The notes under the pieces were generated by a model, which was given only the letters and a program-made list of their open reading frames with translations, was not told the origin of the DNA and ran no database searches. The position numbers and the translations under genes were made by a program. Source: an uncultured Flavobacteriales bacterium (GTDB taxonomy: Bacteria > Bacteroidota > Bacteroidia > Flavobacteriales_D > Sanyastnellaceae). From it: 64,000 bases of DNA. Numbering within the stretch: position 1 is the stretch's first letter; each line of letters starts with the position of its first letter. The stretch spans positions 1-64,000 of the forward strand of contig CALLLH010000016.1 in assembly GCA_938082505.1 (NCBI GenBank). Reading direction: 5' to 3'. Positions 1-64,000 of the stretch are shown here, in pieces.

Positions 1-1311
1 TTCAATGGATGGTGCGGTCCTTGCAACCCGCTCCTCGATGAGGATGGAGACGGCATTTACAGCGCCACCATCGAGTTGGCTTACGACTATTATGAGTACA
101 AGTACACGGTGAACGGGTGGAGTGCCGAGGAGAACCTGGCAGGTGTCGGAAGTTGTGTGACGGAGAACTTCGGCTATACCAACCGCGTCTTGCAAGTGGC
201 CGGGGACCAGAGTGAGCCCTTGGTCTGCTGGAATAGCTGTTCTGACTGTGAGGGCAGTGACATCCTCGGATGCATGGATTCTGCAGCTTCGAATTACTCG
301 GACGCTGCCACGGCTGATGATGGCTCCTGTCTCTATCCTGTCACATTCAAGGTGGACATGGATGGCTATGACGGCGGCTGGGGAACCGTGAACCTGAATG
401 GAAGCTTCGCAGGATGGTGTGGCGGTTGCATCGAGATGACCGATGCTGATGCCGACAACATCTACGAGGTGACGGTTAATCTTGGCATCGGTACGGTCGA
501 GTACAAGTTCACCGTGGACGGCTGGTCGGACCAGGAGTTCTTCACTGGCACGGAAACCTGCACCAGTACGATTGATGGATTCGTCAACCGCACGCTTGAT
601 GTCGCGGGTGCCGCTGCCCTCGATGTGGTGTGCTGGGAGACTTGCTACGCCTGTGATGCCCCTGTGGGATGCACCGATGCTGGCGCTCAGAACTACGATG
701 AGTCAGCGCTGCTTGACGATGGCTCCTGCTCCTACCTGGTCACCTTTAGGGTGGATATGAACAATGCCGGCGGTGTGGCAGTGGAAGGCGTCCATGTTGC
801 AGGCGCATTCCAAGGCTGGTCTCCCGGTTCGACGATGCTCACTACACCAGGCCTCGGTTTGTACGAGATTACGTTGCAGTTGGCCAACGGCTCCTATCAG
901 TTCATTTATATCAACGGGAACGATTGGCCCGGACAGGAAGCAGTTCCTGCAGAGTGTGGCGAGGACAATGGTCTCGGAGGATTCAACCGTTTGGTGACGG
1001 TGGATGGCGCCAATATGACACTCGATGTGGTTTGCTTCAACAGCTGTGATGCCTGTGCGGGATGTACCGACCCGCTCAGTGCAGAGTTCAGTCCTTTCGC
1101 GGGATCGGATGACGGATCTTGTGCGACTCCTCTTGTTTTCGGTTGTACTTATCCTGACGCAGACAATTATGATGCGACGGCCACCAGTGAGGATGGTTCC
1201 TGCAGTTTCTCGGGAGCGAGTGATTGCCCCACCGACATTGATGGTGATGGATCTACGGCGGTCGGTGACCTGCTTGTCATCCTCGGCGCTTTCGGACAGG
1301 CTTGCGAATAA
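1..1311 (+). CDS. Secreted multi-module (carbohydrate-binding-like) protein, 3' part only
   Basis: The frame is already open at base 1, so the start lies outside the window; 436 residues are visible. At least three similar modules of about 110 residues can be seen. Each begins with a VTFxVDM-type strand, contains an F-x-GW(C) motif and an EYKFTVDGW-type strand, and closes on a Cys-rich stretch. This resembles CBM20/CBM48-like E-set modules attached to extracellular glycosidases in Bacteroidota. Between modules lie short Cys units of the GCxDxxAxNYxxxAxxDDGSC type, likely calcium-binding. The last 30 residues (DxDGDG, then DLLVILGAFG and a final Cys) look like half a dockerin, not a classical T9SS domain. 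Catalytic modules, if any, are upstream and unseen. Extracellular location is inferred from the Cys and Asp richness. Confidence 0.75.
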   Translation, partial: FNGWCGPCNPLLDEDGDGIYSATIELAYDYYEYKYTVNGWSAEENLAGVGSCVTENFGYTNRVLQVAGDQSEPLVCWNSCSDCEGSDILGCMDSAASNYSDAATADDGSCLYPVTFKVDMDGYDGGWGTVNLNGSFAGWCGGCIEMTDADADNIYEVTVNLGIGTVEYKFTVDGWSDQEFFTGTETCTSTIDGFVNRTLDVAGAAALDVVCWETCYACDAPVGCTDAGAQNYDESALLDDGSCSYLVTFRVDMNNAGGVAVEGVHVAGAFQGWSPGSTMLTTPGLGLYEITLQLANGSYQFIYINGNDWPGQEAVPAECGEDNGLGGFNRLVTVDGANMTLDVVCFNSCDACAGCTDPLSAEFSPFAGSDDGSCATPLVFGCTYPDADNYDATATSEDGSCSFSGASDCPTDIDGDGSTAVGDLLVILGAFGQACE

Positions 1312-1332
1312 GGCCATCTCTTTGAGAATGGA

Positions 1333-1364
1333 AAAGGGCTGCCTGAATGGGCAGCCCTTTTTTT
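1333..1364 (+). terminator. Rho-independent terminator
   Basis: A perfect 11-bp stem (1333-1343 with 1350-1360), 6-base loop TGAATG, followed by a T run. It sits 21 bases after the stop of the first gene and ends that transcript before ribA. Confidence 0.93.
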
Positions 1365-1413
1365 ATGGGCATGATTGGTGACCCCAATGAGGAGCTTCGA
1401 GGCAGGGCAGTCG

Positions 1414-1421
1414 TAATTTTG
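1414..1421 (+). promoter_or_regulatory. TAATTTTG box just before ribA
   Basis: Exact match to the Bacteroidota -7 consensus TAnnTTTG, ending 4 bases before the ribA ATG. No TTG is seen at the expected -33 distance. If used as a -7 element, transcription would begin at or next to the start codon. Confidence 0.6.
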
Positions 1422-1425
1422 CCCC

Positions 1426-2010
1426 ATGGAATTGCTGGTCACGAGCCGTTTGCCTTCCGAGTGGGGTGCTTATCTCATTTCAGCCTTTGGGTTGGAAGGT
1501 GACCGGACTCCACATGTGGTGTTGCACAGAGAGGTAAGGGAGGCGGTGGAGGCCGGAGCGCATGTACCTGTGAGAATCCACAGTGAATGCATGACAGGAG
1601 ACATTTTTGCCAGCAAGCGGTGTGATTGTGGAGCCCAGTTGCACGCGGCCTTGCAGCACTTCAAGGAGGAGGGGGGAATGTTGATTTACCTGCGGCAGGA
1701 AGGACGGGGAATTGGCTTGGTGGAGAAGTTGAAGGCCTACAACCTGCAGGATGAAGGGATGAATACATTCGAGGCGAATGTGGCGCGGGGACACCGCGAG
1801 GATGAACGCGATTATGCGGATGCGGCTGCAATCCTGAAGCACTTCGGAGTAAAGAGAATTCACCTCTTGACGAACAACCCTGAGAAGGAAAGGGCCATGC
1901 TCACCCACGGAATTGCGGTGGAGCGCAGGGTGCCTGTCATCATGCCCACCAATCCTCACAATGAGGATTACATGAGGGCCAAAGAGGAAATTACAGGACA
2001 CATCTTGTAA
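1426..2010 (+). CDS. ribA: GTP cyclohydrolase II
   Basis: Opens the imidazole ring of GTP and removes formate and pyrophosphate, the first committed step of riboflavin synthesis, in the cytoplasm. The 194-residue protein has the zinc site HSEC-x10-CDC (C55, C66, C68), the substrate loop LRQEGRGIGL around residues 95-104, and the LLTNNPEK motif near residue 146. The length matches stand-alone RibA proteins (E. coli 196); there is no fused RibB (DHBP synthase) domain, although fused RibBA is common in Bacteroidota. It stands alone between a terminator and a convergent gene, so it is probably monocistronic. A TAATTTTG box lies 4 bases before the ATG and supports this start. Confidence 0.95.
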   Translation: MELLVTSRLPSEWGAYLISAFGLEGDRTPHVVLHREVREAVEAGAHVPVRIHSECMTGDIFASKRCDCGAQLHAALQHFKEEGGMLIYLRQEGRGIGLVEKLKAYNLQDEGMNTFEANVARGHREDERDYADAAAILKHFGVKRIHLLTNNPEKERAMLTHGIAVERRVPVIMPTNPHNEDYMRAKEEITGHIL

Positions 2011-2019
2011 CCGGGGGGC

Positions 2020-2976
2020 TCATGTCCAGGCATCGCGCGCGGCGCGAAAGGTCTGGAGGTGAGCGTCCACGATGGTGTTGACTTCGGTCGAGTATCCTCC
2101 ACCCATGGCGCAGACGGCTCCTATTCCGGCCGATCGGCATGCGTCAAAGACCATGATGTCCCGTTGCTTGCACCCCTCCATGGTGAGCGAAAGTCTGCCC
2201 AGACGGTCCGTGAACAGCACATCCACACCGCACTGGTACATCAGGACTTCCGGGCGAAAAGTCTCCATGATGCAATCCAGGGCGCTGTCGAGCTCCTTGA
2301 GGTAGTGTTCATCGGATGTGCCGTCCTCCAGTGGGATGTCCAACGTGCTGATCTCCTTGTGCAGGGGGTAGTTGTTCGCCCCGTGCATGCTCATCGTGAA
2401 GATGCGGGCCTCATTTTGGGTCATGCTGGCCGTACCGTTGCCTTGATGTACATCGAGATCGATGATGGCAATGCGTGCCACACCGAGGTCCAAAAGATGG
2501 TGTGCTGCAATGGCGAGATCATTGAGCAGGCAGAATCCCTCTGCTCGATCGGCAAAGGCGTGGTGCGTGCCTCCAGCGATATTCAAGGCAACACCTCCGG
2601 CCGCTGCGATGAGGGCACAGCGCCGGGTGCCTTCCATGATGATGCGTTCCCTTTCGATGAGGGCGTGTGACCAGGGGAATCCTGATTTTCGCTGTTCCTG
2701 TCGAGTCCATGTGCCGGTATTCAGCTTGCTGAGGTAGTCTGGGGGGTGGCATCGGAGAATGTGGTGGTCCTGAATCGGAGCCGGCCGGATCCAATGTGAG
2801 TCATCAATGATGCCTTCGTAGGACAACTGCTGTTGAAGGAGTGCGTATTTCGGCATGGGGAACCTGTGCTCAGCGGGCAATTCCAGCACATATTCGTCGC
2901 TGTAGGCGGCGAACGGAGATGCGTTATCACGCAATGTGAGGCGAGGGTTTTCATGCTTGGGATTCACTGTCTTCAT
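2020..2976 (-). CDS. Histone deacetylase-family amidohydrolase (class IV/HDAC11-like)
   Basis: Zinc-dependent deacylase of the arginase/HDAC fold, 318 residues from the ATG at 2976. All active-site elements are visible: tandem His (H138, H139) in GGTHHA, the zinc ligands D175 and H177 in DLDVHQGNG, third ligand D257 in the QCGVDVLFTD segment, and the catalytic Tyr in GGGYS (Y295). The EGFCLLNDLAIAA stretch and overall spacing resemble HDAC11 and bacterial deacetylase-like proteins. The substrate is unknown; acetylated proteins, polyamines and small amides are all known for the superfamily. An upstream in-frame extension to 3189 is not used because it adds residues without family resemblance and runs into the divergent gene. 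It is convergent with ribA. Confidence 0.9.
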   Translation of the reverse strand: MKTVNPKHENPRLTLRDNASPFAAYSDEYVLELPAEHRFPMPKYALLQQQLSYEGIIDDSHWIRPAPIQDHHILRCHPPDYLSKLNTGTWTRQEQRKSGFPWSHALIERERIIMEGTRRCALIAAAGGVALNIAGGTHHAFADRAEGFCLLNDLAIAAHHLLDLGVARIAIIDLDVHQGNGTASMTQNEARIFTMSMHGANNYPLHKEISTLDIPLEDGTSDEHYLKELDSALDCIMETFRPEVLMYQCGVDVLFTDRLGRLSLTMEGCKQRDIMVFDACRSAGIGAVCAMGGGYSTEVNTIVDAHLQTFRAARDAWT

Positions 2977-3075
2977 TTGCTGATTGTGTGAATTCAGGTA
3001 AATGCCAATACGTGGAAACGCATCACACTGAATTGTGTTTGCACGCACATTGATCTGTGCATTTGCTTTGTATAA

Positions 3076-4446
3076 ATGTGGAGAGTTGGGTGTAGTCTGC
3101 TTTTTGCGATGCAGGTGGGGGGACTCATCAGCCAGAATCCCCTGCGCCGCATGGATCCGGATGCATGGAAGGATACGGAGGCCGTCCAAAATGCGATAGC
3201 GATGTTTGGCAGCGCTGATTCCGCATACAGTTTCAGGATTTGGTTTGATTCAGGATCGTTCAAGATGCCGGCAGGCGCAGGAGGTGTTTGGTTCAATCGG
3301 GAGGAAGACATGCGTGTGGTCCTTGATTCTGCAGGGACCAGCATAGGTAAAAGCCACAATCATGGGTTCAACTACTATGCCTATCACTTCTATTGGAAGG
3401 ATCGATATTATGCCCTCGGGGGGCGGGGATTCTGGGAGGGACATTCAAAGTTGATTGAATTTGTTCCGGGTACGGGCGAGTGGGAATTGCAACCATGCGT
3501 CAATGCTCCTCATGCAGTGACAAACGAATTGTGCTGGTTCGATGGTTCGGGAGACCGGGTGGTGGCCATTCCTGTTGAAGATTTGAAGAAGGGATGGGGT
3601 GAGGAGGAATTTCCGTACGAGGTTGCCAGCTTGGATTTGAACTCGTTGTCGTGGACGGAATTGGGGGTGGTAAACCCTGTATTGGAGCATTATTTGTCGG
3701 GCAGGACGGGCAGGGTAGATCTTGAAGAGTATTTCATGGTCTACGGGTTGCACAAATCGGTCATCATCCGGAAATCCGATCTCATGGTGGTGGTGTCGGA
3801 TGCGTTCAATTTGGAATTAGTCGATTGGGGGAGGCTTGGTTTTGAGCGGGCTGTAGATTATTGGATTGAGACGGGCCGTGCAGGGATTTTCACGGTTGAA
3901 AAGGCGACGAACCAAGGGCAAGAGCGTTCGACGTTGTTGTCATGGAATGTCGATAGTGTGTTCGCCCAAGGTTTGAAGGAGGCCATTCCATTTGTGATGC
4001 CCAGGACACAACAGAAAGATGTGGAGTTGGATTATGGAGCGTTGGAATGGCTATGGAAACCCACGCTTGCTTCGGTGTTGATTGCCCTGGCGTTTCTTGC
4101 GGGTAGGAGGACTACAGTGTGGCAATCAAGTAGGAAGAGCCAGGCATCCCTGCAAGCAGAGGGAGAGAGGCCTGATCGGCCCAAATATCCGGAGATGAGC
4201 CCATTGACGGCTTCATTTCTTTCGTGCGGAAAGAAATTCATGGATACAGCCGAAATCAATGCCTTTCTGGGCCTGGATGAAGACACTTCGGAAGAGTCAA
4301 AACGATCCAGGCGCGCACAGGCCATCAGAATGGTGAATCAAGAATATCAGATGGGCTTTGGGCAGGATTTGATCGTGCGAGAAAAAGACAGCATCGATCG
4401 CAGGAGAACCACCTATTTCATCCGACCGCACTCAGATAGCGCATGA
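3076..4446 (+). CDS. Single-pass membrane protein with C-terminal cytoplasmic domain, function unknown
   Basis: Not recognised as a named family. The 456-residue protein starts with a signal-like segment, then has about 300 extracytoplasmic residues rich in Trp and Gly-turn strands reminiscent of a Kelch-like propeller (WELQPCVN, LSWTELGVV). A hydrophobic helix follows at about 330-347, then a basic linker and a C-terminal domain of about 85 residues. That last part (DTAEINAFLGL, SKRSRRAQAIRMVN, then DxIDRRRTTYFI) has the look of a compact helix-turn-helix or winged-helix unit followed by a strand. One reading is a membrane-tethered sensor or regulator: sensing outside, output inside. Base composition is more AT-rich than the genes to its right. 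It overlaps the convergent permease gene by 29 bases at the 3' end. Confidence 0.7.
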   Translation: MWRVGCSLLFAMQVGGLISQNPLRRMDPDAWKDTEAVQNAIAMFGSADSAYSFRIWFDSGSFKMPAGAGGVWFNREEDMRVVLDSAGTSIGKSHNHGFNYYAYHFYWKDRYYALGGRGFWEGHSKLIEFVPGTGEWELQPCVNAPHAVTNELCWFDGSGDRVVAIPVEDLKKGWGEEEFPYEVASLDLNSLSWTELGVVNPVLEHYLSGRTGRVDLEEYFMVYGLHKSVIIRKSDLMVVVSDAFNLELVDWGRLGFERAVDYWIETGRAGIFTVEKATNQGQERSTLLSWNVDSVFAQGLKEAIPFVMPRTQQKDVELDYGALEWLWKPTLASVLIALAFLAGRRTTVWQSSRKSQASLQAEGERPDRPKYPEMSPLTASFLSCGKKFMDTAEINAFLGLDEDTSEESKRSRRAQAIRMVNQEYQMGFGQDLIVREKDSIDRRRTTYFIRPHSDSA

Positions 4447-5725
4447 TTTCCATGCAGACGACGGCTCCGACTGTGCCGACGGCATATCCGAGAACGGCGA
4501 GCAGCACGCCCACAGGAGCCAATGCAGGGCTGAAAGCGCTTGCCACAATCGGGGCGCTGGCCGCGCCGCCCACATTGGCCTGACTGCCAACCGCCACGAA
4601 AAAGAACGGGGCTTTGATCAATTTGGCGACCGTGAGCAGGACCGTCACATGGACCAACATCCACAAAAGGCCAATCATGACAACAGGCGAATATTGGTTC
4701 CATGATGCAATGAGCTCACCAATGTCCATCTTGGCACCGATGGTCGCCACCAGGACATACAGAAACACACTGGCCAGTTTGCTTGCACCTACGCCCTCGT
4801 ATGAGCGCATGGGCGTGAAACTCAAGCCCACGCCGAACATGGTCGAGAGAAACACGAGCCAGAAAAAGGAGCTGGCAAGAGAACCCAGAAAACGGACGAA
4901 TGAATCGGGGTCTGCGGCCATGGACCGTTCATACCATGACTCCATGCCAGAACTGATGCCGTTGCCCATCAGGTGTGCCAGCCCCACCATCGCGAAGATC
5001 ACTCCGAGGAGGACCATGAGATCGTTGAACGTGGGGATGCGCGCTATGCTGCTTTGGTAATCTTCCACCTTTTGCTTGAGCTCTTCGACCGCAGAGGAGT
5101 CGGCTTTGAGTTTTTTGTCGATCACGGCGCTCATGCCGGCCCCGATCAGCAGAAAGGGCATCCAGAGGTTGGCCACGAAGACATCCACAATGATCATGAC
5201 GCTGAATTGATCATCCTGAGCCTGGGCAATTTCTTTGAGTGCCGTCTGATTGGCGCCTCCGCCAATCCAGCTGCCTGCAATCGTGGACAGGCCCCTCCAC
5301 AGGGCGTCGGGGGCATCACCCCCGAATACGTCCGGCCGGATCTGGCCCACCAGCCACAGGGCCACGGGGCCGCCTATGATGATGCCGAAAGTGGCGGCGA
5401 AGAACATGATCAGCGCCTTGGGGCCCAGATTGAGGATGCCCTTGATGTCAATGGAGAGACAGAACATGAGCAGACTCGCCGGCAGCAGATACCGGCTGGC
5501 CACATAGTAGAGGCTGCTGTCTTCGCCGGCTTCAATAATGCCGGTGGAATTGAGGATGGCCGGAAGGAAATAGGCCATCAACAGGGCGGGCACATACTTG
5601 TAGAAGCCTGAGAATCGGGGCAGTCTCGAAGTATGGAAAACGAGGGCAAGGCAAGCGAGGAGCAAGCCGAGAATGGGGGCGTCTTGGGTGATCACGGAAG
5701 CAAGATAGCGGCTGCAGGATGTCAT
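4418..5725 (-). CDS. DUF819 family membrane protein (YjcL-like permease)
   Basis: Polytopic inner-membrane protein of 435 residues with about ten hydrophobic segments split in two halves by a charged loop near residues 205-235. Family features are the Gly-rich segment WIGGGANQTALKEI after the first half and the symmetric GGAASAPIVASAF segment after the second, like the inverted repeats of bile-acid/citrate-type secondary carriers. DUF819 proteins are presumed transporters of unknown substrate; nothing here reveals the substrate. The 3' end overlaps the convergent upstream gene by 29 bases. The 5' end faces the glycosyltransferase gene across only 40 bases, so their promoters must be intermixed. 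Confidence 0.85.
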   Translation of the reverse strand: MTSCSRYLASVITQDAPILGLLLACLALVFHTSRLPRFSGFYKYVPALLMAYFLPAILNSTGIIEAGEDSSLYYVASRYLLPASLLMFCLSIDIKGILNLGPKALIMFFAATFGIIIGGPVALWLVGQIRPDVFGGDAPDALWRGLSTIAGSWIGGGANQTALKEIAQAQDDQFSVMIIVDVFVANLWMPFLLIGAGMSAVIDKKLKADSSAVEELKQKVEDYQSSIARIPTFNDLMVLLGVIFAMVGLAHLMGNGISSGMESWYERSMAADPDSFVRFLGSLASSFFWLVFLSTMFGVGLSFTPMRSYEGVGASKLASVFLYVLVATIGAKMDIGELIASWNQYSPVVMIGLLWMLVHVTVLLTVAKLIKAPFFFVAVGSQANVGGAASAPIVASAFSPALAPVGVLLAVLGYAVGTVGAVVCMEIMRYLSAVG

Positions 5726-5753
5726 TTTGGTGTGTCACCCCTGAGTTGGATGC

Positions 5754-5760
5754 TACTTTC
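5754..5760 (+). promoter_or_regulatory. TACTTTC box before the GT2 gene
   Basis: TACTTTC, 5 bases before the GTG start at 5766. Same spacing as the boxes before ribA and other first genes here, which supports the otherwise unusual GTG start. Confidence 0.45.
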
Positions 5761-5765
5761 GGGGT

Positions 5766-6815
5766 GTGCGATTCTCCGTCATCGTCCCCCTGTACAACCG
5801 CCCCGAAGAAATCCGGGAACTGCTGGATAGTCTCACGCGGCAATCCAAGCGGGATTTCGAGGTCATTGTCGTGGAGGATGGCAGTACGGAGGATGCCCGT
5901 GACATCGTTGAATCATTCGCGGACAGGCTCGATTTGCGCTATTTCTGGAAGGAGAATGAACGGCAGGGCTTCACCCGGAATTTCGGGTTTGAACGTGCCC
6001 GGGGAGAATGGCTGGTGGTATTCGACTCGGACTGTCTGATTCCGATGCGCTATTTCGAAATCGTGGAGGATTTCCTGGATCGGCACCCCGAGGTGGAGGT
6101 TTACGGAGGTCCTGACGCCGCCCACCCCTCGTTCACCCCCATTCAGAAGGCGATCAGCCACGCCATGACTTCACCCCTGACCACAGGGGGCATTCGCGGT
6201 GGAAGGAACACCATAGGGGCTTACCACCCGCGCTCCTTCAACATGGGCATCTCCAGGAAGGCCTATGAGGTGAGCGGGGGATATGCCATCACGGTCAAGG
6301 GAGAGGACATAGAGTTCTCCATGCGCCTTATCGCACACGGTCTGAAGAGTGCATTGATTCCAGGGGCCCACGTCTATCACAAGCGCCGAACGGATTTCGG
6401 CCAGTTCCGAAAACAGGTGGAGTTCTTTGGCCGGGCGCGGGTCAACATCCGCCGGTTTTTTCCGGGCAGTCTGAAGCCGCTCCATTGGATGCCAACCGCA
6501 TTCCTGGCCTATGTGGCCGGCATGCTGCCCGCCTCATTGCTTCTGTTCCATTTCGGACGTTCACCGATGTGGGCTGCCGCACCGGTGCTTCCTTACGTAA
6601 TCTGGCATTTGGCCCTGAGCATAGAGGCGGGCGTCACATCGCGTTCGCTGCTCGTGGCCCTTTTGGCGCCGAGGGCGGCAAGGATCCAATTGACAGGATA
6701 CGGATGGGGATTGCTCTCGGAGTACCTGACCGTGGTGGTCCTTGGACGCAGGGATTCGGTGATGGGTGAAATCAGAACGGTTCCGCCCGTTCCCACAAGA
6801 GGGGCTGGTTCATGA
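5766..6815 (+). CDS. Glycosyltransferase family 2
   Basis: GT-A fold transferase that moves a sugar from a nucleotide donor; 349 residues. The N-terminal nucleotide-binding segment SVIVPLYNR starts at residue 4, VVEDGST at about 36, the metal-binding DSD is D87-S88-D89 in VVFDSDC, and a GED motif (KGEDIEF) is where the catalytic base lies in the family. Two hydrophobic stretches at about 240-275 suggest membrane attachment, as in GT2 enzymes of cell-surface polysaccharide or glycolipid synthesis. The start is GTG at 5766: the reading frame begins right at the conserved first strand, and a TACTTTC box lies 5 bases upstream. The next gene starts inside its stop codon (ATGA), so the two are co-translated. 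Confidence 0.88.
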   Translation: MRFSVIVPLYNRPEEIRELLDSLTRQSKRDFEVIVVEDGSTEDARDIVESFADRLDLRYFWKENERQGFTRNFGFERARGEWLVVFDSDCLIPMRYFEIVEDFLDRHPEVEVYGGPDAAHPSFTPIQKAISHAMTSPLTTGGIRGGRNTIGAYHPRSFNMGISRKAYEVSGGYAITVKGEDIEFSMRLIAHGLKSALIPGAHVYHKRRTDFGQFRKQVEFFGRARVNIRRFFPGSLKPLHWMPTAFLAYVAGMLPASLLLFHFGRSPMWAAAPVLPYVIWHLALSIEAGVTSRSLLVALLAPRAARIQLTGYGWGLLSEYLTVVVLGRRDSVMGEIRTVPPVPTRGAGS

Positions 6816-7660
6816 AGGCATTGCTGTGGTTCGGCTTGATGGCGTTCATCACAGGCCTGGGGTATCTGGCATTGTGCATTGCGGCGCCTTCGGAGGCACT
6901 GGTCCGCGTGCAGTTGGAATTGGCGGAGCACCCGTCCGTGGTCCGGCCGGCGTTGCGGACCTTGGCCATGGGGCATCCCCTTGTGGAGGGCCCGGTCACG
7001 ATGACGCCGTCGTCAAGCGGCAGAGGAGCAGATACGCTGCGCTGCAACGGCATCATTGGAAGCCCCGGTGCAACGCTGTCCTGGTGGGTCGAGGCCTCCG
7101 AAGGGAAGCCGTCCTTGCTGCATCAGGAGTTTCGGCAGCCCATCAATGGGTTGCAACGGGGCCTGTTCGGATTGGAAGGACCCCCCAAGATCCCGGAGTT
7201 CAAACTGGACGATGTGCATGAAGCAGTCACGGCATTCTGGGGGCGTGGGGAGGTCCTGCCGTTTGCAGCCGTGGAATTGGAGGCGGTTGGGCTGCCCGGA
7301 AAGGCCGAGTCAATGGAAAGCCCCTCTCCGCGTTCCGATACGTTGCATCAATGGCTGATGGCTCCAGGGTATCCGGCCGGCGATGTATGGCGGTCTTATC
7401 GGACGGTGGCGACAGAAGCGGAGGATGACCTGGGAGATGGGGAGAGGCTGCTTTTGCCGCTCGATACCGTCAGGGTTTGGCGGGACCTTGCCGATGAGAA
7501 GGTCGCGATGCACTTGGCCGAATTCCTCTCGAACTCAAAACCGGAGGGGCATGCTCCGTGGGCGAAATGGGCCGTTCGCTATCGACCGGTGTCGGAGACC
7601 GATACCAACGCAACAGCGCCGCAGTGGAGTGCTGCGGCGCTGTTCGGATTTTCATTCTGA
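6812..7660 (+). CDS. Secreted or membrane-anchored protein of unknown function, coupled to the GT2 gene
   Basis: A 282-residue protein with an N-terminal hydrophobic segment (about residues 4-25, LLWFGLMAFITGLGYLALCI) and no recognised domain. The body has many Pro, Trp and charged residues and no Cys pattern or catalytic signature I can name. Its ATG overlaps the stop of the glycosyltransferase gene (ATGA), so expression is tied to it and a role in the same surface-glycan process is likely but unproven. The final codons encode a perfect 12-bp hairpin that may act as terminator for the pair. Confidence 0.7.
   Translation: MKALLWFGLMAFITGLGYLALCIAAPSEALVRVQLELAEHPSVVRPALRTLAMGHPLVEGPVTMTPSSSGRGADTLRCNGIIGSPGATLSWWVEASEGKPSLLHQEFRQPINGLQRGLFGLEGPPKIPEFKLDDVHEAVTAFWGRGEVLPFAAVELEAVGLPGKAESMESPSPRSDTLHQWLMAPGYPAGDVWRSYRTVATEAEDDLGDGERLLLPLDTVRVWRDLADEKVAMHLAEFLSNSKPEGHAPWAKWAVRYRPVSETDTNATAPQWSAAALFGFSF
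7613..7643 (+). terminator. Perfect 12-bp hairpin inside the 3' end of the coding region
   Basis: Stem 7613-7624 pairs exactly with 7632-7643 around a 7-base loop, 15 bases before the stop codon. A weak T-rich stretch follows (TCGGATTTTCATT). Only four bases separate this gene from the convergent one, so a terminator here would have to lie inside the coding sequence. Confidence 0.55.
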
Positions 7661-7664
7661 GGGG

Positions 7665-10600
7665 TCAATCCACCAGTACGCGGCCGATTGCCGGGGGATG
7701 ATGCCCCGGGGCGTCAGGGCGCACCCGGATGATGTACAGTCCTGAAATTGCGGGTGCCGGCAACTGCATGGACCAGCCGAGCAATCCATCCTGGGCCCCC
7801 ACGCGCAACTGACGGGTCAGTCTTCCTGAAGCATCCCACAGTTCCACGCACCAGGGTCCGGCGCCTTGGAGGCCTTGCAAGCTGATCGGGCCGCCCTGCT
7901 CCACCGGATTCGGGAAGCTCGTCAGTGACATGGGGCCGGCTTGCATGTCTTCGACTGAGTTGGTCAAGGGGTTGCCCTCGCAGTCATAGCCTTCCGCAGC
8001 GTATTCGCACCCACCATCTTCCTCCGTGGCTTCCTCATCGAAGTTGCACGCCTCGGCATCGGTGCACCCCAGGATCTCCGCATTGTCGCAGATGCCATCG
8101 CCATCGAGGTCGGCTTCGCAATCGCCGCCGCATTCGCCGAGGGCGTCGAGGTACTCGCAGCTGCCATCCTCCGTATTGGCTTCCGCATCATAAGTGCAGC
8201 TTTCGGGATCGGTGCATCCTTCGACGACGACCAGTGGGTTTCCATCGCAGTCGAAGCCTTCCGCCGCATACGCGCAACCACCATCCTCTTCTGTCGCCGT
8301 GGCGTCGAAATTGCAGGCCAGCGGATCCGTGCACCCCAGGATCTCCGCATTGTCGCAGATCCCATCTCCGTCGAGATCGGCGGCGCAATCACCACCACAT
8401 TCTCCAAGGGCATCGGGGTATTCGCAGCTGCCATCCTCGGTATTGGCTTCCGCATCATAGGTGCAGCTCAGCGGATCCGTACATCCCTCGACCACGATGA
8501 GGGGGTTGCCATCACAGTCGAGCCCGGGGTCGGCGTAACTGCAGGCACCATTGTCATCGGTCGCCTCAGCGTCAAAATTGCACGCTGTGGCGTCCATGCA
8601 ACCGGGGATCTCGGCATTGTCGCAAATGCTGTCTCCATCGGCGTCGCCGGGACAATCGCCGCCACATTCTCCTAGGGCGTCGAGATAGAGACAACTTCCG
8701 TCATCGGTATTCGCACCGGCATCGTAGCTGCAGCTTGCCGCGTCGGTGCACCCATTGACCACCACGGTGATGTTGCCGTCACAATCATAGTTGGTCGGCG
8801 GATAGGTGCAGTTTCCCGCATCATCGGTGGCCGCGGCATCGTAGTTGCACGCCGCAATGTCTGTGCAGCCTGGAATCTCGGCATTGTCGCAGATGTTGTC
8901 ACCATCAGCGTCACCGGGACAGTCGCCACCGCAATCGCCGAGGGCATCCAGGTACAGACAGGTGCCGTTGTCCGTATTGGCGTCGGCATTGAAGGTGCAG
9001 CTTTGCGGGTCGGTACAGCCTTCTACGACCACAAGCGGGTTGCCATCGCAATCCAGCCCTTCATCAGGATAGTCGCAACCGCCATCCTCATCCGTTGCGG
9101 CAGCATCATAATTGCAGGCGAGGTAATCCGTACAGCCCGGAATTTCCGCGTTGTCACAGATGGCATCACCGTCGGCATCTCCCGGACAGTCGCCACCGCA
9201 GACCCCCAGGGCATCCAGATAGTCGCAACTGCCGTCATCGGTGTTGGCTCCTGCGTCGAAAGTGCAGCTCGCAGGGTCCGTACAACCATCGATCACGACC
9301 GTGATGTTGCCCTGGCAGTCGAAGTTGACGGGAGGGTAGGAGCAATTGTCGGCATCATCCGTGGCCGAAGGATCGTAATTGCATGCATCGGCATCCATGC
9401 AGCCGGCGATTTCGGCGGTATCGCAGATGCCATCACCATCTGCATCCCCGGTGCAGTCGCCACCACATGTGCCCAGCACATCGAGGTAATCACAGCTGCC
9501 ATCGTCGGTGTTCGCAGCGGCATCATAGGTGCAGCTTTCCGGATCGGTGCAGCCCGGCACATCCGGAATCACGATGTCTTCGTCAAAGTCACAAACGCTA
9601 TTTTCATTGAGGTCTGTGCACGGTTCGATAGAACCGCCGGAAATACAGAAGGGGTGCACTTGTTGAGCGCCAAAATTCCCAGCACCGGCGCCGAGCGTAT
9701 TGCCATCCGAGTCCGTCAGCTGATACCATCCCGGAGGCCAATAATGCATTCCATTGCCAAAGAGGTCTGTCACGGTGAGTTCGTAACACCCATTGACGGC
9801 ACAGTTGCTCTCGGAGATCTGCGTGCCTGCATAAACACCGTTGGTGTAATTCCCTCCGGACATGATGGTCTCACCATTGTCCACATTCTCTATCGACCAG
9901 GCAATTCCATACGGCAGGGCATCGAACTGTATGTCCATTTGGAGGAAGTCCCCTTCCAACACGTCGAAGGAGACGATCATGGTGTCATTCAATCCATAGC
10001 CGTCATTGGGTACATCCGTCCAAATGACCAGCTCGTGGGTGCCGGCGCCTGCGGACAATGAGGGCAGCAGGATCATTTCGTTGTCTCCTGCATCGATCGT
10101 TCCGGTCCAATTGAGGGTGTTCTCCGTTCCACCATCGAGCGCAAATTGGATGGTGACCTCGGTCAGGATGTCACTGCCGAAATTCTGAAGGAAGATCTCA
10201 GGAGCCACCGTTGCGGCACAGCCTGAACCAAGGATGCCTTCGATCGAGGTGATTCCGGCATCCACCGCGGAAACAGGAATGGTGCCTTCGCTGGTCAGCA
10301 GCGATGAGCGGTAGCTCTCCAACGAATTCCTCATTCGCGTGCGCTGTCCTTCCGTGAACCAATGCATGCATTGGTCACTCGAGTAGTCCATGAAATTCTC
10401 GACCATGGTCTCAGGACATGAGATGGGCGAGCATCCGATGGCACCGGTCGTAGGTGGTGTATCGCAAACTTTGTCTCCTTGAGAAGAGCAATTCGACTCA
10501 TCCGCACATGAGCTGGTGCCCGCAAAAGTGTGCAGCAAACCCAGATAGTGGCCGAGTTCGTGGGTCAGCGTGCGATTCAGATCGAAATTGACCATCAGGT

Positions 10601-11255
10601 CGTATTCATCTCCGACGCCGAATACCTGGTGATGGACCACAATGCCATCATGGATGCCGGATGTCGGGGGGAGGTAGGCAAATCCAAGAGGGGACGCACC
10701 ACTGTTGATCTTGTAGAGGACCCAGACGTTGATGTAGTCGCTTTCAGGCCACTGGCTCAATGCCTTCACATTGAGTTCCGCGGCGGGGTCCAGGAGGTTG
10801 TTGGTGACCATGCCCGTGGTAGCGAAGCTGGGTATGACGGCCGCGACATCAGTCCGGGTGATGCCGGAGGAAGGGTTTCCTTCCGGATCGCGCGATGCCA
10901 GCTCAAACTCGATGTCAATGTCCGCACCGCCAAATTCTCCTTGGAAGTCTGCATTGAGCGCATCAATCGCGCTGAGAATCTGTGATTCCGACAAATTGGA
11001 GCCTGAACCGATTGAACTGCCATCGTGCATGATGTGCACGACGATGGGCAGGACATGGGGGGTGGTGGTCCTCAGTGTACTGCCTTGCATTTCGGCAAGG
11101 GCAGCTTCGAAGGCAAAGTAGCTTCGGGCGAAGGTCGTGTCCTCCATCAATGCCGCCTGCAATTCGGCGGATTGGCAACGGTCGGTCTGACCTTGGAGGG
11201 CTGCGGTCGAGAGGACGGCAAATAGAATCGAAAGGAAGGATGCCTGAAAACGCAT
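7665..11255 (-). CDS. Secreted M43 (pappalysin-type) metalloprotease with Cys-rich repeats and T9SS sorting domain
   Basis: Extracellular zinc protease of 1196 residues. A signal peptide (about 1-22) is followed by a metzincin domain with the zinc motif [11 protein letters not shown] (H232, E233, H236, H242) and the Met-turn NFMDYS (M289); CDTPPTT and paired Cys match M43 cytophagalysins. A middle part of about 240 residues contains a CARDB-like stretch ([11 protein letters not shown] onward). Then come six tandem 89-residue units (about 565-1097), each with two GCTDxxxCxxD motifs around a DxDGDGICD calcium loop. The last 85 residues (SFPNPV, GxYxxRV, final basic/valine strand) form a type A T9SS sorting domain. 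Likely cell-surface or secreted and calcium-stabilised. It is monocistronic, with about 200 bases of leader region upstream. Confidence 0.93.
7970..9566 (-). repeat. Six tandem 267-bp coding repeats
   Basis: Six in-frame units of about 89 codons each, no spacers. Units 1 and 3 end in a GNITVV-type linker, while units 2 and 4 end in GLDCDGNPL(I/V)VVE, so the array also shows a two-unit (about 534-bp) period. Units 5 and 6 are the most alike (both have [12 protein letters not shown] and [18 protein letters not shown]), pointing to a recent duplication at the C-terminal end. Confidence 0.92.
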
Positions 11256-11333
11256 GTTGGAACAGGTTGTTTGTCTCCCGTACTCCGGTTTGCAAGTTCA
11301 GGTTTCAATTTTCACGTTTAAACTGCCTTCATG

Positions 11334-11348
11334 CTGTTTTTCAAACAG
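11334..11348. promoter_or_regulatory. Short inverted repeat upstream of the M43 gene
   Basis: CTGTTT and AAACAG around a TTC centre, about 80 bases upstream of the protease start inside an AT-rich stretch (11256-11398) that otherwise holds no gene. Possible operator; no further support. Confidence 0.3.
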
Positions 11349-11398
11349 TTACAATTAAAACCCAGGCGTATATAATCGATGGCTGAAGCCTGAAATAA

Positions 11399-11436
11399 TA
11401 AGGGCGAAATCTCCTTTGCAGAAAATTTCGCCCTTA
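11399..11436 (-). terminator. Terminator of the yaaA-FKBP unit
   Basis: Perfect 12-bp stem (11399-11410 with 11425-11436), 14-base loop, followed on the minus strand by TTATTTCA. It lies 22 bases after the FKBP stop. Confidence 0.85.
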
Positions 11437-11457
11437 GGATTGAATATTTCTTTGAAA

Positions 11458-12168
11458 TCAGTCGGCCGGCTCGACCTCGAGCAGCTCCACTTTGAACACA
11501 AGGGTGGAATTGGCGCCGATGACATCGCCTGTCGCGCGGGGACCATAGGCGAGGTTCGAAGGGATGTAGAACGTGGTCTGCCCTCCTTTCTTCATCGTCT
11601 GCAATCCTTCGGTCCATCCGGAGATGACCTGATTGAGGCCAAAGGTGGCCGGCTGCCCGCGGTCGTAGCTGCTGTCGAAGACTGTGCCGTCGATCAGGGT
11701 TCCGTGGTAATGCACGGTGACGCGGTCATTGGCATCGGGGCTGTCACCGTCACCTTCACGGTCAACGCGGTACTGCAGGCCGGAATCGGTCTCCACCACG
11801 CCGTCCTTGGATTTGTTCTCCGCGAGGAAGGCTTGTCCGGCTTCAAGATTGGCGTCACCGGCCTTGGCTTCCAAGGCTTGCATGGTGCTCCGCACGAATT
11901 CGTTGGCTTGTTCGGGCGTCATGTTCGCATTGCCTGCCTGCACGTCGGCGAAGGCCTGTGCGATTTGAGCGGGCACATAATCCTTGATGCCCTGGCCTTG
12001 GACGTTGGTGGCGAAGAGCACACCAAGGGCATAGCTCAGAGAGTCATTGTTGTTTTCCATAATCGGATTGGGGGTGTTCTGACCGTTGACGGAACAGCCG
12101 GTCCATGCAAGGGGCGTGAGGACCAGGCTGAAGGCCAAGACCATGTTGTGAATCGGTTGGATTTTCAT
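11458..12168 (-). CDS. FKBP-type peptidyl-prolyl cis-trans isomerase, lipoprotein
   Basis: Catalyses proline isomerisation during folding of exported proteins; 236 residues. The lipobox WTGC puts the acylated Cys at residue 25, so the protein is membrane-anchored and acts in the periplasm or at the surface. Residues about 40-120 form an FKBP_N (Mip/FkpA-like) dimerisation helix region (LSYALGV, then an AQAFADV helix). The FKBP domain occupies about 130-236, with VTVHYHGTL, GTVFDSS, VISGWTEGLQTMKKGG, the YGPRA loop and final VFKVELLEVE. Its ATG overlaps the yaaA stop (ATGA), so it is the second gene of a two-gene unit ended by a strong terminator. Several FKBP lipoproteins of this kind are usual in Bacteroidota. 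Confidence 0.92.
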   Translation of the reverse strand: MKIQPIHNMVLAFSLVLTPLAWTGCSVNGQNTPNPIMENNNDSLSYALGVLFATNVQGQGIKDYVPAQIAQAFADVQAGNANMTPEQANEFVRSTMQALEAKAGDANLEAGQAFLAENKSKDGVVETDSGLQYRVDREGDGDSPDANDRVTVHYHGTLIDGTVFDSSYDRGQPATFGLNQVISGWTEGLQTMKKGGQTTFYIPSNLAYGPRATGDVIGANSTLVFKVELLEVEPAD

Positions 12169-12935
12169 GGGATATTGAGTTGGCGGGTGAAAATGAAATT
12201 GGCGTCCCCGCTCAACGCCGGATTGAAAACATAGCCGTCTTCATTGAAAGAACAGATGGCTTCAGGTGATTCTATGCGTTCCTGGATGAGGTAGCGTGCC
12301 ATGCGACCACGGGCGGTCTTGGCGTAGGTGCCAATCATCTTGAAGTTGTCACCACGCTGCTCCTTGAATTGGATGTGGATGAACCTTCCCTTGAGGGCAG
12401 GCCGTTCAATGGCCTTGAAGTACTCCTGGCTCGAAAGGTTCACGATGGTGTCATCCTCCACTTCCGTGGCGAGCTGTTCTGCCAGGAGGTCACCCCAGAA
12501 GGAATATAGGTTCGCGTGGTCATCCGGTGCCCATCGCCCCCCCATTTCGAGGCGGTATTCCTGGATGAGGTCCAGCGGTCGCAGAACGCCATACAAGCCG
12601 CTGATGATCCTCAGTTTTTCCTGTGCGTGGGCCAAATCGCTGGAATTCCAGCGCTCTGCGCCCAAAGCCCGGTATACTTCACCGTGAAAGGCGAGCACTG
12701 CGGTGCGGGCGTTTCCCGGATGAACAGGGCCTCCCCAGTCCCGGTGCCTTTTGGCCGTTTCCTCTGCGAGATCCGCACTGATTTCCATGGTGTCCATCAG
12801 ATCGCTCACCTGCATCAGGGAAAGGGACTTCATGAGCGATTCGGCGTGCCCGCCAAACAGCGGTTGACTGGCGCCGGCATCCACGGGCAAAACTTCGGTC
12901 CTGAACGTCTTCGCAGGTGAGAGCAAAATGCGCAT
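12165..12935 (-). CDS. yaaA: Peroxide stress protein YaaA (UPF0246)
   Basis: YaaA limits free intracellular iron and hydroxyl-radical damage during peroxide stress in E. coli; the fold binds DNA. The 256-residue protein begins with the family signature MRILLSPAKT and keeps LAFHGEVYRAL, the RIISGLYGVLRPLDLIQEYRLEMG segment, and IVNLSSQEY. The length matches E. coli YaaA (258). A TAGATTTG box lies 7 bases before the ATG. The downstream FKBP lipoprotein gene is translationally coupled, an unusual pairing with no obvious functional link. Confidence 0.92.
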   Translation of the reverse strand: MRILLSPAKTFRTEVLPVDAGASQPLFGGHAESLMKSLSLMQVSDLMDTMEISADLAEETAKRHRDWGGPVHPGNARTAVLAFHGEVYRALGAERWNSSDLAHAQEKLRIISGLYGVLRPLDLIQEYRLEMGGRWAPDDHANLYSFWGDLLAEQLATEVEDDTIVNLSSQEYFKAIERPALKGRFIHIQFKEQRGDNFKMIGTYAKTARGRMARYLIQERIESPEAICSFNEDGYVFNPALSGDANFIFTRQLNIP

Positions 12936-12942
12936 GGGGCGG

Positions 12943-12950
12943 CAAATCTA
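12943..12950 (-). promoter_or_regulatory. TAGATTTG box before yaaA
   Basis: Exact TAnnTTTG on the minus strand, 7 bases before the yaaA ATG. It lies beside the divergent secreted-protein gene, whose own box is 12975-12981. Confidence 0.55.
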
Positions 12951-12974
12951 AGGCAAGCGATGTCCGTCGTGCCC

Positions 12975-12981
12975 TATTTTG
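12975..12981 (+). promoter_or_regulatory. TATTTTG box before the secreted protein gene
   Basis: TATTTTG, 5 bases before the ATG at 12987. It is the main reason for choosing that start over an in-frame ATG at 12960. Confidence 0.5.
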
Positions 12982-12986
12982 TCCCC

Positions 12987-14906
12987 ATGATTTCCAAGCT
13001 GCTCCCCGTTCTTTTTGCTTGTGCGACGTTCATCGCGATTCCCGCAGTGCTGGCCCAGGATTGTCCGGAGGGCCAGAGTCCGTTCGAAATGAGGATCCAT
13101 ACGGACGCTTGGGGCTACGAGCTCTATTGGGAACTCGTCCCTGAGGGGACCGCTTGCGGTGTGAACACGCTGTACTGGGGGGGCAATGCGGCCGATGTGG
13201 GCTGCAGTGGAAACGGCACGGATGGGGCAGAGCCGGGCGCGTATGCGTCCAATGCGACGTTCATTCTCGATACCCTCTGCGGGACCCCGGGTGAAGCCCT
13301 GGACTTGCATCATGTGGACAGCTACGGCGACGGGGGCACCTATTTCGAAATCTATGCGGACGGCGTGCTCACCCACAGTTTCCCCGGGACTGGCGTCGGG
13401 AATGTCTGGACTCTGGACCCCTTCGAGTTGTTCGGCCCGGCTTACGATTCGCCTTGTGGTGCGGTGGAGGTCGTGGTCGATGGTCCAGTCGTCGTGGTCT
13501 CCAATGACAGCTGCACAGCGGCTTATGGTGAACCGGGAGGGCCCAATTTCCCAGGGGTTTACAGCTGCCAGATCAACGGGGGGTGGTGCGAGGGTGCCGT
13601 GACCGGTTCAGCCTGGCTTCATTTCACCGCCACTGCCGGCAATTGCCGGGTGAGCGCGTGCACGGACACGACCGATTTCGATACCCAGCTTGCCTTGTGG
13701 AAGGCGGAAGACTGCGGTGATTTCAGCACATACACGCTGGTTGGAGCGAATGATGACCTTCCGGGCGGATGTGGTCCGGGGGCATACTATGCCAGTGCAC
13801 TCTGGACGGGCTGCCTGGACAGCGGAGCCACCTACCTGATTCAATTGGATGGTTGGGCAGATGCGCGCGGAACGGCCGGAATCACGGTGGAAACGGACGA
13901 CCAGCCGGAAGAGATCACCAGCGTGACCAATGGCCTCTCCTGTGCCTTGGGCAAGGAGGAGGATCCGAATGGAACCATCGTGCTCAATCCCATCGGGATG
14001 GGCTCCGATTTCACGGCCGCGTGGATCGGACCCAATGGTTTCACTGCATCGGGACAGCAGATCAGCGGGCTCTCCAGTGGCAGCTATTCTGCCGTGATCG
14101 TGACCAATTGCGGGACCACCTTGACCCATTCCGTGGTGTTGACCGAGCCTGATCCCATCATCGTGGATTTGGACCTTGTCCAACCGGGTTGTCCGGAATT
14201 GCCGGATGGCAGTGCGGCGTTGGGAGCAGTCGGGGGCGTTGAGCCCTACGCCATCAATTGGAACGGACCTTCAGGAGCAGTGGGGACAGGCACTGTGGTC
14301 GACGGGCTCGGAGAAGGAAGCTACACGGTGACCCTTGAGGATGGCAATGGCTGCACGGAAACGCTGTCATTCACGATGGAGGCATCGGATGAGGCCTTCA
14401 CATTCAGCCTTGGGCCCGACACCACGATTTGCGACGACGGGCAATTGGTGCTCTCCGCTCCAGCTGGATTGGATTACATCTGGAGCAATGGCAGTGTGGA
14501 CCAGTTCATCGTGATCAATGGCGCTGAACTGGGCCCGGGAACCTATCCGTTCACCGTGGAGGCTTCGAATCCCTTCGGATGCTCGCACGCCGATGCGATT
14601 TTCGTTACCATCTATGATTGCACGACCGATTTGGATGAAATGGCATTCCCGGCCACGGGACTCCAGGCCTTTCCGAATCCGCTCTTGGGTGGGGGCATGT
14701 GGACCGTCCTGTGGACGGGGGCAGACCCGAATTGGAACGGTGAATGGACGCTGCGTGACGCCGCAGGCAGAGCCGTGCGCAACGGGCGTGCCGTGCCCTC
14801 TTCCGGAGAAGTGCGGATCCCCGTCGACCCGGCAGGACTGCCTGCGGGCCAGTACATCTGGAGCGCTCTGGGTTCCGAGGCTTCCTTGCGCCTGCAGCGT
14901 CGGTAA
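12987..14906 (+). CDS. Large secreted protein with SprB-like repeat and T9SS sorting domain
   Basis: 639 residues from the ATG at 12987, which gives a clean signal peptide ending in VLAQ. The N-terminal half has a GxExxW/GYELYWEL-type module with paired Cys and a second module with WLHFTATAGNCRVSACTDTTDFDTQLALW, the pre-peptidase C-terminal (PPC-like) pattern for binding surfaces. A SprB-type repeat follows (LPDGSAALGAVGGVEPYAINW to GSYTVTLEDGNGC). A PKD/Ig-like stretch comes next (GPDTTICDDGQLVLSAP). The last about 85 residues (QAFPNPLLGGG to QYIWSAL and a final basic end) are a T9SS type A sorting domain. No enzyme signature is visible, so an adhesive or structural role is likely. It is divergent from yaaA. 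Confidence 0.85.
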   Translation: MISKLLPVLFACATFIAIPAVLAQDCPEGQSPFEMRIHTDAWGYELYWELVPEGTACGVNTLYWGGNAADVGCSGNGTDGAEPGAYASNATFILDTLCGTPGEALDLHHVDSYGDGGTYFEIYADGVLTHSFPGTGVGNVWTLDPFELFGPAYDSPCGAVEVVVDGPVVVVSNDSCTAAYGEPGGPNFPGVYSCQINGGWCEGAVTGSAWLHFTATAGNCRVSACTDTTDFDTQLALWKAEDCGDFSTYTLVGANDDLPGGCGPGAYYASALWTGCLDSGATYLIQLDGWADARGTAGITVETDDQPEEITSVTNGLSCALGKEEDPNGTIVLNPIGMGSDFTAAWIGPNGFTASGQQISGLSSGSYSAVIVTNCGTTLTHSVVLTEPDPIIVDLDLVQPGCPELPDGSAALGAVGGVEPYAINWNGPSGAVGTGTVVDGLGEGSYTVTLEDGNGCTETLSFTMEASDEAFTFSLGPDTTICDDGQLVLSAPAGLDYIWSNGSVDQFIVINGAELGPGTYPFTVEASNPFGCSHADAIFVTIYDCTTDLDEMAFPATGLQAFPNPLLGGGMWTVLWTGADPNWNGEWTLRDAAGRAVRNGRAVPSSGEVRIPVDPAGLPAGQYIWSALGSEASLRLQRR

Positions 14907-14939
14907 TTCATCAGTGCGAGACCAGCATTCAAAGAAGCC

Positions 14940-15959
14940 ATGACGATTGATTTGAGGAGCGATACCGTCACACGCCCCACCCGGGGCATGTTGAAGGCCA
15001 TGATGGAGGCCGCTACCGGCGATGATGTGTACGGTGAGGACCCCACGGTGAACCGCTTGCAGGACCTGCTCGCCGAAAGGTTCGGTCACGAGGCCGGACT
15101 GTTTTGTCCTTCCGGAACCATGGCGAACCAGATCGCCATCAATGTGCACGTCTCACCGGGCGATGAGGTGATCTGCCACCGGTTGAGCCATGTGTACAAT
15201 TACGAGGGGGGAGGCATCGCGCGAAACAGCGGGGCAAGCGTGCGGCTCGTGGATACGCCGCTCGGCACCATGCCCTCCGACGTCATCCGCGCTGAGGTCA
15301 ATCCTGCCGACAGCCATTTCGCGAGGACGGGGCTGGTCTGTGTCGAGGATACCGTCAACAAGGGTGGAGGGGCAGTACAGGACCTCAAGGTCCTGTCCGA
15401 GGCTTCGACGACCTGTCGCGGCATGGGAATGCCGTTTCATCTGGATGGTGCACGCGCATGGAATGCTTTGCGGGAGACGGGGGAGGATTGGACGCGATAC
15501 GGCAGGATGTTCGACAGCATTTCCCTCTGTCTGTCCAAAGGAATGGGCACGCCCGCAGGCTCAGTGCTGCTGGGTTCCAAGGATTTCATTGCGGAGGCAC
15601 ACCGCAGCAGGAAGGTCATGGGGGGAGGAATGCGTCAAGTGGGCATTCTGGCGGCGGCCGGACTCTACGCCGTGGAGCATCATTTCGACCGGCTGGCCGA
15701 GGATCATGATCGGGCGCGTCGGATTGGGGCGCTGCTGGCGGGCCATGATGCCGTTGAGCGTGTCGCTCCGGTGGACACCAACATTGTCATCGCCCAGCTC
15801 GTCCGAGGACGCCAGGCCTCCGAATGCGTGGAGGCGCTGACCGAGCAAGGCATCCTGTGTTCGGCATTCGGCCCGGACCGCGTGCGTTGGGTGACCCACC
15901 TTGATTTCGATGAAGAAGCGCTGGAGCAGGTGCTTGCGGCACTCCGGGATTGGCACTGA
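14940..15959 (+). CDS. ltaE: Low-specificity L-threonine aldolase
   Basis: PLP enzyme that splits L-threonine and L-allo-threonine into glycine and acetaldehyde; 339 residues, cytoplasmic. The N-terminus [11 protein letters not shown] is the family hallmark. [12 protein letters not shown] (about 55-66) binds the PLP phosphate, H84 in RLSHVYNYE stacks on the ring, D169 and R172 in HLDGAR contact the cofactor and substrate carboxylate, and K200 in [11 protein letters not shown] is the Schiff-base lysine. The gene begins 33 bases after the secreted-protein gene without a clear box, so it may be read through from it. All catalytic residues are intact. Confidence 0.95.
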
Positions 15960-16000
15960 AGTCGACGCGTGCGGTGTGCCGTAGGCTCGAGACAGGGCCT

Positions 16001-16007
16001 TAATTTG
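16001..16007 (+). promoter_or_regulatory. TAATTTG box before the S46 peptidase
   Basis: TAATTTG, 5 bases before the ATG at 16013; same placement as in other first genes of the window. Confidence 0.5.
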
Positions 16008-16012
16008 CCGGC

Positions 16013-18343
16013 ATGAACACCACCCGGAAGACCGTAAAAAAGACCCTCCTTCGAGTCGCCTTGATGTTGACCTCCAGTTGCTGCATCCTTCAGGTGCATG
16101 CGACCGAAGGCATGTGGATTCCCGCCCTGCTCAAAGCAGTCGAGGGGGACATGCAGGCCATGGGACTCAAGCTCACGGCAGAGGACATCTATTCCATCAA
16201 CCGCAGTTCACTCAAGGATGCCATCGTCCAGTTCGGAGGGGGCTGCACGGCCAGCGTCATCTCCGATCGCGGATTGCTTCTGACCAACCACCATTGTGGT
16301 TTCGGCCAGATCCAGTCCCACAGCACGCTGGATCGGGACATTCTGAAAGATGGTTTTTGGGCCATGACCCCTGAGGAGGAGTTGGTGAATCCGGGGCTGA
16401 CGGCCATGTTCATCGTACGCATCGAAGAGGTGACCGATTCCGTCCAATGGGCGCGGGAGCAGGGTGATGAAGCCGAGAAAGCCATGCGGGAGCGCCTCGT
16501 GGCCTCGGCGACTGAAGGAACGGATCATGATGCTGTTGTGCGTGATTTCCTCTATGGCAACCAGCAATTCATCATCGTGACCCGCACGTTCAAGGACGTG
16601 CGGCTCGTCGGAGCACCGCCCAGTTCCATCGGGAAATTCGGAGGCGACACGGACAATTGGGTCTGGCCCCGCCATACGGGTGATTTTTCATTGTTCCGGA
16701 TCTACAGCGGTCCGGATGGGGCCCCCGCAGCGCCTTCTGACGACAACATTCCGCTGGACCCCGCGCACCACCTGCCTGTCTCCATGCACGGTGTGGATGA
16801 GGGAGACTTCACCATGGTGTTCGGATTTCCCGGCACAACCGAGCGCTACATCCCATCCCAGCAGGTCGAGCACCTGATTGAGACGCTCAATCCGACCCGC
16901 ATTGCGATGCGTTCGGCCAGCCTCGAGGTCATCAATGCGGCGATGCAGGCCGATGACGCTACCCGCATTGCCTATGCCGCCAAGCAGAGTCGCATCGCGA
17001 ATGCATGGAAGAAGTGGATTGGTCAGAATGAAGGGCTGATTGACTTCGGGGCAGCCAATGAAAAGAGGCAGTCCCAGATTCAATTGGCCAAGGAAATCCG
17101 CCGACAAGGCTTGGATGAATACACCACCGTGGTGGGTGACCTGTCCAAGGATTTCAATGCGCTCAGGCCTTTTCTTGAGGCCCGATCCCTCTTCATCGAG
17201 TGGTTCTATTACGGACCCGAGATCCTGCGCTGGGCGGCTCAGGTGGGCGACATTCTCGACATGGCGGCAGACAAATCCGTCGCGGACAGCACTTTCGAGG
17301 GCCGGGCTGCTGAGGTCCTCGAGGCGGCGGTCGCATTCTATCCCGATTACCGGGCTGAGGTGGACATGAAGGTCTTTGCGGGGATTTTCCCTCTATACAT
17401 GGCGGCATTGCCGGAGGGTTTCGCTCCCGAAATCGCCGCATCTGCTTGGGCTGAAGAGGGCGATGCGAAGGCCATCGCGTCCGCTTTGTACGGGGGCAGC
17501 ATACTCGACGACGGCGGGGAATTCATGGCGATGCTCGAAGCGAGGGACCGCAAGGGACTCAAGAAGTGGTCCAACGATGACATGGTGGAGTGGGCGCGAC
17601 AGACAAGCGACAGTTACTGGGTCAAGGTGCGGGACGAATATGGGCGGCTACAGTCCGCCATGAATGACGATATGGGCAGATACCTGAGGGCCTTGTCTGC
17701 CATTTATCCGGACAGCACCTTCTGGCCTGACGCGAACAGCACGTTGCGCCTGACTTTCGGTAAAATGGAGGGAAGCGAACCGCGCGATGCGGTCAGCTAC
17801 AAGCCATTCTCCACCGCTCAAGGCGTCCTGGCCAAATACGTTCCGGGCGATGCCGAATTCGACTTGCCGGAAGAACTCGTGGCCAAACTCGGTCAACGTG
17901 AATACGGCCCATATGCAGATGCCGACGGGGAGCTGAGGGTGTGCTTTCTCGGGTCCAACCACACGACCGGCGGCAATTCGGGTTCACCGGCGATCAATGC
18001 GACGGGGGATCTGGTCGGTCTGAACTTCGACCGGACCTGGGAGAGCACGATGAGCGATGTCCGATTCGATGCGGACCGGTGCCGCAACATCATGGTCGAC
18101 ATCCGCTACGTGCTGTGGGTCACGGACATCTATGCGGGGGCCTCTCACCTCGTCCAGGAAATGACATTGACGGAGCGGGACCCTGACCACCTCAGCCCGA
18201 ATTGGCGTCCCTTTGGCACCGGAACGGGCATGGGCCGCGGATACGAGCAGGATGAAGAAGAGCTCCGGGAGGAATTCCGCCAGCGTTCCATGGAGCGCAT
18301 GAGGGAGCGCCGCCAGAAGATGGAGACTGGAGGGGGGCAATGA
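16013..18343 (+). CDS. S46 family dipeptidyl-peptidase (DPP11-like)
   Basis: Periplasmic serine exopeptidase that removes dipeptides from oligopeptide N-termini; 776 residues with a signal sequence (about 1-30). The catalytic elements are NHHC (residues 92-95, His next to the Cys), the GDTDNWVWPRHTGDFSLFR segment with the catalytic Asp, and GNSGSP (S656). The residue that sets P1 preference in this family, Gly in DPP7 and Arg in DPP11, is Arg674 here (GLNFDR), so removal of dipeptides with acidic P1 residues is expected. In sugar-non-using relatives such enzymes feed on protein; here it would complement the M43 protease. The C-terminus ends in a charged Met/Arg/Glu-rich tail (residues about 750-776) beyond the usual family end. 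Confidence 0.93.
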   Translation: MNTTRKTVKKTLLRVALMLTSSCCILQVHATEGMWIPALLKAVEGDMQAMGLKLTAEDIYSINRSSLKDAIVQFGGGCTASVISDRGLLLTNHHCGFGQIQSHSTLDRDILKDGFWAMTPEEELVNPGLTAMFIVRIEEVTDSVQWAREQGDEAEKAMRERLVASATEGTDHDAVVRDFLYGNQQFIIVTRTFKDVRLVGAPPSSIGKFGGDTDNWVWPRHTGDFSLFRIYSGPDGAPAAPSDDNIPLDPAHHLPVSMHGVDEGDFTMVFGFPGTTERYIPSQQVEHLIETLNPTRIAMRSASLEVINAAMQADDATRIAYAAKQSRIANAWKKWIGQNEGLIDFGAANEKRQSQIQLAKEIRRQGLDEYTTVVGDLSKDFNALRPFLEARSLFIEWFYYGPEILRWAAQVGDILDMAADKSVADSTFEGRAAEVLEAAVAFYPDYRAEVDMKVFAGIFPLYMAALPEGFAPEIAASAWAEEGDAKAIASALYGGSILDDGGEFMAMLEARDRKGLKKWSNDDMVEWARQTSDSYWVKVRDEYGRLQSAMNDDMGRYLRALSAIYPDSTFWPDANSTLRLTFGKMEGSEPRDAVSYKPFSTAQGVLAKYVPGDAEFDLPEELVAKLGQREYGPYADADGELRVCFLGSNHTTGGNSGSPAINATGDLVGLNFDRTWESTMSDVRFDADRCRNIMVDIRYVLWVTDIYAGASHLVQEMTLTERDPDHLSPNWRPFGTGTGMGRGYEQDEEELREEFRQRSMERMRERRQKMETGGGQ

Positions 18344-18358
18344 TGAAGCCCCGGAGAA

Positions 18359-18374
18359 TTCCTCAGCTGAGGAA
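18359..18374. repeat. 16-bp perfect palindrome
   Basis: TTCCTCAGCTGAGGAA is its own reverse complement with no spacer. It covers the 3' end of the 40-codon gene (its stop codon is at 18363-18365) and lies 15 bases after the S46 stop. As a hairpin it would have no loop, so a protein-binding site is more likely than a terminator. Confidence 0.5.
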
Positions 18375-18485
18375 GTAGATCACCGTGATGACGAGGGCGA
18401 AGAGGAACAGCGCGAGGACAACGGGTCCCCCGATTTCATTCTGTTCCGCTTCGGAGTGGTCGTGATGGTCGTGATCGTGTGACAT
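18363..18485 (-). CDS. 40-residue His-rich single-pass membrane peptide
   Basis: A complete small reading frame starting with ATG at 18485. The peptide starts MSHDHDHHDHSEAEQNE, five His and four Asp within the first ten residues or so, then a short Gly-Gly-Pro hinge and one hydrophobic helix (about residues 21-40, VVLALFLFALVITVIYFLS) that ends the protein. The clear two-part design and clean codon structure argue for a real gene. A role in binding metal ions at the membrane, or as a small subunit of a respiratory or transport complex, is possible; nothing in the neighbourhood decides this. It is convergent with the S46 gene and divergent from the LOX gene at 18600. Confidence 0.65.
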   Translation of the reverse strand: MSHDHDHHDHSEAEQNEIGGPVVLALFLFALVITVIYFLS

Positions 18486-18587
18486 GATGAACGCGTCGTT
18501 TGCTGGCCCAAAAATAGCACACGTTCCGGTCCTTCTGCACTGACAAGCAGAAGATGCAACCCTGTGTGGAGGGGTGGGGTTCTTGGG

Positions 18588-18594
18588 TAAATTG
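18588..18594 (+). promoter_or_regulatory. TAAATTG box before the first LOX gene
   Basis: TAAATTG, 5 bases before the ATG at 18600. Confidence 0.45.
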
Positions 18595-18599
18595 CCTGC

Positions 18600-21038
18600 A
18601 TGACCCTCAAGACTTGCGTTTCTGTATTCCTGCTGTCCATCGGTTTGTCCTCCTCATTGTGGGCACAGGATCCTTGCCCGGATGGTGAGCTTGGCTTCAC
18701 TGTCATCATTCAGCCCGATTCCTGGCCCCACGAGATGAGCTGGACCTTGACCGACGGCGATGGGAATATGGTGGTCGAGGCGAATGTCGACAACGGGGCC
18801 GACACGCTTTTCACCTTCTGCATCGATGCGGACGACTGGTCCGACTGCATGTTGTTCACGATGAACGACAGCTATGGGGACGGGTTGTATCCCGGCGCAT
18901 TCTATCAGGTCTGGCTCGAAGGGGAGATGCTGGTGGAAGGCAGCGGCAACTACGGATACGGCCAAACCCATGCCATCGATTGTCCACCGGGCTGGACCTG
19001 CGAGGAGGCGATGGTCATCGGATGGGAGGACGAACCCCTCACCATGTCGGCCGATGCCGATGTGCAATGGTGGCTGTTCACGCCCGAGCAGAACGGCATG
19101 TACGCGTTGTCCAGCTGTGGCACGGGATGCAACACCCGACTCTGGATCTACGACTACTGCAACATGAACAACTTCGACGACACCAACGAAGGGTCCATCT
19201 ATTACGACGACAACCAGGGGGGCTGTGGGGATGATGTGGAAAGCGCCCAGTTGACCGTCCTGCTGGAGGGGGGTGTTTCCTATTGGATCCGGTTTGCGGA
19301 CATCACGGGGGGCTGCGATGGTTTCGAATGGACCTTGGATTACGTGGGGCCACCGGAGGGCTGCATGGATGAGGAGGCATGCAACTTCAGCCCTTCAGCG
19401 GAAGTCGACAATGGAAGCTGCATCTATCCCGGGGATCCCCTGTGCACCGGACCCGATCTGCTCGTCGTGGAGAGCGCCATCGAGAACAGCCTGCAGGCCG
19501 AAACCATGATGGTGGATGAGAACAACTGTTACATCGTGGAGGGGTGTCTGAATGGATACGGAGAGCGGGAATTGGTCCGGTTCACCACCCACATCAAGAA
19601 CATCGGCGACATCGATTACTATATCGGATCCACGTCGAATACGGACTCCACGCAGCAATTCGAGTGGGGAGACTGCCACAACCATTGGCACTATGAAGGC
19701 TATGCCAAGTATGACCTTTTCACACTGGATGGCCAGATGCTGCCCATCGGTTTCAAGAACGGCTTCTGCGTCATGGACCTGGAATGCGGCGATGGCGGTA
19801 CGGCTCAATATGGCTGCGGAAACATGGGCATTTCAGCGCACTGTGGTGACATCTATGGCGCGGGCCTGTCTTGCCAATGGATCGATGTGACGGGCATTGC
19901 CGACGGCATTTACCACTTGGTCGTTCGGGTGAACTGGGATTACAGCCCGGACGCCTTGGGCCGCCAGGAGAACAGCTACGAGAACAACTGGGGTGTGGTC
20001 TGCATCCAGATGGACCGCAGCTCAGGCGAATTGGAGGTGGAGGTCTGGGACGATTGTCCCCAACTCGTGGATTGCGAAGGCACACCATATGGCATGCAGC
20101 AGATGGACTGCACCGGTGAGTGCGGCGGTACAGCCCTCATGGGCGACCTCGATGCGGATGCCGACCAGGACCTGACGGATGCCGAGGCCTATGTGGACGG
20201 CATCCTGGGCAACGACCTCGAGGCGCTCCCGTGCAATGACCTCGATCAAGACGGTGAGTTGACCGTCTCCGATGCGGCCCTGATGGCCCGGTGCCAATTC
20301 TGGGACTTTGCCCACAGTCATCCCGACAGCAGTGGATTCCACGACAAATGCCAATTCCCCGCACCCCACGTGGTCAATCCCTATGACTCGGTGTGGTTCA
20401 CCCTCGGGGATGTCAATTGGGAACAGGGATTCTTCGACGTGCATGTCCTCAATCCCCACAACAGAATCGTGGGTTACCAATTCGATGTGAGCTGTGGCAT
20501 CCAGCAAGTGGTCAGCATGGTGGATCCCCTGGAGTACATGGTGCAGCCGGAGTTCGCCCTCGGGGGCAACACCATCATCGGACTGAGCTATGACAACACT
20601 TCCATGCCCAAGCATTATGAATGGTCGCCGCTGTGCCGCGTGTATTGGACGCAGGCCCCGGAGACGGAGTTGTGCATCAATGGGATCACCGAAGTCGTGA
20701 ACGGCATGTACCAGAACGCCGTGCCTTATCTCGTCAATCCCTGCGCGACGACCAATGGGATCGGTGGAGTTCTGGCCGGAACCTCATTCCAGGTGAGCCC
20801 CAATCCGGTGCAGTCCGGAGAGGCCCTGTGGCTGTCCTTTGGCGGGGGAGACCTCACCGGCGCCGAGGTGCGCTGGGTGGATTTGACAGGACGCATCCTC
20901 CACCGGACGCTGTGGTCCGGAGGCGACCGCTTCCTCCTCGCAACAGAAGGCCGGGCAGCCGGATGTTACCTGGTTCAGGTGGTGGATTCGCGAGAGGGGA
21001 CTGAGGTCCTGCACACGCGCCGGGTTACGGTGCGCTGA
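18600..21038 (+). CDS. Secreted lysyl-oxidase-domain protein with T9SS sorting domain (LOX A)
   Basis: 812 residues with a signal peptide ending LWAQ. Two Cys-containing beta modules (about 24-245) and one GCMDEEACNF unit precede a lysyl oxidase domain (about 285-475). That domain has the copper motif WGDCHNHWH (W356, C359, H360, H362, H364), the lysine that in animal LOX becomes part of the LTQ cofactor (K386 in GFKNGFC), and its partner tyrosine (Y419 in DIYGAGLSCQWIDVT). LOX oxidises lysine side chains to aldehydes for cross-linking. After it come a dockerin-like pair of DxDxDxxLT/DxDGELT loops, a cohesin-like beta domain and a type A T9SS signal (SPNPVQSG to the end). Protein or matrix cross-linking at the cell surface is the likely role. 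A paralogue lies at 27493-30534. Confidence 0.88.
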   Translation: MTLKTCVSVFLLSIGLSSSLWAQDPCPDGELGFTVIIQPDSWPHEMSWTLTDGDGNMVVEANVDNGADTLFTFCIDADDWSDCMLFTMNDSYGDGLYPGAFYQVWLEGEMLVEGSGNYGYGQTHAIDCPPGWTCEEAMVIGWEDEPLTMSADADVQWWLFTPEQNGMYALSSCGTGCNTRLWIYDYCNMNNFDDTNEGSIYYDDNQGGCGDDVESAQLTVLLEGGVSYWIRFADITGGCDGFEWTLDYVGPPEGCMDEEACNFSPSAEVDNGSCIYPGDPLCTGPDLLVVESAIENSLQAETMMVDENNCYIVEGCLNGYGERELVRFTTHIKNIGDIDYYIGSTSNTDSTQQFEWGDCHNHWHYEGYAKYDLFTLDGQMLPIGFKNGFCVMDLECGDGGTAQYGCGNMGISAHCGDIYGAGLSCQWIDVTGIADGIYHLVVRVNWDYSPDALGRQENSYENNWGVVCIQMDRSSGELEVEVWDDCPQLVDCEGTPYGMQQMDCTGECGGTALMGDLDADADQDLTDAEAYVDGILGNDLEALPCNDLDQDGELTVSDAALMARCQFWDFAHSHPDSSGFHDKCQFPAPHVVNPYDSVWFTLGDVNWEQGFFDVHVLNPHNRIVGYQFDVSCGIQQVVSMVDPLEYMVQPEFALGGNTIIGLSYDNTSMPKHYEWSPLCRVYWTQAPETELCINGITEVVNGMYQNAVPYLVNPCATTNGIGGVLAGTSFQVSPNPVQSGEALWLSFGGGDLTGAEVRWVDLTGRILHRTLWSGGDRFLLATEGRAAGCYLVQVVDSREGTEVLHTRRVTVR

Positions 21039-21879
21039 GTTTCCGACGACCTGCGACCGCATTGGCCGTCACGGCGGCCAGGACAATTCCGATGCCTGCA
21101 AGGGCCCAGCCGGTGATGTATTCGTCAAACAAGACCCATGCTGCGCCCAACGCGAGAATGGCGCCCAGGTATTTGATGGGCATGACCCGCGCGGCGTCCT
21201 CGAGGTGCAGGGCCTTGGTCATCGCCACTTGCGCCAACAGGGAGAGCACGCCAATGCCGGCGGCCATGGCCCATTGAGAAGGGGTCATCGGATGCCATAC
21301 CGCTGCGCTCCATGAGCCCATGACGGGGGTGGCGATCATGTGGAAATAGGCCACGATGCCGACCGGGCTGTCGGTGTCTCTGCACTTGATGGTCGCGAGG
21401 TAGGCCACACCGGCTCCGAGGGCGCTGCCCATGCCCATGAGGAGGTACAGCCAACTGACACGGGGGTCGAAACCTTTGACCATGAGGATGCCTCCGAAAG
21501 CCGCTGCGAAATACAGCCACCGATGGGGCCGGATGCGCTGTCCATCGAACAGGATCGCCAGCAGCACAGTGAAGATGGGCGAGAGGTATTGAATGACCGT
21601 GGCGCTCGCGAGGGGGATGTGCCGGATGGTATGGAAGAACAAAGTCAGCGCCACCATTCCCGTTGCGCCCCGGACGACGAGCCATTTGCGGTTGTGTCCC
21701 AGCAGGGGGTCACCCTTGCGCCACAACCACAGGACACAGAAGAACAAACTGACCGCACTGCGGAGGAAAACCAGTTGTGGCGTGGGCAGGATGGCCAGTG
21801 CCTTGACCAGAAGGTTGGCGGAGGTGTACAGCACCACCGATTGCAACATGAAGACCAACCCGCGCGACATCTGCGACAA
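21025..21879 (-). CDS. EamA/DMT-family transporter
   Basis: Inner-membrane protein of 284 residues with ten predicted helices in two EamA repeats (about 7-135 and 150-280). The first repeat carries the LASATVIQYLSPIF segment and the second LEDAARVMPIKYLGAILAL, matching RhaT/S-adenosylmethionine-type drug/metabolite transporters. The substrate cannot be read from sequence. It is the last gene of a same-strand run that begins with icmF (gaps 3, overlap 1, 38 and 35 bases), so export of a branched-chain or amino-acid-derived product is conceivable. Its end overlaps the LOX A end by 14 bases, convergently. Confidence 0.87.
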   Translation of the reverse strand: MSQMSRGLVFMLQSVVLYTSANLLVKALAILPTPQLVFLRSAVSLFFCVLWLWRKGDPLLGHNRKWLVVRGATGMVALTLFFHTIRHIPLASATVIQYLSPIFTVLLAILFDGQRIRPHRWLYFAAAFGGILMVKGFDPRVSWLYLLMGMGSALGAGVAYLATIKCRDTDSPVGIVAYFHMIATPVMGSWSAAVWHPMTPSQWAMAAGIGVLSLLAQVAMTKALHLEDAARVMPIKYLGAILALGAAWVLFDEYITGWALAGIGIVLAAVTANAVAGRRKLSAP

Positions 21880-21914
21880 AGCTCGGTGATGTCAAACGAG
21901 TCGCGGCAGGTGAT

Positions 21915-22358
21915 TCAGGGCTTGGAGCGGAACTGCAGGGCGAGTTTCCATCCAAGCCATCCGACAGGGAGGTATCCTCCGATATCGAGGAGGAGGAATC
22001 CCACGGGCTGCCCAGGCAGCATGAAGGCGTTCAATAGGCCTCCCAACAGGACGAATCCGGCTACGATCAGCGGCACCTTCGGGCCGCGGTCGGCTGCGAT
22101 CAATGCCGCCACGAAGGCCCCGCAGAAGGCCCCATTCCAATGGGCGAGCAAAGGCCCCACCATGTGGACGGCGTCCAATGTCTCGAAATAGGCGCTCCAG
22201 GTTTCCTGCATGATGGCGGGGTCCGCGGTCGGATCGTATGCCGGTGCGGCGGGTGCACCCGTGAGTTTCGCCATTGGAGAGAGCAGCATCGCGTTGGCGG
22301 GGATGCTCGCGACGGCACCGGCCACGCCGGCGATGATGTTGCGCAGGGTTGGAGACAT
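21915..22358 (-). CDS. Small membrane protein of unknown function
   Basis: 147 residues with four hydrophobic segments: about 7-27, 68-88, 94-115 and 120-140. The first is an IIAGVAGAVASIPAN type helix often seen in small Bacteroidota membrane proteins; the loop between helices 1 and 2 is rich in Ala, Pro and Asp. No catalytic residues are apparent. A TACGAAC box is 4 bases before the ATG, so it may have its own promoter even though it sits between the aminotransferase and the EamA transporter on the same strand. Confidence 0.7.
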   Translation of the reverse strand: MSPTLRNIIAGVAGAVASIPANAMLLSPMAKLTGAPAAPAYDPTADPAIMQETWSAYFETLDAVHMVGPLLAHWNGAFCGAFVAALIAADRGPKVPLIVAGFVLLGGLLNAFMLPGQPVGFLLLDIGGYLPVGWLGWKLALQFRSKP

Positions 22359-22396
22359 GGTCGTTCGTAGGATTCACGAAATGTACATGGAAACGA

Positions 22397-23305
22397 TCAG
22401 CACAACGGCAAGGGCACTGCCCGGTCAAAGATCCTTTCGTCATAGGCCTGCTGCAGTTGGCGGGTCAAGGGGCCTTTTTCACCGCGCCCCACTTGGCGGC
22501 CATCCACTTCGATGATGTGGGCGATGGCGCCCATGGTTCCGGTGGTGAACGCCTCGTCAGCAGTATACAGCTCAGTCAGGGTCAGGTCGGCTTCAGCACA
22601 GGAAATGCCGCTGTCAAGGGCTGCATCCATCACGAACCTACGGGTCAGGCCCGGCAAGCAGGCATGGGCAAAGGGGGTCAGCAGTCGGCCATCCCGAACC
22701 ACAAACAGGTTGGTGGCATTGGTCTCGGCCAGGAAGCCACGGTCGTCCAGCATGACGGCATCGTCCACGCCGGCCACATTGGCCTGGATCTTGGCGAGTA
22801 TGTTGTTGAGCAGGTTGTTGTGGTGGATGTGGCTGTCCAGGAATTCCGGGCTGTTGCGGCGGATGGCACTGGTCACGAGTCGGATGCCCTCATCGCCATA
22901 GACCATGCCTTTGTACTCCGGGACGATGATCAGGGTCGGGCCATGAACGTTCAGCCGGGGATCCATGCCGCTGGTCGACTTGCGCCCTCGTGTGAGGGTG
23001 ATGCGGCAGTGCACACCGTCCCGCATGCCATTGGCCTGGAGGGTATCGAAAATGGCGGAGCGAAGGGCCTCACGGGAGGGGATTTCGGAAAAGGCCAACG
23101 CGTGCGCGGAATCGATCAGCCGGGTCAGGTGCTCTTCGAGCTGTATGGCCCTGCCGTCCGTGATGCGCAGGCCTTCCCAGACCGCATCGCCGCCTTGCAC
23201 AACGCTGTCGAGCACATGGACCGAGGCCGCATCCCGGGCAACAAGGCCATTGACCCAGCACCGGGTGTTCTCATTGCGGGCATCAGGTTGATTGAATCGG
23301 GCCAT
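22397..23305 (-). CDS. Class IV aminotransferase homologue with His in place of the PLP lysine
   Basis: 302 residues with the full fold of branched-chain / D-amino-acid aminotransferases: VNG near residue 20, HVLDSVVQGGDAVWEGLR (30-47), EEHLTRL, the conserved Glu (E194) and NLF in LAETNATNLFVV, and TTGTMGAI (254-261), the phosphate-binding Thr motif. The Schiff-base Lys normally lies in an IKxxNxL(x)NxLAK segment; here that segment reads IHHNNLLNNILAK, so position 161 is His. The DNA (about 22817-22860) reads this clearly. Either the protein uses another lysine, binds PLP without a Schiff base, or does something other than transamination. Its start overlaps the sulfotransferase stop by one base (TGATG), and it shares the operon with icmF. 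Confidence 0.85.
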   Translation of the reverse strand: MARFNQPDARNENTRCWVNGLVARDAASVHVLDSVVQGGDAVWEGLRITDGRAIQLEEHLTRLIDSAHALAFSEIPSREALRSAIFDTLQANGMRDGVHCRITLTRGRKSTSGMDPRLNVHGPTLIIVPEYKGMVYGDEGIRLVTSAIRRNSPEFLDSHIHHNNLLNNILAKIQANVAGVDDAVMLDDRGFLAETNATNLFVVRDGRLLTPFAHACLPGLTRRFVMDAALDSGISCAEADLTLTELYTADEAFTTGTMGAIAHIIEVDGRQVGRGEKGPLTRQLQQAYDERIFDRAVPLPLC

Positions 23306-24021
23306 CAGAGTGCGTATTCAAGGAGTTGGGTGTAGGCCTGCAGGCAGCCGTGGTAAAGGTCGTCAAGCCCGGGTGGAACATCCGGATTTGCGGGAGGTCG
23401 GGCCTCCCATCCCGCAGAACGATGGACGCCTCCATACCACCAGGGCGCCCATGGGCCATCCTCGGGACGAGCCCCGGCTTCCCAATGTAGAATGGCCGGA
23501 TCCCATTCCATGTCCAATGCGGCACAGAGCTCCTTCAACTGAGCTTCTGGGGCAGTCTGGAGTCGGTCGCTGCACACGACAACGGGCCGTTTGCCGTCGG
23601 CTTCCAGCCGTTCCAGGATTGCGAGCTGGTGCCCATAGCACAGGTCCTGCATCGTTGGGCGTTCGATGTGGGCTGAATAGGAGGCCATGACGGCGGCCGG
23701 ATTCCGGAAGAGCAGCACGTGCTTTCCTGATTCGAGTCGGGACCAGGGCAGTCCATCGATATGGTTGGCGATGTGCTTGCAGAACAGGATGCGCTCCCCT
23801 TCGCACTCCTGAGCGGACGGACGGATGTGTTCAAGGGCTTCGTCCGGGGCACTGGGCCAGGAGGCCAGGGTGGCTTCTCGGTCTGGACGGTCTACGCCGG
23901 AATGAACCAGGAAGTGACCATACAGCGGTTCATCCAGCACACGGGTGTCCTGCCGTTGGGCGAAACTGTACATGAGCGCGGTGCTCATGGAGCGGGGGCC
24001 GGACCACAGGTGGATGACCAC
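23305..24021 (-). CDS. P-loop sulfotransferase-like protein
   Basis: 238 residues. The N-terminus IHLWSGPRSMSTALMYSFAQR (residues 3-23) is a sulfotransferase-type phosphate loop that in true enzymes binds the 5'-phosphosulfate of PAPS; VLDEPLYGHFL follows as in this family, and VLLFRNPAAVMASY (about 102-115) matches the second (3'-phosphate) motif with Arg-Asn-Pro in place of RDP. Members of this family occur fused to class IV aminotransferase-like domains in plants, and here the two are adjacent and overlapping genes. It starts 3 bases after icmF. The substrate is unknown; a CoA or acyl-CoA ligand would fit the neighbour and the PAPS-like pocket, but this is inference. Confidence 0.8.
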   Translation of the reverse strand: MVIHLWSGPRSMSTALMYSFAQRQDTRVLDEPLYGHFLVHSGVDRPDREATLASWPSAPDEALEHIRPSAQECEGERILFCKHIANHIDGLPWSRLESGKHVLLFRNPAAVMASYSAHIERPTMQDLCYGHQLAILERLEADGKRPVVVCSDRLQTAPEAQLKELCAALDMEWDPAILHWEAGARPEDGPWAPWWYGGVHRSAGWEARPPANPDVPPGLDDLYHGCLQAYTQLLEYAL

Positions 24022-24024
24022 GAT

Positions 24025-27000
24025 TCACATGTTGCGCCGGTAGGCTCCGCCCACTTCGAACAGGGCTTCCGTCAGTTGGCCGAGGGAACAATATTTCACC
24101 GCAACCATCAGCTCCGCAAAGAGGTTGCCGTGCGCCACCGCCGTCTCCATGACGCGGGCAATGGCGTCTTCGCTTCGCTTCGGAAAGGCGCTGTGCAAAG
24201 CGACCAGACCATCGATCTGGGCCTGCTTCTCCTCGGGCGTTGCACGGATGACTTCGCCGGGAACGAGGGTAGGGGACCCTTCCTTGGAGAGGTACGTGTT
24301 GACCCCGATGATGGGGTATTCACCGGTGTGCTTGAGCGTCTCGTAATGAAGGGACTCTTCCTGGATCCGGCTGCGCTGGTACATGGTCTCCATCGCCCCG
24401 AGGACTCCGCCGCGCTCGGTGAGCCGGTCGAATTCGAGCATCACGGCCTCTTCGACCAGGTCGGTGAGTTCTTCGATGATGAAGGAGCCCTGAAGCGGAT
24501 TTTCATTCTTGGCGAGGCCGAGCTCCCGATTGATGATGAGCTGTATCGCGATGGCACGCCGCACGCTGGATTCCGTGGGTGTGGTGATGGCCTCGTCAAA
24601 GGCGTTTGTGTGCAGCGAATTGCAGTTGTCATAAATGGCATACAGCGCCTGCAACGTCGTGCGGATGTCGTTGAAGTCAATCTCCTGGGCATGCAAGGAT
24701 CTGCCGCTCGTCTGGATGTGGTACTTGAGCTTCTGCGCCCGCTCGTCGGCACCGTACTTCCGGTCGAGGGCCTTGGCCCAGATCCGGCGTGCCACCCGGC
24801 CGATGACCGCATATTCCGGATCAATGCCGTTGGAGAAGAAGAAACTCAGGTTGGGTCCGAAGGCATTGATGTCCATCCCTCGGCTGAGGTAGTATTCGAC
24901 ATAGGTGAAGCCGTTGGACAGGGTGAAGGCCAGCTGCGTGATCGGGTTCGCTCCGGCTTCTGCGATGTGGTAACCGCTGATGGAGACCGAATAGAAATTG
25001 CGGACCTGCTGGTCGATGAAGTAGGCCTGAACGTCCCCCATGAGCCGCAAAGCGAATTCCGTGGAGAAGATGCAGGTGTTCTGGGCTTGGTCTTCCTTCA
25101 GGATGTCGGCCTGGACCGTGCCACGCACCTGGCTCAGGGCCTCCGCGGCCAACCGCGAGTACGTGTCGGCGTCGAGGACCTCATCGCCGGTGCAGCCGAG
25201 CAGGAGCAGGCCCAGCCCATTGTTGCCATCCGGCAATTCACCCCGGTACACAGGGCGCGCAAGCCCATGGTCGTCCCACCGGGCCTTGAGCACTTTCTCG
25301 ACATCGCCTTCGAGGCCATGCTCGCGGATATGCAGCTCACAGCGCTGGTCGATGGCGGCATTGAGAAAAAAGGCCAGCACCATCGGCGCAGGCCCATTGA
25401 TGGTCATGGACACACTGGTGGAGGGGTCGCACAGGTCGAATCCACTGTAGAGCCGCTTCGCGTCGTCCAAAGAGGAAACGCTGACACCCGAATTGCCCAC
25501 CTTGCCGTGGATGTCCGGCCGCAGGTCCGGGTCGCGTCCATACAGGGTCACCGAGTCGAAAGCCGTGGAGAGCCGCTTGGCCGGCATGTCAGAAGAGACA
25601 TAGTGGAACCTGCGGTTGGTCCGTTCGGGGCCGCCTTCGCCCGCGAACATCCTTGTCGGGTCTTCTCCTTCCCGCTTGAAGGGATAAATGCCGGCAGTGA
25701 ATGGGAAGGTCCCGGGTACATTTTCCTGCAGGCCCCACCTGAGCAAGTCCTGCCACCCCGTGATTCTCGGGACGCTGACCTTCGGGATGGACTGATGGCT
25801 CAGACTCTTCGAGGTCGTGGGGATCCGTATTTCCTTGCCGCGCACTTCGAATATGAAGTCCTCGGCCTTGTATCGGGCAGCCTCTTCGGGCCACGATTCC
25901 AGCCAGTGGAGGTTTTTGGGGTCCAATTCCCGCGCCAGGGCAGCCGCTTGATCCAGGATGGCATTGTGGGTGTGTTCGTCTCCCTGGAGCTCTTCCGCGG
26001 CCTTCCGCAAGGCCTGAAGGCGCCCCGCAACCTGCGCCTGGGCGTCCGTCCAGTCGTTGTAGCCTCGGACCGTGTCGGCAATCTCGCTGAGGTAGCGGGT
26101 GCGCTTGGGAGGGATCACATGGACCTTCTCGCTTTCGCCCGCAGTGGCGCCGAAGGTGCTGGACAGACCCGCACCGGTTCTTTCCGCCAGCACATTCATC
26201 AACTTGCGGTAGAGCCTGTGGGTGCCCGGATCGTTGAACTGGGAGGCGATGGTGCCGAAGATGGGAAGCGCATCATCTTCCGCGTCCCAGAGTTCGTGGT
26301 TGCGCTTGAATTGTTTCCGAACGTCCCGCAGCGCATCCTGTCCACCGCGCTTGTCGAATTTGTTGATGGCCACCACATCCGCGAAATCGAGCATGTCGAT
26401 TTTCTCGAGTTGCGTGGCCGCACCGAATTCCGGGGTCATCACGTAGAGGGCTACATCGCTGTGGTCCATGATCTCCGTGTCGCTCTGGCCGATGCCGGAG
26501 GTCTCCAGCACGATGAGGTCGAAGCCCGCCACCTTGAGGATGTCGAGGGCGTCCCCCACATGTCGGCTCAACGCGAGGTTGGACTGACGTGTGGCCAACG
26601 AGCGCATGTAGATCCTGTCCGAAGCGATGGCGTTCATCCGGATGCGGTCACCCAGCAGGGCTCCTCCGGTCTTGCGTTTCGAAGGGTCGACGGATACGAT
26701 GGCCATGCGCTTTTCCTCGAAGTCAAGGAGGAAACGCCTGACGAGCTCATCCACAAGGGAGCTTTTTCCCGCTCCTCCCGTGCCGGTGATGCCGAGAACG
26801 GGCACATGCGCCTCTTTGGCGGCGGACCTCAAGCCATCCAGAATGTCCGCATAGGCTTCGGCGCTGACTTCCGCAGCGGTGATCAAGCGGGCCAGATCAC
26901 CGGGGCGCTGCTCCCCGAGGCGGTCAGCTTCTCCCGAGGGCTGGGTCACCACAGGGAAGTCACAACGCCGTATGACATCGTCAATCATGCCCTGCAACCC

Positions 27001-27414
27001 CAATTCCCGGCCATCGTCCGGATGGTAGATGCGCTCGATGCCATACTCCTGGAGTTCCTTGATTTCCTCGGGTAGGATGGTGCCACCACCTCCGCCGAAA
27101 ATCCGGATGTGACCGGCTCCCCGGTCATCCAGTAAATCTTTCATGTACTTGAAGTACTCCATGTGTCCCCCTTGGTAGGAGGTCATGGCGATGGCCTGGA
27201 CATCCTCTTCGATCGCGCAATTCACCACTTCATCCACGGACCTGTCGTGTCCCAGGTGTATGATCTCGCAGCCAGAGCGCTGAAGGATGCGCCGCATGAT
27301 GTTGATGGCCGCATCGTGGCCATCGAACAGGGAGGCAGCGGTGACGATGCGGATCGGATGTCCCGATTGCGTGGCCGCTGGGGTCGGAGCGTCTTTCGGT
27401 TGAGAGGATTCCAT
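24025..27414 (-). CDS. icmF: Fused isobutyryl-CoA mutase with G-protein chaperone
   Basis: Adenosylcobalamin enzyme that interconverts isobutyryl-CoA and n-butyryl-CoA; 1129 residues. The N-terminal B12-binding domain (about 20-150) has D31-x-H33 in LFDGHD, the His that ligates cobalt, and SxxxGG-type loop residues. The MeaB-like GTPase (about 165-420) has Walker [13 protein letters not shown] (K217), a DPS loop and NKFDKRG as the base-recognition motif. The mutase barrel (about 540-1129) has the [18 protein letters not shown] signature. Phe579 after YP matches the ICM type; methylmalonyl-CoA mutase has YPT and Tyr there. The enzyme links valine breakdown to straight-chain acyl-CoA metabolism. 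It heads the operon with the sulfotransferase-like and aminotransferase-like genes. A TAACTTTA box lies about 22 bases upstream of the ATG. Confidence 0.94.
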
Positions 27415-27492
27415 GCGCGTTTCAATGGAGCAGGGTAAAGTTAGCCCAGCCCAAGAGGTCGTGCAGGTTTTGCAGGCAGCCCTTGAAAGGGA

Positions 27493-30400
27493 TTATTGAC
27501 AGGGGTCTCCAAATAGGCCCAACATGATGAGCAGGTCATTGACCCCGACGATGCCATCCGAGTCGACATCGGCAGGACCGCAGTCGACATCGCAGCCAAA
27601 GACGCCAAGGGCCACGAGCAGATCGCCCACATCGCGAATGCCATTGTCATTGACGTCACCCAGGCAGAACGTGCCGGGGATCACGCATCCGGTGGCGGTG
27701 GCAGCCACGTTGTGCCGGTCTTGGTTGGCGACCTCGGCCATGTCGAGCAGGCAGACCTCCTCCGCAGCATCGGTGAAATGGATCCTGACGAGGGGTTGCG
27801 GAAGGGTGCTCTTGTGGACAAGGCTGTCCTCCAACGCCACGCCGAAAGCGAGACCGCTTGAGCCGAGATGGAAGTAGTGATGGTAGCCGGTGGTATCGAA
27901 CAGGGGCGTCATCTCCGTGAACGTGGCGCCCTCCAGTTGGATGGACCAGGCGCTCAACCACGTTTGCGGATTGTGCACGTAAATGTCCACGAAGCTGGAG
28001 TCCTCATGGGGAAAGGTCATGGAAAAGGCCACTTCCTCGTCCGGAACGAGAAGGGGACCATTCCAGTCGCAGTGGTCTTCGATGCCATTGTCTCCGAGGT
28101 GGTTGTGCCCAAGGTGGGCGCAGTCGGCCGCCAGGGCGATGTCCGTGACGCTCAAAGCACCATCGCCATTCAAATCCACGCAGGGTGCCGAGGTGGTGAC
28201 GCCATCAACGAGGAGATCGGCATAGAGCAGGGGGTCGTCGGCATCGACTTCACCATCCTGGTCGAGGTCGCCCTTCACGAGGAACCCCGGACAGTTGCCG
28301 GCACAGTCGGGCTCTTCACTGCCAAAGGGGTGTCCGAGACAATCAACGGGCACCGGACAATCCTGGTACTTGGCGAAGTTCACGGCATTGCCACTGCCAT
28401 CGCGCTCGAAGGAAAAGCAGACCGCGACGGCGTTGTTCGCATAGTTCAACTCGTAGCTGCCATTGGCGTCCGGACTGTAGTCCCAATTCACGCGGATCAC
28501 GAGGGTGTAATTGCCTCCCGGCAAGTCTGTGATGTCCACCCATTGACAGTCCAGAAATCGCGAATAGATGTCTTGGCATCCCGCTGTGATGCCCATGTTG
28601 GAGCAGGTGTACTTCTGGGGGCCACCGCCGTAATTGCAGCTGCCCAGGTCGAGCACGCAGAAGCCGTTCTTGAATCCGATCGTCGGCAGGGGAGAACCCC
28701 CGTCGTCGTACAGGGCATACTCGGCATAGCCTTCATAATGGTAATGGTTGTGGCAGACATCCCACTCGAATTGGTCCGGCTGGGCAGAGGGGGCTCCGAT
28801 GAAATAATCCTCGGTGCCGATGTTCGCGATCTCGGTATCGAACCGAACGATTTCACGGGTCCCATAGCCCTGAATGCAGCCTTCCGCGATCATGCAGGCA
28901 TCACTGCTGTTCTCGGTGGTCATTTCCAGCGTGCTGTAAGCCCTCGGTCCATTGATGATGAGGTCGGGACCAATGTTGGGGCACTCGGGATCTCCCGCGA
29001 GAAAGCAGGTGTCCGGTGAGGTGGCGATCGGCAGATAGTTGCACGCTTCTATGTTCATGCAACCGGGAATTCCGCCGAGATACTCTGCCACAAAAGGAAC
29101 ACCGTCAGCGCCACTGTTGCAGTCACCGTCCCCTTCGATTCTGATGTAGATGGTTTCTCCGGCGATGAGCACGGGGGTGACCTCGCTCTCGAGGCCACAG
29201 TCGTCATCGGACATCGTGATGAAGGCCTCGGAAGAGGTCTCGAAGACGGCCATGTCGCAATAGTCGTAAAGGTGGATGCGCGTATCACACCCCGTCAGTC
29301 CGCAGGTTGAGAATCGGTATTGTCCCGTCGTATCGACCTGGAAGAAGTACCACGTGTCCGCCATGGGGGCGACGAGGGATTGGAGCTCCGGATCGGGACC
29401 GAAGGTCAAATCCAATGCGCCGTCACAGCTGCTGCCTGGGGGGCAGCCCACCAGCGTCAATTGGGCCGCATCGAAATGTTCACCGTCCCTGAGGGTGGTG
29501 CCGTCGTAGCGGATCTGGTAGGTTCCGCCAATGGAGAATCCATCCGCACCGGAGTCGAACATCCAAACGGATAGACAGCCCTCAGGGACACAGACGTCCA
29601 ACCCTTCCACGCCGCCGAGGTGCAGGGTGTCTCCCGATTCATTGAGGATGGCGAAAGAAGTCTCCTGTGGGAAGGCGTCCGGCGTGATGTCAATTTCGAG
29701 GCGGTGGAGGTTCTCTCCGACACTGATCTGGTCGATGAACGTGGAAGTCCCTCCGAGACCGTCACCCACGGTCAGGGTCACATCATAGATGCCCGGAGCA
29801 TCCCACGTGACTTCGGGAGCGGCTTCGGTGCTCGTCGCGGGGTCGCCGGCCTCAAAGGACCAATCGAGGGTGACCACGTTGCCCATGCTCGCGCTGCCGA
29901 AGGTCGCCACCTCGGGAAGACCACAGGTGGAAGTCCAGTTGAATCCGGCCGAAAGCGGGGGATACAGACAGCTGCCATCATCGGCCATCGCACACGCGTT
30001 GAAATTCAATGCTGCAGGGTCCGTGCAGCCGGGAGCATCCCCTTCGTCGCACAGGCCGACGAGGTCGAGGACCATTGTGTACTCACTCAATGCGCCACTG
30101 GTCCAAGCGTTCATCACTTCGACCAGCCAACAACCAGAGCCGGAAAGGCCGTAGCCGGCCAAGGGGCCGATGGATGCCGTGAAATTCGCATCCGCAGTGG
30201 TGTTCCAGGAGGAAGGCCAACCGCCTGCATCGACGTAGCCGAAACCGGTGTTGTATCCCCCCACCTCGATGCGGTTCCCATTGGGTGCAGTAATGGCCAG
30301 GGCCATGTCTCCGGCCCAGTTGCTGCCCGGGGCTACAATACTCAGGCTGATATCGAAGGATTGCAGGTCGCAACCGGCCGTCACTTCGAAGGCTGCGGAT

Positions 30401-30534
30401 TGACTGCCTGACAGGGCCCCCGCCCAGTTGACTTGAATGGTGTCCTGTGCAACCATGGCGAAGGACGAGAGCGCAAAGGCGATGCCGAACACAATGGCCG
30501 GAATTGGGCGTGGCAATAGACGGCGAGCATACAT
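27493..30534 (-). CDS. Secreted lysyl-oxidase-domain protein with dockerin-like C-terminus (LOX B)
   Basis: 1013 residues from the ATG at 30534, which gives a signal peptide ending MVAQ. In order: a proprotein-convertase P-like domain (about 32-165), a GCTDPAALNFNAC unit, a PKD-like domain, two beta modules homologous to those of LOX A, a GCMNIEACNY unit, the LOX domain (about 530-700), a dockerin-like pair, a cohesin-like domain and a second double dockerin (DVNDNGIRDVGDLL and DVDSDGIVGVNDLL) that ends the protein. LOX residues: W591, C594, H595, H597, H599, K622 and Y657; the K-to-Y distance of 35 equals that of human LOX (K320, Y355). There is no classical T9SS type A or B domain, unlike LOX A. 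It is 78 bases upstream of icmF on the same strand but probably separately transcribed. Confidence 0.86.
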   Translation of the reverse strand: MYARRLLPRPIPAIVFGIAFALSSFAMVAQDTIQVNWAGALSGSQSAAFEVTAGCDLQSFDISLSIVAPGSNWAGDMALAITAPNGNRIEVGGYNTGFGYVDAGGWPSSWNTTADANFTASIGPLAGYGLSGSGCWLVEVMNAWTSGALSEYTMVLDLVGLCDEGDAPGCTDPAALNFNACAMADDGSCLYPPLSAGFNWTSTCGLPEVATFGSASMGNVVTLDWSFEAGDPATSTEAAPEVTWDAPGIYDVTLTVGDGLGGTSTFIDQISVGENLHRLEIDITPDAFPQETSFAILNESGDTLHLGGVEGLDVCVPEGCLSVWMFDSGADGFSIGGTYQIRYDGTTLRDGEHFDAAQLTLVGCPPGSSCDGALDLTFGPDPELQSLVAPMADTWYFFQVDTTGQYRFSTCGLTGCDTRIHLYDYCDMAVFETSSEAFITMSDDDCGLESEVTPVLIAGETIYIRIEGDGDCNSGADGVPFVAEYLGGIPGCMNIEACNYLPIATSPDTCFLAGDPECPNIGPDLIINGPRAYSTLEMTTENSSDACMIAEGCIQGYGTREIVRFDTEIANIGTEDYFIGAPSAQPDQFEWDVCHNHYHYEGYAEYALYDDGGSPLPTIGFKNGFCVLDLGSCNYGGGPQKYTCSNMGITAGCQDIYSRFLDCQWVDITDLPGGNYTLVIRVNWDYSPDANGSYELNYANNAVAVCFSFERDGSGNAVNFAKYQDCPVPVDCLGHPFGSEEPDCAGNCPGFLVKGDLDQDGEVDADDPLLYADLLVDGVTTSAPCVDLNGDGALSVTDIALAADCAHLGHNHLGDNGIEDHCDWNGPLLVPDEEVAFSMTFPHEDSSFVDIYVHNPQTWLSAWSIQLEGATFTEMTPLFDTTGYHHYFHLGSSGLAFGVALEDSLVHKSTLPQPLVRIHFTDAAEEVCLLDMAEVANQDRHNVAATATGCVIPGTFCLGDVNDNGIRDVGDLLVALGVFGCDVDCGPADVDSDGIVGVNDLLIMLGLFGDPCQ

Positions 30535-30544
30535 AAAAAGTAAT

Positions 30545-31573
30545 TTACGATTTCCGGGGCAATTCATCGGCCCTGTTGGCCGCAAAGCGGAACAATTCAA
30601 CCTGTTTGACCAGATTGAGCCGGATGTTGTCCCAGAAGAGGTTGTAATCGGCCACATGCCAATTCTTCATGGCGAACATGCCGGCACCGAGCACCCTCAG
30701 CGGTTTGATCCACAGCATGCCCCGATGCAGCGCTCCCGACAATGCCCCCTTGTGGCGCAATTTGAACCCCCGCGTGATGATGCCTTGATGGGCATCCCAA
30801 TGGTTCCATTGGCCTTCTTCCGGAGTCCAAAGGATGGGATGCACCATGCGGGTATTGCTCATGTGGGTCGCATGGAATTCAGGAACGAAGGACTCTGAAA
30901 AGGTCATCCAACAATGCACGGCACCGACATGGGCCTCACGGTCTGCGAAAGGAATGTATTCAAGGCTGTCTCCGGGAATGGGATAGCCCGGCAGATATGC
31001 AGCAACCAGCCTCGATTGCAGATCGGTGCCATCAAAGAAATCCTGCAGCAAGCGCCATCCATGATGAGCCCCTTGACTGTGGCCGGCAATGATGATGCCT
31101 GCGTTGTCATCGAGCTGATGGATGAAGTGGGTGAATGCACTTCTGATGTCTGTGTAAGCAAGCTCGAGGGCAGCCCGGCTGTCTGCACCGCGCAGAAAGA
31201 AGGTCCTCAGGTGAGCTTGACGGTAGCGGGGAGCGGTGACCCGTCCAACGGAGCGGAAGAGGCTGGCCTGGTGGCGCAAGGGCCATTCATCCGTGATGTC
31301 CGCAATGGCCTTGTCGTCCCAAGCGGCATTCCAGCCGACATCCAACCCCCTGAAGGTGGTGGGGTGGATGAAAAACGTGTGGACCTGATGGGTTTGCTGA
31401 TGGGGAGATACCGGCATCGCAGGAACGCGGGCAGGCCAATCCTTGATGGGGTCGTGCACGGGATGTCTGGCCCAGGCATCTTGCCGGGAATAATCCGGCG
31501 CTGGTGGGGGAGGAAAGGAGGCGAATGGCCCCGGATGCTCCGTTTTGTCCCTGTGGTCACTTCCAAAAATCAT
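30545..31573 (-). CDS. DUF3089 family alpha/beta hydrolase-like protein
   Basis: 342 residues from the ATG at 31573. Family features are the early PVHDPIKDWPARVPAMP stretch, VHTFFIHPTTF, DVGWNAAWDD, and RYRQAHLRTFFL. The nucleophile elbow GHSQG (S166) is part of a lipase/esterase-type fold, so hydrolysis of an ester is likely, but no substrate is known for DUF3089. No clear signal peptide. The start overlaps the pseudouridine synthase stop (ATGA), so the two genes are coupled; an upstream in-frame extension inside that gene is ignored for this reason. Confidence 0.85.
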   Translation of the reverse strand: MIFGSDHRDKTEHPGPFASFPPPPAPDYSRQDAWARHPVHDPIKDWPARVPAMPVSPHQQTHQVHTFFIHPTTFRGLDVGWNAAWDDKAIADITDEWPLRHQASLFRSVGRVTAPRYRQAHLRTFFLRGADSRAALELAYTDIRSAFTHFIHQLDDNAGIIIAGHSQGAHHGWRLLQDFFDGTDLQSRLVAAYLPGYPIPGDSLEYIPFADREAHVGAVHCWMTFSESFVPEFHATHMSNTRMVHPILWTPEEGQWNHWDAHQGIITRGFKLRHKGALSGALHRGMLWIKPLRVLGAGMFAMKNWHVADYNLFWDNIRLNLVKQVELFRFAANRADELPRKS

Positions 31574-32352
31574 GGCCGTTTGGTCACTGCAGCTTTCTTG
31601 CTCCCCTTGTCCTGTTTGAACCCGCCGAAATTCCATCCGGTTGCTTCGGAGATGTTGCCCCAAAGTTCAGGTGAAGCAGCGGTGAGTTCGACACGGTTTC
31701 CATCCGGGTGATTGAAATGAAAGCGGTGCGCGTGCAGCAGCAGTCCGCTCACCCCGACTTGTGAGGCGAAGGCGCGGTTCTGGGGTTTGTCTCCATGTTG
31801 GGAATCTCCGATGATGGGGTGTCGGAAATGCCGCATGTGCAGGCGGATCTGGTGGTAACGTCCCGTGTGGGGTGTGCAGGCGAGCAGAGAGAACCGCGCA
31901 CTGTCGTAACGAGAGACCGGAAAGGGCAGTTCGCATTGCGCGAGGGGGTGGAACGTGGTGCCCGAAGGCCGGGGTGGACCGGTCATTCCCTTGGGAAGGG
32001 GCTTGGCGATGCACCCCTCGTGGTGCACATGTCCGCGTACCACGCAGAGGTACTCCTTTTCTGTTTCCCTGAGTTCGAATTGCCTTTTGCAACAGTCTAT
32101 CGCCTCGGAATCCTTGCCGAATACGATCACACCGCTGGTGGGCTTGTCCAACCGGTGAACGGGGTCAAGTCGTCCACCGTGGTAATCGCGCAGGATGTCC
32201 CGAAGATTCTCCTTTTCGTGGGCATCAATCGGGGTTCGATGTACGAGGAGACCGGGGGGTTTGTTCACGGCGAGGTACCGCTCATCCTCGAAAAGCAACC
32301 GAATCTCCCCGGTGCGCGATAATCCAATGGGAACTGCCGGCATCAATTGCAT
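31570..32352 (-). CDS. truC: tRNA pseudouridine(65) synthase, TruC-type
   Basis: RluA-family enzyme that isomerises a uridine of RNA; 260 residues. The catalytic Asp is D69 in HRLDKPTSG, preceded by VNKPPGLLVHR and an ID-x-EK segment, and followed by CTPHTGRYHQIRLHMRHFRHPIIGD. The VHR-x4-D spacing before the active site and the compact length without an S4 domain are those of TruC, which acts on U65 of some tRNAs. Other RluA-type targets (23S rRNA) are not excluded. The last 30 residues are Lys-rich. It is the first gene of a coupled pair with the DUF3089 hydrolase. A second ATG at 32343 is an alternative start. Confidence 0.85.
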   Translation of the reverse strand: MQLMPAVPIGLSRTGEIRLLFEDERYLAVNKPPGLLVHRTPIDAHEKENLRDILRDYHGGRLDPVHRLDKPTSGVIVFGKDSEAIDCCKRQFELRETEKEYLCVVRGHVHHEGCIAKPLPKGMTGPPRPSGTTFHPLAQCELPFPVSRYDSARFSLLACTPHTGRYHQIRLHMRHFRHPIIGDSQHGDKPQNRAFASQVGVSGLLLHAHRFHFNHPDGNRVELTAASPELWGNISEATGWNFGGFKQDKGSKKAAVTKRP

Positions 32353-32359
32353 TAATTTG
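32353..32359 (+). promoter_or_regulatory. TAATTTG box upstream of the SprB-like gene
   Basis: TAATTTG on the plus strand, 60 bases upstream of the ATG at 32420, starting right beside the divergent truC start codon. If it is the -7 element, the adhesin cassette has a leader of about 55 bases, unlike the leaderless type seen elsewhere. Confidence 0.4.
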
Positions 32360-32419
32360 CGCGACCCTCCGGGGAAGCACTGTCAGTGAATTTCAGCGCA
32401 AAGTACCGGACCAATCGCC

Positions 32420-35400
32420 ATGGGAGCACAACGCAGTATCCTCATTCTCACACTCCTGCTCGGATTGAGCTTCGGGAAGGAGACCAACGCCCAATTGAAT
32501 TTCGACCTCGAGGTGGATGTGGTCCTCGACACCATCCTGTACGATGGACTGGGGGAAATTCCGGCGGGCCAGCGGCGCTACCTGCTCTATGCAGTCCTGC
32601 CCGAAGATGATTTCCTTGTTCTGGGTCTGGCTGCAGATTCCGACAGCGACCCCATAATTCCGGGCTTTGGATACAATGCCGATTGCGGTTGCTACAACTA
32701 CACATCGGACATCGTACCCAGCGGATACAACAGCGGCGCGAGTGTGCTCGGAGCCTTCATCAACATCGATCCGGAGTTGGCCTACGATACGTGGTGGACC
32801 ACCCACATTTCACAAGCGACGCCGGGCGTGACCGTCTTTGAGCCGCCGGGGACGTTTCCGGTGGGGTTCAACAGTTGCAGTCAGGAAGTGACGCAGGGCG
32901 CCCTCCTGGTGACCGCGGCCGATCCCGTTCACAATACAGTGACGGATGGACGTGTGCTCATCGGACAGATCACCACGTGCTCCAGTTTCGAGTTCAAGGC
33001 ATGTGTTGCCATGCAGCCCGGACTGGGGGAGGATGTCGAGACCTATTGCACGGATGGATATGTACAGGTGGAGGATTTCTGCACACCGATTGAGAATCCA
33101 ACCCACATGGTCATGGAGGAAATCGACTGCTACGGCGAGACGGCGACGGTGCAGGTCTTGCCCAATGATCCGGCGCAGCCCTTCATTTCCACAATCGAGT
33201 ACAGCCTCCTCCAATTGACCGGAGCCGACACCATCCTGGTCCAACAACAAGTGGGCAACCCCGTGTTCGAGGGCATCACGGATGGAAATTATTTCATCTC
33301 ATTGGTGGATACGGCCCAGACCGTGGCATTCTCCAGCAACACCTGTCGGGACACCACGGGGGTGTTCGCCTTCCTGTCTCCTGATGAGATCCAACTGGAG
33401 GCCACATTGACACAGGACAACCTTTGCGGCGATCTGGATCAGGCGTCCATCTGTTTTACTGCAGAGGGAGGAACGGGAGGATTGATCACGCAGGCATCCA
33501 ATGCCTTGGGCCTGATCCTGGAACCCGATGCGGGCGATTGTTTCGGCCCCTTGTCCTGTTTCGGGGGAGACGGGGACTACACGGTGACGGTCACGGACCA
33601 GGCCGGGTGCTCGACGGACACGACCATCACCATTTCCTGCCCTGAACCTTTCTTTTTCGATGTCTCCTCAACGGAGATCAGCTGCACCGGATATAGCGAC
33701 GCTTCGCTGAGCGCGTCTGCTGCCGGTGGTTCGGGCAATGTGGTATTTGAGGTTCCTGAGATCAACGTCACCATCGATTTCGATGGCAGCATCGAATTCG
33801 AGCAGGACAGCCTGCCCAGTGGAACGTACAGTTTTTCTCTGACCGATGACAATGGATGCACCTACAGCGAGGTCCTCGTCATCGAAGAACCGGATGGACT
33901 GCAGGTCGAATATGCTGTCACGGATGTGGATTGTGCAGGGGACTGCAATGGCCTCATCCTGGCGGACATCCAAGGCGGTCAGCTTCCATACATCATCACG
34001 GTGACCGACACCGAGGGTGGGTCTGCCAATCCAGGCCAACTCTGTCCAGGCACCTATGTGCACATCACGGAGGACTTCAATGAATGTCTGGTGACGGACA
34101 CCCTCAGCATTGTCGGGCCGGATACCATCCAGTTCACATTCAACGTGTCCAATGTGCCGTGCAGCGGCGCCAGTGGAGGGCAGATCTGCGTGGACAACCT
34201 GGAAGGTGGAACCGGAACATTGACGCCTCAATTGGTCCCGCTGCCCACCGGCAGCCAGGATGGCAATTGTTTCAATGTCCCCGCAGGGGGCTATGACCTG
34301 CTCGTGCAGGATGAGCTCGGATGCACCAGTGAATTCATCGATGTGGTCGTGGAGGAACCCGGCCCCATCCAGATCATTCCGTCCATAACGCCGATTTCCT
34401 GCACCGGAGCCGGTGACGGCATCCTGGTTGTGAATGCATTGGGTGGCAGCGGCTCCCTGGAGCTGATCTCACCGTTCATATTCCAGAGTTTGCCCGATAC
34501 CCTGTTCAATCTCGGTCCCGACTCGCTCATGCTGGTGGTTGGCGACACCCTGGGGTGCATCGACAGCCTGGAGGTCGGCATACCCGAGCCGCAGCCTGTC
34601 GATCTGGACATCCTCACCACCGTCTTTCCTGAATGTGGGGGTGATTGCACGGGTGGAATCGAGGTGGCCATAGAGGGGGGGACGGGCTTGTTGAGCCTCT
34701 ATCAGACGAGCATATCGGATTCCACGAATGTGGTCCCAAGTGGTCTGGTCAACCTCTGCGCGGGAGTCTATCCCTTGTATCTGAGCGATGAGAATGGATG
34801 TCTCGACTCCGCAACCGTAGACATTGAGGAGCCGGACCCCTTGGTTTTCGACATCACAATACAGAATGTGACGTGCACGGGCATGGATGACGGCGTGGCC
34901 ATCATCGGAACAGTCGGCGGATCGGGCGAAACAGCTTGGGAATTCGTTGGCGGTCCTGTGGATGTGCTCAACCTGTTCGAAGGGGAATACTTCGTTTCTG
35001 CCGCGGATACGGCGGGGTGCACGGCGGATTCGAGCTTCATCGTCGAAGCGGACATCGTCACCGACATGCTGGTGGAGATTTTCAGTACTCCCGTGACCTG
35101 CTGGCAAACTTCGGACGGAACGGCCACCGCGGCCGTCACCGGAGGCCAACTGCCGATTGCCTATGAGTGGAGCGATGCCCAGGGACAGACGACGGCCACG
35201 GCCATCGGCCTTCCCGAGGACGTGTACAGTGTGACCGTGACCGATGACATCGGCTGCACGCTGGGATTCCTTGCGACGGTCGATCCCACGGAAGACTGCC
35301 TCTTCATCGCCGACGCCCTGACGCCGAATGGAGACGGCATCAACGACCGTTGGGTCGTGGGAGGATTGGAATTCTTCCCGCAAAGTGAAGTCGAGGTGTT

Positions 35401-35560
35401 CAACCGATGGGGACAGCTTCTGTTCCGGTCAAAACCGGGAACCACCTGGTGGGATGGCACATTCAACGGCGCATTGTTGCCCCCCAGCGACTATTACTAT
35501 GTGATCAAAGTGGAACCCGGTGCGGAGCCGATCACGGGAACGGTCACCATCAAGTACTGA
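32420..35560 (+). CDS. SprB-like surface adhesin with T9SS type B sorting domain
   Basis: 1046 residues with signal peptide (about 1-24). After an N-terminal domain (about 25-225) the protein consists of successive units of 85-100 residues, each with the pattern (I)xCTGxxDGxxxxxxxGGxGxxxxxxxxxxxxxxLxxGxYxxxVxDxxGC, the SprB repeat of gliding adhesins. Repeats run to about residue 955. The end (about 960-1046; LTPNGDGINDRW, VEVFNRWGQLLF, WDGTFNG, DYYYVIKV, GTVTIKY) is the gliding-motility C-terminal domain, which is a type B T9SS signal. Type B cargo normally needs a cognate PorP/SprF protein, and one is encoded 5 bases after this gene. It is probably a secreted filamentous adhesin for gliding or attachment. 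Confidence 0.92.
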   Translation: MGAQRSILILTLLLGLSFGKETNAQLNFDLEVDVVLDTILYDGLGEIPAGQRRYLLYAVLPEDDFLVLGLAADSDSDPIIPGFGYNADCGCYNYTSDIVPSGYNSGASVLGAFINIDPELAYDTWWTTHISQATPGVTVFEPPGTFPVGFNSCSQEVTQGALLVTAADPVHNTVTDGRVLIGQITTCSSFEFKACVAMQPGLGEDVETYCTDGYVQVEDFCTPIENPTHMVMEEIDCYGETATVQVLPNDPAQPFISTIEYSLLQLTGADTILVQQQVGNPVFEGITDGNYFISLVDTAQTVAFSSNTCRDTTGVFAFLSPDEIQLEATLTQDNLCGDLDQASICFTAEGGTGGLITQASNALGLILEPDAGDCFGPLSCFGGDGDYTVTVTDQAGCSTDTTITISCPEPFFFDVSSTEISCTGYSDASLSASAAGGSGNVVFEVPEINVTIDFDGSIEFEQDSLPSGTYSFSLTDDNGCTYSEVLVIEEPDGLQVEYAVTDVDCAGDCNGLILADIQGGQLPYIITVTDTEGGSANPGQLCPGTYVHITEDFNECLVTDTLSIVGPDTIQFTFNVSNVPCSGASGGQICVDNLEGGTGTLTPQLVPLPTGSQDGNCFNVPAGGYDLLVQDELGCTSEFIDVVVEEPGPIQIIPSITPISCTGAGDGILVVNALGGSGSLELISPFIFQSLPDTLFNLGPDSLMLVVGDTLGCIDSLEVGIPEPQPVDLDILTTVFPECGGDCTGGIEVAIEGGTGLLSLYQTSISDSTNVVPSGLVNLCAGVYPLYLSDENGCLDSATVDIEEPDPLVFDITIQNVTCTGMDDGVAIIGTVGGSGETAWEFVGGPVDVLNLFEGEYFVSAADTAGCTADSSFIVEADIVTDMLVEIFSTPVTCWQTSDGTATAAVTGGQLPIAYEWSDAQGQTTATAIGLPEDVYSVTVTDDIGCTLGFLATVDPTEDCLFIADALTPNGDGINDRWVVGGLEFFPQSEVEVFNRWGQLLFRSKPGTTWWDGTFNGALLPPSDYYYVIKVEPGAEPITGTVTIKY

Positions 35561-35565
35561 TTGTC

Positions 35566-36549
35566 ATGAGCCACATTACTCCCCCATTCATGCTGCGTGC
35601 AGGCCTGATGACCCTCAGTCTCGCCTGGATTGGACTGTCCGGCATTCAGGCGCAACAATTGTCGCGTCAGAGTCAGTTCGTTCAGAATCCTTTCCTTGTC
35701 AATCCGGCCTTTGCGGGCACTGAGCTGGGCACTTTTGCCTCCATCAGCCACCGCGAACAGTGGGTCGGTTTCAACGGGGCACCCTCGACCAGCAACGTGA
35801 CGCTCACTTCGAGCCTGCCCAACCGATTCGGTGTCGGATTCACCGTGGAAAGGGATGACCAGGGCGGAGCTTACAGCCGCACCGGCATGGAGCTCTCTGG
35901 GACATACACCATCGACCTCAACAACCAGGACGCGGTGGCCTTCGGAATCGGCTTGATGGGCCGGAATACGGCATTCGATGGAACGGATCTTGAATTGTGG
36001 ACTCCCGATGACCCCGCCATCACGGGAGCCCGCGAGAGCAGTTTCGCGTTCGATTCTCGCTTCGGTCTGATGGTGTTTGGAGAATACTATCAGTTCGGCC
36101 TCGCGGTGTCCAATCTGCTCCAGACGCCCCTGGGCCTGGAGTCAGAGCCCACGGGAAGGCGGAACCGGGGGGTGAGACACTATGCACTCACAGGCCGTTA
36201 CGATTACGCCTTGGACAACAACTGGGTGGTCCAACCCGCCATCATGATGCGGTTCACGGAAATCACCCCCATACAGCTTGACCTGCATGCCAGGGCCCTG
36301 TTCCAGAACCGCTACTGGGGTGGACTGGGTTTCAGGCAGGGCGACGCCCTCATCCTGATGGCCGGTATGGCTTTCCAGGACATCCAGGTCGGGTATTCCT
36401 ATGATGCGGGTACAGGAGCCGTTGGGAATCTTTCACCGAACACCCATGAAATCACGGTATCTTACGTCTTGCCGAGAAGGGGAGCCGGATTCTCCAGCCG
36501 CGGAATGGGCGGCAGGCTGCTCGACCGGAATTTGATCATCCGCAATTGA
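35566..36549 (+). CDS. PorP/SprF family outer-membrane protein
   Basis: 327 residues; signal peptide ending IQAQ, then the family signature QLSRQSQFVQNPFLVNPAFAGTE. The rest is amphipathic beta strands ending in EITVSYVLP, an outer-membrane barrel. SprF-type proteins deliver SprB-type cargo through the T9SS to the cell surface, so this is the partner of the upstream adhesin. The true start is the ATG at 35566, 5 bases after the adhesin stop; longer in-frame starts inside the adhesin gene are ignored. Confidence 0.92.
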   Translation: MSHITPPFMLRAGLMTLSLAWIGLSGIQAQQLSRQSQFVQNPFLVNPAFAGTELGTFASISHREQWVGFNGAPSTSNVTLTSSLPNRFGVGFTVERDDQGGAYSRTGMELSGTYTIDLNNQDAVAFGIGLMGRNTAFDGTDLELWTPDDPAITGARESSFAFDSRFGLMVFGEYYQFGLAVSNLLQTPLGLESEPTGRRNRGVRHYALTGRYDYALDNNWVVQPAIMMRFTEITPIQLDLHARALFQNRYWGGLGFRQGDALILMAGMAFQDIQVGYSYDAGTGAVGNLSPNTHEITVSYVLPRRGAGFSSRGMGGRLLDRNLIIRN

Positions 36550-36557
36550 CCCAGAAT

Positions 36558-37172
36558 ATGTTGAAGAATTTAGCCCTGATGTGTGGAGCCGTGCTCTGCA
36601 CCTTTTCGGTCCAAGCCCAGTTCAAGGAGCTGGTGGTGGAGGAAGTGGACAACAAGGGATTGGTCCCGGGAAAGACGTACCGCATTTATGCCCAGATGGA
36701 GGCCGAAGGGGACGTGGTCGACGCCATCTTCGGCGATGGAGAGGACTACCTCGAAGTGAAGAGTACGGCAACCTTCTTCCAGCATGAGCGGGGCGCCAAC
36801 TCTGCCAATGAGCTGCAGCGTTCGGATGTTCAGTCCATCGAGGGCTTGGCTTACGACAGCTGGGTCACCATTGGATACGAGGACAACTACATGAATGCGT
36901 TGACGGCGTTCTTGATGGATTTCAGCGAATTCGCCTCCGGCGGGAAATTGTACACGGACAATGGAGCGTGGTTCGTCACCCCGGACATGCGGCAGGCCGT
37001 CGCCGGTCCCGACGGACGGCTTCTGTTGATGCAGTTGACGACGGAGGGGGACATCACCGGCAGGATCAACCTCCATGGCCGCACCCGTCCCATTCCGATG
37101 AAAAGCAATCCGGACAGCTTGGCCCCAAGGCTGATCGACATTCGGAACATCGAATTCAGCATACCCCAATGA
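36558..37172 (+). CDS. Secreted protein of unknown function, third gene of the adhesin cassette
   Basis: 204 residues from the ATG at 36558, 8 bases after the SprF-like stop. The signal peptide ends VQAQ. The mature part begins with FKELVVEEVDNKGLVPGKTYRIYAQM, then a single domain with alternating strands and no Cys. It contains YDSWVTIGYEDNYMNAL and LMQLTTEGDITGRINLHGR, which I recognise as a conserved-looking type often encoded behind SprB/SprF-type genes but cannot name. The position suggests a role in assembling or attaching the adhesin. A bidirectional terminator follows. Confidence 0.75.
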   Translation: MLKNLALMCGAVLCTFSVQAQFKELVVEEVDNKGLVPGKTYRIYAQMEAEGDVVDAIFGDGEDYLEVKSTATFFQHERGANSANELQRSDVQSIEGLAYDSWVTIGYEDNYMNALTAFLMDFSEFASGGKLYTDNGAWFVTPDMRQAVAGPDGRLLLMQLTTEGDITGRINLHGRTRPIPMKSNPDSLAPRLIDIRNIEFSIPQ

Positions 37173-37192
37173 GCCTCGACCTTCGAGGAATG

Positions 37193-37220
37193 AAAAAGGC
37201 ACCCTCGGGTGCCTTTTTTG
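37193..37220. terminator. Bidirectional terminator between the adhesin cassette and msrB
   Basis: 11-bp perfect stem with CTCG loop, A run on the left and T run on the right, so it can end transcripts from both convergent genes. Confidence 0.92.
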
Positions 37221-37237
37221 TTTGGGCATCGGCGGGG

Positions 37238-37777
37238 TCAGTCGAAACGTATCCCTTGAATTTCCTCTGACCTGGTGGAGTCAGCCTCGAATTTCAGGGC
37301 CGCTGAGTTGATGCAATAACGCAATCCCGTGGGGCGGGGACCATCCTCGAAGACGTGTCCCAAGTGACCTCCACAAGCGGAACACAGCACCTCCACACGG
37401 CGCATGCCCCAGCTGTCGTCTTCATGCTCCGTGATGGAAGCCCCCTCCGCTGGTTGGAAGAAACTCGGCCATCCCGTACCGGACTCGAACTTGTGATCCG
37501 AGTCAAACAGGGCGTGGCCGCAGCCGGCGCATTGATAGACACCCTTTTCGTGGTGGTCCCAATAGTCCCCTGTAAAGGCGCGCTCCGTGCCCTTTTCCCG
37601 CAGGACGAAACAAGCCATATGGGGCAACTCTTCCCGCCATTCCGATTCCGATTTTGAGACGCCGGAGCTGTCGGAAGAGGCTCCGTTTGCATCGATGGGG
37701 GCATCCTGGGCACTGCACGAAGCCAGGCATGTCACCGCAGCAATCAGGGTCAGGGGGAAGGAGAGGAGCTTGTTCAT
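37238..37777 (-). CDS. msrB: Peptide-methionine (R)-S-oxide reductase, lipoprotein
   Basis: Repairs methionine-R-sulfoxide in proteins; 179 residues. The lipobox LASC places the acylated Cys at residue 21, so this MsrB is exported and membrane-bound, protecting envelope proteins. The zinc site is two CxxC pairs (C83/C86 in YQCAGC and C132/C135 in LCSAC). The catalytic Cys is C155 in RYCINS, with SGTGWPSF and GHVFEDGP as the other conserved parts. The start is the ATG at 37777. Uses thioredoxin-like reductants in the family; the partner is not in this window. It is 13 bases downstream of uvrA on the same strand but with no coupling. Confidence 0.94.
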   Translation of the reverse strand: MNKLLSFPLTLIAAVTCLASCSAQDAPIDANGASSDSSGVSKSESEWREELPHMACFVLREKGTERAFTGDYWDHHEKGVYQCAGCGHALFDSDHKFESGTGWPSFFQPAEGASITEHEDDSWGMRRVEVLCSACGGHLGHVFEDGPRPTGLRYCINSAALKFEADSTRSEEIQGIRFD

Positions 37778-37790
37778 GAGCAAAGGAGTT

Positions 37791-40685
37791 TCAAAGTGCG
37801 AGGCGCTCCCGAAGGAAGGACCCGGTTATGGATTGCACGGATTGTGCCACAATTTCAGGTGACCCCATGGCAACGCAGGACCCCCCGTGCTTTCCGCCAC
37901 CCGGGCCGAGGTCGACGATGTGGTCAGATGCGGCCATGACATCGAGGTTGTGCTCCACGCAGATGACCGTATGGCCTTGACGGATGAGGGCGTCAAACGC
38001 CCCCAGCAGCTGCGCTACATCGTGGAAATGCAGGCCGGTGGTGGGTTCATCGAAGATGAATGCCGTGTGTCCTGCCCGGTCACCCTTCGAAAGGAAGGCA
38101 CCGAGCTTGATGCGCTGGGCTTCCCCTCCGCTGAGCGTGGTGGCACTTTGTCCCAACCGCACATAACCGAGGCCCACATCAAGGAGTGGGGCCAGCTTGC
38201 GCACGATCGAGCGCTCGGCGGCCGAAGGTTTCTTGCGGGCTGCAAAAAAGGCAGAAGCGTCCGATACGGTCATTTCAAGGATGTCGTGGATGTTGCATCC
38301 ATCCACCTCGATCTCAAGCACGGCGTCCGTGAACCGCTTCCCCTTGCACGCGTCGCAGGTGAGCGTCACATCGGCCATGAATTGCATGCCGATGGACACC
38401 CGGCCTTCCCCCTCACAAGTCTCGCAGCGGCCTCCGCTGGTGTTGAAGCTGAAGACGGAAGGCTTGTATCCCCTGTTTCTCGACAAGGGCTGTGCGGCGA
38501 AGCAGGACCGGACATCATCCCATGCCTTGACGTAAGTCGCGGGGTTCGAACGGCTGCTTTTGCCAATTGGGTTCTGATCGATGAATTCCACGGATTCGAT
38601 GCGCCCCACATCTCCGGACAGCCCATCGCTGATGCCCGGCCTGTCGCCCCCGAGATCGAGGTGACGCAGGAGCAAGGGGTGCAGAATGCGTTTGACCAGG
38701 GTGCTTTTACCGGAGCCGGAGACCCCGGTCACGACGTTGAGTGCCCCCAGCAGGAAATCCGCATCCACCCCGAGCAGGTTGTGCTCCTTGGCGTTGAGGA
38801 TCCGGATGCGGCCTATCCCTGCGCGGCGGTTTGCCGGAACGGGAATGCGCCGTTCTCCGCGGAGGTACTCGGCGGTGAGCGTTGACGCCGACATCATGCG
38901 GTCAAAGGAGCCGGCGTAGACGACCTGTCCTCCTTCGGATCCCGCAAGAGGGCCGAGGTCCACGATGTGGTCGGCCGCTCGGATGACGGCTTCCTCATGC
39001 TCGACGACCACGACGGTGTTGCCGAGGTTGCGGAGACCGGTGAGCACCTTGATCAGACGTTCCGTATCGTGGGGGTGCAATCCGATGCTCGGTTCATCGA
39101 GGACATATGTGCTGCCCACAAGGCTGCTTCCCAAGCTGGTCCCCAACTGGATGCGCTGACTTTCACCACCGCTCAGCGTGGCGCTCGCCCTGTTCAGGTT
39201 GAGGTAGCCCAGGCCCACATCAATCAGGAACTGCAATCTGTGCTCCAGCTCGATGAGGAGCCGGCGGGAAATGGCCCGCTCGCCCTCGCTGAGCATCAGT
39301 CCCCGCAGAAGGGGCAAGAGTTCATCCACGGGCATGGCCAGGAGGTCGGGGAGGGCATGGTCATCCACGAGCACATAGCGTGATTCCTTTTTGAGCCGGC
39401 TCCCTTCACAAACGTCACATCGTGTGCGCCCCCGGTAGCGGCTGAGCATGACCCTGTTCTGGATCTTGTAGCTCTTCGCTTCAAGCCGACTGAAGTAATC
39501 GTGGATGCCCTTCCACCAGCGATTGCCATCCCAAAGGGCCCGCTTTTGCTCGGCGCTCAGGTCCGCGTAAGGGGTGTGTACGGGGAAATCCGCGGCGTGG
39601 GCGTCTTCCAGAAGGCGCTGCTTGTAACGGCTGGCTTTCTCACCCCGCCAAGGGGCTACGGCATCTCCATAGACAGATTTGGAGGGGTCCGGGATGACCA
39701 GGTCCTCGCTGATCCCGATCACATGTCCGAAGCCTTCGCAGCGGGGGCATGCGCCTTGAGGGCTGTTGAAGCTGAACATGTCGGGAGAGGGCCACTCGAA
39801 AGCCATGTCGTCCAGCTCGAAGCGGTCGCTGAAGTGGTCGGTTCCCGTTTTGCCCTCTGGGTTGACCCAATGAAGGAGGCAATGGCCCCGGCCTTCGTAA
39901 AACGCCGTATCCACGGAATCTGCAAGCCGCTGATCGAATTCCTCTCCGCCCGAACGCTCCTCCGCGGTAGGGGTGGAAAGCCGGTCGATGACCAACTCCA
40001 AAGGCGCGTCCGACAGGGTCCCGTTCAGGTCGTCCAGCAGGTCGTTCAGTGACATGGGGCGCCCCTGTACCAGGATGCGGGCAAATCCTTGCTGCTGCCA
40101 GATTTCCAGTTGTGCCTTGAGGGGGCGGTCATCCGTCAGTTCGACCGGGGCGCAGACCATGAAGCGTTCTCCCGGTTGGACGGCCCGCACGGCATCGACC
40201 ACATCCGTGACGGTGTCCCGCTTGACCTCGTTGCCGGATATCGGACTGTAGGTCTTGCCGATTCGAGCCCACATCAACTTGAGATGGTCGTGGATTTCGG
40301 TGATGGTCCCCACCGTCGAGCGGCTGCTTCGCGATGTCACCCGCTGCTCCACTGCGATGGCCGGCGTCAGGTTGTCGATCCTGTCCACATCCGGTTTCTC
40401 CATGCGGCCGGCAAATTGACGCACATAAGCACTGAGGCTCTCGACATAGCGACGCTGGCCTTCCGCATACAAGGTGTCAAACGCGAGCGAACTTTTGCCG
40501 GATCCACTGAGACCGGTGATGACGGTCAGCGCTCCGAGGGGAATGTCCACATCGACATTCTTGAGGTTGTGCATTCGGGCGCCCCGGATTCTGATTTCCC
40601 GAGGGGACGAATCAAGGTCCAGTTCCGCCAAGCCTGCATTGGCTGTGTGTCCATCGGGCTCGGGTTTCTTGGAATGCTTGGGCAT
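37791..40685 (-). CDS. uvrA: Excinuclease ABC subunit A
   Basis: DNA damage recognition ATPase of nucleotide excision repair; 964 residues from the ATG at 40685. The first Walker A is GLSGSGKSS (K64), followed by AYVRQFAGRMEKPDVD; a second ABC half begins near residue 630 with VTGVSGSGKST. Signature motifs LSGGESQRI and LSGGEAQRI are followed by Walker B segments (VLDEPSIGL and IFDEPTTGL). Zinc-binding Cys clusters are in CDVCEGSRL and CETCEGEG with CDACKG. The Lys-rich N-terminal 30 residues extend beyond the usual start. The ATG at 40685 is preferred over one 27 bases upstream because AAATTCGC lies just before it. It is divergent from the sigma factor across 209 bases. Confidence 0.95.
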   Translation of the reverse strand: MPKHSKKPEPDGHTANAGLAELDLDSSPREIRIRGARMHNLKNVDVDIPLGALTVITGLSGSGKSSLAFDTLYAEGQRRYVESLSAYVRQFAGRMEKPDVDRIDNLTPAIAVEQRVTSRSSRSTVGTITEIHDHLKLMWARIGKTYSPISGNEVKRDTVTDVVDAVRAVQPGERFMVCAPVELTDDRPLKAQLEIWQQQGFARILVQGRPMSLNDLLDDLNGTLSDAPLELVIDRLSTPTAEERSGGEEFDQRLADSVDTAFYEGRGHCLLHWVNPEGKTGTDHFSDRFELDDMAFEWPSPDMFSFNSPQGACPRCEGFGHVIGISEDLVIPDPSKSVYGDAVAPWRGEKASRYKQRLLEDAHAADFPVHTPYADLSAEQKRALWDGNRWWKGIHDYFSRLEAKSYKIQNRVMLSRYRGRTRCDVCEGSRLKKESRYVLVDDHALPDLLAMPVDELLPLLRGLMLSEGERAISRRLLIELEHRLQFLIDVGLGYLNLNRASATLSGGESQRIQLGTSLGSSLVGSTYVLDEPSIGLHPHDTERLIKVLTGLRNLGNTVVVVEHEEAVIRAADHIVDLGPLAGSEGGQVVYAGSFDRMMSASTLTAEYLRGERRIPVPANRRAGIGRIRILNAKEHNLLGVDADFLLGALNVVTGVSGSGKSTLVKRILHPLLLRHLDLGGDRPGISDGLSGDVGRIESVEFIDQNPIGKSSRSNPATYVKAWDDVRSCFAAQPLSRNRGYKPSVFSFNTSGGRCETCEGEGRVSIGMQFMADVTLTCDACKGKRFTDAVLEIEVDGCNIHDILEMTVSDASAFFAARKKPSAAERSIVRKLAPLLDVGLGYVRLGQSATTLSGGEAQRIKLGAFLSKGDRAGHTAFIFDEPTTGLHFHDVAQLLGAFDALIRQGHTVICVEHNLDVMAASDHIVDLGPGGGKHGGSCVAMGSPEIVAQSVQSITGSFLRERLAL

Positions 40686-40894
40686 GGTGCGAATTTCGGT
40701 TACCCGGAACAACAGGGCGTTAACACGCTTTGGGGGTGCGCTGTTCGCCTCGGGCGGAATTTATCCGTATCTTGAAGTCAGAGCTGCAGGAAGCAGCATC
40801 GGAAAACAGAAGGCCATAAGTCAGACACTACCCTCACCGCACGTCACTTCTTGATCGACAGCCGTTCAACGGTGCGTGCATAATTCGTAGTGTC
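40686..40894. promoter_or_regulatory. Divergent intergenic region uvrA / ECF sigma factor
   Basis: 209 bases without a gene. It holds a plus-strand TATCTTG (40768-40774), a candidate promoter for the sigma factor with a leader of about 120 bases, and a TAATTCG 8 bases before the sigma ATG. Nothing else was recognised. Confidence 0.35.
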
Positions 40895-41482
40895 ATGGCC
40901 CAACAGCCCACCCCAGACCGAGCGCTCATTGCGCAATTCCAAACAGGCGACCAGCGCGCCTTCGAAACCTTGTTTGCCCGTCACCGGGACCAGGTGTACA
41001 CCAAGTTGTACCTCCTTGTCCGGGACCATGATGTGGCCGCAGACCTTTTCCAGGACGTATTCATCAAAGTGGTGGACGTCCTGCGGAACGGCAAATACAA
41101 CGAGGAAGGGAAGTTTCTGCCATGGGTACTCCGCATTGCACACAATGCGGGAATCGACCATTTCCGCCGTCTGAAGAAGATGCCGATGAGCAGGGGTACC
41201 GAAGAGTACGATCTGTTGGGAGGATTGCAGGACGACATGCCGACCCGGGAGGAAGAGATGATTTCAGAGCGGATCCTTGAGGATGTGCAGCACCTGGTGG
41301 ATCAGCTGCCTGAGGAGCAGCGGGAGGTGGTCCAAATGAGGATGTACCGTGAGATGAGCTTCAAGGACATCGCAGAAGCCACCGGCGTCAGCATCAATAC
41401 CGCATTGGGTCGGATGCGCTATGCGCTGATCAACCTCCGGAAAATGATGGTGGAACAGGAAGTTTCCCTGACGCTGGATTGA
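40895..41482 (+). CDS. RNA polymerase sigma factor, ECF type
   Basis: 195 residues. Region 2 (about 20-95) has QVYTKLYLLVRDHDVAADLFQDVFIKV, the -10-binding part, and region 4 (about 130-185) has LPEEQREVVQMRMYREMSFKDIAEATGVSINTALGRMRYALINLR, the helix-turn-helix for -35 recognition. It is a SigW/RpoE-like ECF sigma factor. No anti-sigma gene adjoins it; the next gene in the same direction is at most a 53-codon frame. Such factors without a partner are common in Bacteroidota and may be controlled by transcription or by distant anti-sigma factors. A terminator follows directly. Confidence 0.92.
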   Translation: MAQQPTPDRALIAQFQTGDQRAFETLFARHRDQVYTKLYLLVRDHDVAADLFQDVFIKVVDVLRNGKYNEEGKFLPWVLRIAHNAGIDHFRRLKKMPMSRGTEEYDLLGGLQDDMPTREEEMISERILEDVQHLVDQLPEEQREVVQMRMYREMSFKDIAEATGVSINTALGRMRYALINLRKMMVEQEVSLTLD

Positions 41483-41510
41483 CGACAGAGCGCGACACCG
41501 AAAAAAAAAG

Positions 41511-41545
41511 GAAGGCCGGGCAATAACGCCCGGTCTTCTTCGTTT
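41511..41545 (+). terminator. Terminator after the ECF sigma gene
   Basis: 10-bp stem with one G-T pair (41512-41521 with 41528-41537), loop AATAAC, then CTTCTTCGTTT. An A9 run precedes the stem. It starts 29 bases after the stop. Confidence 0.8.
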
Positions 41546-41587
41546 CAAGGGTGTTCGGTACCAAAAACGGACAGAATTGAACAGCGC

Positions 41588-41749
41588 ATGGAGCATCCTA
41601 CCCCGAATTTCCCTTCCAACGCCCTTTTGTTTCCTCCGAAAGTCGACCAATGGTCGGCTCCTGCTCACGCCGTGGCCAATGTGCTCGCCCATGTCCGTTG
41701 CACCGGACGGGGCAGTCAGTCCCTCGGCGGGGCCGTTCACCTGAACTGA
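41588..41749 (+). CDS. Possible 53-residue protein
   Basis: An ATG-to-TGA frame of 53 codons in the otherwise empty gap between the sigma terminator and the convergent exonuclease gene. The peptide starts MEHPTPNFPSN, is rich in Pro, Ala and Val, and has no membrane segment or recognised motif. Its stop lies directly against the stop of the convergent gene, and the frame fills the gap exactly; both are weak arguments in favour. GAATTG lies 8 bases before the ATG. It may equally be a chance frame. Confidence 0.35.
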   Translation: MEHPTPNFPSNALLFPPKVDQWSAPAHAVANVLAHVRCTGRGSQSLGGAVHLN

Positions 41750-43078
41750 TCAGGTGGTGGGGTTGCTTTCCATGAAGTAGCGGTCGAGTGCGGCGTCGAT
41801 CCGTCCGGAACCCGCATCGTACTCCCAAGGTTCGTCACCCGTTGCGTTGAACCGGTATGCCCGGAACCGACCGGACTCCATCAGAAGCTGGGGTCGGATT
41901 CCGTGCGGTGTTTCCCCCAGAGAGAGCACTTCGAGTGCTGACTGCCGCTTTTTCGCCGCAGCCATGGAGGCCTTCCACTGCGTGAACCGCTCGTTGTGAA
42001 GAGCACGCGATGCGGAGTTGTCTGCCCAGCCGTCCTTCCATGCCGTGCCGGGAAGACCGGTCCAGCTGGGGTTCAGTCTCCAGGATTCTACGACACCCCT
42101 CAGAAAGGCCTCGCCCTCGCCCTTGCTCCGGAAACGCTGGATGGCGGTCGGTTTTCCTCCTTTTACGAGGGACAGCCGCTCGATTCCTGCCCGGCAGGCG
42201 AACTGTTCGAGGGACCAGCCCTTGCCGACGACCTTTTGCGCCGCATTCAGGGGCGGGTGGTGTTTCCGGATGAGCACGTCCTCCAGGACCAGCGCCATCA
42301 ATTCAGTCCCCGTTTCCTGCCAGGTGATGTTGTGCACGAGCCTTCTCAATTCCTGTGAGCGGGATGGATTGGAGGCGTTGTTGAAATGCTGGCGAACCCG
42401 GGAGGACAGGTTGCGGCTCATGCCGATATAGGCAATGCGGCCCGCGTCATCGAGGAACCGATAGACCCCCGGTGTCGAGGGGAGGTCTGCGAGTGCATCG
42501 GGCGGAAGGTGGGGCGGCCACCAGGACCGGCCGTCGCCGCGGCCGATCTCCTCCATGATGGCTTCCGAATGGCCCGACCAGAGCTTTGAGAACAGGATGG
42601 ACGTCGCTGCCGCATCGCCCCAGGCTCGGTGGTGGGCCTCGTTGTCGATGCCGAAGTAGGCGCAGAGTGCCCCAAGGCTGAATCGCTGGGGGCCATCGAG
42701 CCATTTTCTCGACATCCGGACCGTGCACAGCCTACGCGGGTTGTAGTGCATGCCGGATCGCTTGAATGCAGCTTGCAGATGCCGCAGGTCGAAGCTCACA
42801 TTGTGTGCCACGAAAACGGCATCTCCCAGGAATGCGAGGAGGTCTGCGGCCAGCGCTCCGAATTCCGGAGCGTCCGCCACCATGTTGTTGTCGATTCCCG
42901 TGAGCCGGGTGATTCCAGGAGGTATCGGCCCATCGGGATGAACGAGGTGGACCCAACGGTCGAGCTCCCGCTGACCATCATGCAGGATGGCCGCGATCTC
43001 CGTGATATTGGCGCCGTCAGGCGGTCCGCCATTGGTCTCGATGTCCACGATGACGAATTGGAGAGGTGGGGAGGACAT
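41750..43078 (-). CDS. DnaQ-like exonuclease fused to GIY-YIG nuclease domain
   Basis: 442 residues. The N-terminal DEDDh 3'-5' exonuclease (about 5-170) has VDIETNG (first Asp and Glu), AHNVSFDLRHL and HRAWGDAAAT, the His-Asp pair. The GIY-YIG domain (about 200-285) has PGVYRFLDDAGRIAYIGMSRNLSSRVRQHF and a conserved Glu (LEDVLIRKHHP). The last 150 residues have no named domain. This pairing resembles PolC/DnaQ epsilon joined to a UvrC/Cho-like nuclease, and is known in bacteria as a DNA-repair-type protein. uvrA is nearby on the same strand, which fits repair. The ATG at 43078 directly precedes the exonuclease core. Confidence 0.9.
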   Translation of the reverse strand: MSSPPLQFVIVDIETNGGPPDGANITEIAAILHDGQRELDRWVHLVHPDGPIPPGITRLTGIDNNMVADAPEFGALAADLLAFLGDAVFVAHNVSFDLRHLQAAFKRSGMHYNPRRLCTVRMSRKWLDGPQRFSLGALCAYFGIDNEAHHRAWGDAAATSILFSKLWSGHSEAIMEEIGRGDGRSWWPPHLPPDALADLPSTPGVYRFLDDAGRIAYIGMSRNLSSRVRQHFNNASNPSRSQELRRLVHNITWQETGTELMALVLEDVLIRKHHPPLNAAQKVVGKGWSLEQFACRAGIERLSLVKGGKPTAIQRFRSKGEGEAFLRGVVESWRLNPSWTGLPGTAWKDGWADNSASRALHNERFTQWKASMAAAKKRQSALEVLSLGETPHGIRPQLLMESGRFRAYRFNATGDEPWEYDAGSGRIDAALDRYFMESNPTT

Positions 43079-43120
43079 GATTCAAAGGTCGGGGTCCGGT
43101 ACGCCGTGGACTTACGGTGC

Positions 43121-43127
43121 TAAATTT
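43121..43127 (+). promoter_or_regulatory. TAAATTT box before the outer-membrane barrel gene
   Basis: TAAATTT, 5 bases before the ATG at 43133. Confidence 0.4.
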
Positions 43128-43132
43128 CCGCC

Positions 43133-44092
43133 ATGATGGTCATTCAATACCGATGGAAGTCCATGTACCTGGTGCTTTGCCTTTGTCTCGCGGGTGGGGC
43201 CAGTGGACAGGTGTTCAATTACGAACCCTACGATGACAGTGACCTGCTTGGTGAATTCGAGCGTCCAAAACAGCTCCATTTCGGCATGAACATCAACGTG
43301 GGCAGGGCAGGTGGAGCGTCGAGCGTCTTCTACAATGGCACCGGGTCAAGCGATCTCGGCGACGTATTCCGGGAACTGTTGAGCATTCCTGAACGCCTGG
43401 ATTGGAACAGCCTGGCAGGGGGGACGGCCAATACCGTTCGGAACCAGATCGCGCAATCCCTCGGCATTGCCAATGCTGGAGGCATGTCCGTGGCGACCTA
43501 TCCGATCGACCAGCGTTATGACGTCGGATTCGGCTTTGGCTTGCGGGTCATGCAGCGCTTCAACCTCGAGAATGCGGTTGTGTGCGATGTGGACATCTGG
43601 CGGTTGAAGTCACGGGGGGCCTGGCAGTTGAATACCGGGGAATTGCCCGATCAGGGACAAGGCAGCACGGACCTGAGGGACTTCGGGATATTCGGGGCCG
43701 AGGATCGGATGGGCTTGTCGCTTGGTTACAGGACCGCAAGTCCAATCGACCGCAGTACCAGCTGGATTTTCGAGCTCGGTGGAACCATGATGGCTTCCCG
43801 GATCCGCGATCATTACATCGAAGTGTCCGGCCAGACATACGACCTCATCGTTCCGAGGGGCGGTCAGGTTGGGGTGGGGGCCATTCAGGACCTGACATGG
43901 GGTGTGGGGTATGGCGGCTACGTCCGGATCGGGGCCGAGGCCTACATGGATGCCGGCGCTGGATTGGAATTGAGCTATCGGCTCGGGTATGATTCCGTGG
44001 TATTGGGGCTGTCCGATTTCCGTGTTTTCAATCACACGCTCCAACTCACATGGCTCTTTCCGCCACCCCAAGTGTCGAGTGCGAGTTTCTGA
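43133..44092 (+). CDS. Outer-membrane beta-barrel-type protein, function unknown
   Basis: 319 residues; N-terminal hydrophobic signal ending ASGQ. The body alternates polar and aromatic residues in strands (DVGFGFGLRVMQRFNLENAVVCDVDIWRL, MGLSLGYRTA, WIFELGGTMMA, AGAGLELSYRLGY) and closes on an aromatic strand (HTLQLTWLF), as expected for an outer-membrane barrel of about ten strands. No named family was recognised. It is 44 bases upstream of the Hpt gene in the same direction, so it may be part of the same signalling unit, for example as a stress-responsive surface protein, or simply a neighbour. Confidence 0.7.
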   Translation: MMVIQYRWKSMYLVLCLCLAGGASGQVFNYEPYDDSDLLGEFERPKQLHFGMNINVGRAGGASSVFYNGTGSSDLGDVFRELLSIPERLDWNSLAGGTANTVRNQIAQSLGIANAGGMSVATYPIDQRYDVGFGFGLRVMQRFNLENAVVCDVDIWRLKSRGAWQLNTGELPDQGQGSTDLRDFGIFGAEDRMGLSLGYRTASPIDRSTSWIFELGGTMMASRIRDHYIEVSGQTYDLIVPRGGQVGVGAIQDLTWGVGYGGYVRIGAEAYMDAGAGLELSYRLGYDSVVLGLSDFRVFNHTLQLTWLFPPPQVSSASF

Positions 44093-44136
44093 ATCGGGAA
44101 AACGCATTGGTTAAGGTATCTTGCCCCTGATTCGCC

Positions 44137-44454
44137 ATGGAGATCATCGAACGATTGTCTGCCGGGGACCCGGAGAAGAAGAAATACTACATCCGGTTGT
44201 TTCTCGACACCCTTGAACCGGAGCTGGCCAACCTGAAGACGGCCGACATCAGTGTAGATCAAGAGCCCATCAGGGCCATCCTGCACAAGCTGAAAAGCCA
44301 AGTGCAGACCATAGGAGCGAGGGAGGCTCATGCCATGATGGCTGAGCAGGAGCACCACATCAAAGGTGGTGGCCGCATCGACCAAGCGCAATTGGATGAA
44401 ACCTGTCGTCAGCTTTCGGACCTGATTGGCGACCTGCAAGAATTACTGAAATGA
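44137..44454 (+). CDS. Stand-alone histidine phosphotransfer (Hpt) protein
   Basis: 105 residues, an all-helical Hpt module. The phosphorylated His is H50 in AILHKLKSQVQTIG, matching the HxLKS(s) motif. Helices before and after (about 14-34, 62-80 and 88-105) would form the four-helix bundle. It passes phosphate from a hybrid kinase receiver to a terminal receiver. The gene overlaps the following receiver gene by four bases (ATGA). A hybrid kinase without its own Hpt lies convergently downstream, which makes this the natural middle step of one phosphorelay. Confidence 0.85.
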   Translation: MEIIERLSAGDPEKKKYYIRLFLDTLEPELANLKTADISVDQEPIRAILHKLKSQVQTIGAREAHAMMAEQEHHIKGGGRIDQAQLDETCRQLSDLIGDLQELLK

Positions 44455-44939
44455 GCAAGCACCTGAAAGTCGCCCTGGTCGACGATGACATCCCCAATAC
44501 AGAGGTTCTGAGGGACTTCTTGATTCGCAATGGATACAGCCACGTGGACAAATACCACGATGGAGAGAGTTTTCTGGAGTCTCTCGATCGTTTCGACGAG
44601 CGCGCCGTCGTCCTGGACTTTGATCTGAGCGGTGGTGGTGAACTCAATGGACTTGAAGTTCTTGAGGCGATCAAGGAACGCAGTCCGAACATGCACGTCG
44701 TGTTCTTCAGCGGCCAGGACAGCCTCGAGGTGGCCGTCGAGTCATTGAAGAACGGAGCGGATGACTACATCGTGAAGTCGAATGCCGCATTTGCATTGGT
44801 CAAGACTTCACTGGACAAGGTGTACGACATCCAGGTCCTGAAGCTCAGTGAGCGTCGGAATCAGCGCATCAGCTGGATCATGGCGATCGGATGGATGGCC
44901 ACGATAGCAGGGGTTGCCCTGTATTTCGCCGGCAAATAA
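44451..44939 (+). CDS. Response-regulator receiver with C-terminal membrane anchor
   Basis: 162 residues. A complete receiver domain fills residues 5-125: acidic pair DDD (11-13), phosphoacceptor D56 in VVLDFDLSG, Ser in FFSGQD (about 87), and K109 in YIVK. After a short helix (DIQVLKLSERRNQR), residues about 139-161 form one hydrophobic helix (ISWIMAIGWMATIAGVALYF), so the receiver hangs on the inner face of the membrane. No DNA-binding or enzyme output is present. The output may be protein-protein contact at the membrane, for example with the motility or secretion machinery. It is translationally coupled to the Hpt gene. Confidence 0.87.
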   Translation: MSKHLKVALVDDDIPNTEVLRDFLIRNGYSHVDKYHDGESFLESLDRFDERAVVLDFDLSGGGELNGLEVLEAIKERSPNMHVVFFSGQDSLEVAVESLKNGADDYIVKSNAAFALVKTSLDKVYDIQVLKLSERRNQRISWIMAIGWMATIAGVALYFAGK

Positions 44940-44973
44940 ATTCCGGGCTTTTCGGCCCTGAAGCAAAGAAACC

Positions 44974-45012
44974 AGCGGGCCCGCCCTCACTTCCGTGAGA
45001 GGTGGGCCCGCT
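44974..45012 (-). terminator. Long hairpin at the end of the hybrid kinase gene
   Basis: A 12-bp arm (44974-44985 with 45001-45012, one G-T pair) continues into CTCAC/GTGAG with one bulged base and a TTCC loop. On the minus strand it overlaps the last codons of the kinase gene and is followed by GGTTTCTTTGC. It may also slow convergent transcription of the receiver gene. Confidence 0.6.
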
Positions 45013-48000
45013 GTATTTCACCCAGCAATTGCTCCACCCGGAAGGGCTTGGGTACGAATCCATTCATGCCCTTCTTGAGGTAATGGTCCGTCTCCTCCTT
45101 GAGGACACTGGCCGTCATCGCAATGATGGTGATGTCGGCTTTTTCTGGATCGGCCAGTTTGCGGATGGCGGCTGTGGCTTCGAGGCCGGTCATTTCAGGC
45201 ATGGCGATGTCCATCAGCACGAGGTCCCAATCGCCATCACGCACCGACTCGAACGCCACCTTGCCATTTTCGGCTTTTCCGATGGTGACGTCAGGGATTT
45301 CCGATCGCAGGGTGTCTTCCGCCACAATGACATTGAAGGGGTTGTCCTCGGCAATGAGGATGCGCAATGGAGGAATGGTCGGCTTTTCCTTGACCATTTT
45401 CTTTTGCGCCTTCCGCAACCGCCGGATTTCACTGATGAGTTGCTCCACCTGGAATGGCTTGGGGACGAATCCATCCATTCCATGGCGGATGTAGCTGTCC
45501 GTTTCCTCCCGCAGCACGCTGGCGGTCATTGCGATGATCAGGGTTTCGGCGCGTTGGTCCGGTAGCTTGCGTATGGCGGCCGTGGCTTCGAGACCGCTCA
45601 TTTCCGGCATGTGGACATCCATGAGCACGAGATCCCATGCTTCGTCGCGGACCTTTTCGAAGGCAATCCGACCGTTTTCGGCCTTGCCGATGGTCAAATC
45701 CTCCAATTCCGAGCTCAAGGTGTCCTCGGTGACGATGACGTTGAAAGGGTTGTCCTCGGCGATGAGGATCCGCAACGGACCAATCTCGGTGTCGTCCGTG
45801 ACCTCCTCCGCATCTGCGATTTCCCCTTCCGACACCAGCGCAGGCAAGGCGAAAGCAAAGGTGGAGCCCACACCATCGACACTCTCCACCCAGATGACCC
45901 CGCCCTGCAGCTCGACGATCTGTTTGGAAATGCTGAGGCCGAGACCTGTACCACCGAATTTGCGCGTCTTCAACTGGTCCCCCTGATTGAAGCTCTCAAA
46001 AATCTTCTCGAGTTTGTCGGCAGGAATACCGATGCCCGTGTCGGTAACGCGCACCACGAACCAGTGGTCGAAACTCTTGGGCGGAGCGGGACACCATTCC
46101 GGAAGGGGGGGCAATGGCGCCATAGCGGCGTTCATGGTGACGCCTCCGTTCAAAGTGAATTTGATGGCATTGCCGATCAGATTGATGAGGACCTGATTCA
46201 AACGGCTTGCATCTCCCATCAGATGGCTGGGCAGGCTGGCGTCGGCTTCCACCTTGAATTCGAGTCCTTTCTGCTCGGCAGGAATGCGCATTACGTTTTC
46301 GGCGACTTCCAGGGCATCATTGACGGAGAAAGGCTCCAGGGCGATTTCCAGCTTGCCGGCCTCGAGCTTGGAGAAGTCCAGGATGTCATTGACGATGTCA
46401 ATCAGGTTGGAGGACGCCGTAACGATGTTGCGGAGATATTTGCGCGCTCCTTCGGCCATCTCCTCCTTGGTCGCGAGGTTGGACATGCCCACGATGGCAT
46501 TGAGCGGCGTGCGGATTTCGTGGGACATATTGGAGAGGAAAACCGCCTTGTGGTTCAGGGCGATTTCCAATTCGGCGTTGGCCCGGATGAGCTCCCGCTG
46601 ACGGTCTTGAAGTTGCTTGCCTTGGATCGAAATGAGCTGGCTCTGTCTCCGGGTGAACCGATAGCGAGAGGTGATGAAGATGGCGAAAGCGATCAGCAGC
46701 AATACGATGACCACGAGGAGGGTGCGTTGGTCATCGCGCTGTTTGTCCAGCATCCGTTGCCTCTCCTGGGCCCTGAGACTCTCATATTCGTACAGCTCCA
46801 TACCCAGTTCTGCGCGGCCCTTGTCGGCAATCGATTCGTACGCATTCATGGCGCTGTCACGGCGTTCAAATGTGTTGAATGCCGATTTGTATTCCTCGAG
46901 GGCAAAAAGGGCGCTGCCCAAACAGTCCCAGCAGTCCGTCAGGCGGGTCGCCCTGAAATAGTCATTGAACCTTGGACTCCTGATGACATCCTTGGCGAGG
47001 GAGTCACACAATTCGGCTGCCCTGGTTGCCTCACCCAGTGAGATCAGTACTTTCCCCAGTTTGGTCAACAGGTAGACCTCCCGGTTGTTGTTGTTTTCAC
47101 TGTCAAGCTCGAGTCCCTTGAGGAGAAGGTCCCGCGCATCCTCGAATCGCCCCTGGTCCGCGGCGATCTGGCCCAGGTATTCATAACAGGTCACTTTGGG
47201 TCCCAAGCCGATGGCCATGCCGAGGGCGACTTCATATTCCTGCTTTGCCTCGTCCAGCCGGCGTCCACCGCGCAGCAGGTTGGCGATGCTGACAGTCGCC
47301 CGACCCTCCTTGCGTCGATCTCCCAGTCGCCTGAAAATTTCCCGGGCATCCAGCATATAGCTGAGGGCCGTGTCCTTGGTCCCGGCATCGTCATCATACT
47401 GCAAGGCGATGTTGTACCTCGCTTGGGCCAGCGCCTCCTCGGAGTTGCTGTACTGCATGATGAAGGTGTAATGGTTCAGTGCGCTGGGCTGGTCCTTGAG
47501 TTTGGAGTAGACATAGCCCAGAGCGTCATGTCCCTTGACCTGCAATGCCACATCTCCCATGGACTCTGCGATGTCCAAGGCAGCCTGGAATTCATACAAG
47601 GCTTGCTTGTATCGGCGGGGCGAGGCGTCCCTGTGCGTCCTGCCCAGTTCGAGCCGAAGGTTGAACCCGTCCAAGTTCTGCGTCTCTTCCAGCAGATCCT
47701 GCGCTGCTGTCAGGGCCTCCATGGCTTCGTCATTCTTGCCGTCCATGCGCAAGCACCCTCCCAAAACGGTAGAAATGCGCACGAAGGCAGTTTCATTCTT
47801 TGCGAAAGGCAACAAGGCTGCAGCCAACTCCGCCAATTCCTCAGGATCGTCATTGTGGTCGGTCCACAGGGCGAGCAGTGCGTCGGTTCGATCGTTGAGC
47901 GGCGCATCGGCAGCGCCCACGATGGCGCGCAATTCCGTTGGGGTGACCTGGGCCAACGGGGCTGCCATCAGGGCGACGAGGCCAGCAAGAATGCAGGTGA

Positions 48001-48019
48001 AGCGAATGAAACCTACCAT
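44987..48019 (-). CDS. Hybrid histidine kinase with TPR sensor and two receiver domains
   Basis: 1010 residues from the ATG at 48019. Signal peptide ending PLAQ; periplasmic TPR repeats (about 30-420), the sensor; one membrane helix (about 433-452); a coiled-coil linker; HisKA domain with the phosphorylated H500 in SNMSHEIRTPLN; HATPase (about 560-750) with N-box LIGNAIKF, DTGIGIPADKLEKIFESF and GGTGLGLSI; then two receivers with D801 and D937. The receivers are close copies that share RILIAEDNPFNVIV and IIAMTASVL, so a duplication is evident. There is no Hpt domain; the free Hpt gene just downstream in the opposite direction could supply it. An apparent upstream extension runs through the tRNA gene and is not coding. 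Confidence 0.93.
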   Translation of the reverse strand: MVGFIRFTCILAGLVALMAAPLAQVTPTELRAIVGAADAPLNDRTDALLALWTDHNDDPEELAELAAALLPFAKNETAFVRISTVLGGCLRMDGKNDEAMEALTAAQDLLEETQNLDGFNLRLELGRTHRDASPRRYKQALYEFQAALDIAESMGDVALQVKGHDALGYVYSKLKDQPSALNHYTFIMQYSNSEEALAQARYNIALQYDDDAGTKDTALSYMLDAREIFRRLGDRRKEGRATVSIANLLRGGRRLDEAKQEYEVALGMAIGLGPKVTCYEYLGQIAADQGRFEDARDLLLKGLELDSENNNNREVYLLTKLGKVLISLGEATRAAELCDSLAKDVIRSPRFNDYFRATRLTDCWDCLGSALFALEEYKSAFNTFERRDSAMNAYESIADKGRAELGMELYEYESLRAQERQRMLDKQRDDQRTLLVVIVLLLIAFAIFITSRYRFTRRQSQLISIQGKQLQDRQRELIRANAELEIALNHKAVFLSNMSHEIRTPLNAIVGMSNLATKEEMAEGARKYLRNIVTASSNLIDIVNDILDFSKLEAGKLEIALEPFSVNDALEVAENVMRIPAEQKGLEFKVEADASLPSHLMGDASRLNQVLINLIGNAIKFTLNGGVTMNAAMAPLPPLPEWCPAPPKSFDHWFVVRVTDTGIGIPADKLEKIFESFNQGDQLKTRKFGGTGLGLSISKQIVELQGGVIWVESVDGVGSTFAFALPALVSEGEIADAEEVTDDTEIGPLRILIAEDNPFNVIVTEDTLSSELEDLTIGKAENGRIAFEKVRDEAWDLVLMDVHMPEMSGLEATAAIRKLPDQRAETLIIAMTASVLREETDSYIRHGMDGFVPKPFQVEQLISEIRRLRKAQKKMVKEKPTIPPLRILIAEDNPFNVIVAEDTLRSEIPDVTIGKAENGKVAFESVRDGDWDLVLMDIAMPEMTGLEATAAIRKLADPEKADITIIAMTASVLKEETDHYLKKGMNGFVPKPFRVEQLLGEIQRAHLSRK

Positions 48020-48121
48020 GGGTACGGCCCTAAAATACGGCACCGGCTTTCGCGGTGACCTTGAAGGGTTGTTGGGGTCGAAAATTGCTCTACATTTGCG
48101 CTCCCTTTCGGGGGAAAAGCT

Positions 48122-48198
48122 GACTCTGTAGCTCAACTGGATAGAGCACCTCACTACGGATGAGGAGGTTGAGGGTTCGAATCCTTCCAGGGTCGCCA
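48122..48198 (+). tRNA. tRNA-Arg (anticodon ACG)
   Basis: A 77-base cloverleaf: acceptor arm GACTCTG with CAGGGTC, D arm GCTC/GAGC, anticodon stem CCTCA/TGAGG with loop CTACGGA (anticodon ACG, read as ICG), T arm with GGTTCGAAT. Discriminator G and CCA are encoded. This tRNA reads CGU, CGC and CGA codons. It is divergent from the hybrid kinase and followed by its own terminator. Confidence 0.97.
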
Positions 48199-48207
48199 CA
48201 GCTTACA

Positions 48208-48250
48208 GAAAGCCTCCACTGCAATGTCGCGGTGGGGGCTTTCGCTTTTT
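48208..48250 (+). terminator. Terminator of tRNA-Arg
   Basis: 15-bp stem with two G-T pairs (48208-48222 with 48229-48243), loop AATGTC, then CGCTTTTT. It begins 10 bases after the CCA end. Confidence 0.9.
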
Positions 48251-48281
48251 GGACAGGGGGGAAGCATCGCCGAACCCGGGT

Positions 48282-48288
48282 TAAATTG
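48282..48288 (+). promoter_or_regulatory. TAAATTG box before acs
   Basis: TAAATTG, 4 bases before the ATG at 48293; its AT-richness contrasts with the GC-rich gene that follows. Confidence 0.45.
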
Positions 48289-48292
48289 ACCC

Positions 48293-50215
<1,923 letters not shown>

Positions 50216-50217
50216 AT

Positions 50218-50225
50218 TATCTTTC
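50218..50225 (+). promoter_or_regulatory. TATCTTTC box before the aminopeptidase gene
   Basis: TATCTTTC, 4 bases before the ATG at 50230, touching the acs stop codon. It supports that start over longer open frames that overlap acs. Confidence 0.4.
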
Positions 50226-50229
50226 GGGA

Positions 50230-51351
50230 ATGCGATTCCACCACCTCTTCATACTGGCCGCAGTGCCCGCGTTCTTGCTCGCCGCCTGCGGCAACGATGA
50301 GTGCTGCTCGGCCCCCGGCCATGACCACGCCACCCACGAGGGCCATGACCACGGGGATGTGGCGTCCGACGACGATTACCACGCCACTGGAAACTGCGCG
50401 ATGGAATTCACCGCCGCCGACAGCGCCCGGCGCGAGGCCAAGTACGCCGAGCCCGGTGTGAGGATGGTGGAGCTGTCCAACGGTTACCGCGTCTTCACCC
50501 AGACGGTAGGGGAGAACCCGGATGTCAAGATCCTGACGCTCCACGGAGGCCCGGCTTGTACCCACGAATACATGACGGCCATCTCGAACGTATTGCCGGA
50601 AGGGCAGGGCTACGAGGTCATCCTGTACGATCAGCTCGGCAGCTTCTACAGCGACCAACCAGCCGAGGACATCTGGACCATTGACCGTTGGTGCGAAGAA
50701 GTAGAGGAGGTGCGCCTGGCCCTCGGCCTGGACGCTTCGAACTTTTATCTGCTGGGCAACAGCTGGGGCGGCATCCTCGGCATGGAGTACGCGTTGCGAT
50801 ACCAGGACAACCTCAACGGACTCATCGTGTGCAACATGGTCACGAGCATTCCGGAATACGCCGCCTACAACGAGGAGGTCCTGCGTCCGCAGATGGACCC
50901 TGAGGTGCTGGCCAAGTTGGTCGCCTACGAGGAGGCAGGGGACATCCAGAATGAGGAGTTTCTGCAGCTGGTCCAGGACCACTTTTACGCCAAGCACATC
51001 TGCCGCTTGGAGGAGTGGCCAGAGGACATCACGGGCTCCTTCGAGCGGCTCAACTACAAGCTGTACGACCTGATGCAGGGCCCGAGCGAGTTCCGCGTGG
51101 GCGGGCGCCTCATCGACTGGGACATCACGGCCCGCCTGGGCGAGATCACCGTGCCGACCCTCATGGTGGGTGCCGAGCACGACACGATGGATCCCGACAA
51201 GATGACCCAGCAGGCCAACCTTGTGGCCAACGGCCGTTCGCTCCACTGCTACAACGGTTCCCACCTGTGCATGTGGGACGATCAGGAGGCCTTCATGGGC
51301 GGCGTCGCGAACTTCATCGAGGACGTCGAGGCCGGCCGCCCATTGCGCTGA
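50230..51351 (+). CDS. Proline iminopeptidase-type (S33) lipoprotein with His-rich N-terminus
   Basis: 373 residues. The lipobox LLAAC (Cys20) makes it a membrane lipoprotein; then comes a stretch of about 30 residues with HDHATHEGHDHGD, which could bind copper or zinc. The alpha/beta hydrolase has LHGGP (the HGGP oxyanion motif of proline iminopeptidases), YDQLGS, the nucleophile elbow GNSWGG (S178), an EHD segment with the catalytic Asp, and GSHLCMWDD with the catalytic His. It releases N-terminal proline (or other residues) from peptides. Composition is GC-rich like acs. Lipidation is not usual for cytoplasmic proline iminopeptidases, so it may act outside on peptides made by other exported proteases. 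Confidence 0.88.
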   Translation: MRFHHLFILAAVPAFLLAACGNDECCSAPGHDHATHEGHDHGDVASDDDYHATGNCAMEFTAADSARREAKYAEPGVRMVELSNGYRVFTQTVGENPDVKILTLHGGPACTHEYMTAISNVLPEGQGYEVILYDQLGSFYSDQPAEDIWTIDRWCEEVEEVRLALGLDASNFYLLGNSWGGILGMEYALRYQDNLNGLIVCNMVTSIPEYAAYNEEVLRPQMDPEVLAKLVAYEEAGDIQNEEFLQLVQDHFYAKHICRLEEWPEDITGSFERLNYKLYDLMQGPSEFRVGGRLIDWDITARLGEITVPTLMVGAEHDTMDPDKMTQQANLVANGRSLHCYNGSHLCMWDDQEAFMGGVANFIEDVEAGRPLR

Positions 51352-52275
51352 TCACTCCGGGGAGCAGGGCGGATCGAGGAGGTCGAGGCCGTGCTTCCGG
51401 ATGATGTGCTCGATGCGGCCGTCGGCCCCTGTAGGATCGTAGATCCGATTGAGCCGGTAGCCCGAAAGGCGGCTGAACATCTTGATGGTTCTCCAGAAGG
51501 GCAAGCGGACCGCCTTCGCGTAATCGTCGGCGAAGTCGAGCATGCCCGGGTTCTGACGGTCCAGCAGATGAACGAGAAGGAAGCCTTCCTTCATGCCCAG
51601 CTCTCCTTCGAAAGCCGTGTCCTCAACCATCATCCTGTAACCGCGCCCATCGAGGCTGTCGGTGCTCATGTACCCGTTCTGTTCCTGCAGGGCGAGCATG
51701 CAGGCGTCATCCTGAATGAACAGCGTATCCGGTCCGTCCGCGTCTCCTCCAAAAGACACGCTGACATCATCCGACTCGGTGTCCGAAGGGGCAGGGGCTG
51801 GGTCCGGCTCATTCTTGCGCGCCTTCCGGTCTGCCTTGCGTTGCGCCTTGGATTCGGCGCGCCCCTCGCTGATTTCCTCCCTTTGGGCGAGCAACGTGTC
51901 TTGTGGCACGGCGTCGATGCCGTTCAGGAAGACTGGACGGAGGCTGTCGAGCATGACCGTGAGGATTTGAACTTGGGGCCAGACCTTCAGAACGAGGGCT
52001 TCCAGCTCCTGGTACTTGCTGCGGCTTTGGTCGTAATCCTTGATGTCCATGGACCGCCAATCGGGGCCGGATGCAGGCGCAATGACTTCCGCTGAACCGA
52101 GGAGATGGACATAGGGCCGAAAGGCCGCGGGCACCGCATTGGTATCCACCTCCTGGCCTTGCATGGCTCCGGAGAAGCCGATTCCCAGCAATAGGAAAAA
52201 GCATGCCCCTCGCGCAGCAGCCATGCCATGTCTGGACGGATTGGACGGATTGGACGAATGGAGCGACCCCAACAT
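51352..52275 (-). CDS. Secreted protein of unknown function
   Basis: 307 residues from the ATG at 52275; the hydrophobic signal begins at about residue 20 (GACFFLLLGIGFSGAMQGQ). An alternative start is 52224, which gives a shorter and tidier signal peptide; the TAACTTG box 4 bases before 52275 favours the longer form. The mature part has a conserved-looking block HLLGSAEVIAP-x-DWRSMDIKDYDQSRSKYQELEALVLKVWPQ that resembles DUF4294 only loosely, then a basic, Ala/Arg/Lys-rich linker of about 50 residues (coiled-coil-like), and a C-terminal block with WRTIKMFSRLSGYRLNRIYDPTGADGRIEHIIRKHGLDLL. Function is unknown. Confidence 0.6.
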   Translation of the reverse strand: MLGSLHSSNPSNPSRHGMAAARGACFFLLLGIGFSGAMQGQEVDTNAVPAAFRPYVHLLGSAEVIAPASGPDWRSMDIKDYDQSRSKYQELEALVLKVWPQVQILTVMLDSLRPVFLNGIDAVPQDTLLAQREEISEGRAESKAQRKADRKARKNEPDPAPAPSDTESDDVSVSFGGDADGPDTLFIQDDACMLALQEQNGYMSTDSLDGRGYRMMVEDTAFEGELGMKEGFLLVHLLDRQNPGMLDFADDYAKAVRLPFWRTIKMFSRLSGYRLNRIYDPTGADGRIEHIIRKHGLDLLDPPCSPE

Positions 52276-52279
52276 GCCG

Positions 52280-52291
52280 CAAGTTAATTTG
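52280..52291. promoter_or_regulatory. Overlapping divergent boxes CAAGTTAATTTG
   Basis: Minus-strand TAACTTG (52280-52286) and plus-strand TAATTTG (52285-52291) share two bases. The boxes are 4 and 5 bases from the divergent ATGs at 52275 and 52297, so two start codons are controlled from 21 intergenic bases. Confidence 0.5.
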
Positions 52292-52296
52292 CACCC

Positions 52297-52899
52297 ATGG
52301 ACCATTCATTTTCCGTGGGCGACCGCGTGCGCTTCCTGCACCAGACAGGGGAGGGCGTTGTCATGGCTTTGGAGGAAGGCGGGAAGTCGCTGATGGTCGA
52401 GGACGCTGATGGTTTTCCCATGCGTTTTGCGGCCAAGGACTGTCTGCCCATTCCGGACCTGGCAGCGGAGGCCAGGGCATATGCGTCCAAGGAGATCAGC
52501 AAGGGGGAATTGCTGGAACGCAATGTGGATGAAGCCGTGTTGAAAGCCTCACAGCGGGATTTCGATCTGAAATACCGGAACCCCGATGCCACGAACAAGC
52601 GCAAACGGGACGAGCACATGGAGGTGGACCTTCATTTCCATGCCCTGACCGGCGCGCGGGATTACGCCTCACCCCACGAGATGCTGACCCTTCAGATGGA
52701 GCATTTCGACCGGATGATGCGAAGGGCCGACGAGAAGCGGATTCCCCGGATCGTGTTCATCCACGGGGTCGGTCAAGGAAGGCTGAGACAGGAAATACGG
52801 GACGCATTGAACGCCTATTGGCCGGACTGCAGCTGCAAGGAAGGGGATCCAAGGAAATACGGCCACGGCGCCACCGAGGTGCGCTTCGGTCAGCGGTGA
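52297..52899 (+). CDS. Smr-domain protein with N-terminal SH3-like module
   Basis: 200 residues. The N-terminal 50 residues (FSVGDRVRFLHQTGEGVVMAL) are an SH3-like/KOW fold as in DUF2027 proteins. After a helical linker, the Smr domain (about 110-185) has DLHFHALTGA, ExLxxQMEHFDRMM and the RIVFIHGVGQGRLRQEIRDAL signature, followed by FGQR. Smr domains of this type are nucleases or nucleic-acid-binding modules (MutS2 C-terminus and SmrB act on stalled ribosome-bound mRNA). A role in RNA or DNA quality control is probable. The gene starts 21 bases from a divergent neighbour. Confidence 0.88.
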   Translation: MDHSFSVGDRVRFLHQTGEGVVMALEEGGKSLMVEDADGFPMRFAAKDCLPIPDLAAEARAYASKEISKGELLERNVDEAVLKASQRDFDLKYRNPDATNKRKRDEHMEVDLHFHALTGARDYASPHEMLTLQMEHFDRMMRRADEKRIPRIVFIHGVGQGRLRQEIRDALNAYWPDCSCKEGDPRKYGHGATEVRFGQR

Positions 52900-52900
52900 A

Positions 52901-53665
52901 TCACGGGCGCTCCGCCTCGAGGCGCTTCCGCATCATGTCCGCCTCCGTCACCGGAAATACAAAGCCCTCAAAAGTGATCTCGAGGGGCTCATCGAGGCTG
53001 TCTGCTCCCTTGAATTCGAGCACGATTCGGGGCTCCCTTCCGAACTGTGTGTCAATCGAAACCCAGCGGGTGGCCATGCCCTCGTAATTCCCAATGGCCA
53101 GGCTGGCGAACCCGGGTTCGAACCGGGGCCACAAGCGCCCGATGGCCTGCTCTTCTTCGGTGGCCTGGCTGTCCGCCCACAACTCATCGATGATCGTGCC
53201 CGATTCATACCAGTAATGGGCGCTCATCCGGCCATCGATTTCGCGGTCTCCGGAGACACGGGACAGGATGAGGGTGTCTTTCATCTGCTCACTGAGTCGC
53301 CCCTCGCCCCCGATCTTCACCTCTCCCAAAGCAGTCAGGCTGTAGCGCATGCCCAGATCAAGGTCCCCGATGTGGATGACCCGCGTGTCCCCCGTTTCGA
53401 CGACGCGTGCATAGGCCCCATGCCCGGGTGAATAAAAGAGGTCCATGGAGCCCTCCACTTTCTGGGGAGGTCGGCCCTCACCCGAGCCGGTCCGCTGGAG
53501 AAGATTATAGTGGATGACCTTGGTGAAGGTGTATCCTGCGGGACGTTCCGGCGTGACGCCATACACTTTTTCCAGCATTTCACCGGTTGTGGTCTGGCTT
53601 GAGGAACCCAGGGGAAGACCACCCACCAACAGCATCAGCACAAAGGGAAAGACTCGCGAATCCAT
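52901..53665 (-). CDS. Secreted protein, DUF4412-like, function unknown
   Basis: 254 residues from the ATG at 53665. Signal peptide ending LGSSSQ. The mature part (about 23-254) has KVEGSMDLFYSPGHGAYARVV, LGMRYSLTALGEVKIGG, and SHYWYESGTIIDELWAD-like strands in the order seen in DUF4412 periplasmic domains, which resemble LolA/LolB-type half-barrels. It is therefore perhaps a lipid- or peptide-binding periplasmic protein; no catalytic residues are visible. A TATCTTC box lies 5 bases before the ATG. The longer start at 53734 lies within the next gene and is ignored. Confidence 0.6.
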   Translation of the reverse strand: MDSRVFPFVLMLLVGGLPLGSSSQTTTGEMLEKVYGVTPERPAGYTFTKVIHYNLLQRTGSGEGRPPQKVEGSMDLFYSPGHGAYARVVETGDTRVIHIGDLDLGMRYSLTALGEVKIGGEGRLSEQMKDTLILSRVSGDREIDGRMSAHYWYESGTIIDELWADSQATEEEQAIGRLWPRFEPGFASLAIGNYEGMATRWVSIDTQFGREPRIVLEFKGADSLDEPLEITFEGFVFPVTEADMMRKRLEAERP

Positions 53666-53670
53666 GCGCT

Positions 53671-53677
53671 GAAGATA
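53671..53677 (-). promoter_or_regulatory. TATCTTC box before the DUF4412-like gene
   Basis: TATCTTC on the minus strand, 5 bases before the ATG at 53665. Confidence 0.4.
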
Positions 53678-53693
53678 GCCAAGGGACGCTCCT

Positions 53694-54635
53694 TCAGCGT
53701 CGATTGTTGCGCCCGTTTCGCGTACGGGGATCATTGAAGGGGCGGCTGCCAGGCAACGCCTGGATCACCGTGACGTTCTGCTGCAATTGCCAAGGTGTGC
53801 CCGGTCGATTGCCTGGAACGAAGGCGTCAAAAGTCATGTCGGGACCGTAATAGGCGGCAATGCCCGTGAGGTGGGGCGCCTGTGGCGCGAGATGGTCGAA
53901 CACGATCCTCTCCGGATGACCATCGCGCCCCCTCTCCATGGGTTGGAAGCGCAGCGATGCCTGGACTGCATCCGCGTATTCGAGGATCCATCGCTTGGCC
54001 ATTCGGCCATCCGTGCTCAGGACGGGCGCACCGAAACGCATGCCCCGCGGCCGCATTTCCACGGGTTCGATGACCTTGCGCGTGACCTGGGCGTCGGCAT
54101 CGTCCCAGCCCAAAAGAAGCCAGGTGTCCTTGTCCACCGCATCAGGCACCATGCCGAAGTAGAGGGCACCATGCCACTCTTCGGCCTTGTAGGTCTGGTT
54201 CAATGCGGGTGCGTCGGAGCTCTTCAGGTCGAGCAGTGGAGTGAATTCCAAGGGGGCATCATCGGACCGACGGAAAGCGACCAGCCCTGCATAGGATGAA
54301 GTGCGGTCGGACTGGGGCCAGTTCCATGTGAAGACCTTGAGCCGCCCATCGATCGACTCAATGGCGGCCATGAAATCACAGGGGCTGATTTGCCGCGTTC
54401 CATTTTCCTCGGCCGCCACCAGGAGGTCCTGCAACTTCAAGGAGAGTTCAGCACTGGCAGCCGCACACTCCGGACCTTCACAAGTCGAAAGGACGGCGTG
54501 CAGGGGCTTCAGTTCTGCAAGGTCCAGCACCTGAGGAGACTGTGAGAATACACAGCCCATGGACATGGCCGTCAGCAGACAGGACAACAGCGGATGGGAT
54601 GTCCAGCGGCCGAAACCTTCAATTCGCTCTTTCAT
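53694..54635 (-). CDS. Secreted protein of unknown function
   Basis: 313 residues from the ATG at 54635 (an ATG at 54653 is an alternative). Signal-like hydrophobic segment at about 16-32 with a Cys before the cleavage region (SMGCVFSQ). The sequence includes CEGPECAAASAELSLKLQDLLVAAEENG, then strands RLKVFTWNWPQSDRTSSYAGLVAFR and WHGALYFGMVPD, a pattern of exported Bacteroidota proteins without a known function. It ends in a Pro/Arg/Asn-rich tail (RPFNDPRTRNGRNNRR). It is same-strand with the DUF4412-like gene, 28 bases apart. Confidence 0.65.
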   Translation of the reverse strand: MKERIEGFGRWTSHPLLSCLLTAMSMGCVFSQSPQVLDLAELKPLHAVLSTCEGPECAAASAELSLKLQDLLVAAEENGTRQISPCDFMAAIESIDGRLKVFTWNWPQSDRTSSYAGLVAFRRSDDAPLEFTPLLDLKSSDAPALNQTYKAEEWHGALYFGMVPDAVDKDTWLLLGWDDADAQVTRKVIEPVEMRPRGMRFGAPVLSTDGRMAKRWILEYADAVQASLRFQPMERGRDGHPERIVFDHLAPQAPHLTGIAAYYGPDMTFDAFVPGNRPGTPWQLQQNVTVIQALPGSRPFNDPRTRNGRNNRR

Positions 54636-54828
54636 GGTGCACTCGATGTCCAAGGGCAGAACGGCATTGGCGCCGTTCCCAGTGTGTGTCCCAAATTAAG
54701 GGTTGAGCCAGACGGTTGGCGCATGGCCCATGCTTCGGTGTATCCGTGGCGCCCTGCATTCCCCAAGGAAGCCCATTCGTGTCCTGCCCTCAGGTGCACG
54801 AGCAGGGGAGGGCCTTCCGATTCGAAAA
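54636..54828. other. Gene-free stretch between the ferredoxin end and the secreted-protein start
   Basis: 193 bases. On the minus strand TAATTTG (54692-54698) is a candidate promoter for the gene ending at 53694, with a leader of about 40-60 bases. GAACGGC and GCCGTTC (about 54658-54677) form a 7-bp stem in that leader. No gene or other signal was seen. Confidence 0.4.
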
Positions 54829-55176
54829 TCAGAGGTGCATGAAGGCCTTCTTGGCGAGGAGCTGGTCCTCCGACTCGCGGTGGTCGGGGTCGTCGACACA
54901 GCAGTCCACCGGACAGACGGCGGCGCATTGGGGTTCGTCGTGGAACCCGACACACTCGGTGCACTTGTCCGTCGCGATGTAATAGACGTCCATGCTGCCG
55001 GGGTCTTGCATCGCATCGGCACTGATCGCCCCGGCGGTGGGGTGATTGCCCTCACCCTTCAGCCCCGTTCCGTCGGCAAAGGTCCATTCGGCACCACCCT
55101 CGTAGATGGCGTTGTTCGGGCATTCCGGTTCGCAGGCCCCGCAGTTGATGCAGGCATCCGTTATCATGATGGCCAT
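54829..55176 (-). CDS. Dicluster [4Fe-4S] ferredoxin
   Basis: 115 residues from the ATG at 55176. Cluster I uses CINCGACEPECP (the CxxCxxCxxxCP motif at about residues 9-20), and cluster II uses CTECVGFHDEPQCAAVCPVDCC (about 74-95), with the extra residues between the second and third Cys that mark Alvin-type ferredoxins. It carries electrons for low-potential reactions in the cytoplasm. It is divergent from the acyl-CoA reductase gene, a pairing often seen in Bacteroidota, which hints that the ferredoxin may donate to a nearby enzyme, though LuxC-type reductases normally use NADPH. Confidence 0.92.
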   Translation of the reverse strand: MAIMITDACINCGACEPECPNNAIYEGGAEWTFADGTGLKGEGNHPTAGAISADAMQDPGSMDVYYIATDKCTECVGFHDEPQCAAVCPVDCCVDDPDHRESEDQLLAKKAFMHL

Positions 55177-55202
55177 GGCAGAATTCTTTGTGCGGCAAGT
55201 CG

Positions 55203-55221
55203 CCGGTACAAAAATAACCGG
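55203..55221. promoter_or_regulatory. Divergent control region with inverted repeat CCGGT-N9-ACCGG
   Basis: Inverted repeat CCGGT (55203-55207) and ACCGG (55217-55221) around an AT-rich centre. The centre contains, on the minus strand, TATTTTTG (55209-55216), an exact TAnnTTTG box for the ferredoxin gene 33 bases downstream. An operator overlapping the promoter is likely. Confidence 0.5.
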
Positions 55222-55276
55222 TGAACCCCTCAGGATGTTGGGCCCATCTTTGCAAATCCCACAACAAATCCCATTC

Positions 55277-56329
55277 ATGCTTCAAGAACAGCGCTCCGTG
55301 GATGTCCAGCGCGCACGAAAAGTGCTGCGGACTTTGGCCGATGGGCTTCAATCGGTGCTCGACGAAAACCCCGGAAATCACTGGGAGGCGCTGCATGCGG
55401 CCACGGCAGTTGCTTCACATGCCAATGGTTGGTTTACCCCTGACAATGTGCGTTTTGCCCTTGAAGTTTGGCGTGAGGCCTTGACGTCGGATGCGGTCGA
55501 GGCCTGGCTGGAGCAACTTCCTGAGCAGCGTGGGGATGGCGCACCCCGGAATGTGGGCATCATCACGGCGGGCAACATTCCCCTGGTGGGGATGCACGAC
55601 CTCATCTGTGGCGTGGTTTCTGGACATCGGGTCCAACTCAAACCGAGCCGCGATGATGCGGGCTTGACCCGCGCATTGCTTTCGGGTTGGAGTGCGGCTT
55701 CACCGGGCATCGGCGAGCAGGTGGTCATTGCGGAAGCGGCCCTCAAGGGATTCGACGCCGTCATCGCCACAGGCAGCCGGAACAGTGGGCGCTACTTCAA
55801 GCATTACTTCGGGAAGGGGCCGCACATCATCAGAGGACAACGCACTTCGGTGGCGGTGCTCGACGGAACCGAATCCCACGAGGAACTGCAGGCCTTGACG
55901 GAAGACATCTTCCGCTATTTTGGTTTGGGCTGTCGCAATGTGACACAAGTCTTCATTCCTGAGGATTTCGACCTCGACCGTCTTTTTGCCGCCTTTGTGG
56001 ATTGGGAACACCTGGCAAACCATCACCGCTACCACAACAACTACACCTATCACAAGGCCCTGTGGCTCATGGAGGCAGTCGATCTGCTCGAGAATGGATT
56101 CGTCCTGCTCAAGGAAGATCCCGCTTGGGTGTCTCCTGTGGGCGCCCTGCACTATCAGCGCTACAAGGATGCCGCAGAAGTAGAGGCCCGGATCGGGTCG
56201 GGAAGGGAGGAAATCCAATGTCGTGTGGGCAAGGGGGGACTGCCATTCGGAAAGGCGCAACATCCAGGGCTGGCCGATTATGCGGATGGCGTGGACACGA
56301 TGGACTTTCTGCTGGGGCTCGGAGCCTAA
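55277..56329 (+). CDS. LuxC-type acyl-CoA reductase
   Basis: Reduces long-chain acyl-CoA or acyl intermediates to aldehydes with NADPH; 350 residues from the ATG at 55277. The catalytic Cys is C219 in FGLGCRNVTQVF, the thioester-forming residue of the family; GIITAGNIPLVG (nucleotide binding), QLKPSRDD, and ATGSRNSGRYFKHYFGKGPHIIRGQRTS are also conserved. The N-terminal 30 residues before DVQRARKVLRTL fit the family length. In Bacteroidota the gene often neighbours a ferredoxin, as here, and its physiological substrate is unknown. The next gene's TAACTTCG box overlaps its stop codon. Confidence 0.9.
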   Translation: MLQEQRSVDVQRARKVLRTLADGLQSVLDENPGNHWEALHAATAVASHANGWFTPDNVRFALEVWREALTSDAVEAWLEQLPEQRGDGAPRNVGIITAGNIPLVGMHDLICGVVSGHRVQLKPSRDDAGLTRALLSGWSAASPGIGEQVVIAEAALKGFDAVIATGSRNSGRYFKHYFGKGPHIIRGQRTSVAVLDGTESHEELQALTEDIFRYFGLGCRNVTQVFIPEDFDLDRLFAAFVDWEHLANHHRYHNNYTYHKALWLMEAVDLLENGFVLLKEDPAWVSPVGALHYQRYKDAAEVEARIGSGREEIQCRVGKGGLPFGKAQHPGLADYADGVDTMDFLLGLGA

Positions 56330-56334
56330 CTTCG
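56327..56334 (+). promoter_or_regulatory. TAACTTCG box before the DUF4249 gene
   Basis: TAACTTCG, 4 bases before the ATG at 56339, and its first three bases are the stop codon of the reductase gene. Confidence 0.4.
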
Positions 56335-56338
56335 CGGC

Positions 56339-57517
56339 ATGATGCGAAAGGCCATCGGAATTCAGGTGAAGTGGGCGTTGTTCGTGTTGGTGGCCCTCAA
56401 TGCGGGCTGCAGCACGGAGGTGGAATTGAACGCACCATACGAGGAGCGCACCCTGGCGTTCTGTCTGCTCGATCCCGCTGCTGAGGAACAATGGGTCCGG
56501 GTCAACCGGACCTGGTTGGGCGAGGGAAACAACCTGGAATTCGCATTGGTTCCCGACAGCAGTGAATACGCCGACGGTGAAGTCACCGTGACCGTGGACC
56601 AATTCGGGCCCAATGACATCGCCTTCGAGAATCCGCTGTTGACCTTCACTGCACAGGATACGATCCTGCAGGACAAGGATGACGATGGGATCTTCTATGG
56701 CCCGGAATACAAGGCGTACCGCTTCATGACCCCGGGTGGCCTGGATGTGAATGCCGGCAACGACCCCGAGGACCTGTATCTCTACCGCATGACGGTCGCT
56801 TTTGCGGATGGGCGTCCACCGCTGACCGCCCTGACCACGCTGATCGGGTCCTCTCCTGGCAACATCAGCAATCCGCCCGCGGGCATCCCGGGGTTCAATC
56901 TGAATTTCGCCAGCGGTTCCGGCAGTCAGGTGACCTACCCCAACATCAACTTCAAATGGTCCTCGACATCCGGTGCCAAGCGCTATGAAGCGGCACTGCT
57001 CATCCATTTTACCGAGCGGGTCTGGGTCGATGCGGCTCACACCGAGTTGGCCTCTGAAACGGAGCGGACGATCCGTTGGGATCTCGGAGAGGAAACGGCG
57101 GATGATGATGAGGGTGGAGAGGAAATCAAGCTGCCGACCAATGGAGAGGCCTTCTATCTCTATTTGGCGAGTCGCCTCGAGGCCGACCCTTTCATTACCC
57201 GGGAGCTTGGAGTCTGGAACAACAACATCGACCGGATCCGCGCCTTTGATTTTGTCTTGAGCATCGCCAACGAGGAACTCGATATTTATCTGTCCGTCAA
57301 TGCGCCGGTGACCGGCATCATACAAGACCGGCCGGTGTACACCAACATCGCGGGTGGACTGGGCCTGTTTGCCAGTAGGACCCAGCAGTCCGTGGATGGA
57401 TTGGGCATCTCGAAACCGGCGGTGCAGGAGCTCGTTGAGGGCCAGCATACGGCCGTTTTGCAGTTTTGTCTGCCACCGGAAACCGAGGGGGATATCGCGG
57501 AATACGCCTGTCCTTGA
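56339..57517 (+). CDS. DUF4249 family lipoprotein
   Basis: 392 residues with lipobox NAGC (Cys24), so anchored in a membrane, probably the outer one. The family pattern is complete: ERTLAFCLLDPAAEEQWVRVNRTWLGEGN near the start, VTFADGRPPLTALTTLI-like middle strands, and the end block DIYLSVNAPVTGIIQDRPVYTNIAGGLGLFASR. DUF4249 proteins are usually encoded next to TonB-dependent receptors and thought to assist them, but no receptor gene is in this window. A pair of acidic stretches (EETADDDEGGEE at about 257-268) looks like an insertion. Confidence 0.87.
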   Translation: MMRKAIGIQVKWALFVLVALNAGCSTEVELNAPYEERTLAFCLLDPAAEEQWVRVNRTWLGEGNNLEFALVPDSSEYADGEVTVTVDQFGPNDIAFENPLLTFTAQDTILQDKDDDGIFYGPEYKAYRFMTPGGLDVNAGNDPEDLYLYRMTVAFADGRPPLTALTTLIGSSPGNISNPPAGIPGFNLNFASGSGSQVTYPNINFKWSSTSGAKRYEAALLIHFTERVWVDAAHTELASETERTIRWDLGEETADDDEGGEEIKLPTNGEAFYLYLASRLEADPFITRELGVWNNNIDRIRAFDFVLSIANEELDIYLSVNAPVTGIIQDRPVYTNIAGGLGLFASRTQQSVDGLGISKPAVQELVEGQHTAVLQFCLPPETEGDIAEYACP

Positions 57518-57606
57518 TAAATTCGGTGAACAATCCGGGATCTGTTGTGGATAGCTGACGTCCCAAGACGTCATTGCACCGTCACACTTGTCTCAAATTG
57601 TCTGCC

Positions 57607-58083
57607 ATGTCACATGCTTTCACATACAAGGCGCCGTACGGAGTCTTCCACCTCTCGGATGGACTGTTGACGGTTGAGTTGGCGGAAGACCTGATCGTCG
57701 ATCTTCCCCTCATGCAACGTGTGGCAGCCCAGCGCATGGAGCTGCTGGGCTCTCGCGAAGTGGCCGAGCTCGTCGTCATTCCCCGCGCCCATCTGCTGTT
57801 GGACCGCGCAGCACTGACATGGCTGGCACAGGCTTCCAACCTCAACGGAGTGCACCACCGTGCAATTGTCGTTCCGGCACACCTGCTGGTCTGGCGCGAT
57901 AGATTGTACCAGATGATCAGCAGGATGCGCCCCAATGTCCGCGTGTTCCGGAACCGCCGGGTAGCCAAGGGGTGGCTCCAGGAAAGGTCAGGTTCATTCC
58001 TGTCGGTTCAGGTGGCGCAACCAGCACCTGAGGTCGTCTCGGAATCCATGGCCGTTCAAACAGCCGGGGTCAGCGAAGGATGA
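57607..58083 (+). CDS. STAS-like protein (DUF7793-like), function unknown
   Basis: 158 residues from the ATG at 57607. The core (about 12-110) has the alternating strand-helix pattern GVFHLSDGLLTVELAEDLIVDLPLMQRVAAQRMELLG, then VAELVVIPRAHLLLDRAALTWLA, found in a widespread family of small Bacteroidota proteins related to STAS domains. The C-terminal 40 residues are a low-complexity Pro/Val/Ser tail. No catalytic residue is expected; protein-protein regulation is the likely role. Its end overlaps the convergent gene by 14 bases. Confidence 0.65.
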   Translation: MSHAFTYKAPYGVFHLSDGLLTVELAEDLIVDLPLMQRVAAQRMELLGSREVAELVVIPRAHLLLDRAALTWLAQASNLNGVHHRAIVVPAHLLVWRDRLYQMISRMRPNVRVFRNRRVAKGWLQERSGSFLSVQVAQPAPEVVSESMAVQTAGVSEG

Positions 58084-59131
58084 ACCGGATGGGCGGCATC
58101 CCCGCGATGACAGCCGTGTAAGTTCCTGCAGGCCAAGAGGCGCAGGGAAGGGTCAATTGGTCGTGTTCCGATTCGATGGCCGATTCCATGACCGTCCTTC
58201 CAGAGGCATCCAAGACCTTGACCATCACCACGCCCTGTCCGCTGAAGGCAAGAAGGGCGTCACGACCCGAAGGGACAGGGTTGGGGAAGACCTGGGCGGG
58301 AATGATACGCGGTTCATTCAGACCGAAGGGCGTTCCGTCCGGCTTGAATTGCCACACTGCAGGAATGCCGATGATGGATTGCACGGAGAGGACGGGCATG
58401 CCCTCGCCGGGGGCATACCACTCGTAGACCGTTCCCTCCCTCGGAAGACTGAATCCAATTTCGGCTGCAGGAATGTTCACGGAGTCCTGCGCTGAGAAAG
58501 TCCGCTTGACCCTCAAACAGTCATAGCTCCCGCCGGGAAGCAGCACGGTGCCCCAGGCATCCACTTCGATGTCCGTGACTTGCTCCGTTCCGTAATACAG
58601 GAGCTCCGGCAGGTCGACTTCAAAGGCCGAAGTGCCCTCCAGGGAGGCGCCATAAACCAGGGGCAATGGGAGGAGTTCTTCCTCATCCTCATAAATGACG
58701 GGCAGGTCGAAGATGTCCGTCGTGATGCCCAGACCGACCACGGTATAAGCGGAGCTTCCAAATTCGAGGTAGGTGGTGGCACCCGATATGGGCAGGGGAT
58801 TCTCGGTGCCGAGATCCGGCAATTCGAATGCAGTGAAGTGATCCGCGGAGGAAAAGACGAATTGGGTCGTAATGCTGGCTGAACCCATGGGGAAGTACTC
58901 CGTCTCCTGATCCCCTGTGGAAATCAGTGCGGTGAAATCCCAGGTGAGGTTTTCTCCTCCGTCCTCGAGGAGGTCTGAAAAAAGAGGCGGGACAGCATTG
59001 GCACGGATGTACGTTTCCCCTCCTTGGGGCAAATCGGCAATCCCAATGGCGGGCTGTGCGGCGGCATGACTGCAGATGATGCCAAGGGCGATCAAAGCGA
59101 TTCCCTGACCTGTCTGGTGGTGTTGCGACAT
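58070..59131 (-). CDS. Secreted protein with T9SS type A sorting domain
   Basis: 353 residues from the ATG at 59131, which gives a signal peptide ending HAAAQ. A single beta domain (about 30-260) with GGENLTWDFTALISTGDQETEYFPMG is followed by the sorting domain (about 275-353): PAQVFPNPVPSGRDALLAFSGQGVVMVKVLDASGRTV, then LPAGTY-like AGTYTAVIAG and a final RFILR strand. It is exported through the T9SS and left on the surface or released; no enzyme motif was found. An in-frame extension to 59299 would overlap tamB and is ignored. It lies 29 bases downstream of tamB on the same strand. Confidence 0.8.
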   Translation of the reverse strand: MSQHHQTGQGIALIALGIICSHAAAQPAIGIADLPQGGETYIRANAVPPLFSDLLEDGGENLTWDFTALISTGDQETEYFPMGSASITTQFVFSSADHFTAFELPDLGTENPLPISGATTYLEFGSSAYTVVGLGITTDIFDLPVIYEDEEELLPLPLVYGASLEGTSAFEVDLPELLYYGTEQVTDIEVDAWGTVLLPGGSYDCLRVKRTFSAQDSVNIPAAEIGFSLPREGTVYEWYAPGEGMPVLSVQSIIGIPAVWQFKPDGTPFGLNEPRIIPAQVFPNPVPSGRDALLAFSGQGVVMVKVLDASGRTVMESAIESEHDQLTLPCASWPAGTYTAVIAGMPPIRFILR

Positions 59132-59160
59132 GCCGAAATGTACGGCATCGACAAGCCGGG

Positions 59161-62100
59161 TCACTGCTGTTTCGCGGGCCTGCTCCGCAGAAACAGCTCG
59201 GACAATCGGTCGAACCGAACCTGATAAACCGCACCGATTCCCCGTATGGGCTGTGGGTCGAGTGCACTCTCCGGCTTTTGATACCCAATGAGTTCCCATC
59301 GGCCGTCCGGTGTCAGTTGGTACCGCACATCGAAGGCCCGTTGAAGCTTGTCCTGCTCGCCGGAGGGTCCTTCTCCGCTCTGAGCGCCCAGGGTACCTGA
59401 AATCCGGAGTCTGTCGTTGAGCAAGTTGACACCGAGGTCCATTTCGAAACCATCTTCCGTCCTGATGGACTGCAGGTCACTTCCGCCACTGAGGTTGTCT
59501 GGATCCGCCGGGCCTGAGGTGGAGGGGAGGTAGCGCACCCCGATGTTCACCTCCTCCGACAGGTTGCTCAGCAACTCGGAAACCCCGGTGGACAGCAGGT
59601 CCGATGCTTGGGCTGCCGCTGTCATTCCGATGAGCTGGGCATTCTGCTGGTCGGGGGGAATGAACTGTCCGGTGGCCAGCAGGGCAAGGGCCTGACGTTC
59701 GGTTTCTTCCGGTGTGGAGAGTGCCGCGTTGAGCTGTGCCAGCATGGAGGCGTTGGACCGCTCATATTCTGGGAAGGAGACCGAAAAGTCAAAGAGGGGA
59801 GCGGTCAGGTTTCCGAAAATGCCCAAGCCGACTTCCACGTCCGTCTTGCCCGGGTCAACCATGCGGGGGAGGAGGGGCAAAGGGTTCGTTTTGACGGGGT
59901 CGACCGCCAGCAAGCTGAGGCCGGCGTCATAGGGGTTACCGTCCCAATCAATGCGCCCGCCAGGTGCGATGGCGATGTTTTTGGTGAACAGGTCCCAGAA
60001 GCTGAAACTGTACTGGCCCGATTCGATTTCGAGGCCTCCTTGCATGAACAGGGACTGGCTTTCGTTCTTGACGATGGAAAGCGAGCCGGATGCCCGCCCT
60101 TCGACGCGCTCCTCCGCCTGTTGTCCATCGAGGATCAGCGAAAGAAAGGCATCGGGGGTCACCTCCACCACCAAATCCAATGAGACACCGAAGGCCTGTT
60201 CATTTGGTGCGGTCGGCCCTGGGGACGCCCCTCCAATGAACCGGATCCCAGAAGGCATTTCCGGTCCCCCGATGGCGCCGAGCGGCATTGTAAATCGGGT
60301 TCCCGGCATGCTGCGGACCTGGGCCTGGACCTCCATGGCTTCGGAGGACCCGAAAACATTGGCGTCTCCGGTTGCCATGACCTGGCCGTAGAACAGGGCA
60401 CCCGGGTTTGGTTTGACATCCATGACATTGAAGGTTTCGGGGAGGTCGAGTCCGATGTCATAGTTCCAATCGGTCCAGCCGTCGTGGAGCACCGAGAGGT
60501 TCACAGCCGCTTCATGGCCATCCCGGTCCAGCAATTTCGCTTGGTCCATACCCAGGTACCCCGGACCCAGCTGAAGCCCTCCCTGCAGTGCATAAGTCAT
60601 GCCCGTCGCGTCCACCGTGAGGCGGTCAATATCGACCGACACGCGCCCGCTGAGTTCGGATTCCATTCCTGAAAGGAGGGGGAGCGAAATGGTATCGTTG
60701 ATGCGGCCCTCGACGTGCACGCCGAATGCATCCAGTTGGGGTTGGAGCGATTCCAAGGGCCAATCATCCAGCGCGATCACGAGCAGGCCGGCATCCCCTC
60801 GATTCGATGCGCGCAGGACCTCGCGTTCTCCCTGGAACTGCTGGAGTTGGATTTTGGGGTCATCACCGCTCCAGTCCGCGGAGAGACAGACATCTCCGAG
60901 GTGGATGTTTTCGACCACGGCATCGATCCATTGAACAGTCCCTGCGATTTCGAGGGGCGAGAGGCGCAATTCCACAGCGCTGTTGATCAGGCCGGAGCCC
61001 TCCGGTAGATCCATGGCCAGCGGGGCTTCCAACAAATCCAACCAGGGACCGACGGGGAAATGGTCCAGCTCGATCAGCATGTCCTTCCGGTCATCGGACC
61101 GGAGCCCGGGATTTCCGATGGCAATGCTGCCCTGCTCACCCATCAGCTTGAAATTGCGGATATCCAGGGCGGAATCAACGGGTCCGCTCCATGTGAAGGT
61201 GGGGGCGGTTCCCGGCGCCAAGGACCATTGCGCGCCCTCGTAGGTCCAGTCCAATTGCATCGGACGCACCACGTGACCGCGGGTTGGTCCGAAAACATGC
61301 TCGAACGCGAGGAATCCCGCGATCATGCCATCCCAATCCATGCGGATGACCGAAACAGAATCAAAAGGCGCTTGAGCGGATACGGTGAACCGGTCGAGGG
61401 TGGCCCACCCGCGGTATGCCAGGTTTGTTGCACTTGCTTCCAAGGAGAGGGGGGTGTTTCCGCCTTGTCCTTGGATGTTGAACGCATCGGAGTTTACCGG
61501 GCCGAGGTGCAGCGCATTCAGGTCCAAATCGAAATCGAGCAGGCCATCGGCGTGGGACAACACCACATGAGAACCCGGTCCTACGGACCATTGGTCATGG
61601 CTGAAACGCTCCAACAGGTCATTCCGCGAGAGGGTCAGGTCAAGCTGCCAACGCCCGGCCTCTTCGAGCGGGGCCATGGGGCCCAGCCAATCTTCCACGG
61701 GGCCAATGTCGAGCAGCCCTCCCGATTCAAGGGCTTGCGCCAAGGGGCGGACCCATGAGTCCGGGTCGTACGGCCCTTCGGCATGCCCCCGAATGAAATC
61801 ACCTTCGAGGTCCAGGTCGAAGCGCTGCGCATCCCCGCGCCCCATGAGCATCAGGCGCCTCATGGAGAGGGGGCTGCCCTGTCGTGTCCTGCCGTCGAAT
61901 CCGGGAAGGGGAATGAGCGTCGCGCCTGTCACGGTGAGGTTGCTCCACCAGGATTCCACCGAGCCATCCCGGTCCCAATCTGCTGCGGCGTTCAAAGTCC
62001 ACGGGCCATGGAGTTCGAGTCCTTCGGTGATGACAAGAGGGGCTGAACGGGCCTCAAGCGAGAGGGTGGCGTCGACACCACTTTCGCTGAATTGCGCTTC

Positions 62101-63456
62101 GAATGCCACAGCGCCCCCCGTTGATCCCGATCCGGCCATATCACCTGAAACCGCGGCATTGCATCGGCCCATCAGAGACAGGGCGGGAAACGCTTCAGGT
62201 TTGGCCAGCACGGCAAGGGGGACGAATTGGCCTTCGAGGTCCCAGTCCACCTCCAATGGACTGTCGATGATGTCCGGTTGAAGTTTTCCTTCCACCTTCA
62301 GGTCACCGGTAAGCAGGTCCCATTCCAAGAGCCCGCGCCCTGCTGCAAGGGGGCCGCCTTTTCCGGTCCAGGCGATCTGGGGTTGACCCGTCAGGGCGGC
62401 CCAGCCCGGCGGATTGCCCACACTGTCGGACACGGGACTGAGGGGCCAGGTCAAAGGTCCCTTGACATCGAGTCGCCCCGACGTGGGCATCCACTCCGTT
62501 GAGGGAAATGGAATTTCCTGGTAATCCAGCCATACCCGGTCCAGGGTCAAGGCGCTGTCGCGCCAGTCCAATTCCACACCCAAGGAGCACCAGGGAGCGT
62601 CTCCAAGGATGGTGGCCTCGGCATTGCGCCAATTGCACCGAACGGTCCATGCGGCGGGCAGGGAGGTCAGCATTCCTGTGTCGTCCTCCACCACGGAGGC
62701 CAGCCAGGTTGAGGGTTCCAATTCCACATGGCCTGTTATTTCGTCCAGGGCCCAATCCAAAGAGAATCGGGAAGTATCCGAGCTTCCTTCATCCGAGCGG
62801 GACACCAACCGGATTTCCCCGTGTCCCGAACGGATGGGGTCAATTGAACTGAAGTCAAGGCCTGTTGCGGTTACCGCGTCCACCCACAGGTCATGCTGCC
62901 TGCCGTCGGGAATCCATGACGGATCCAAGGGGAATCGGATCTCCCGGAGGTGAAGCGCGTCAATGCGGAATTCCACTGCGGAGTCCTGTTTGGTCTGCCC
63001 CCCTTGTTGCAGGCCCTGCAGCCATTCGAGACCGGAAGGGGTGATGTCGATTCCGGCAAGCCCGATGTTGGACCAATGGGTACCGGTTCGCCCCACGGGC
63101 TGCAATGTGGCCGATTGGATTCGACAGAATCGGAGTTCGCCTTCCCCTGAATCATGCAGTTCGAGTCCTTCCAATGCCAAGCCGAAGGGAGACCAGTTCA
63201 ATCCGACACGGTCCAGCCTGATGCTGACCGGAGCGCCGGGACCACCAAGGGCATTGGCCGCCTGCTCGATCACGAACGAGATCGCCCAACGCTGGCCTGC
63301 CTGCGTGTTCAAGAGACCAATGGCCATGACCGACAGCAGCAAACTCCCGCCCAAAACCACGAGCCCGCGCCTCACCCAGGTTCTTCCAGGGGCAGCGGCA
63401 GCATTTTGTGGCGTGTCGGGTTTCATGTTCATGAACGCTCTGCGAACTTCGCCCAT
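59161..63456 (-). CDS. tamB: TamB-like translocation and assembly module (AsmA-like)
   Basis: 1431 residues from the ATG at 63456; ATGs at 63432 and 63426 are alternatives. One N-terminal membrane helix (about 32-50, LVVLGGSLLLSVMAIGLL) is followed by AsmA/TamB repeats with long beta-strand segments, and the C-terminal DUF490 domain (about 1060-1420) with LEIESGQYSFSFWDLFTKNIAIAPGG and DFSVSFPEYERSNASMLAQLNAALSTPEE. TamB proteins span the periplasm and carry phospholipids or help insert outer-membrane proteins; in Bacteroidota they usually stand without TamA. The C-terminal Pro/Gln-rich end is atypical. It is divergent from tsaD across 23 bases. Confidence 0.9.
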   Translation of the reverse strand: MGEVRRAFMNMKPDTPQNAAAAPGRTWVRRGLVVLGGSLLLSVMAIGLLNTQAGQRWAISFVIEQAANALGGPGAPVSIRLDRVGLNWSPFGLALEGLELHDSGEGELRFCRIQSATLQPVGRTGTHWSNIGLAGIDITPSGLEWLQGLQQGGQTKQDSAVEFRIDALHLREIRFPLDPSWIPDGRQHDLWVDAVTATGLDFSSIDPIRSGHGEIRLVSRSDEGSSDTSRFSLDWALDEITGHVELEPSTWLASVVEDDTGMLTSLPAAWTVRCNWRNAEATILGDAPWCSLGVELDWRDSALTLDRVWLDYQEIPFPSTEWMPTSGRLDVKGPLTWPLSPVSDSVGNPPGWAALTGQPQIAWTGKGGPLAAGRGLLEWDLLTGDLKVEGKLQPDIIDSPLEVDWDLEGQFVPLAVLAKPEAFPALSLMGRCNAAVSGDMAGSGSTGGAVAFEAQFSESGVDATLSLEARSAPLVITEGLELHGPWTLNAAADWDRDGSVESWWSNLTVTGATLIPLPGFDGRTRQGSPLSMRRLMLMGRGDAQRFDLDLEGDFIRGHAEGPYDPDSWVRPLAQALESGGLLDIGPVEDWLGPMAPLEEAGRWQLDLTLSRNDLLERFSHDQWSVGPGSHVVLSHADGLLDFDLDLNALHLGPVNSDAFNIQGQGGNTPLSLEASATNLAYRGWATLDRFTVSAQAPFDSVSVIRMDWDGMIAGFLAFEHVFGPTRGHVVRPMQLDWTYEGAQWSLAPGTAPTFTWSGPVDSALDIRNFKLMGEQGSIAIGNPGLRSDDRKDMLIELDHFPVGPWLDLLEAPLAMDLPEGSGLINSAVELRLSPLEIAGTVQWIDAVVENIHLGDVCLSADWSGDDPKIQLQQFQGEREVLRASNRGDAGLLVIALDDWPLESLQPQLDAFGVHVEGRINDTISLPLLSGMESELSGRVSVDIDRLTVDATGMTYALQGGLQLGPGYLGMDQAKLLDRDGHEAAVNLSVLHDGWTDWNYDIGLDLPETFNVMDVKPNPGALFYGQVMATGDANVFGSSEAMEVQAQVRSMPGTRFTMPLGAIGGPEMPSGIRFIGGASPGPTAPNEQAFGVSLDLVVEVTPDAFLSLILDGQQAEERVEGRASGSLSIVKNESQSLFMQGGLEIESGQYSFSFWDLFTKNIAIAPGGRIDWDGNPYDAGLSLLAVDPVKTNPLPLLPRMVDPGKTDVEVGLGIFGNLTAPLFDFSVSFPEYERSNASMLAQLNAALSTPEETERQALALLATGQFIPPDQQNAQLIGMTAAAQASDLLSTGVSELLSNLSEEVNIGVRYLPSTSGPADPDNLSGGSDLQSIRTEDGFEMDLGVNLLNDRLRISGTLGAQSGEGPSGEQDKLQRAFDVRYQLTPDGRWELIGYQKPESALDPQPIRGIGAVYQVRFDRLSELFLRSRPAKQQ

Positions 63457-63479
63457 ACAGAAATGATGCCACGTTGGTC

Positions 63480-64000
63480 ATGGACCTTGACGAGAACCGA
63501 ATGAACAGCGGGACCTTCCCTTTGCCCGACCGTGTGATGCTCGGCATTGAGAGTTCCTGCGACGACACGAGCATGGCCATCCTGAGCGGCAACCGGCTGC
63601 TCGGTCAGTTTGCCGCAGTCCAGCATGTGCATGCGAAGTACGGGGGTGTGGTACCCGAGTTCGCATCGCGGGCACACCAGGCCCACATCGTCCCGGTGTT
63701 GGAGGGGGTGTTGGATCAGGCGGGGTGCAGCCTCAATGACCTGGAGGGGGTGGCCTACACGAGGGGGCCTGGCTTGCAGGGCTCCTTGCTCGTAGGAAGT
63801 GCCTTCGCACGTTCACTGTCGTGGTCCCTCAACTTGCCTCTGTACCCCGTGCACCATATGCGCGCCCACGTGGTGGCCCATTGGATGGCGGACGTGCCGA
63901 ACCTTCCATCGGGGCCGATGATGGCCCTCACAGTCTCGGGAGGCCACACCCAGTTGTTGCACGTACACTCGCCCTTGAACATGGAAGTCATCGGAACGAC
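63480..64000 (+). CDS. tsaD: tRNA threonylcarbamoyl transferase, 5' part only
   Basis: Transfers the threonylcarbamoyl group to A37 of ANN-reading tRNAs. 173 codons are visible and the frame is open at the window edge. The family start is MLGIESSCDDTSMAIL (residues 20-35), so 63537 is the conserved core start, and the 19 residues before it are a likely extension; ATG at 63501 is another option. Seen: the metal-binding HMRAHV (H126 and H130), GGHTQLLHV, and the YTRGPGLQGSLLVGSAFARS glycine loop. tsaD is essential in most bacteria. It is divergent from tamB with only 23 bases between the assumed starts. Confidence 0.93.
   Translation, partial: MDLDENRMNSGTFPLPDRVMLGIESSCDDTSMAILSGNRLLGQFAAVQHVHAKYGGVVPEFASRAHQAHIVPVLEGVLDQAGCSLNDLEGVAYTRGPGLQGSLLVGSAFARSLSWSLNLPLYPVHHMRAHVVAHWMADVPNLPSGPMMALTVSGGHTQLLHVHSPLNMEVIGT

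What the first reader, a model, noticed from the sequence alone, without database searches (positions are those of the whole stretch)
1414..56334. Recurring TAnnTTTG-like box 4-5 bases before start codons suggests leaderless mRNAs
Seen before at least 13 starts (ribA, GT2, yaaA, 12987, 16013, 18600, 43133, acs, 50230, 52275, 52297, 53665, 56339): TA-N(1-2)-TTTG or a close variant, ending 4 to 7 bases before ATG/GTG. Genes joined by ATGA or tight spacing lack it. Known: TAnnTTTG is the Bacteroidota -7 element. Inference: first genes of units are transcribed from at or next to the start codon and translated without a leader. The -33 TTG was not visible in any of the cases I checked.
Basis: partly seen in the sequence, partly recalled or inferred. 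Interest (0 to 1): 0.75.

Follow-up and report, generated by a model that had tools for sequence, protein, structure and literature searches.

The report
Promoters fused to start codons
In this uncultured Bacteroidota bacterium the promoter of many genes sits exactly where transcription should begin on the start codon itself, so their messenger RNAs probably have no leader, which is unusual for this phylum and goes along with a worn-down anti-Shine-Dalgarno sequence in relatives.

Summary
All 13 listed starts carry TA-N2-TT 11, 12 or 15 bases upstream, 10 of them at exactly 12. With no gene calls, TANNTT precedes ATG at distance 12 in 42 places against about 7 at other distances in 418 kb of this genome. 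It is the Bacteroidota -7 promoter element in the register that puts +1 on the A of ATG. It also lies upstream of 17 of 22 tRNA/tmRNA genes, which are not translated. 25 of 27 ortholog pairs keep it. Stop-start coupled genes nearly lack it, 1 of 66. No -33 TTG is visible. One detail is wrong: tightly spaced but uncoupled genes do carry it (16 of 96), sometimes with the previous gene's TAA stop as the box's TA. The spike is strongest in four genera of one family (distance-12/distance-22 ratio 2.3-7.4; median 1.03 in 211 other genomes of the order). Three genera of the family, g1 among them, have an altered anti-SD. Studied Bacteroidota have 3.7-13% leaderless or very short leaders. Leaderless transcription is the best explanation; no RNA 5' ends were available.

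The parts
1414..1425 (+). leaderless promoter box TAATTTTG + 4 nt, directly before ribA (GTP cyclohydrolase II) ATG 1426
   Evidence: box conserved in G001 of the same genus; Pfam GTP_cyclohydro2
5754..5765 (+). box TACTTT, 12 nt before GTG 5766 (glycosyl transferase family 2)
   Evidence: GTG kept in G001 with the box one base nearer
   Evidence: conserved in G001
12936..12950 (-). box TAGATT (12945-12950), 15 nt before ATG 12935; weaker, possible 3-nt leader
   Evidence: no shared start with an ortholog
12975..12986 (+). box TATTTT, 12 nt before ATG 12987
   Evidence: no shared start with an ortholog
16001..16012 (+). box TAATTT, 12 nt before ATG 16013 (peptidase S46)
   Evidence: box conserved in G001
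18588..18599 (+). box TAAATT, 12 nt before ATG 18600 (lysyl oxidase domain)
   Evidence: no ortholog among the loci compared
43121..43132 (+). box TAAATT, 12 nt before ATG 43133
   Evidence: box in 5 of 5 orthologs in hand, at distance 11 in one and before the first ATG of an ATGATG in another
48282..48292 (+). box TAAATT, 11 nt before ATG 48293 (acs, acetyl-CoA synthetase)
   Evidence: box at distance 11-12 in 8 of 8 genus copies examined, this one included; two further copies that reach the start (G005, G008) had no locus and were not examined
50218..50229 (+). box TATCTT, 12 nt before ATG 50230 (alpha/beta hydrolase), in the 14-nt gap after acs
   Evidence: conserved in 5 of 5 orthologs in hand
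52276..52296 (.). 21-bp divergent start region: minus box 52281-52286 (ATG 52275) and plus box 52285-52290 (ATG 52297, Smr domain) overlap at TTAA
   Evidence: no shared start with an ortholog; the only such overlap found in the loci scanned
53666..53677 (-). box TATCTT (53672-53677), 12 nt before ATG 53665
   Evidence: box conserved in G016
56327..56338 (+). box TAACTT whose TAA is the stop codon of the gene 55106-56329; ATG 56339 follows after 9 nt
   Evidence: same arrangement in both orthologs in hand, one listed, the other (TAAGTT) read by eye
48091..48096 (+). same box (TACATT) 31 nt before the tRNA-Arg gene at 48122; untranslated control
   Evidence: box at 7 of 7 orthologous tRNA-Arg genes in the genus loci, this one included
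59132..59142 (-). candidate box TACATT (59137-59142), 11 nt before ATG 59131
   Evidence: only; start not confirmed by orthologs

Best explanation
TAHHTT is the -7 element of the primary (sigma-A type) promoter of this Bacteroidota genus. At many genes it is fixed so that its T is base -12 and the A (or G) of the start codon is +1, preceded by C at -1. RNA polymerase therefore starts on the start codon and makes leaderless mRNA, which the ribosome must enter at the 5'-terminal AUG/GUG. Genes whose start is coupled to the preceding stop codon almost never have the box. In some tightly packed pairs the upstream TAA stop codon supplies the TA of the promoter, giving gaps of 9 nt. The state is strongest in four genera of one family; in the two of them with a 16S end in hand (g1, g5) the anti-Shine-Dalgarno core is altered. 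Shown in silico: box, register, conservation, tRNA control, distribution, 16S change. Inferred: the 5' ends themselves and initiation at a 5'-terminal start codon.
For: Register: 42 against about 7 at distance 12, no gene calls; whole genome 148 at distance 12 and 25 at distance 22. Cross-validated matrix: 45 of 84 divergent first genes boxed at distances 11-15, 11.6 expected; in G001 18 of 48, 6.8 expected; in G018 14 of 33, 5.1 expected. Near-start boxes in own DNA: excess 60+-9 at distances 11-15, -10+-13 at 16-44; G001 26+-6 and -1+-8. Promoter identity: same box upstream of 17 of 22 tRNA/tmRNA genes at varying distance and 25-27 nt before rpsU in 8 of 8 genus copies fetched; G nearly absent at -10/-9 (0.05, 0.00), as in F. 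johnsoniae. C at -1 in 80% of 75 boxed starts, 51% of 311 unboxed, 31% of all ATG. Coupled starts 1 of 66 boxed. Orthologs: 25 of 27 boxed pairs keep the box, 0 of 60 unboxed pairs gain it. Published spacing of 4-5 nt between box and start site (PMC6847099, passages) puts +1 on the start codon.
Against: No transcript data. The strict hexamer marks only 44 of 218 divergent first genes, 8.0 expected; about half of first genes have no recognised box even by matrix. rpsU keeps a 13-15 nt leader. Six other genus members pooled showed leadered excess too (13+-6 beside 16+-4 leaderless), and so did G025 of g10 (10+-4 beside 9+-3). G019 of g4, outside the four genera, showed 12.5+-4 leaderless beside 2+-7 in 80 kb, so the trait may be wider than the whole-genome ratio suggests. 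Extra g3 genomes gave a small peak (2, 3, 1 at distances 12-14, 8 over 30 far distances). The last two bases of TTTG are weak and no -33 element was found. Gene calls come from a home-made caller that under-calls genes.
Confidence: 0.88

Rival explanations
1. The box is a translation signal (non-SD ribosome-binding or Kozak-like sequence) in an mRNA whose start lies further upstream.
For: A fixed distance to the start codon fits a ribosome signal as well; F. johnsoniae uses Kozak-like contexts (PMC6847099, title and passages).
Against: The same box precedes tRNA genes (17 of 22) and lies 25-27 nt before rpsU (8 of 8). Coupled genes, which also need translation, lack it (1 of 66). A is rare at -3 and -6 (0.09, 0.02), the opposite of the A-rich Kozak-like context (positions recalled).
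Confidence: 0.05
2. Short-leader transcription: start sites lie 1-10 nt upstream of the start codon, so the mRNAs are near-leaderless rather than leaderless.
For: Secondary excess at distances 13, 14 and 15 (13, 11 and 20 against about 4.7 per distance), that is up to about 3 nt of leader; part of the distance-15 class is ATGATG double starts.
Against: 75 of 126 boxes at distances 11-15 are at 12, which with the published spacing means zero leader; the C at -1 before A at +1 fits a start on the A.
Confidence: 0.2
3. Artefact of AT-rich sequence before start codons together with wrong start calls.
For: Bacteroidota upstream regions are AT-rich in general (PMC3155529, passages).
Against: A sharp single-distance peak without gene calls, 148 against 25 at distance 22, in a 60% GC genome, conserved between genomes of the genus.
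Confidence: 0.02

Closest known systems
Sigma-A (ABfr) promoters of Bacteroidota: Flavobacterium johnsoniae, F. psychrophilum, Bacteroides thetaiotaomicron
   Same: TAHHTT(TG) -7 element; in F. johnsoniae no G at the two middle positions and no clear -33 element (passages)
   Different: There 87% of leaders exceed 10 nt (F. johnsoniae), 5.5% leaderless (F. psychrophilum), about 3.7% under 10 nt (B. thetaiotaomicron). In the own genome here the near-start excess of boxes is at leaderless distance only; the last two bases (TG) are weak.
Leaderless genes of Actinobacteria and Deinococcus-Thermus with a Pribnow-like box just before the start codon
   Same: A -10-type element at fixed distance so that transcription begins on the start codon; averages 19.2% and 39.4% of genes (PMC3160421 table, passages)
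   Different: Other phylum and other box; that survey found leaderless genes in 1 of 37 Bacteroidetes/Chlorobi genomes (2.4%) and judged high missed percentages unlikely.
Bacteroidota with a changed anti-SD (Weeksella, Chryseobacterium, Riemerella)
   Same: CCUCC core of the 16S 3' end not conserved (PMC10783764 table 4, passages); here AACTCC in g1 and g14, ATCTCC in g5. That paper also mentions leaderless mRNA for some Flavobacteriia lacking CCUCC.
   Different: In f13 (G052, ATCTCC) there is no distance-12 spike (548 against 545), so a changed anti-SD does not by itself mean this promoter register.

Membership tests
Bacteroidota sigma-A (-7) promoter | TA at -12/-11 and TT at -8/-7 relative to +1 | tested here: met
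   register to the start codon: 75 TAHHTT at distance 12 against 4.7; GA (13 against 4.3) and CA (9 against 4.3) are the next commonest at -12/-11. That +1 is the start codon is assumed.
Bacteroidota sigma-A (-7) promoter | no G at -10/-9 | tested here: met
   G 0.05 and 0.00 among 58 sites chosen without that restriction
Bacteroidota sigma-A (-7) promoter | TG at -6/-5 (TTTG) | tested here: inconclusive
   -6 is G/T/C (0.43/0.32/0.24), -5 G 0.36: weak
Bacteroidota sigma-A (-7) promoter | -33 TTTG/TTG element | tested here: not met
   9 of 95 boxed starts, shifted windows 5-14; much less evident in F. johnsoniae too, so it is a weak defining feature
Bacteroidota sigma-A (-7) promoter | drives untranslated RNA genes too | tested here: met
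   17 of 22 tRNA/tmRNA genes; 7 of the 17 are one orthologous tRNA-Arg
Leaderless mRNA genes | mRNA 5' end at the start codon | not testable with these tools
   no transcript data
Leaderless mRNA genes | promoter at fixed leaderless distance, missing from translationally coupled genes | tested here: met
   (coupled 1 of 66)
Leaderless mRNA genes | AUG or GUG start | tested here: met
   ATG and GTG enriched at distance 12, TTG not, in own genome and G001; in G018 (g3) TTG 3 and GTG 1 at distance 12
Kozak-like / ribosome-binding signal | A-rich context, present at translated genes only | tested here: not met
   A 0.09 at -3 and 0.02 at -6; box at tRNA genes

The most novel reading that the evidence does not exclude
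A group of genera within one Bacteroidota family has given up the phylum's leadered initiation: its near-start sigma-A promoters have moved into the leaderless register, its ribosomal anti-Shine-Dalgarno core has changed, and promoters are fused with neighbouring coding signals (upstream TAA stops, overlapping divergent starts). It would be an independent route to largely leaderless gene expression inside a phylum whose studied members are leadered.
Probability: 0.55. Interest if true: 0.75.

Novelty: new variant of a known kind. Interest (0 to 1): 0.6.

Why it matters
Bacteroidota lack Shine-Dalgarno sequences, and leaderless mRNA was tested and rejected as the explanation in F. johnsoniae. 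A group where leaderless starts dominate the near-start promoters, next to relatives where they do not, lets one ask how a lineage changes its initiation mode and what bS21, bS1 and the anti-SD do afterwards. It also offers a practical rule for finding start codons in such MAGs: TAHHTT 12 nt before ATG/GTG.

Tried and rejected
Rejected: Kozak-like or ribosome signal (tRNA control; coupled genes); AT-rich artefact (distance-22 control); loss of ribosomal protein S1 (long matches in 10 of 17 genus genomes, own included; the other seven show a short match only or none; no match in any of the 45 genomes passed the curated cut-off); restriction to first genes. The excess figure for 42 picked outside genomes is not used. 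An earlier notebook line says nine rpsU copies in g1; the right number is eight.
Full report
1. What was checked. The window is contig C16:1-64000 of a 2,445,221-base MAG in 60 contigs, about 60% GC. All 13 carry TA..TT upstream: ten at distance 12 (T to first base of the start codon), two at 11, one at 15. In the window TAHHTT precedes ATG/GTG 13 times at distance 12; the mean over distances 20-69 is 1.56, the maximum 3.

2. More than chance, without gene calls. In the window plus 20 stretches of the same genome (417,978 bp) TANNTT precedes ATG 42 times at distance 12, 22 at 13, 18 at 15 and 2-14 times at the other distances from 6 to 44. Of the 42, 31 are candidate starts within 60 codons of the leftmost start of a called gene. 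Genome-wide TAHHTT-N6-ATG occurs 148 times, its reversed control 40 times, and the same box at distance 22 occurs 25 times. The strict TANNTTTG-N4-ATG is rarer: 24 against 4, so the working motif is TAHHTT with a weak TG.

3. The box is a promoter, not a ribosome site. (a) In 58 sites G is nearly absent from the two middle positions (0.05, 0.00), the revision TAHHTTTG proposed for F. johnsoniae (PMC6847099, passages). (b) Of 22 tRNA/tmRNA genes found in the genus loci, 17 have TAHHTT within 60 nt upstream, 19 nt or more from the RNA gene (count read from the printed list; my own estimate from base composition is about one by chance; 7 of the 17 are one orthologous tRNA-Arg). (c) rpsU has the same box 25-27 nt before its start in 8 of 8 genus copies fetched and in single copies of g3, g5 and g10, with a shared CCAAT in the short leader. 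(d) Start codons coupled to the previous stop (ATGA or TRATG available) are boxed in 1 of 66 cases (0.2 expected), while divergent first genes are boxed in 44 of 218 (8.0), same-strand genes with gaps over 50 nt in 17 of 137 (2.3), 13-50 nt in 14 of 80 (1.3), and uncoupled genes with gaps up to 12 nt in 16 of 96 (1.3).

4. The register says leaderless. With the published numbering T-12 A-11 T-8 T-7 and 4-5 nt between box and start site, distance 12 puts +1 on the A of ATG. The base before the start codon is C in 80% of 75 boxed starts at distance 12, 51% of 311 unboxed ones and 31% of all ATG, which fits the usual pyrimidine at -1 and purine at +1 (recalled). GTG starts show the distance-12 peak too and TTG starts do not in own genome and G001; in G018 the few TTG and GTG counts do not show this. 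A matrix trained on G001 finds boxes at distances 11-15 in 45 of 84 divergent first genes of the own genome (11.6 expected) and in 22 of 72 genes with gaps up to 10 nt (9.0); trained on the own genome it finds 18 of 48 divergent genes in G001 (6.8) and 14 of 33 in G018 (5.1). In 677,978 bp of own DNA, boxes at candidate starts show an excess of 60+-9 at distances 11-15 and none at 16-44 (-10+-13); G001 26+-6 and -1+-8. A pool of named Bacteroidota loci (957,267 bp) shows the reverse, 21+-9 and 67+-26. Not every sample is so clean: six other genus members pooled gave 16+-4 and 13+-6, G025 (g10) 9+-3 and 10+-4, and G019 (g4, outside the four leading genera) 12.5+-4 and 2+-7; the other samples of about 50-85 kb had excesses too small to judge.

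5. Conservation. Among 121 ortholog pairs between the own genome and other genus members, 34 had no shared start and were dropped. Of 27 pairs (14 own genes) boxed in the own genome, 25 are boxed in the ortholog; of 60 pairs unboxed in the own genome, 0 are. In the 27 pairs identity is 0.81, 0.67, 0.74 and 0.93 at -12, -11, -8 and -7 against 0.50 on average for -60 to -17. At acs the upstream DNA has diverged while the box stays at distance 11-12 in 8 of 8 genus copies examined; two more copies reaching the start had no locus.

6. Fused signals. In 11 boxed same-strand starts of the genus loci the upstream gene's TAA stop is itself the TA of the box; the gap is 9 nt in ten and 10 nt in one (the regex leaves out TAG and TGA). 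56339 is the window's example and keeps this in both orthologs in hand. At 52275/52297 two divergent start codons 21 bp apart have boxes that overlap at TTAA, the only such overlap in the loci scanned. No -33 TTG was found: 9 of 95, shifted windows 5-14.

7. Where in the tree. Ratio of box counts at distance 12 to distance 22 over 299 genomes of the order (computed): genus g3 7.41 (7 genomes), g10 6.22 (2), g1, which holds the window, 4.00 (11; own 5.9), g5 2.31 (18), g19 1.78 (1), g14 1.47 (11); the 13 other sampled genera of the family are at most 1.30; outside the family 211 genomes, median 1.03, maximum 1.34. High GC lowers the background and so raises the ratio, so it is not a pure measure of leaderless usage. 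In a phylum sample of 238 genomes (read by eye, not computed) the own genome stands highest; outside its family the highest with at least 40 counts at distance 22 is 94/44 in family f35, where several genomes are raised, perhaps a weaker second case.

8. The ribosome. A strict pattern found the 16S 3' end in 9 of 114 family genomes. Six genera (g2, g6, g7, g9, g11, g12) have the standard ACCTCC; g1 (G012) and g14 (G179) have AACTCC, g5 (G088) ATCTCC, one genome each. By 16S these three are each other's closest among the nine (93.0-93.7%, against 88.2-91.6% to g2, g6, g7 and g12 and less to g9 and g11). No end was found for the own genome, g3 or g10, and the place of g3 and g10 relative to g1 was not tested. 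Against a simple link: g14 has the change with only a weak spike, and family f13 (G052) has ATCTCC with none. The rpsU leaders of f7 and f4 carry AAAGGAG; those of g1, g3 and g10 do not, but neither do several relatives without the spike (f3, f13, g4, g16, g20), so this loss is not specific. bS21 is present, with a C-terminal tyrosine in AVYKN. Ribosomal protein S1 has a near full-length match in the own genome.

9. Against the literature. Published Bacteroidota data say leaders are the rule: F. johnsoniae 87% over 10 nt (PMC6847099), F. psychrophilum 5.5% leaderless (PMC9723704), B. thetaiotaomicron about 3.7% under 10 nt (PMC7366714); a genome survey found leaderless genes in 1 of 37 Bacteroidetes/Chlorobi (PMC3160421). 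[quoted passage not shown] All were seen as passages. Searches listed no paper whose title or shown abstract describes a predominantly leaderless Bacteroidota lineage, and searches 72 and 73 none on stop-codon promoters of this kind; only open-licence papers are held, so this is weak evidence of absence. The organism is Bacteroidota, probably Flavobacteriales (best named acs relative); its genus could not be named.

10. Verdict. The general phenomenon is known; what looks new is its dominance near starts in one Bacteroidota group, its fusion with stop codons, and its company with a changed anti-SD. The claim rests on sequence alone. After checking, the odds of the novel case were lowered from 0.6 to 0.55 because the rpsU change is not specific and the place of g3 and g10 is untested.

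Noticed in passing
L266, L308 (G012), L307 (G088), L309 (G179): 16S 3' end with a changed anti-SD core (AACTCC or ATCTCC) in three genera of the family, standard in six others.
   Followed up: partly
L281, L282, L285-L288, L291, L292 (rpsU upstream regions of g1): rpsU keeps a conserved 13-15 nt leader with CCAAT and without AAAGGAG in 8 of 8 copies; outgroups f4 and f7 carry AAAGGAG.
   Followed up: partly
window 37791-40712 (-) and orthologs L192, L193, L195: Conserved variant GAAATT near the leaderless distance (CCGAAATTCGC..ATG); GAHHTT is enriched at distance 12 (13 against 4.3). May be a weaker promoter or another sigma factor.
   Followed up: no
window 48062-48096 and orthologous tRNA-Arg loci: A TTG lies about 19 nt before the TACATT box in tRNA-Arg copies, as a -33 element would; tRNA promoters may keep the element that mRNA promoters lack. 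Seen by eye only.
   Followed up: no
phylum family f35 (G436, G459, G424, G428, G467, G352) and G501: Raised distance-12/distance-22 ratios (about 1.6-2.1, by eye) hint at a second, weaker leaderless lineage.
   Followed up: no

Follow-up and report, generated by a model that had tools for sequence, protein, structure and literature searches.

A class IV aminotransferase-fold protein without the Schiff-base lysine and its conserved sulfotransferase neighbour in an uncultured Flavobacteriales bacterium

Introduction

The nucleotide-sugar 3-dehydratases ColD, E1 and SpnQ belong to fold type I and act on sugar substrates. In these aminotransferase-like proteins a His replaces the PLP lysine and acts as the catalytic base on PMP (PMC8987622). 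Within the class IV fold, an aminotransferase-like protein from Variovorax paradoxus (Protein Data Bank (PDB) ID 7z79) has an Asn, N174, at the column of the lysine, and the residue changed in its N174K mutant (PDB ID 9j32) aligns with that same column, so the absence of the lysine in this fold had already been noticed there. Lysine-less class IV homologues are already known from this structure. The open-licence papers that we searched yielded nothing on 7z79 or N174K or on the gene pair reported here, nor any description of a clade across phyla with His at this column and a fixed sulfotransferase partner.

The stretch of DNA analysed here (the window, 64,000 nucleotides of contig CALLLH010000016.1 from an uncultured Flavobacteriales bacterium) encodes a class IV aminotransferase-fold protein with His161 at the lysine column (hereafter AT) and, next to it, a Sulfotransfer_5 protein (hereafter ST). 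The features of the locus are collected in Table 1.

Table 1. Features of the AT locus and residues discussed in the text, with positions in the window.
Feature	Position	Strand	Basis or remark
AT, class IV aminotransferase-fold protein without Schiff-base lysine, 302 aa, ATG start	22397..23305	(-)	ORF, PF01063, AF2, best PDB match 7z79
ST, Sulfotransfer_5 protein of 238 aa that starts with GTG, directly upstream of AT	23305..24021	(-)	PF19798 144.7 bits, cut-off 23.2
TGATG, in which the ST stop and the AT start share one base	23303..23307	(-)	
Segment D157-SHIHHNNLLNNILA-K172 with the lysine position	22790..22837	(-)	
His161 codon CAC, column of the canonical PLP lysine	22823..22825	(-)	His in 107/107 clade rows; Asn in sister clade
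His159 codon CAC	22829..22831	(-)	Lys in 98/98 other H161 rows; Arg in N161 sister rows
Glu194 codon, presumed pyridine-nitrogen glutamate	22724..22726	(-)	Kept in 107/107 H161 rows; Thr in 12/12 N161 rows
Lys132 codon	22910..22912	(-)	Invariant in 119/119 lysine-less rows; approximate position of BCAT pocket Trp
Lys109 codon	22979..22981	(-)	Lys in 119/119 lysine-less rows; the lysine-bearing rows have another residue here
IcmF, fusion of isobutyryl-CoA mutase and GTPase, upstream of ST at a distance of 3 bp	24025..27414	(-)	NF045497 1755 bits, cut-off 1500; linkage in this order only
147-aa protein, no family assigned, downstream	21915..22358	(-)	Syntenic in genus
EamA transporter, downstream	21025..21879	(-)	Syntenic in genus

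Results

AT matches the Aminotran_4 profile (PF01063) with 152.3 bits for a cut-off of 28.5, and it stays below the thresholds of the IlvE profiles TIGR01122 (ilvE_I, 210 vs 245.55 bits) and NF006185 (236 vs 363). Its AF2 model (pLDDT 93.7) matched fold IV enzymes with TM values of 0.83-0.92, which places the protein in PLP fold type IV. The best structural matches were 7z79 (39% identity) and its mutant 9j32, both with a TM of 0.92, followed by archaeal BCATs such as 5mqz (TM 0.89, 38% identity).

The position of the Schiff-base lysine of fold type IV transaminases, at the end of the strand that precedes the helix, is occupied in AT by His161, as the earlier note had claimed. The AT segment DSHIHHNNLLNNILAK aligns without gaps with the archaeal BCAT segment NIKSLNYLNNILAK, in such a way that the lysine of 5mqz (...NIKSLNYLNNILAKIEA) falls on residue 161, and this column is K in 30/30 sampled lysine-bearing rows, one of which (L002, PabC-like) is only loosely aligned. 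The register is fixed by a lysine-bearing homologue from a Thiothrix plasmid that reads DSRIKSLNYLNAILA, with R at column 159 and K at column 161. The gap-free register and the DSRIK of Thiothrix rule out that the lysine found at column 159 in relatives is the canonical one. A sequencing error or a private mutation is also ruled out, since the DNA is unambiguous, as had been stated before, and identical His codons were seen in independent genomes of the genus.

Homologues were collected by similarity searching among relatives (299 genomes of the order and 395 of the phylum) and by a scan of 84,980 species. The contig scan used the pattern DS[KH]IHH[NA]N and was biased toward the motif; pattern-free similarity searches of genomes gave the same states. 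In the resulting alignment of 119 lysine-less rows, column 161 is His in each of the 107 rows whose column 159 is H or K, and the other 12 combine R159 with N161. The earlier note had proposed an alignment to see if the HHNN segment is fixed; H161 is invariant across at least 11 named phyla (Bacteroidota, Rhodothermota, Planctomycetota, Chloroflexota, Poribacteria, Gemmatimonadota, Latescibacterota, Pseudomonadota, Acidobacteriota, Verrucomicrobiota and Calditrichota), where many sources are draft metagenome bins and single phylum assignments may be wrong. The substitution is thus a trait of the whole family, which that note overlooked.

In the tree, the lysine-less rows form one branch (support 98/98), which points to loss of the lysine of column 161 at its base. 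This branch is made of two sister clades, one with H161 (93/95) and one with N161 (99/99), the latter being the group of 7z79. AT lies outside the Variovorax-type clade and has the features of the H161 clade, namely D157-[SP]-[KH]-I-H161, E194, K109, K132, H99 and an adjacent Sulfotransfer_5 gene. The H161 substitution is old and under strong selection.

The Glu and Thr motifs, which had been described as intact, are indeed present in AT as E194, T221 and T255-G-T257, together with R62. By assignment from E. coli IlvE, we take E194 to be the pyridine-nitrogen residue and R62, T221 and T257 the phosphate residues of fold type IV transaminases. As with E194 (Table 1), R62 and T221 are invariant in the H161 rows, and column 257 is Thr, or Ser in a few rows. 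This retention suggests continued selection for a B6 pocket in the H161 clade, and because the N161 rows carry T194 (Thr or Ser in the 7z79 group), the persistence of E194 with H161 appears selective rather than due to inertia.

BCATs (such as archaeal 5mqz and 5cm0, and TIGR01122 ilvE_I) share with AT the fold, Glu194, R62, T221 and T257, but they carry the Schiff-base lysine and a pocket Tyr and Trp where AT has His161, H99 and K132. H99 and K132 presumably take the places of Tyr95 and Trp126 of E. coli IlvE, which would turn a hydrophobic side-chain pocket into a cationic one; this difference in the substrate pocket was absent from the earlier note. Besides K109 and K132, the lysine-less rows have H99 and E130 invariant (119/119), and H99, K109 and K132 are common to AT and nearly all the sampled 7z79 relatives. 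The earlier note had named another conserved lysine in the active site as a finding that would refute its reading. The alignment offers candidates for such a lysine in K109 and K132, which were absent at those columns in the sampled lysine-bearing rows, and, in H161 relatives outside the window lineage, in K159.

At column 159, His is found in the readable members of the genus except one (G003), and in a genome of another genus (G227) whose sister (G025) has lysine; two changes are needed on the tree. With both His159 and His161, the window protein is left without any lysine in the segment before the helix, and the earlier note had not mentioned this second lost lysine. As every lysine-less row carries a basic residue (K, H or R) at this column and the lysine-bearing Thiothrix protein has R, we read it as a conserved charge, which would have an electrostatic role rather than that of a Schiff-base lysine.

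The neighbour ST is a partner of AT conserved across phyla, a relation that the earlier note missed. The two genes share a strand in 137/137 readable pairs and are mostly separated by no more than 15 bp. ST precedes AT in the H159/K159 clade, apart from a few cases, and follows it in the N161 clade. In the window, the start of AT overlaps the stop of ST (TGATG), so the translational coupling proposed before is plausible. Among 299 Flavobacteriales genomes, 88 have both genes, 2 only AT, 3 only ST and 206 neither, in such a way that the pair co-occurs in 88 of the 93 genomes holding either (Fisher p 2e-69, inflated because kinship is ignored); the pattern holds across genera. ST is the sole neighbour of AT that recurs across many phyla. 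No ST was found near 28 sampled Bacteroidota BCATs, and 34 of 140 K159 loci had no ST match within the DNA stretch examined per locus.

In contrast to AT, the sampled proteobacterial relatives of 7z79 lie mostly in amino-acid ABC transporter operons with no adjacent sulfotransferase. Plasmid N161 homologues from Paracoccus, Pantoea and Pseudomonas (L195, L196 and L197) were seen beside amino-acid ABC transporter genes, with no annotated sulfotransferase near them. These loci are a second context for the lysine-less fold.

ST retains the motifs GPRxxSTA and RxP...S, which resemble those of PAPS sites (5'- and 3'-phosphosulfate motifs). Its AF2 model (pLDDT 97.2) had sulfotransferases as best Foldseek matches, with E values down to 6e-7 and low or modest TM values (0.4-0.6) at 13-18% identity; a sequence search gave no solved structure for ST. 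By motifs and modelled fold, ST is a putative PAPS sulfotransferase. Among the fold matches are the ST domains of curacin and olefin synthases, which sulfate so as to make a leaving group. Unlike these domains and TPST, ST has a fixed aminotransferase-fold partner. Plant BCAT-like proteins may include sulfotransferase-aminotransferase fusions, which we take as a lead only.

With regard to the rest of the neighbourhood, IcmF keeps the same gene order throughout the genus and is nearby in related genera, and it is ruled out as a core partner because its neighbour cluster turned up in no phylum other than Bacteroidota. A PADLOC search for an anti-phage role gave no match. The operon lies between two large secreted proteins in which lysyl oxidase domains (PF01186) were matched, at 18600-21038 (+) with E 3e-29 and at 27493-30657 (-) with E 2e-30, the second of them also with PKD domains. 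Farther away, the window encodes a secreted protein that resembles M43 metalloproteases and contains numerous GCTD...DGSC repeats (7665-11255, (-)) and a histone-deacetylase-family protein (2020-3189, (-), PF00850 E 3e-58).

The genome to which the window belongs carries CysD and CysN, together with an APS-kinase-like gene that is cut off where its contig ends (L233 and L232; contigs C40 and C18). No PAPS reductase was seen in this draft, in which CysD alone matched PAPS_reduct, so activated sulfate may be used for sulfation rather than reduction. With a draft that is 95% complete, and with ST and AT present in another genome (G020) that has no APS-kinase match, this supply for sulfation is suggestive only.

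Discussion

AT is a member of an old lysine-less class IV branch in which His161 has taken the place of the Schiff-base lysine. The explanation that we rank first, although tentatively, draws on the parallel of H161 and E194 with ColD/E1. AT may retain a non-covalently bound PLP or PMP by means of Glu194 and the phosphate residues, and His161, perhaps with His162 (or His159 in the window genus), may provide the acid/base function usually supplied by the lysine. H99, R101, R106, K109 and K132 would bind an anionic or sulfated substrate, and AT would work with ST in a complex or in consecutive steps. Against this stands that ColD and E1 are of fold type I whereas AT is of fold type IV, so they are convergent analogues and no homologues. 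The K159 loci in which no ST match was seen, and G020 with its pair of genes but no APS-kinase match, count against it as well. A bolder version, to which we give little credence, is that ST makes a sulfate ester from a hydroxyl and a ketimine of AT-bound PMP expels the sulfate, with His161 as the base; if true, fold IV would carry out a ColD-like reaction in which sulfate is the leaving group.

The second explanation, possible and nearly as likely, is that AT has lost B6 chemistry and is a non-catalytic subunit of ST, which binds a ligand, presents the substrate or has a regulatory function. It stays close mainly because Bacteroidota N161 relatives without E194 also adjoin ST, in such a way that both lysine-less clades are paired with the same ST family in this phylum and the role tied to ST may do without B6 chemistry, which also counts against non-covalent catalysis. 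The near-complete co-occurrence of both genes fits a subunit as well. A continuous ST-AT reading frame of 517 aa in a Cryomorphaceae draft genome (L112, 4341-5891) goes in the same direction, but weakly, since it was found in one draft and the genes are unfused in its close relative L101. On the other hand, a scaffold would need none of E194, R62, T221 and T257, which are kept across phyla in the H161 clade, and the proteobacterial N161 proteins encoded in amino-acid ABC transporter operons point to a use of the fold apart from ST. The first two explanations take in the options of the earlier note, namely PLP bound without a Schiff base, another ligand or a regulatory role, and the evidence does not decide among them.

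Third, and unlikely, AT could be an ordinary PLP enzyme whose internal aldimine is formed by a relocated lysine, either K109 or K132, or K159 in relatives. The invariance of K109 and K132 in lysine-less rows, and the lack of both in lysine-bearing ones, would agree with such a relocated aldimine and counts to that extent against the explanation based on His161. The presence of K159 in all H161 rows outside the window lineage also speaks for a relocated lysine. However, K159 was lost to His in the window lineage and in a separate one (L117) with ST kept in both, and the gene is under strong purifying selection in the genus; the constant basic character of column 159, with R in Thiothrix, fits an electrostatic role; and K109 and K132 are just as invariant in N161 rows without E194.

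Finally, the idea that AT is a decayed copy drifting neutrally since the loss of its catalytic residue, for which frameshifts in two related drafts (G012 C52 and G016 C24, the latter pointing to an assembly error as ST is broken there too) could speak, has a negligible probability and is ruled out by pairwise dN/dS values of 0.04-0.13 in the H159 group (the same range as in K159 relatives), along with the fixation of H161 across phyla and species and the conserved operon, in agreement with what had been proposed before.

Rather than being a broken gene, AT together with ST probably marks an activity of two proteins that has yet to be described. Annotations as class IV aminotransferases in many phyla cover lysine-less, ST-linked proteins, and in every such case the transfer of a BCAT function is probably an error. 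The H161 clade, which has Glu194, and the N161 clade, which lacks it, offer a natural series on the fate of a B6 fold after the loss of its lysine, and the ST partner gives a direct handle for substrate discovery.
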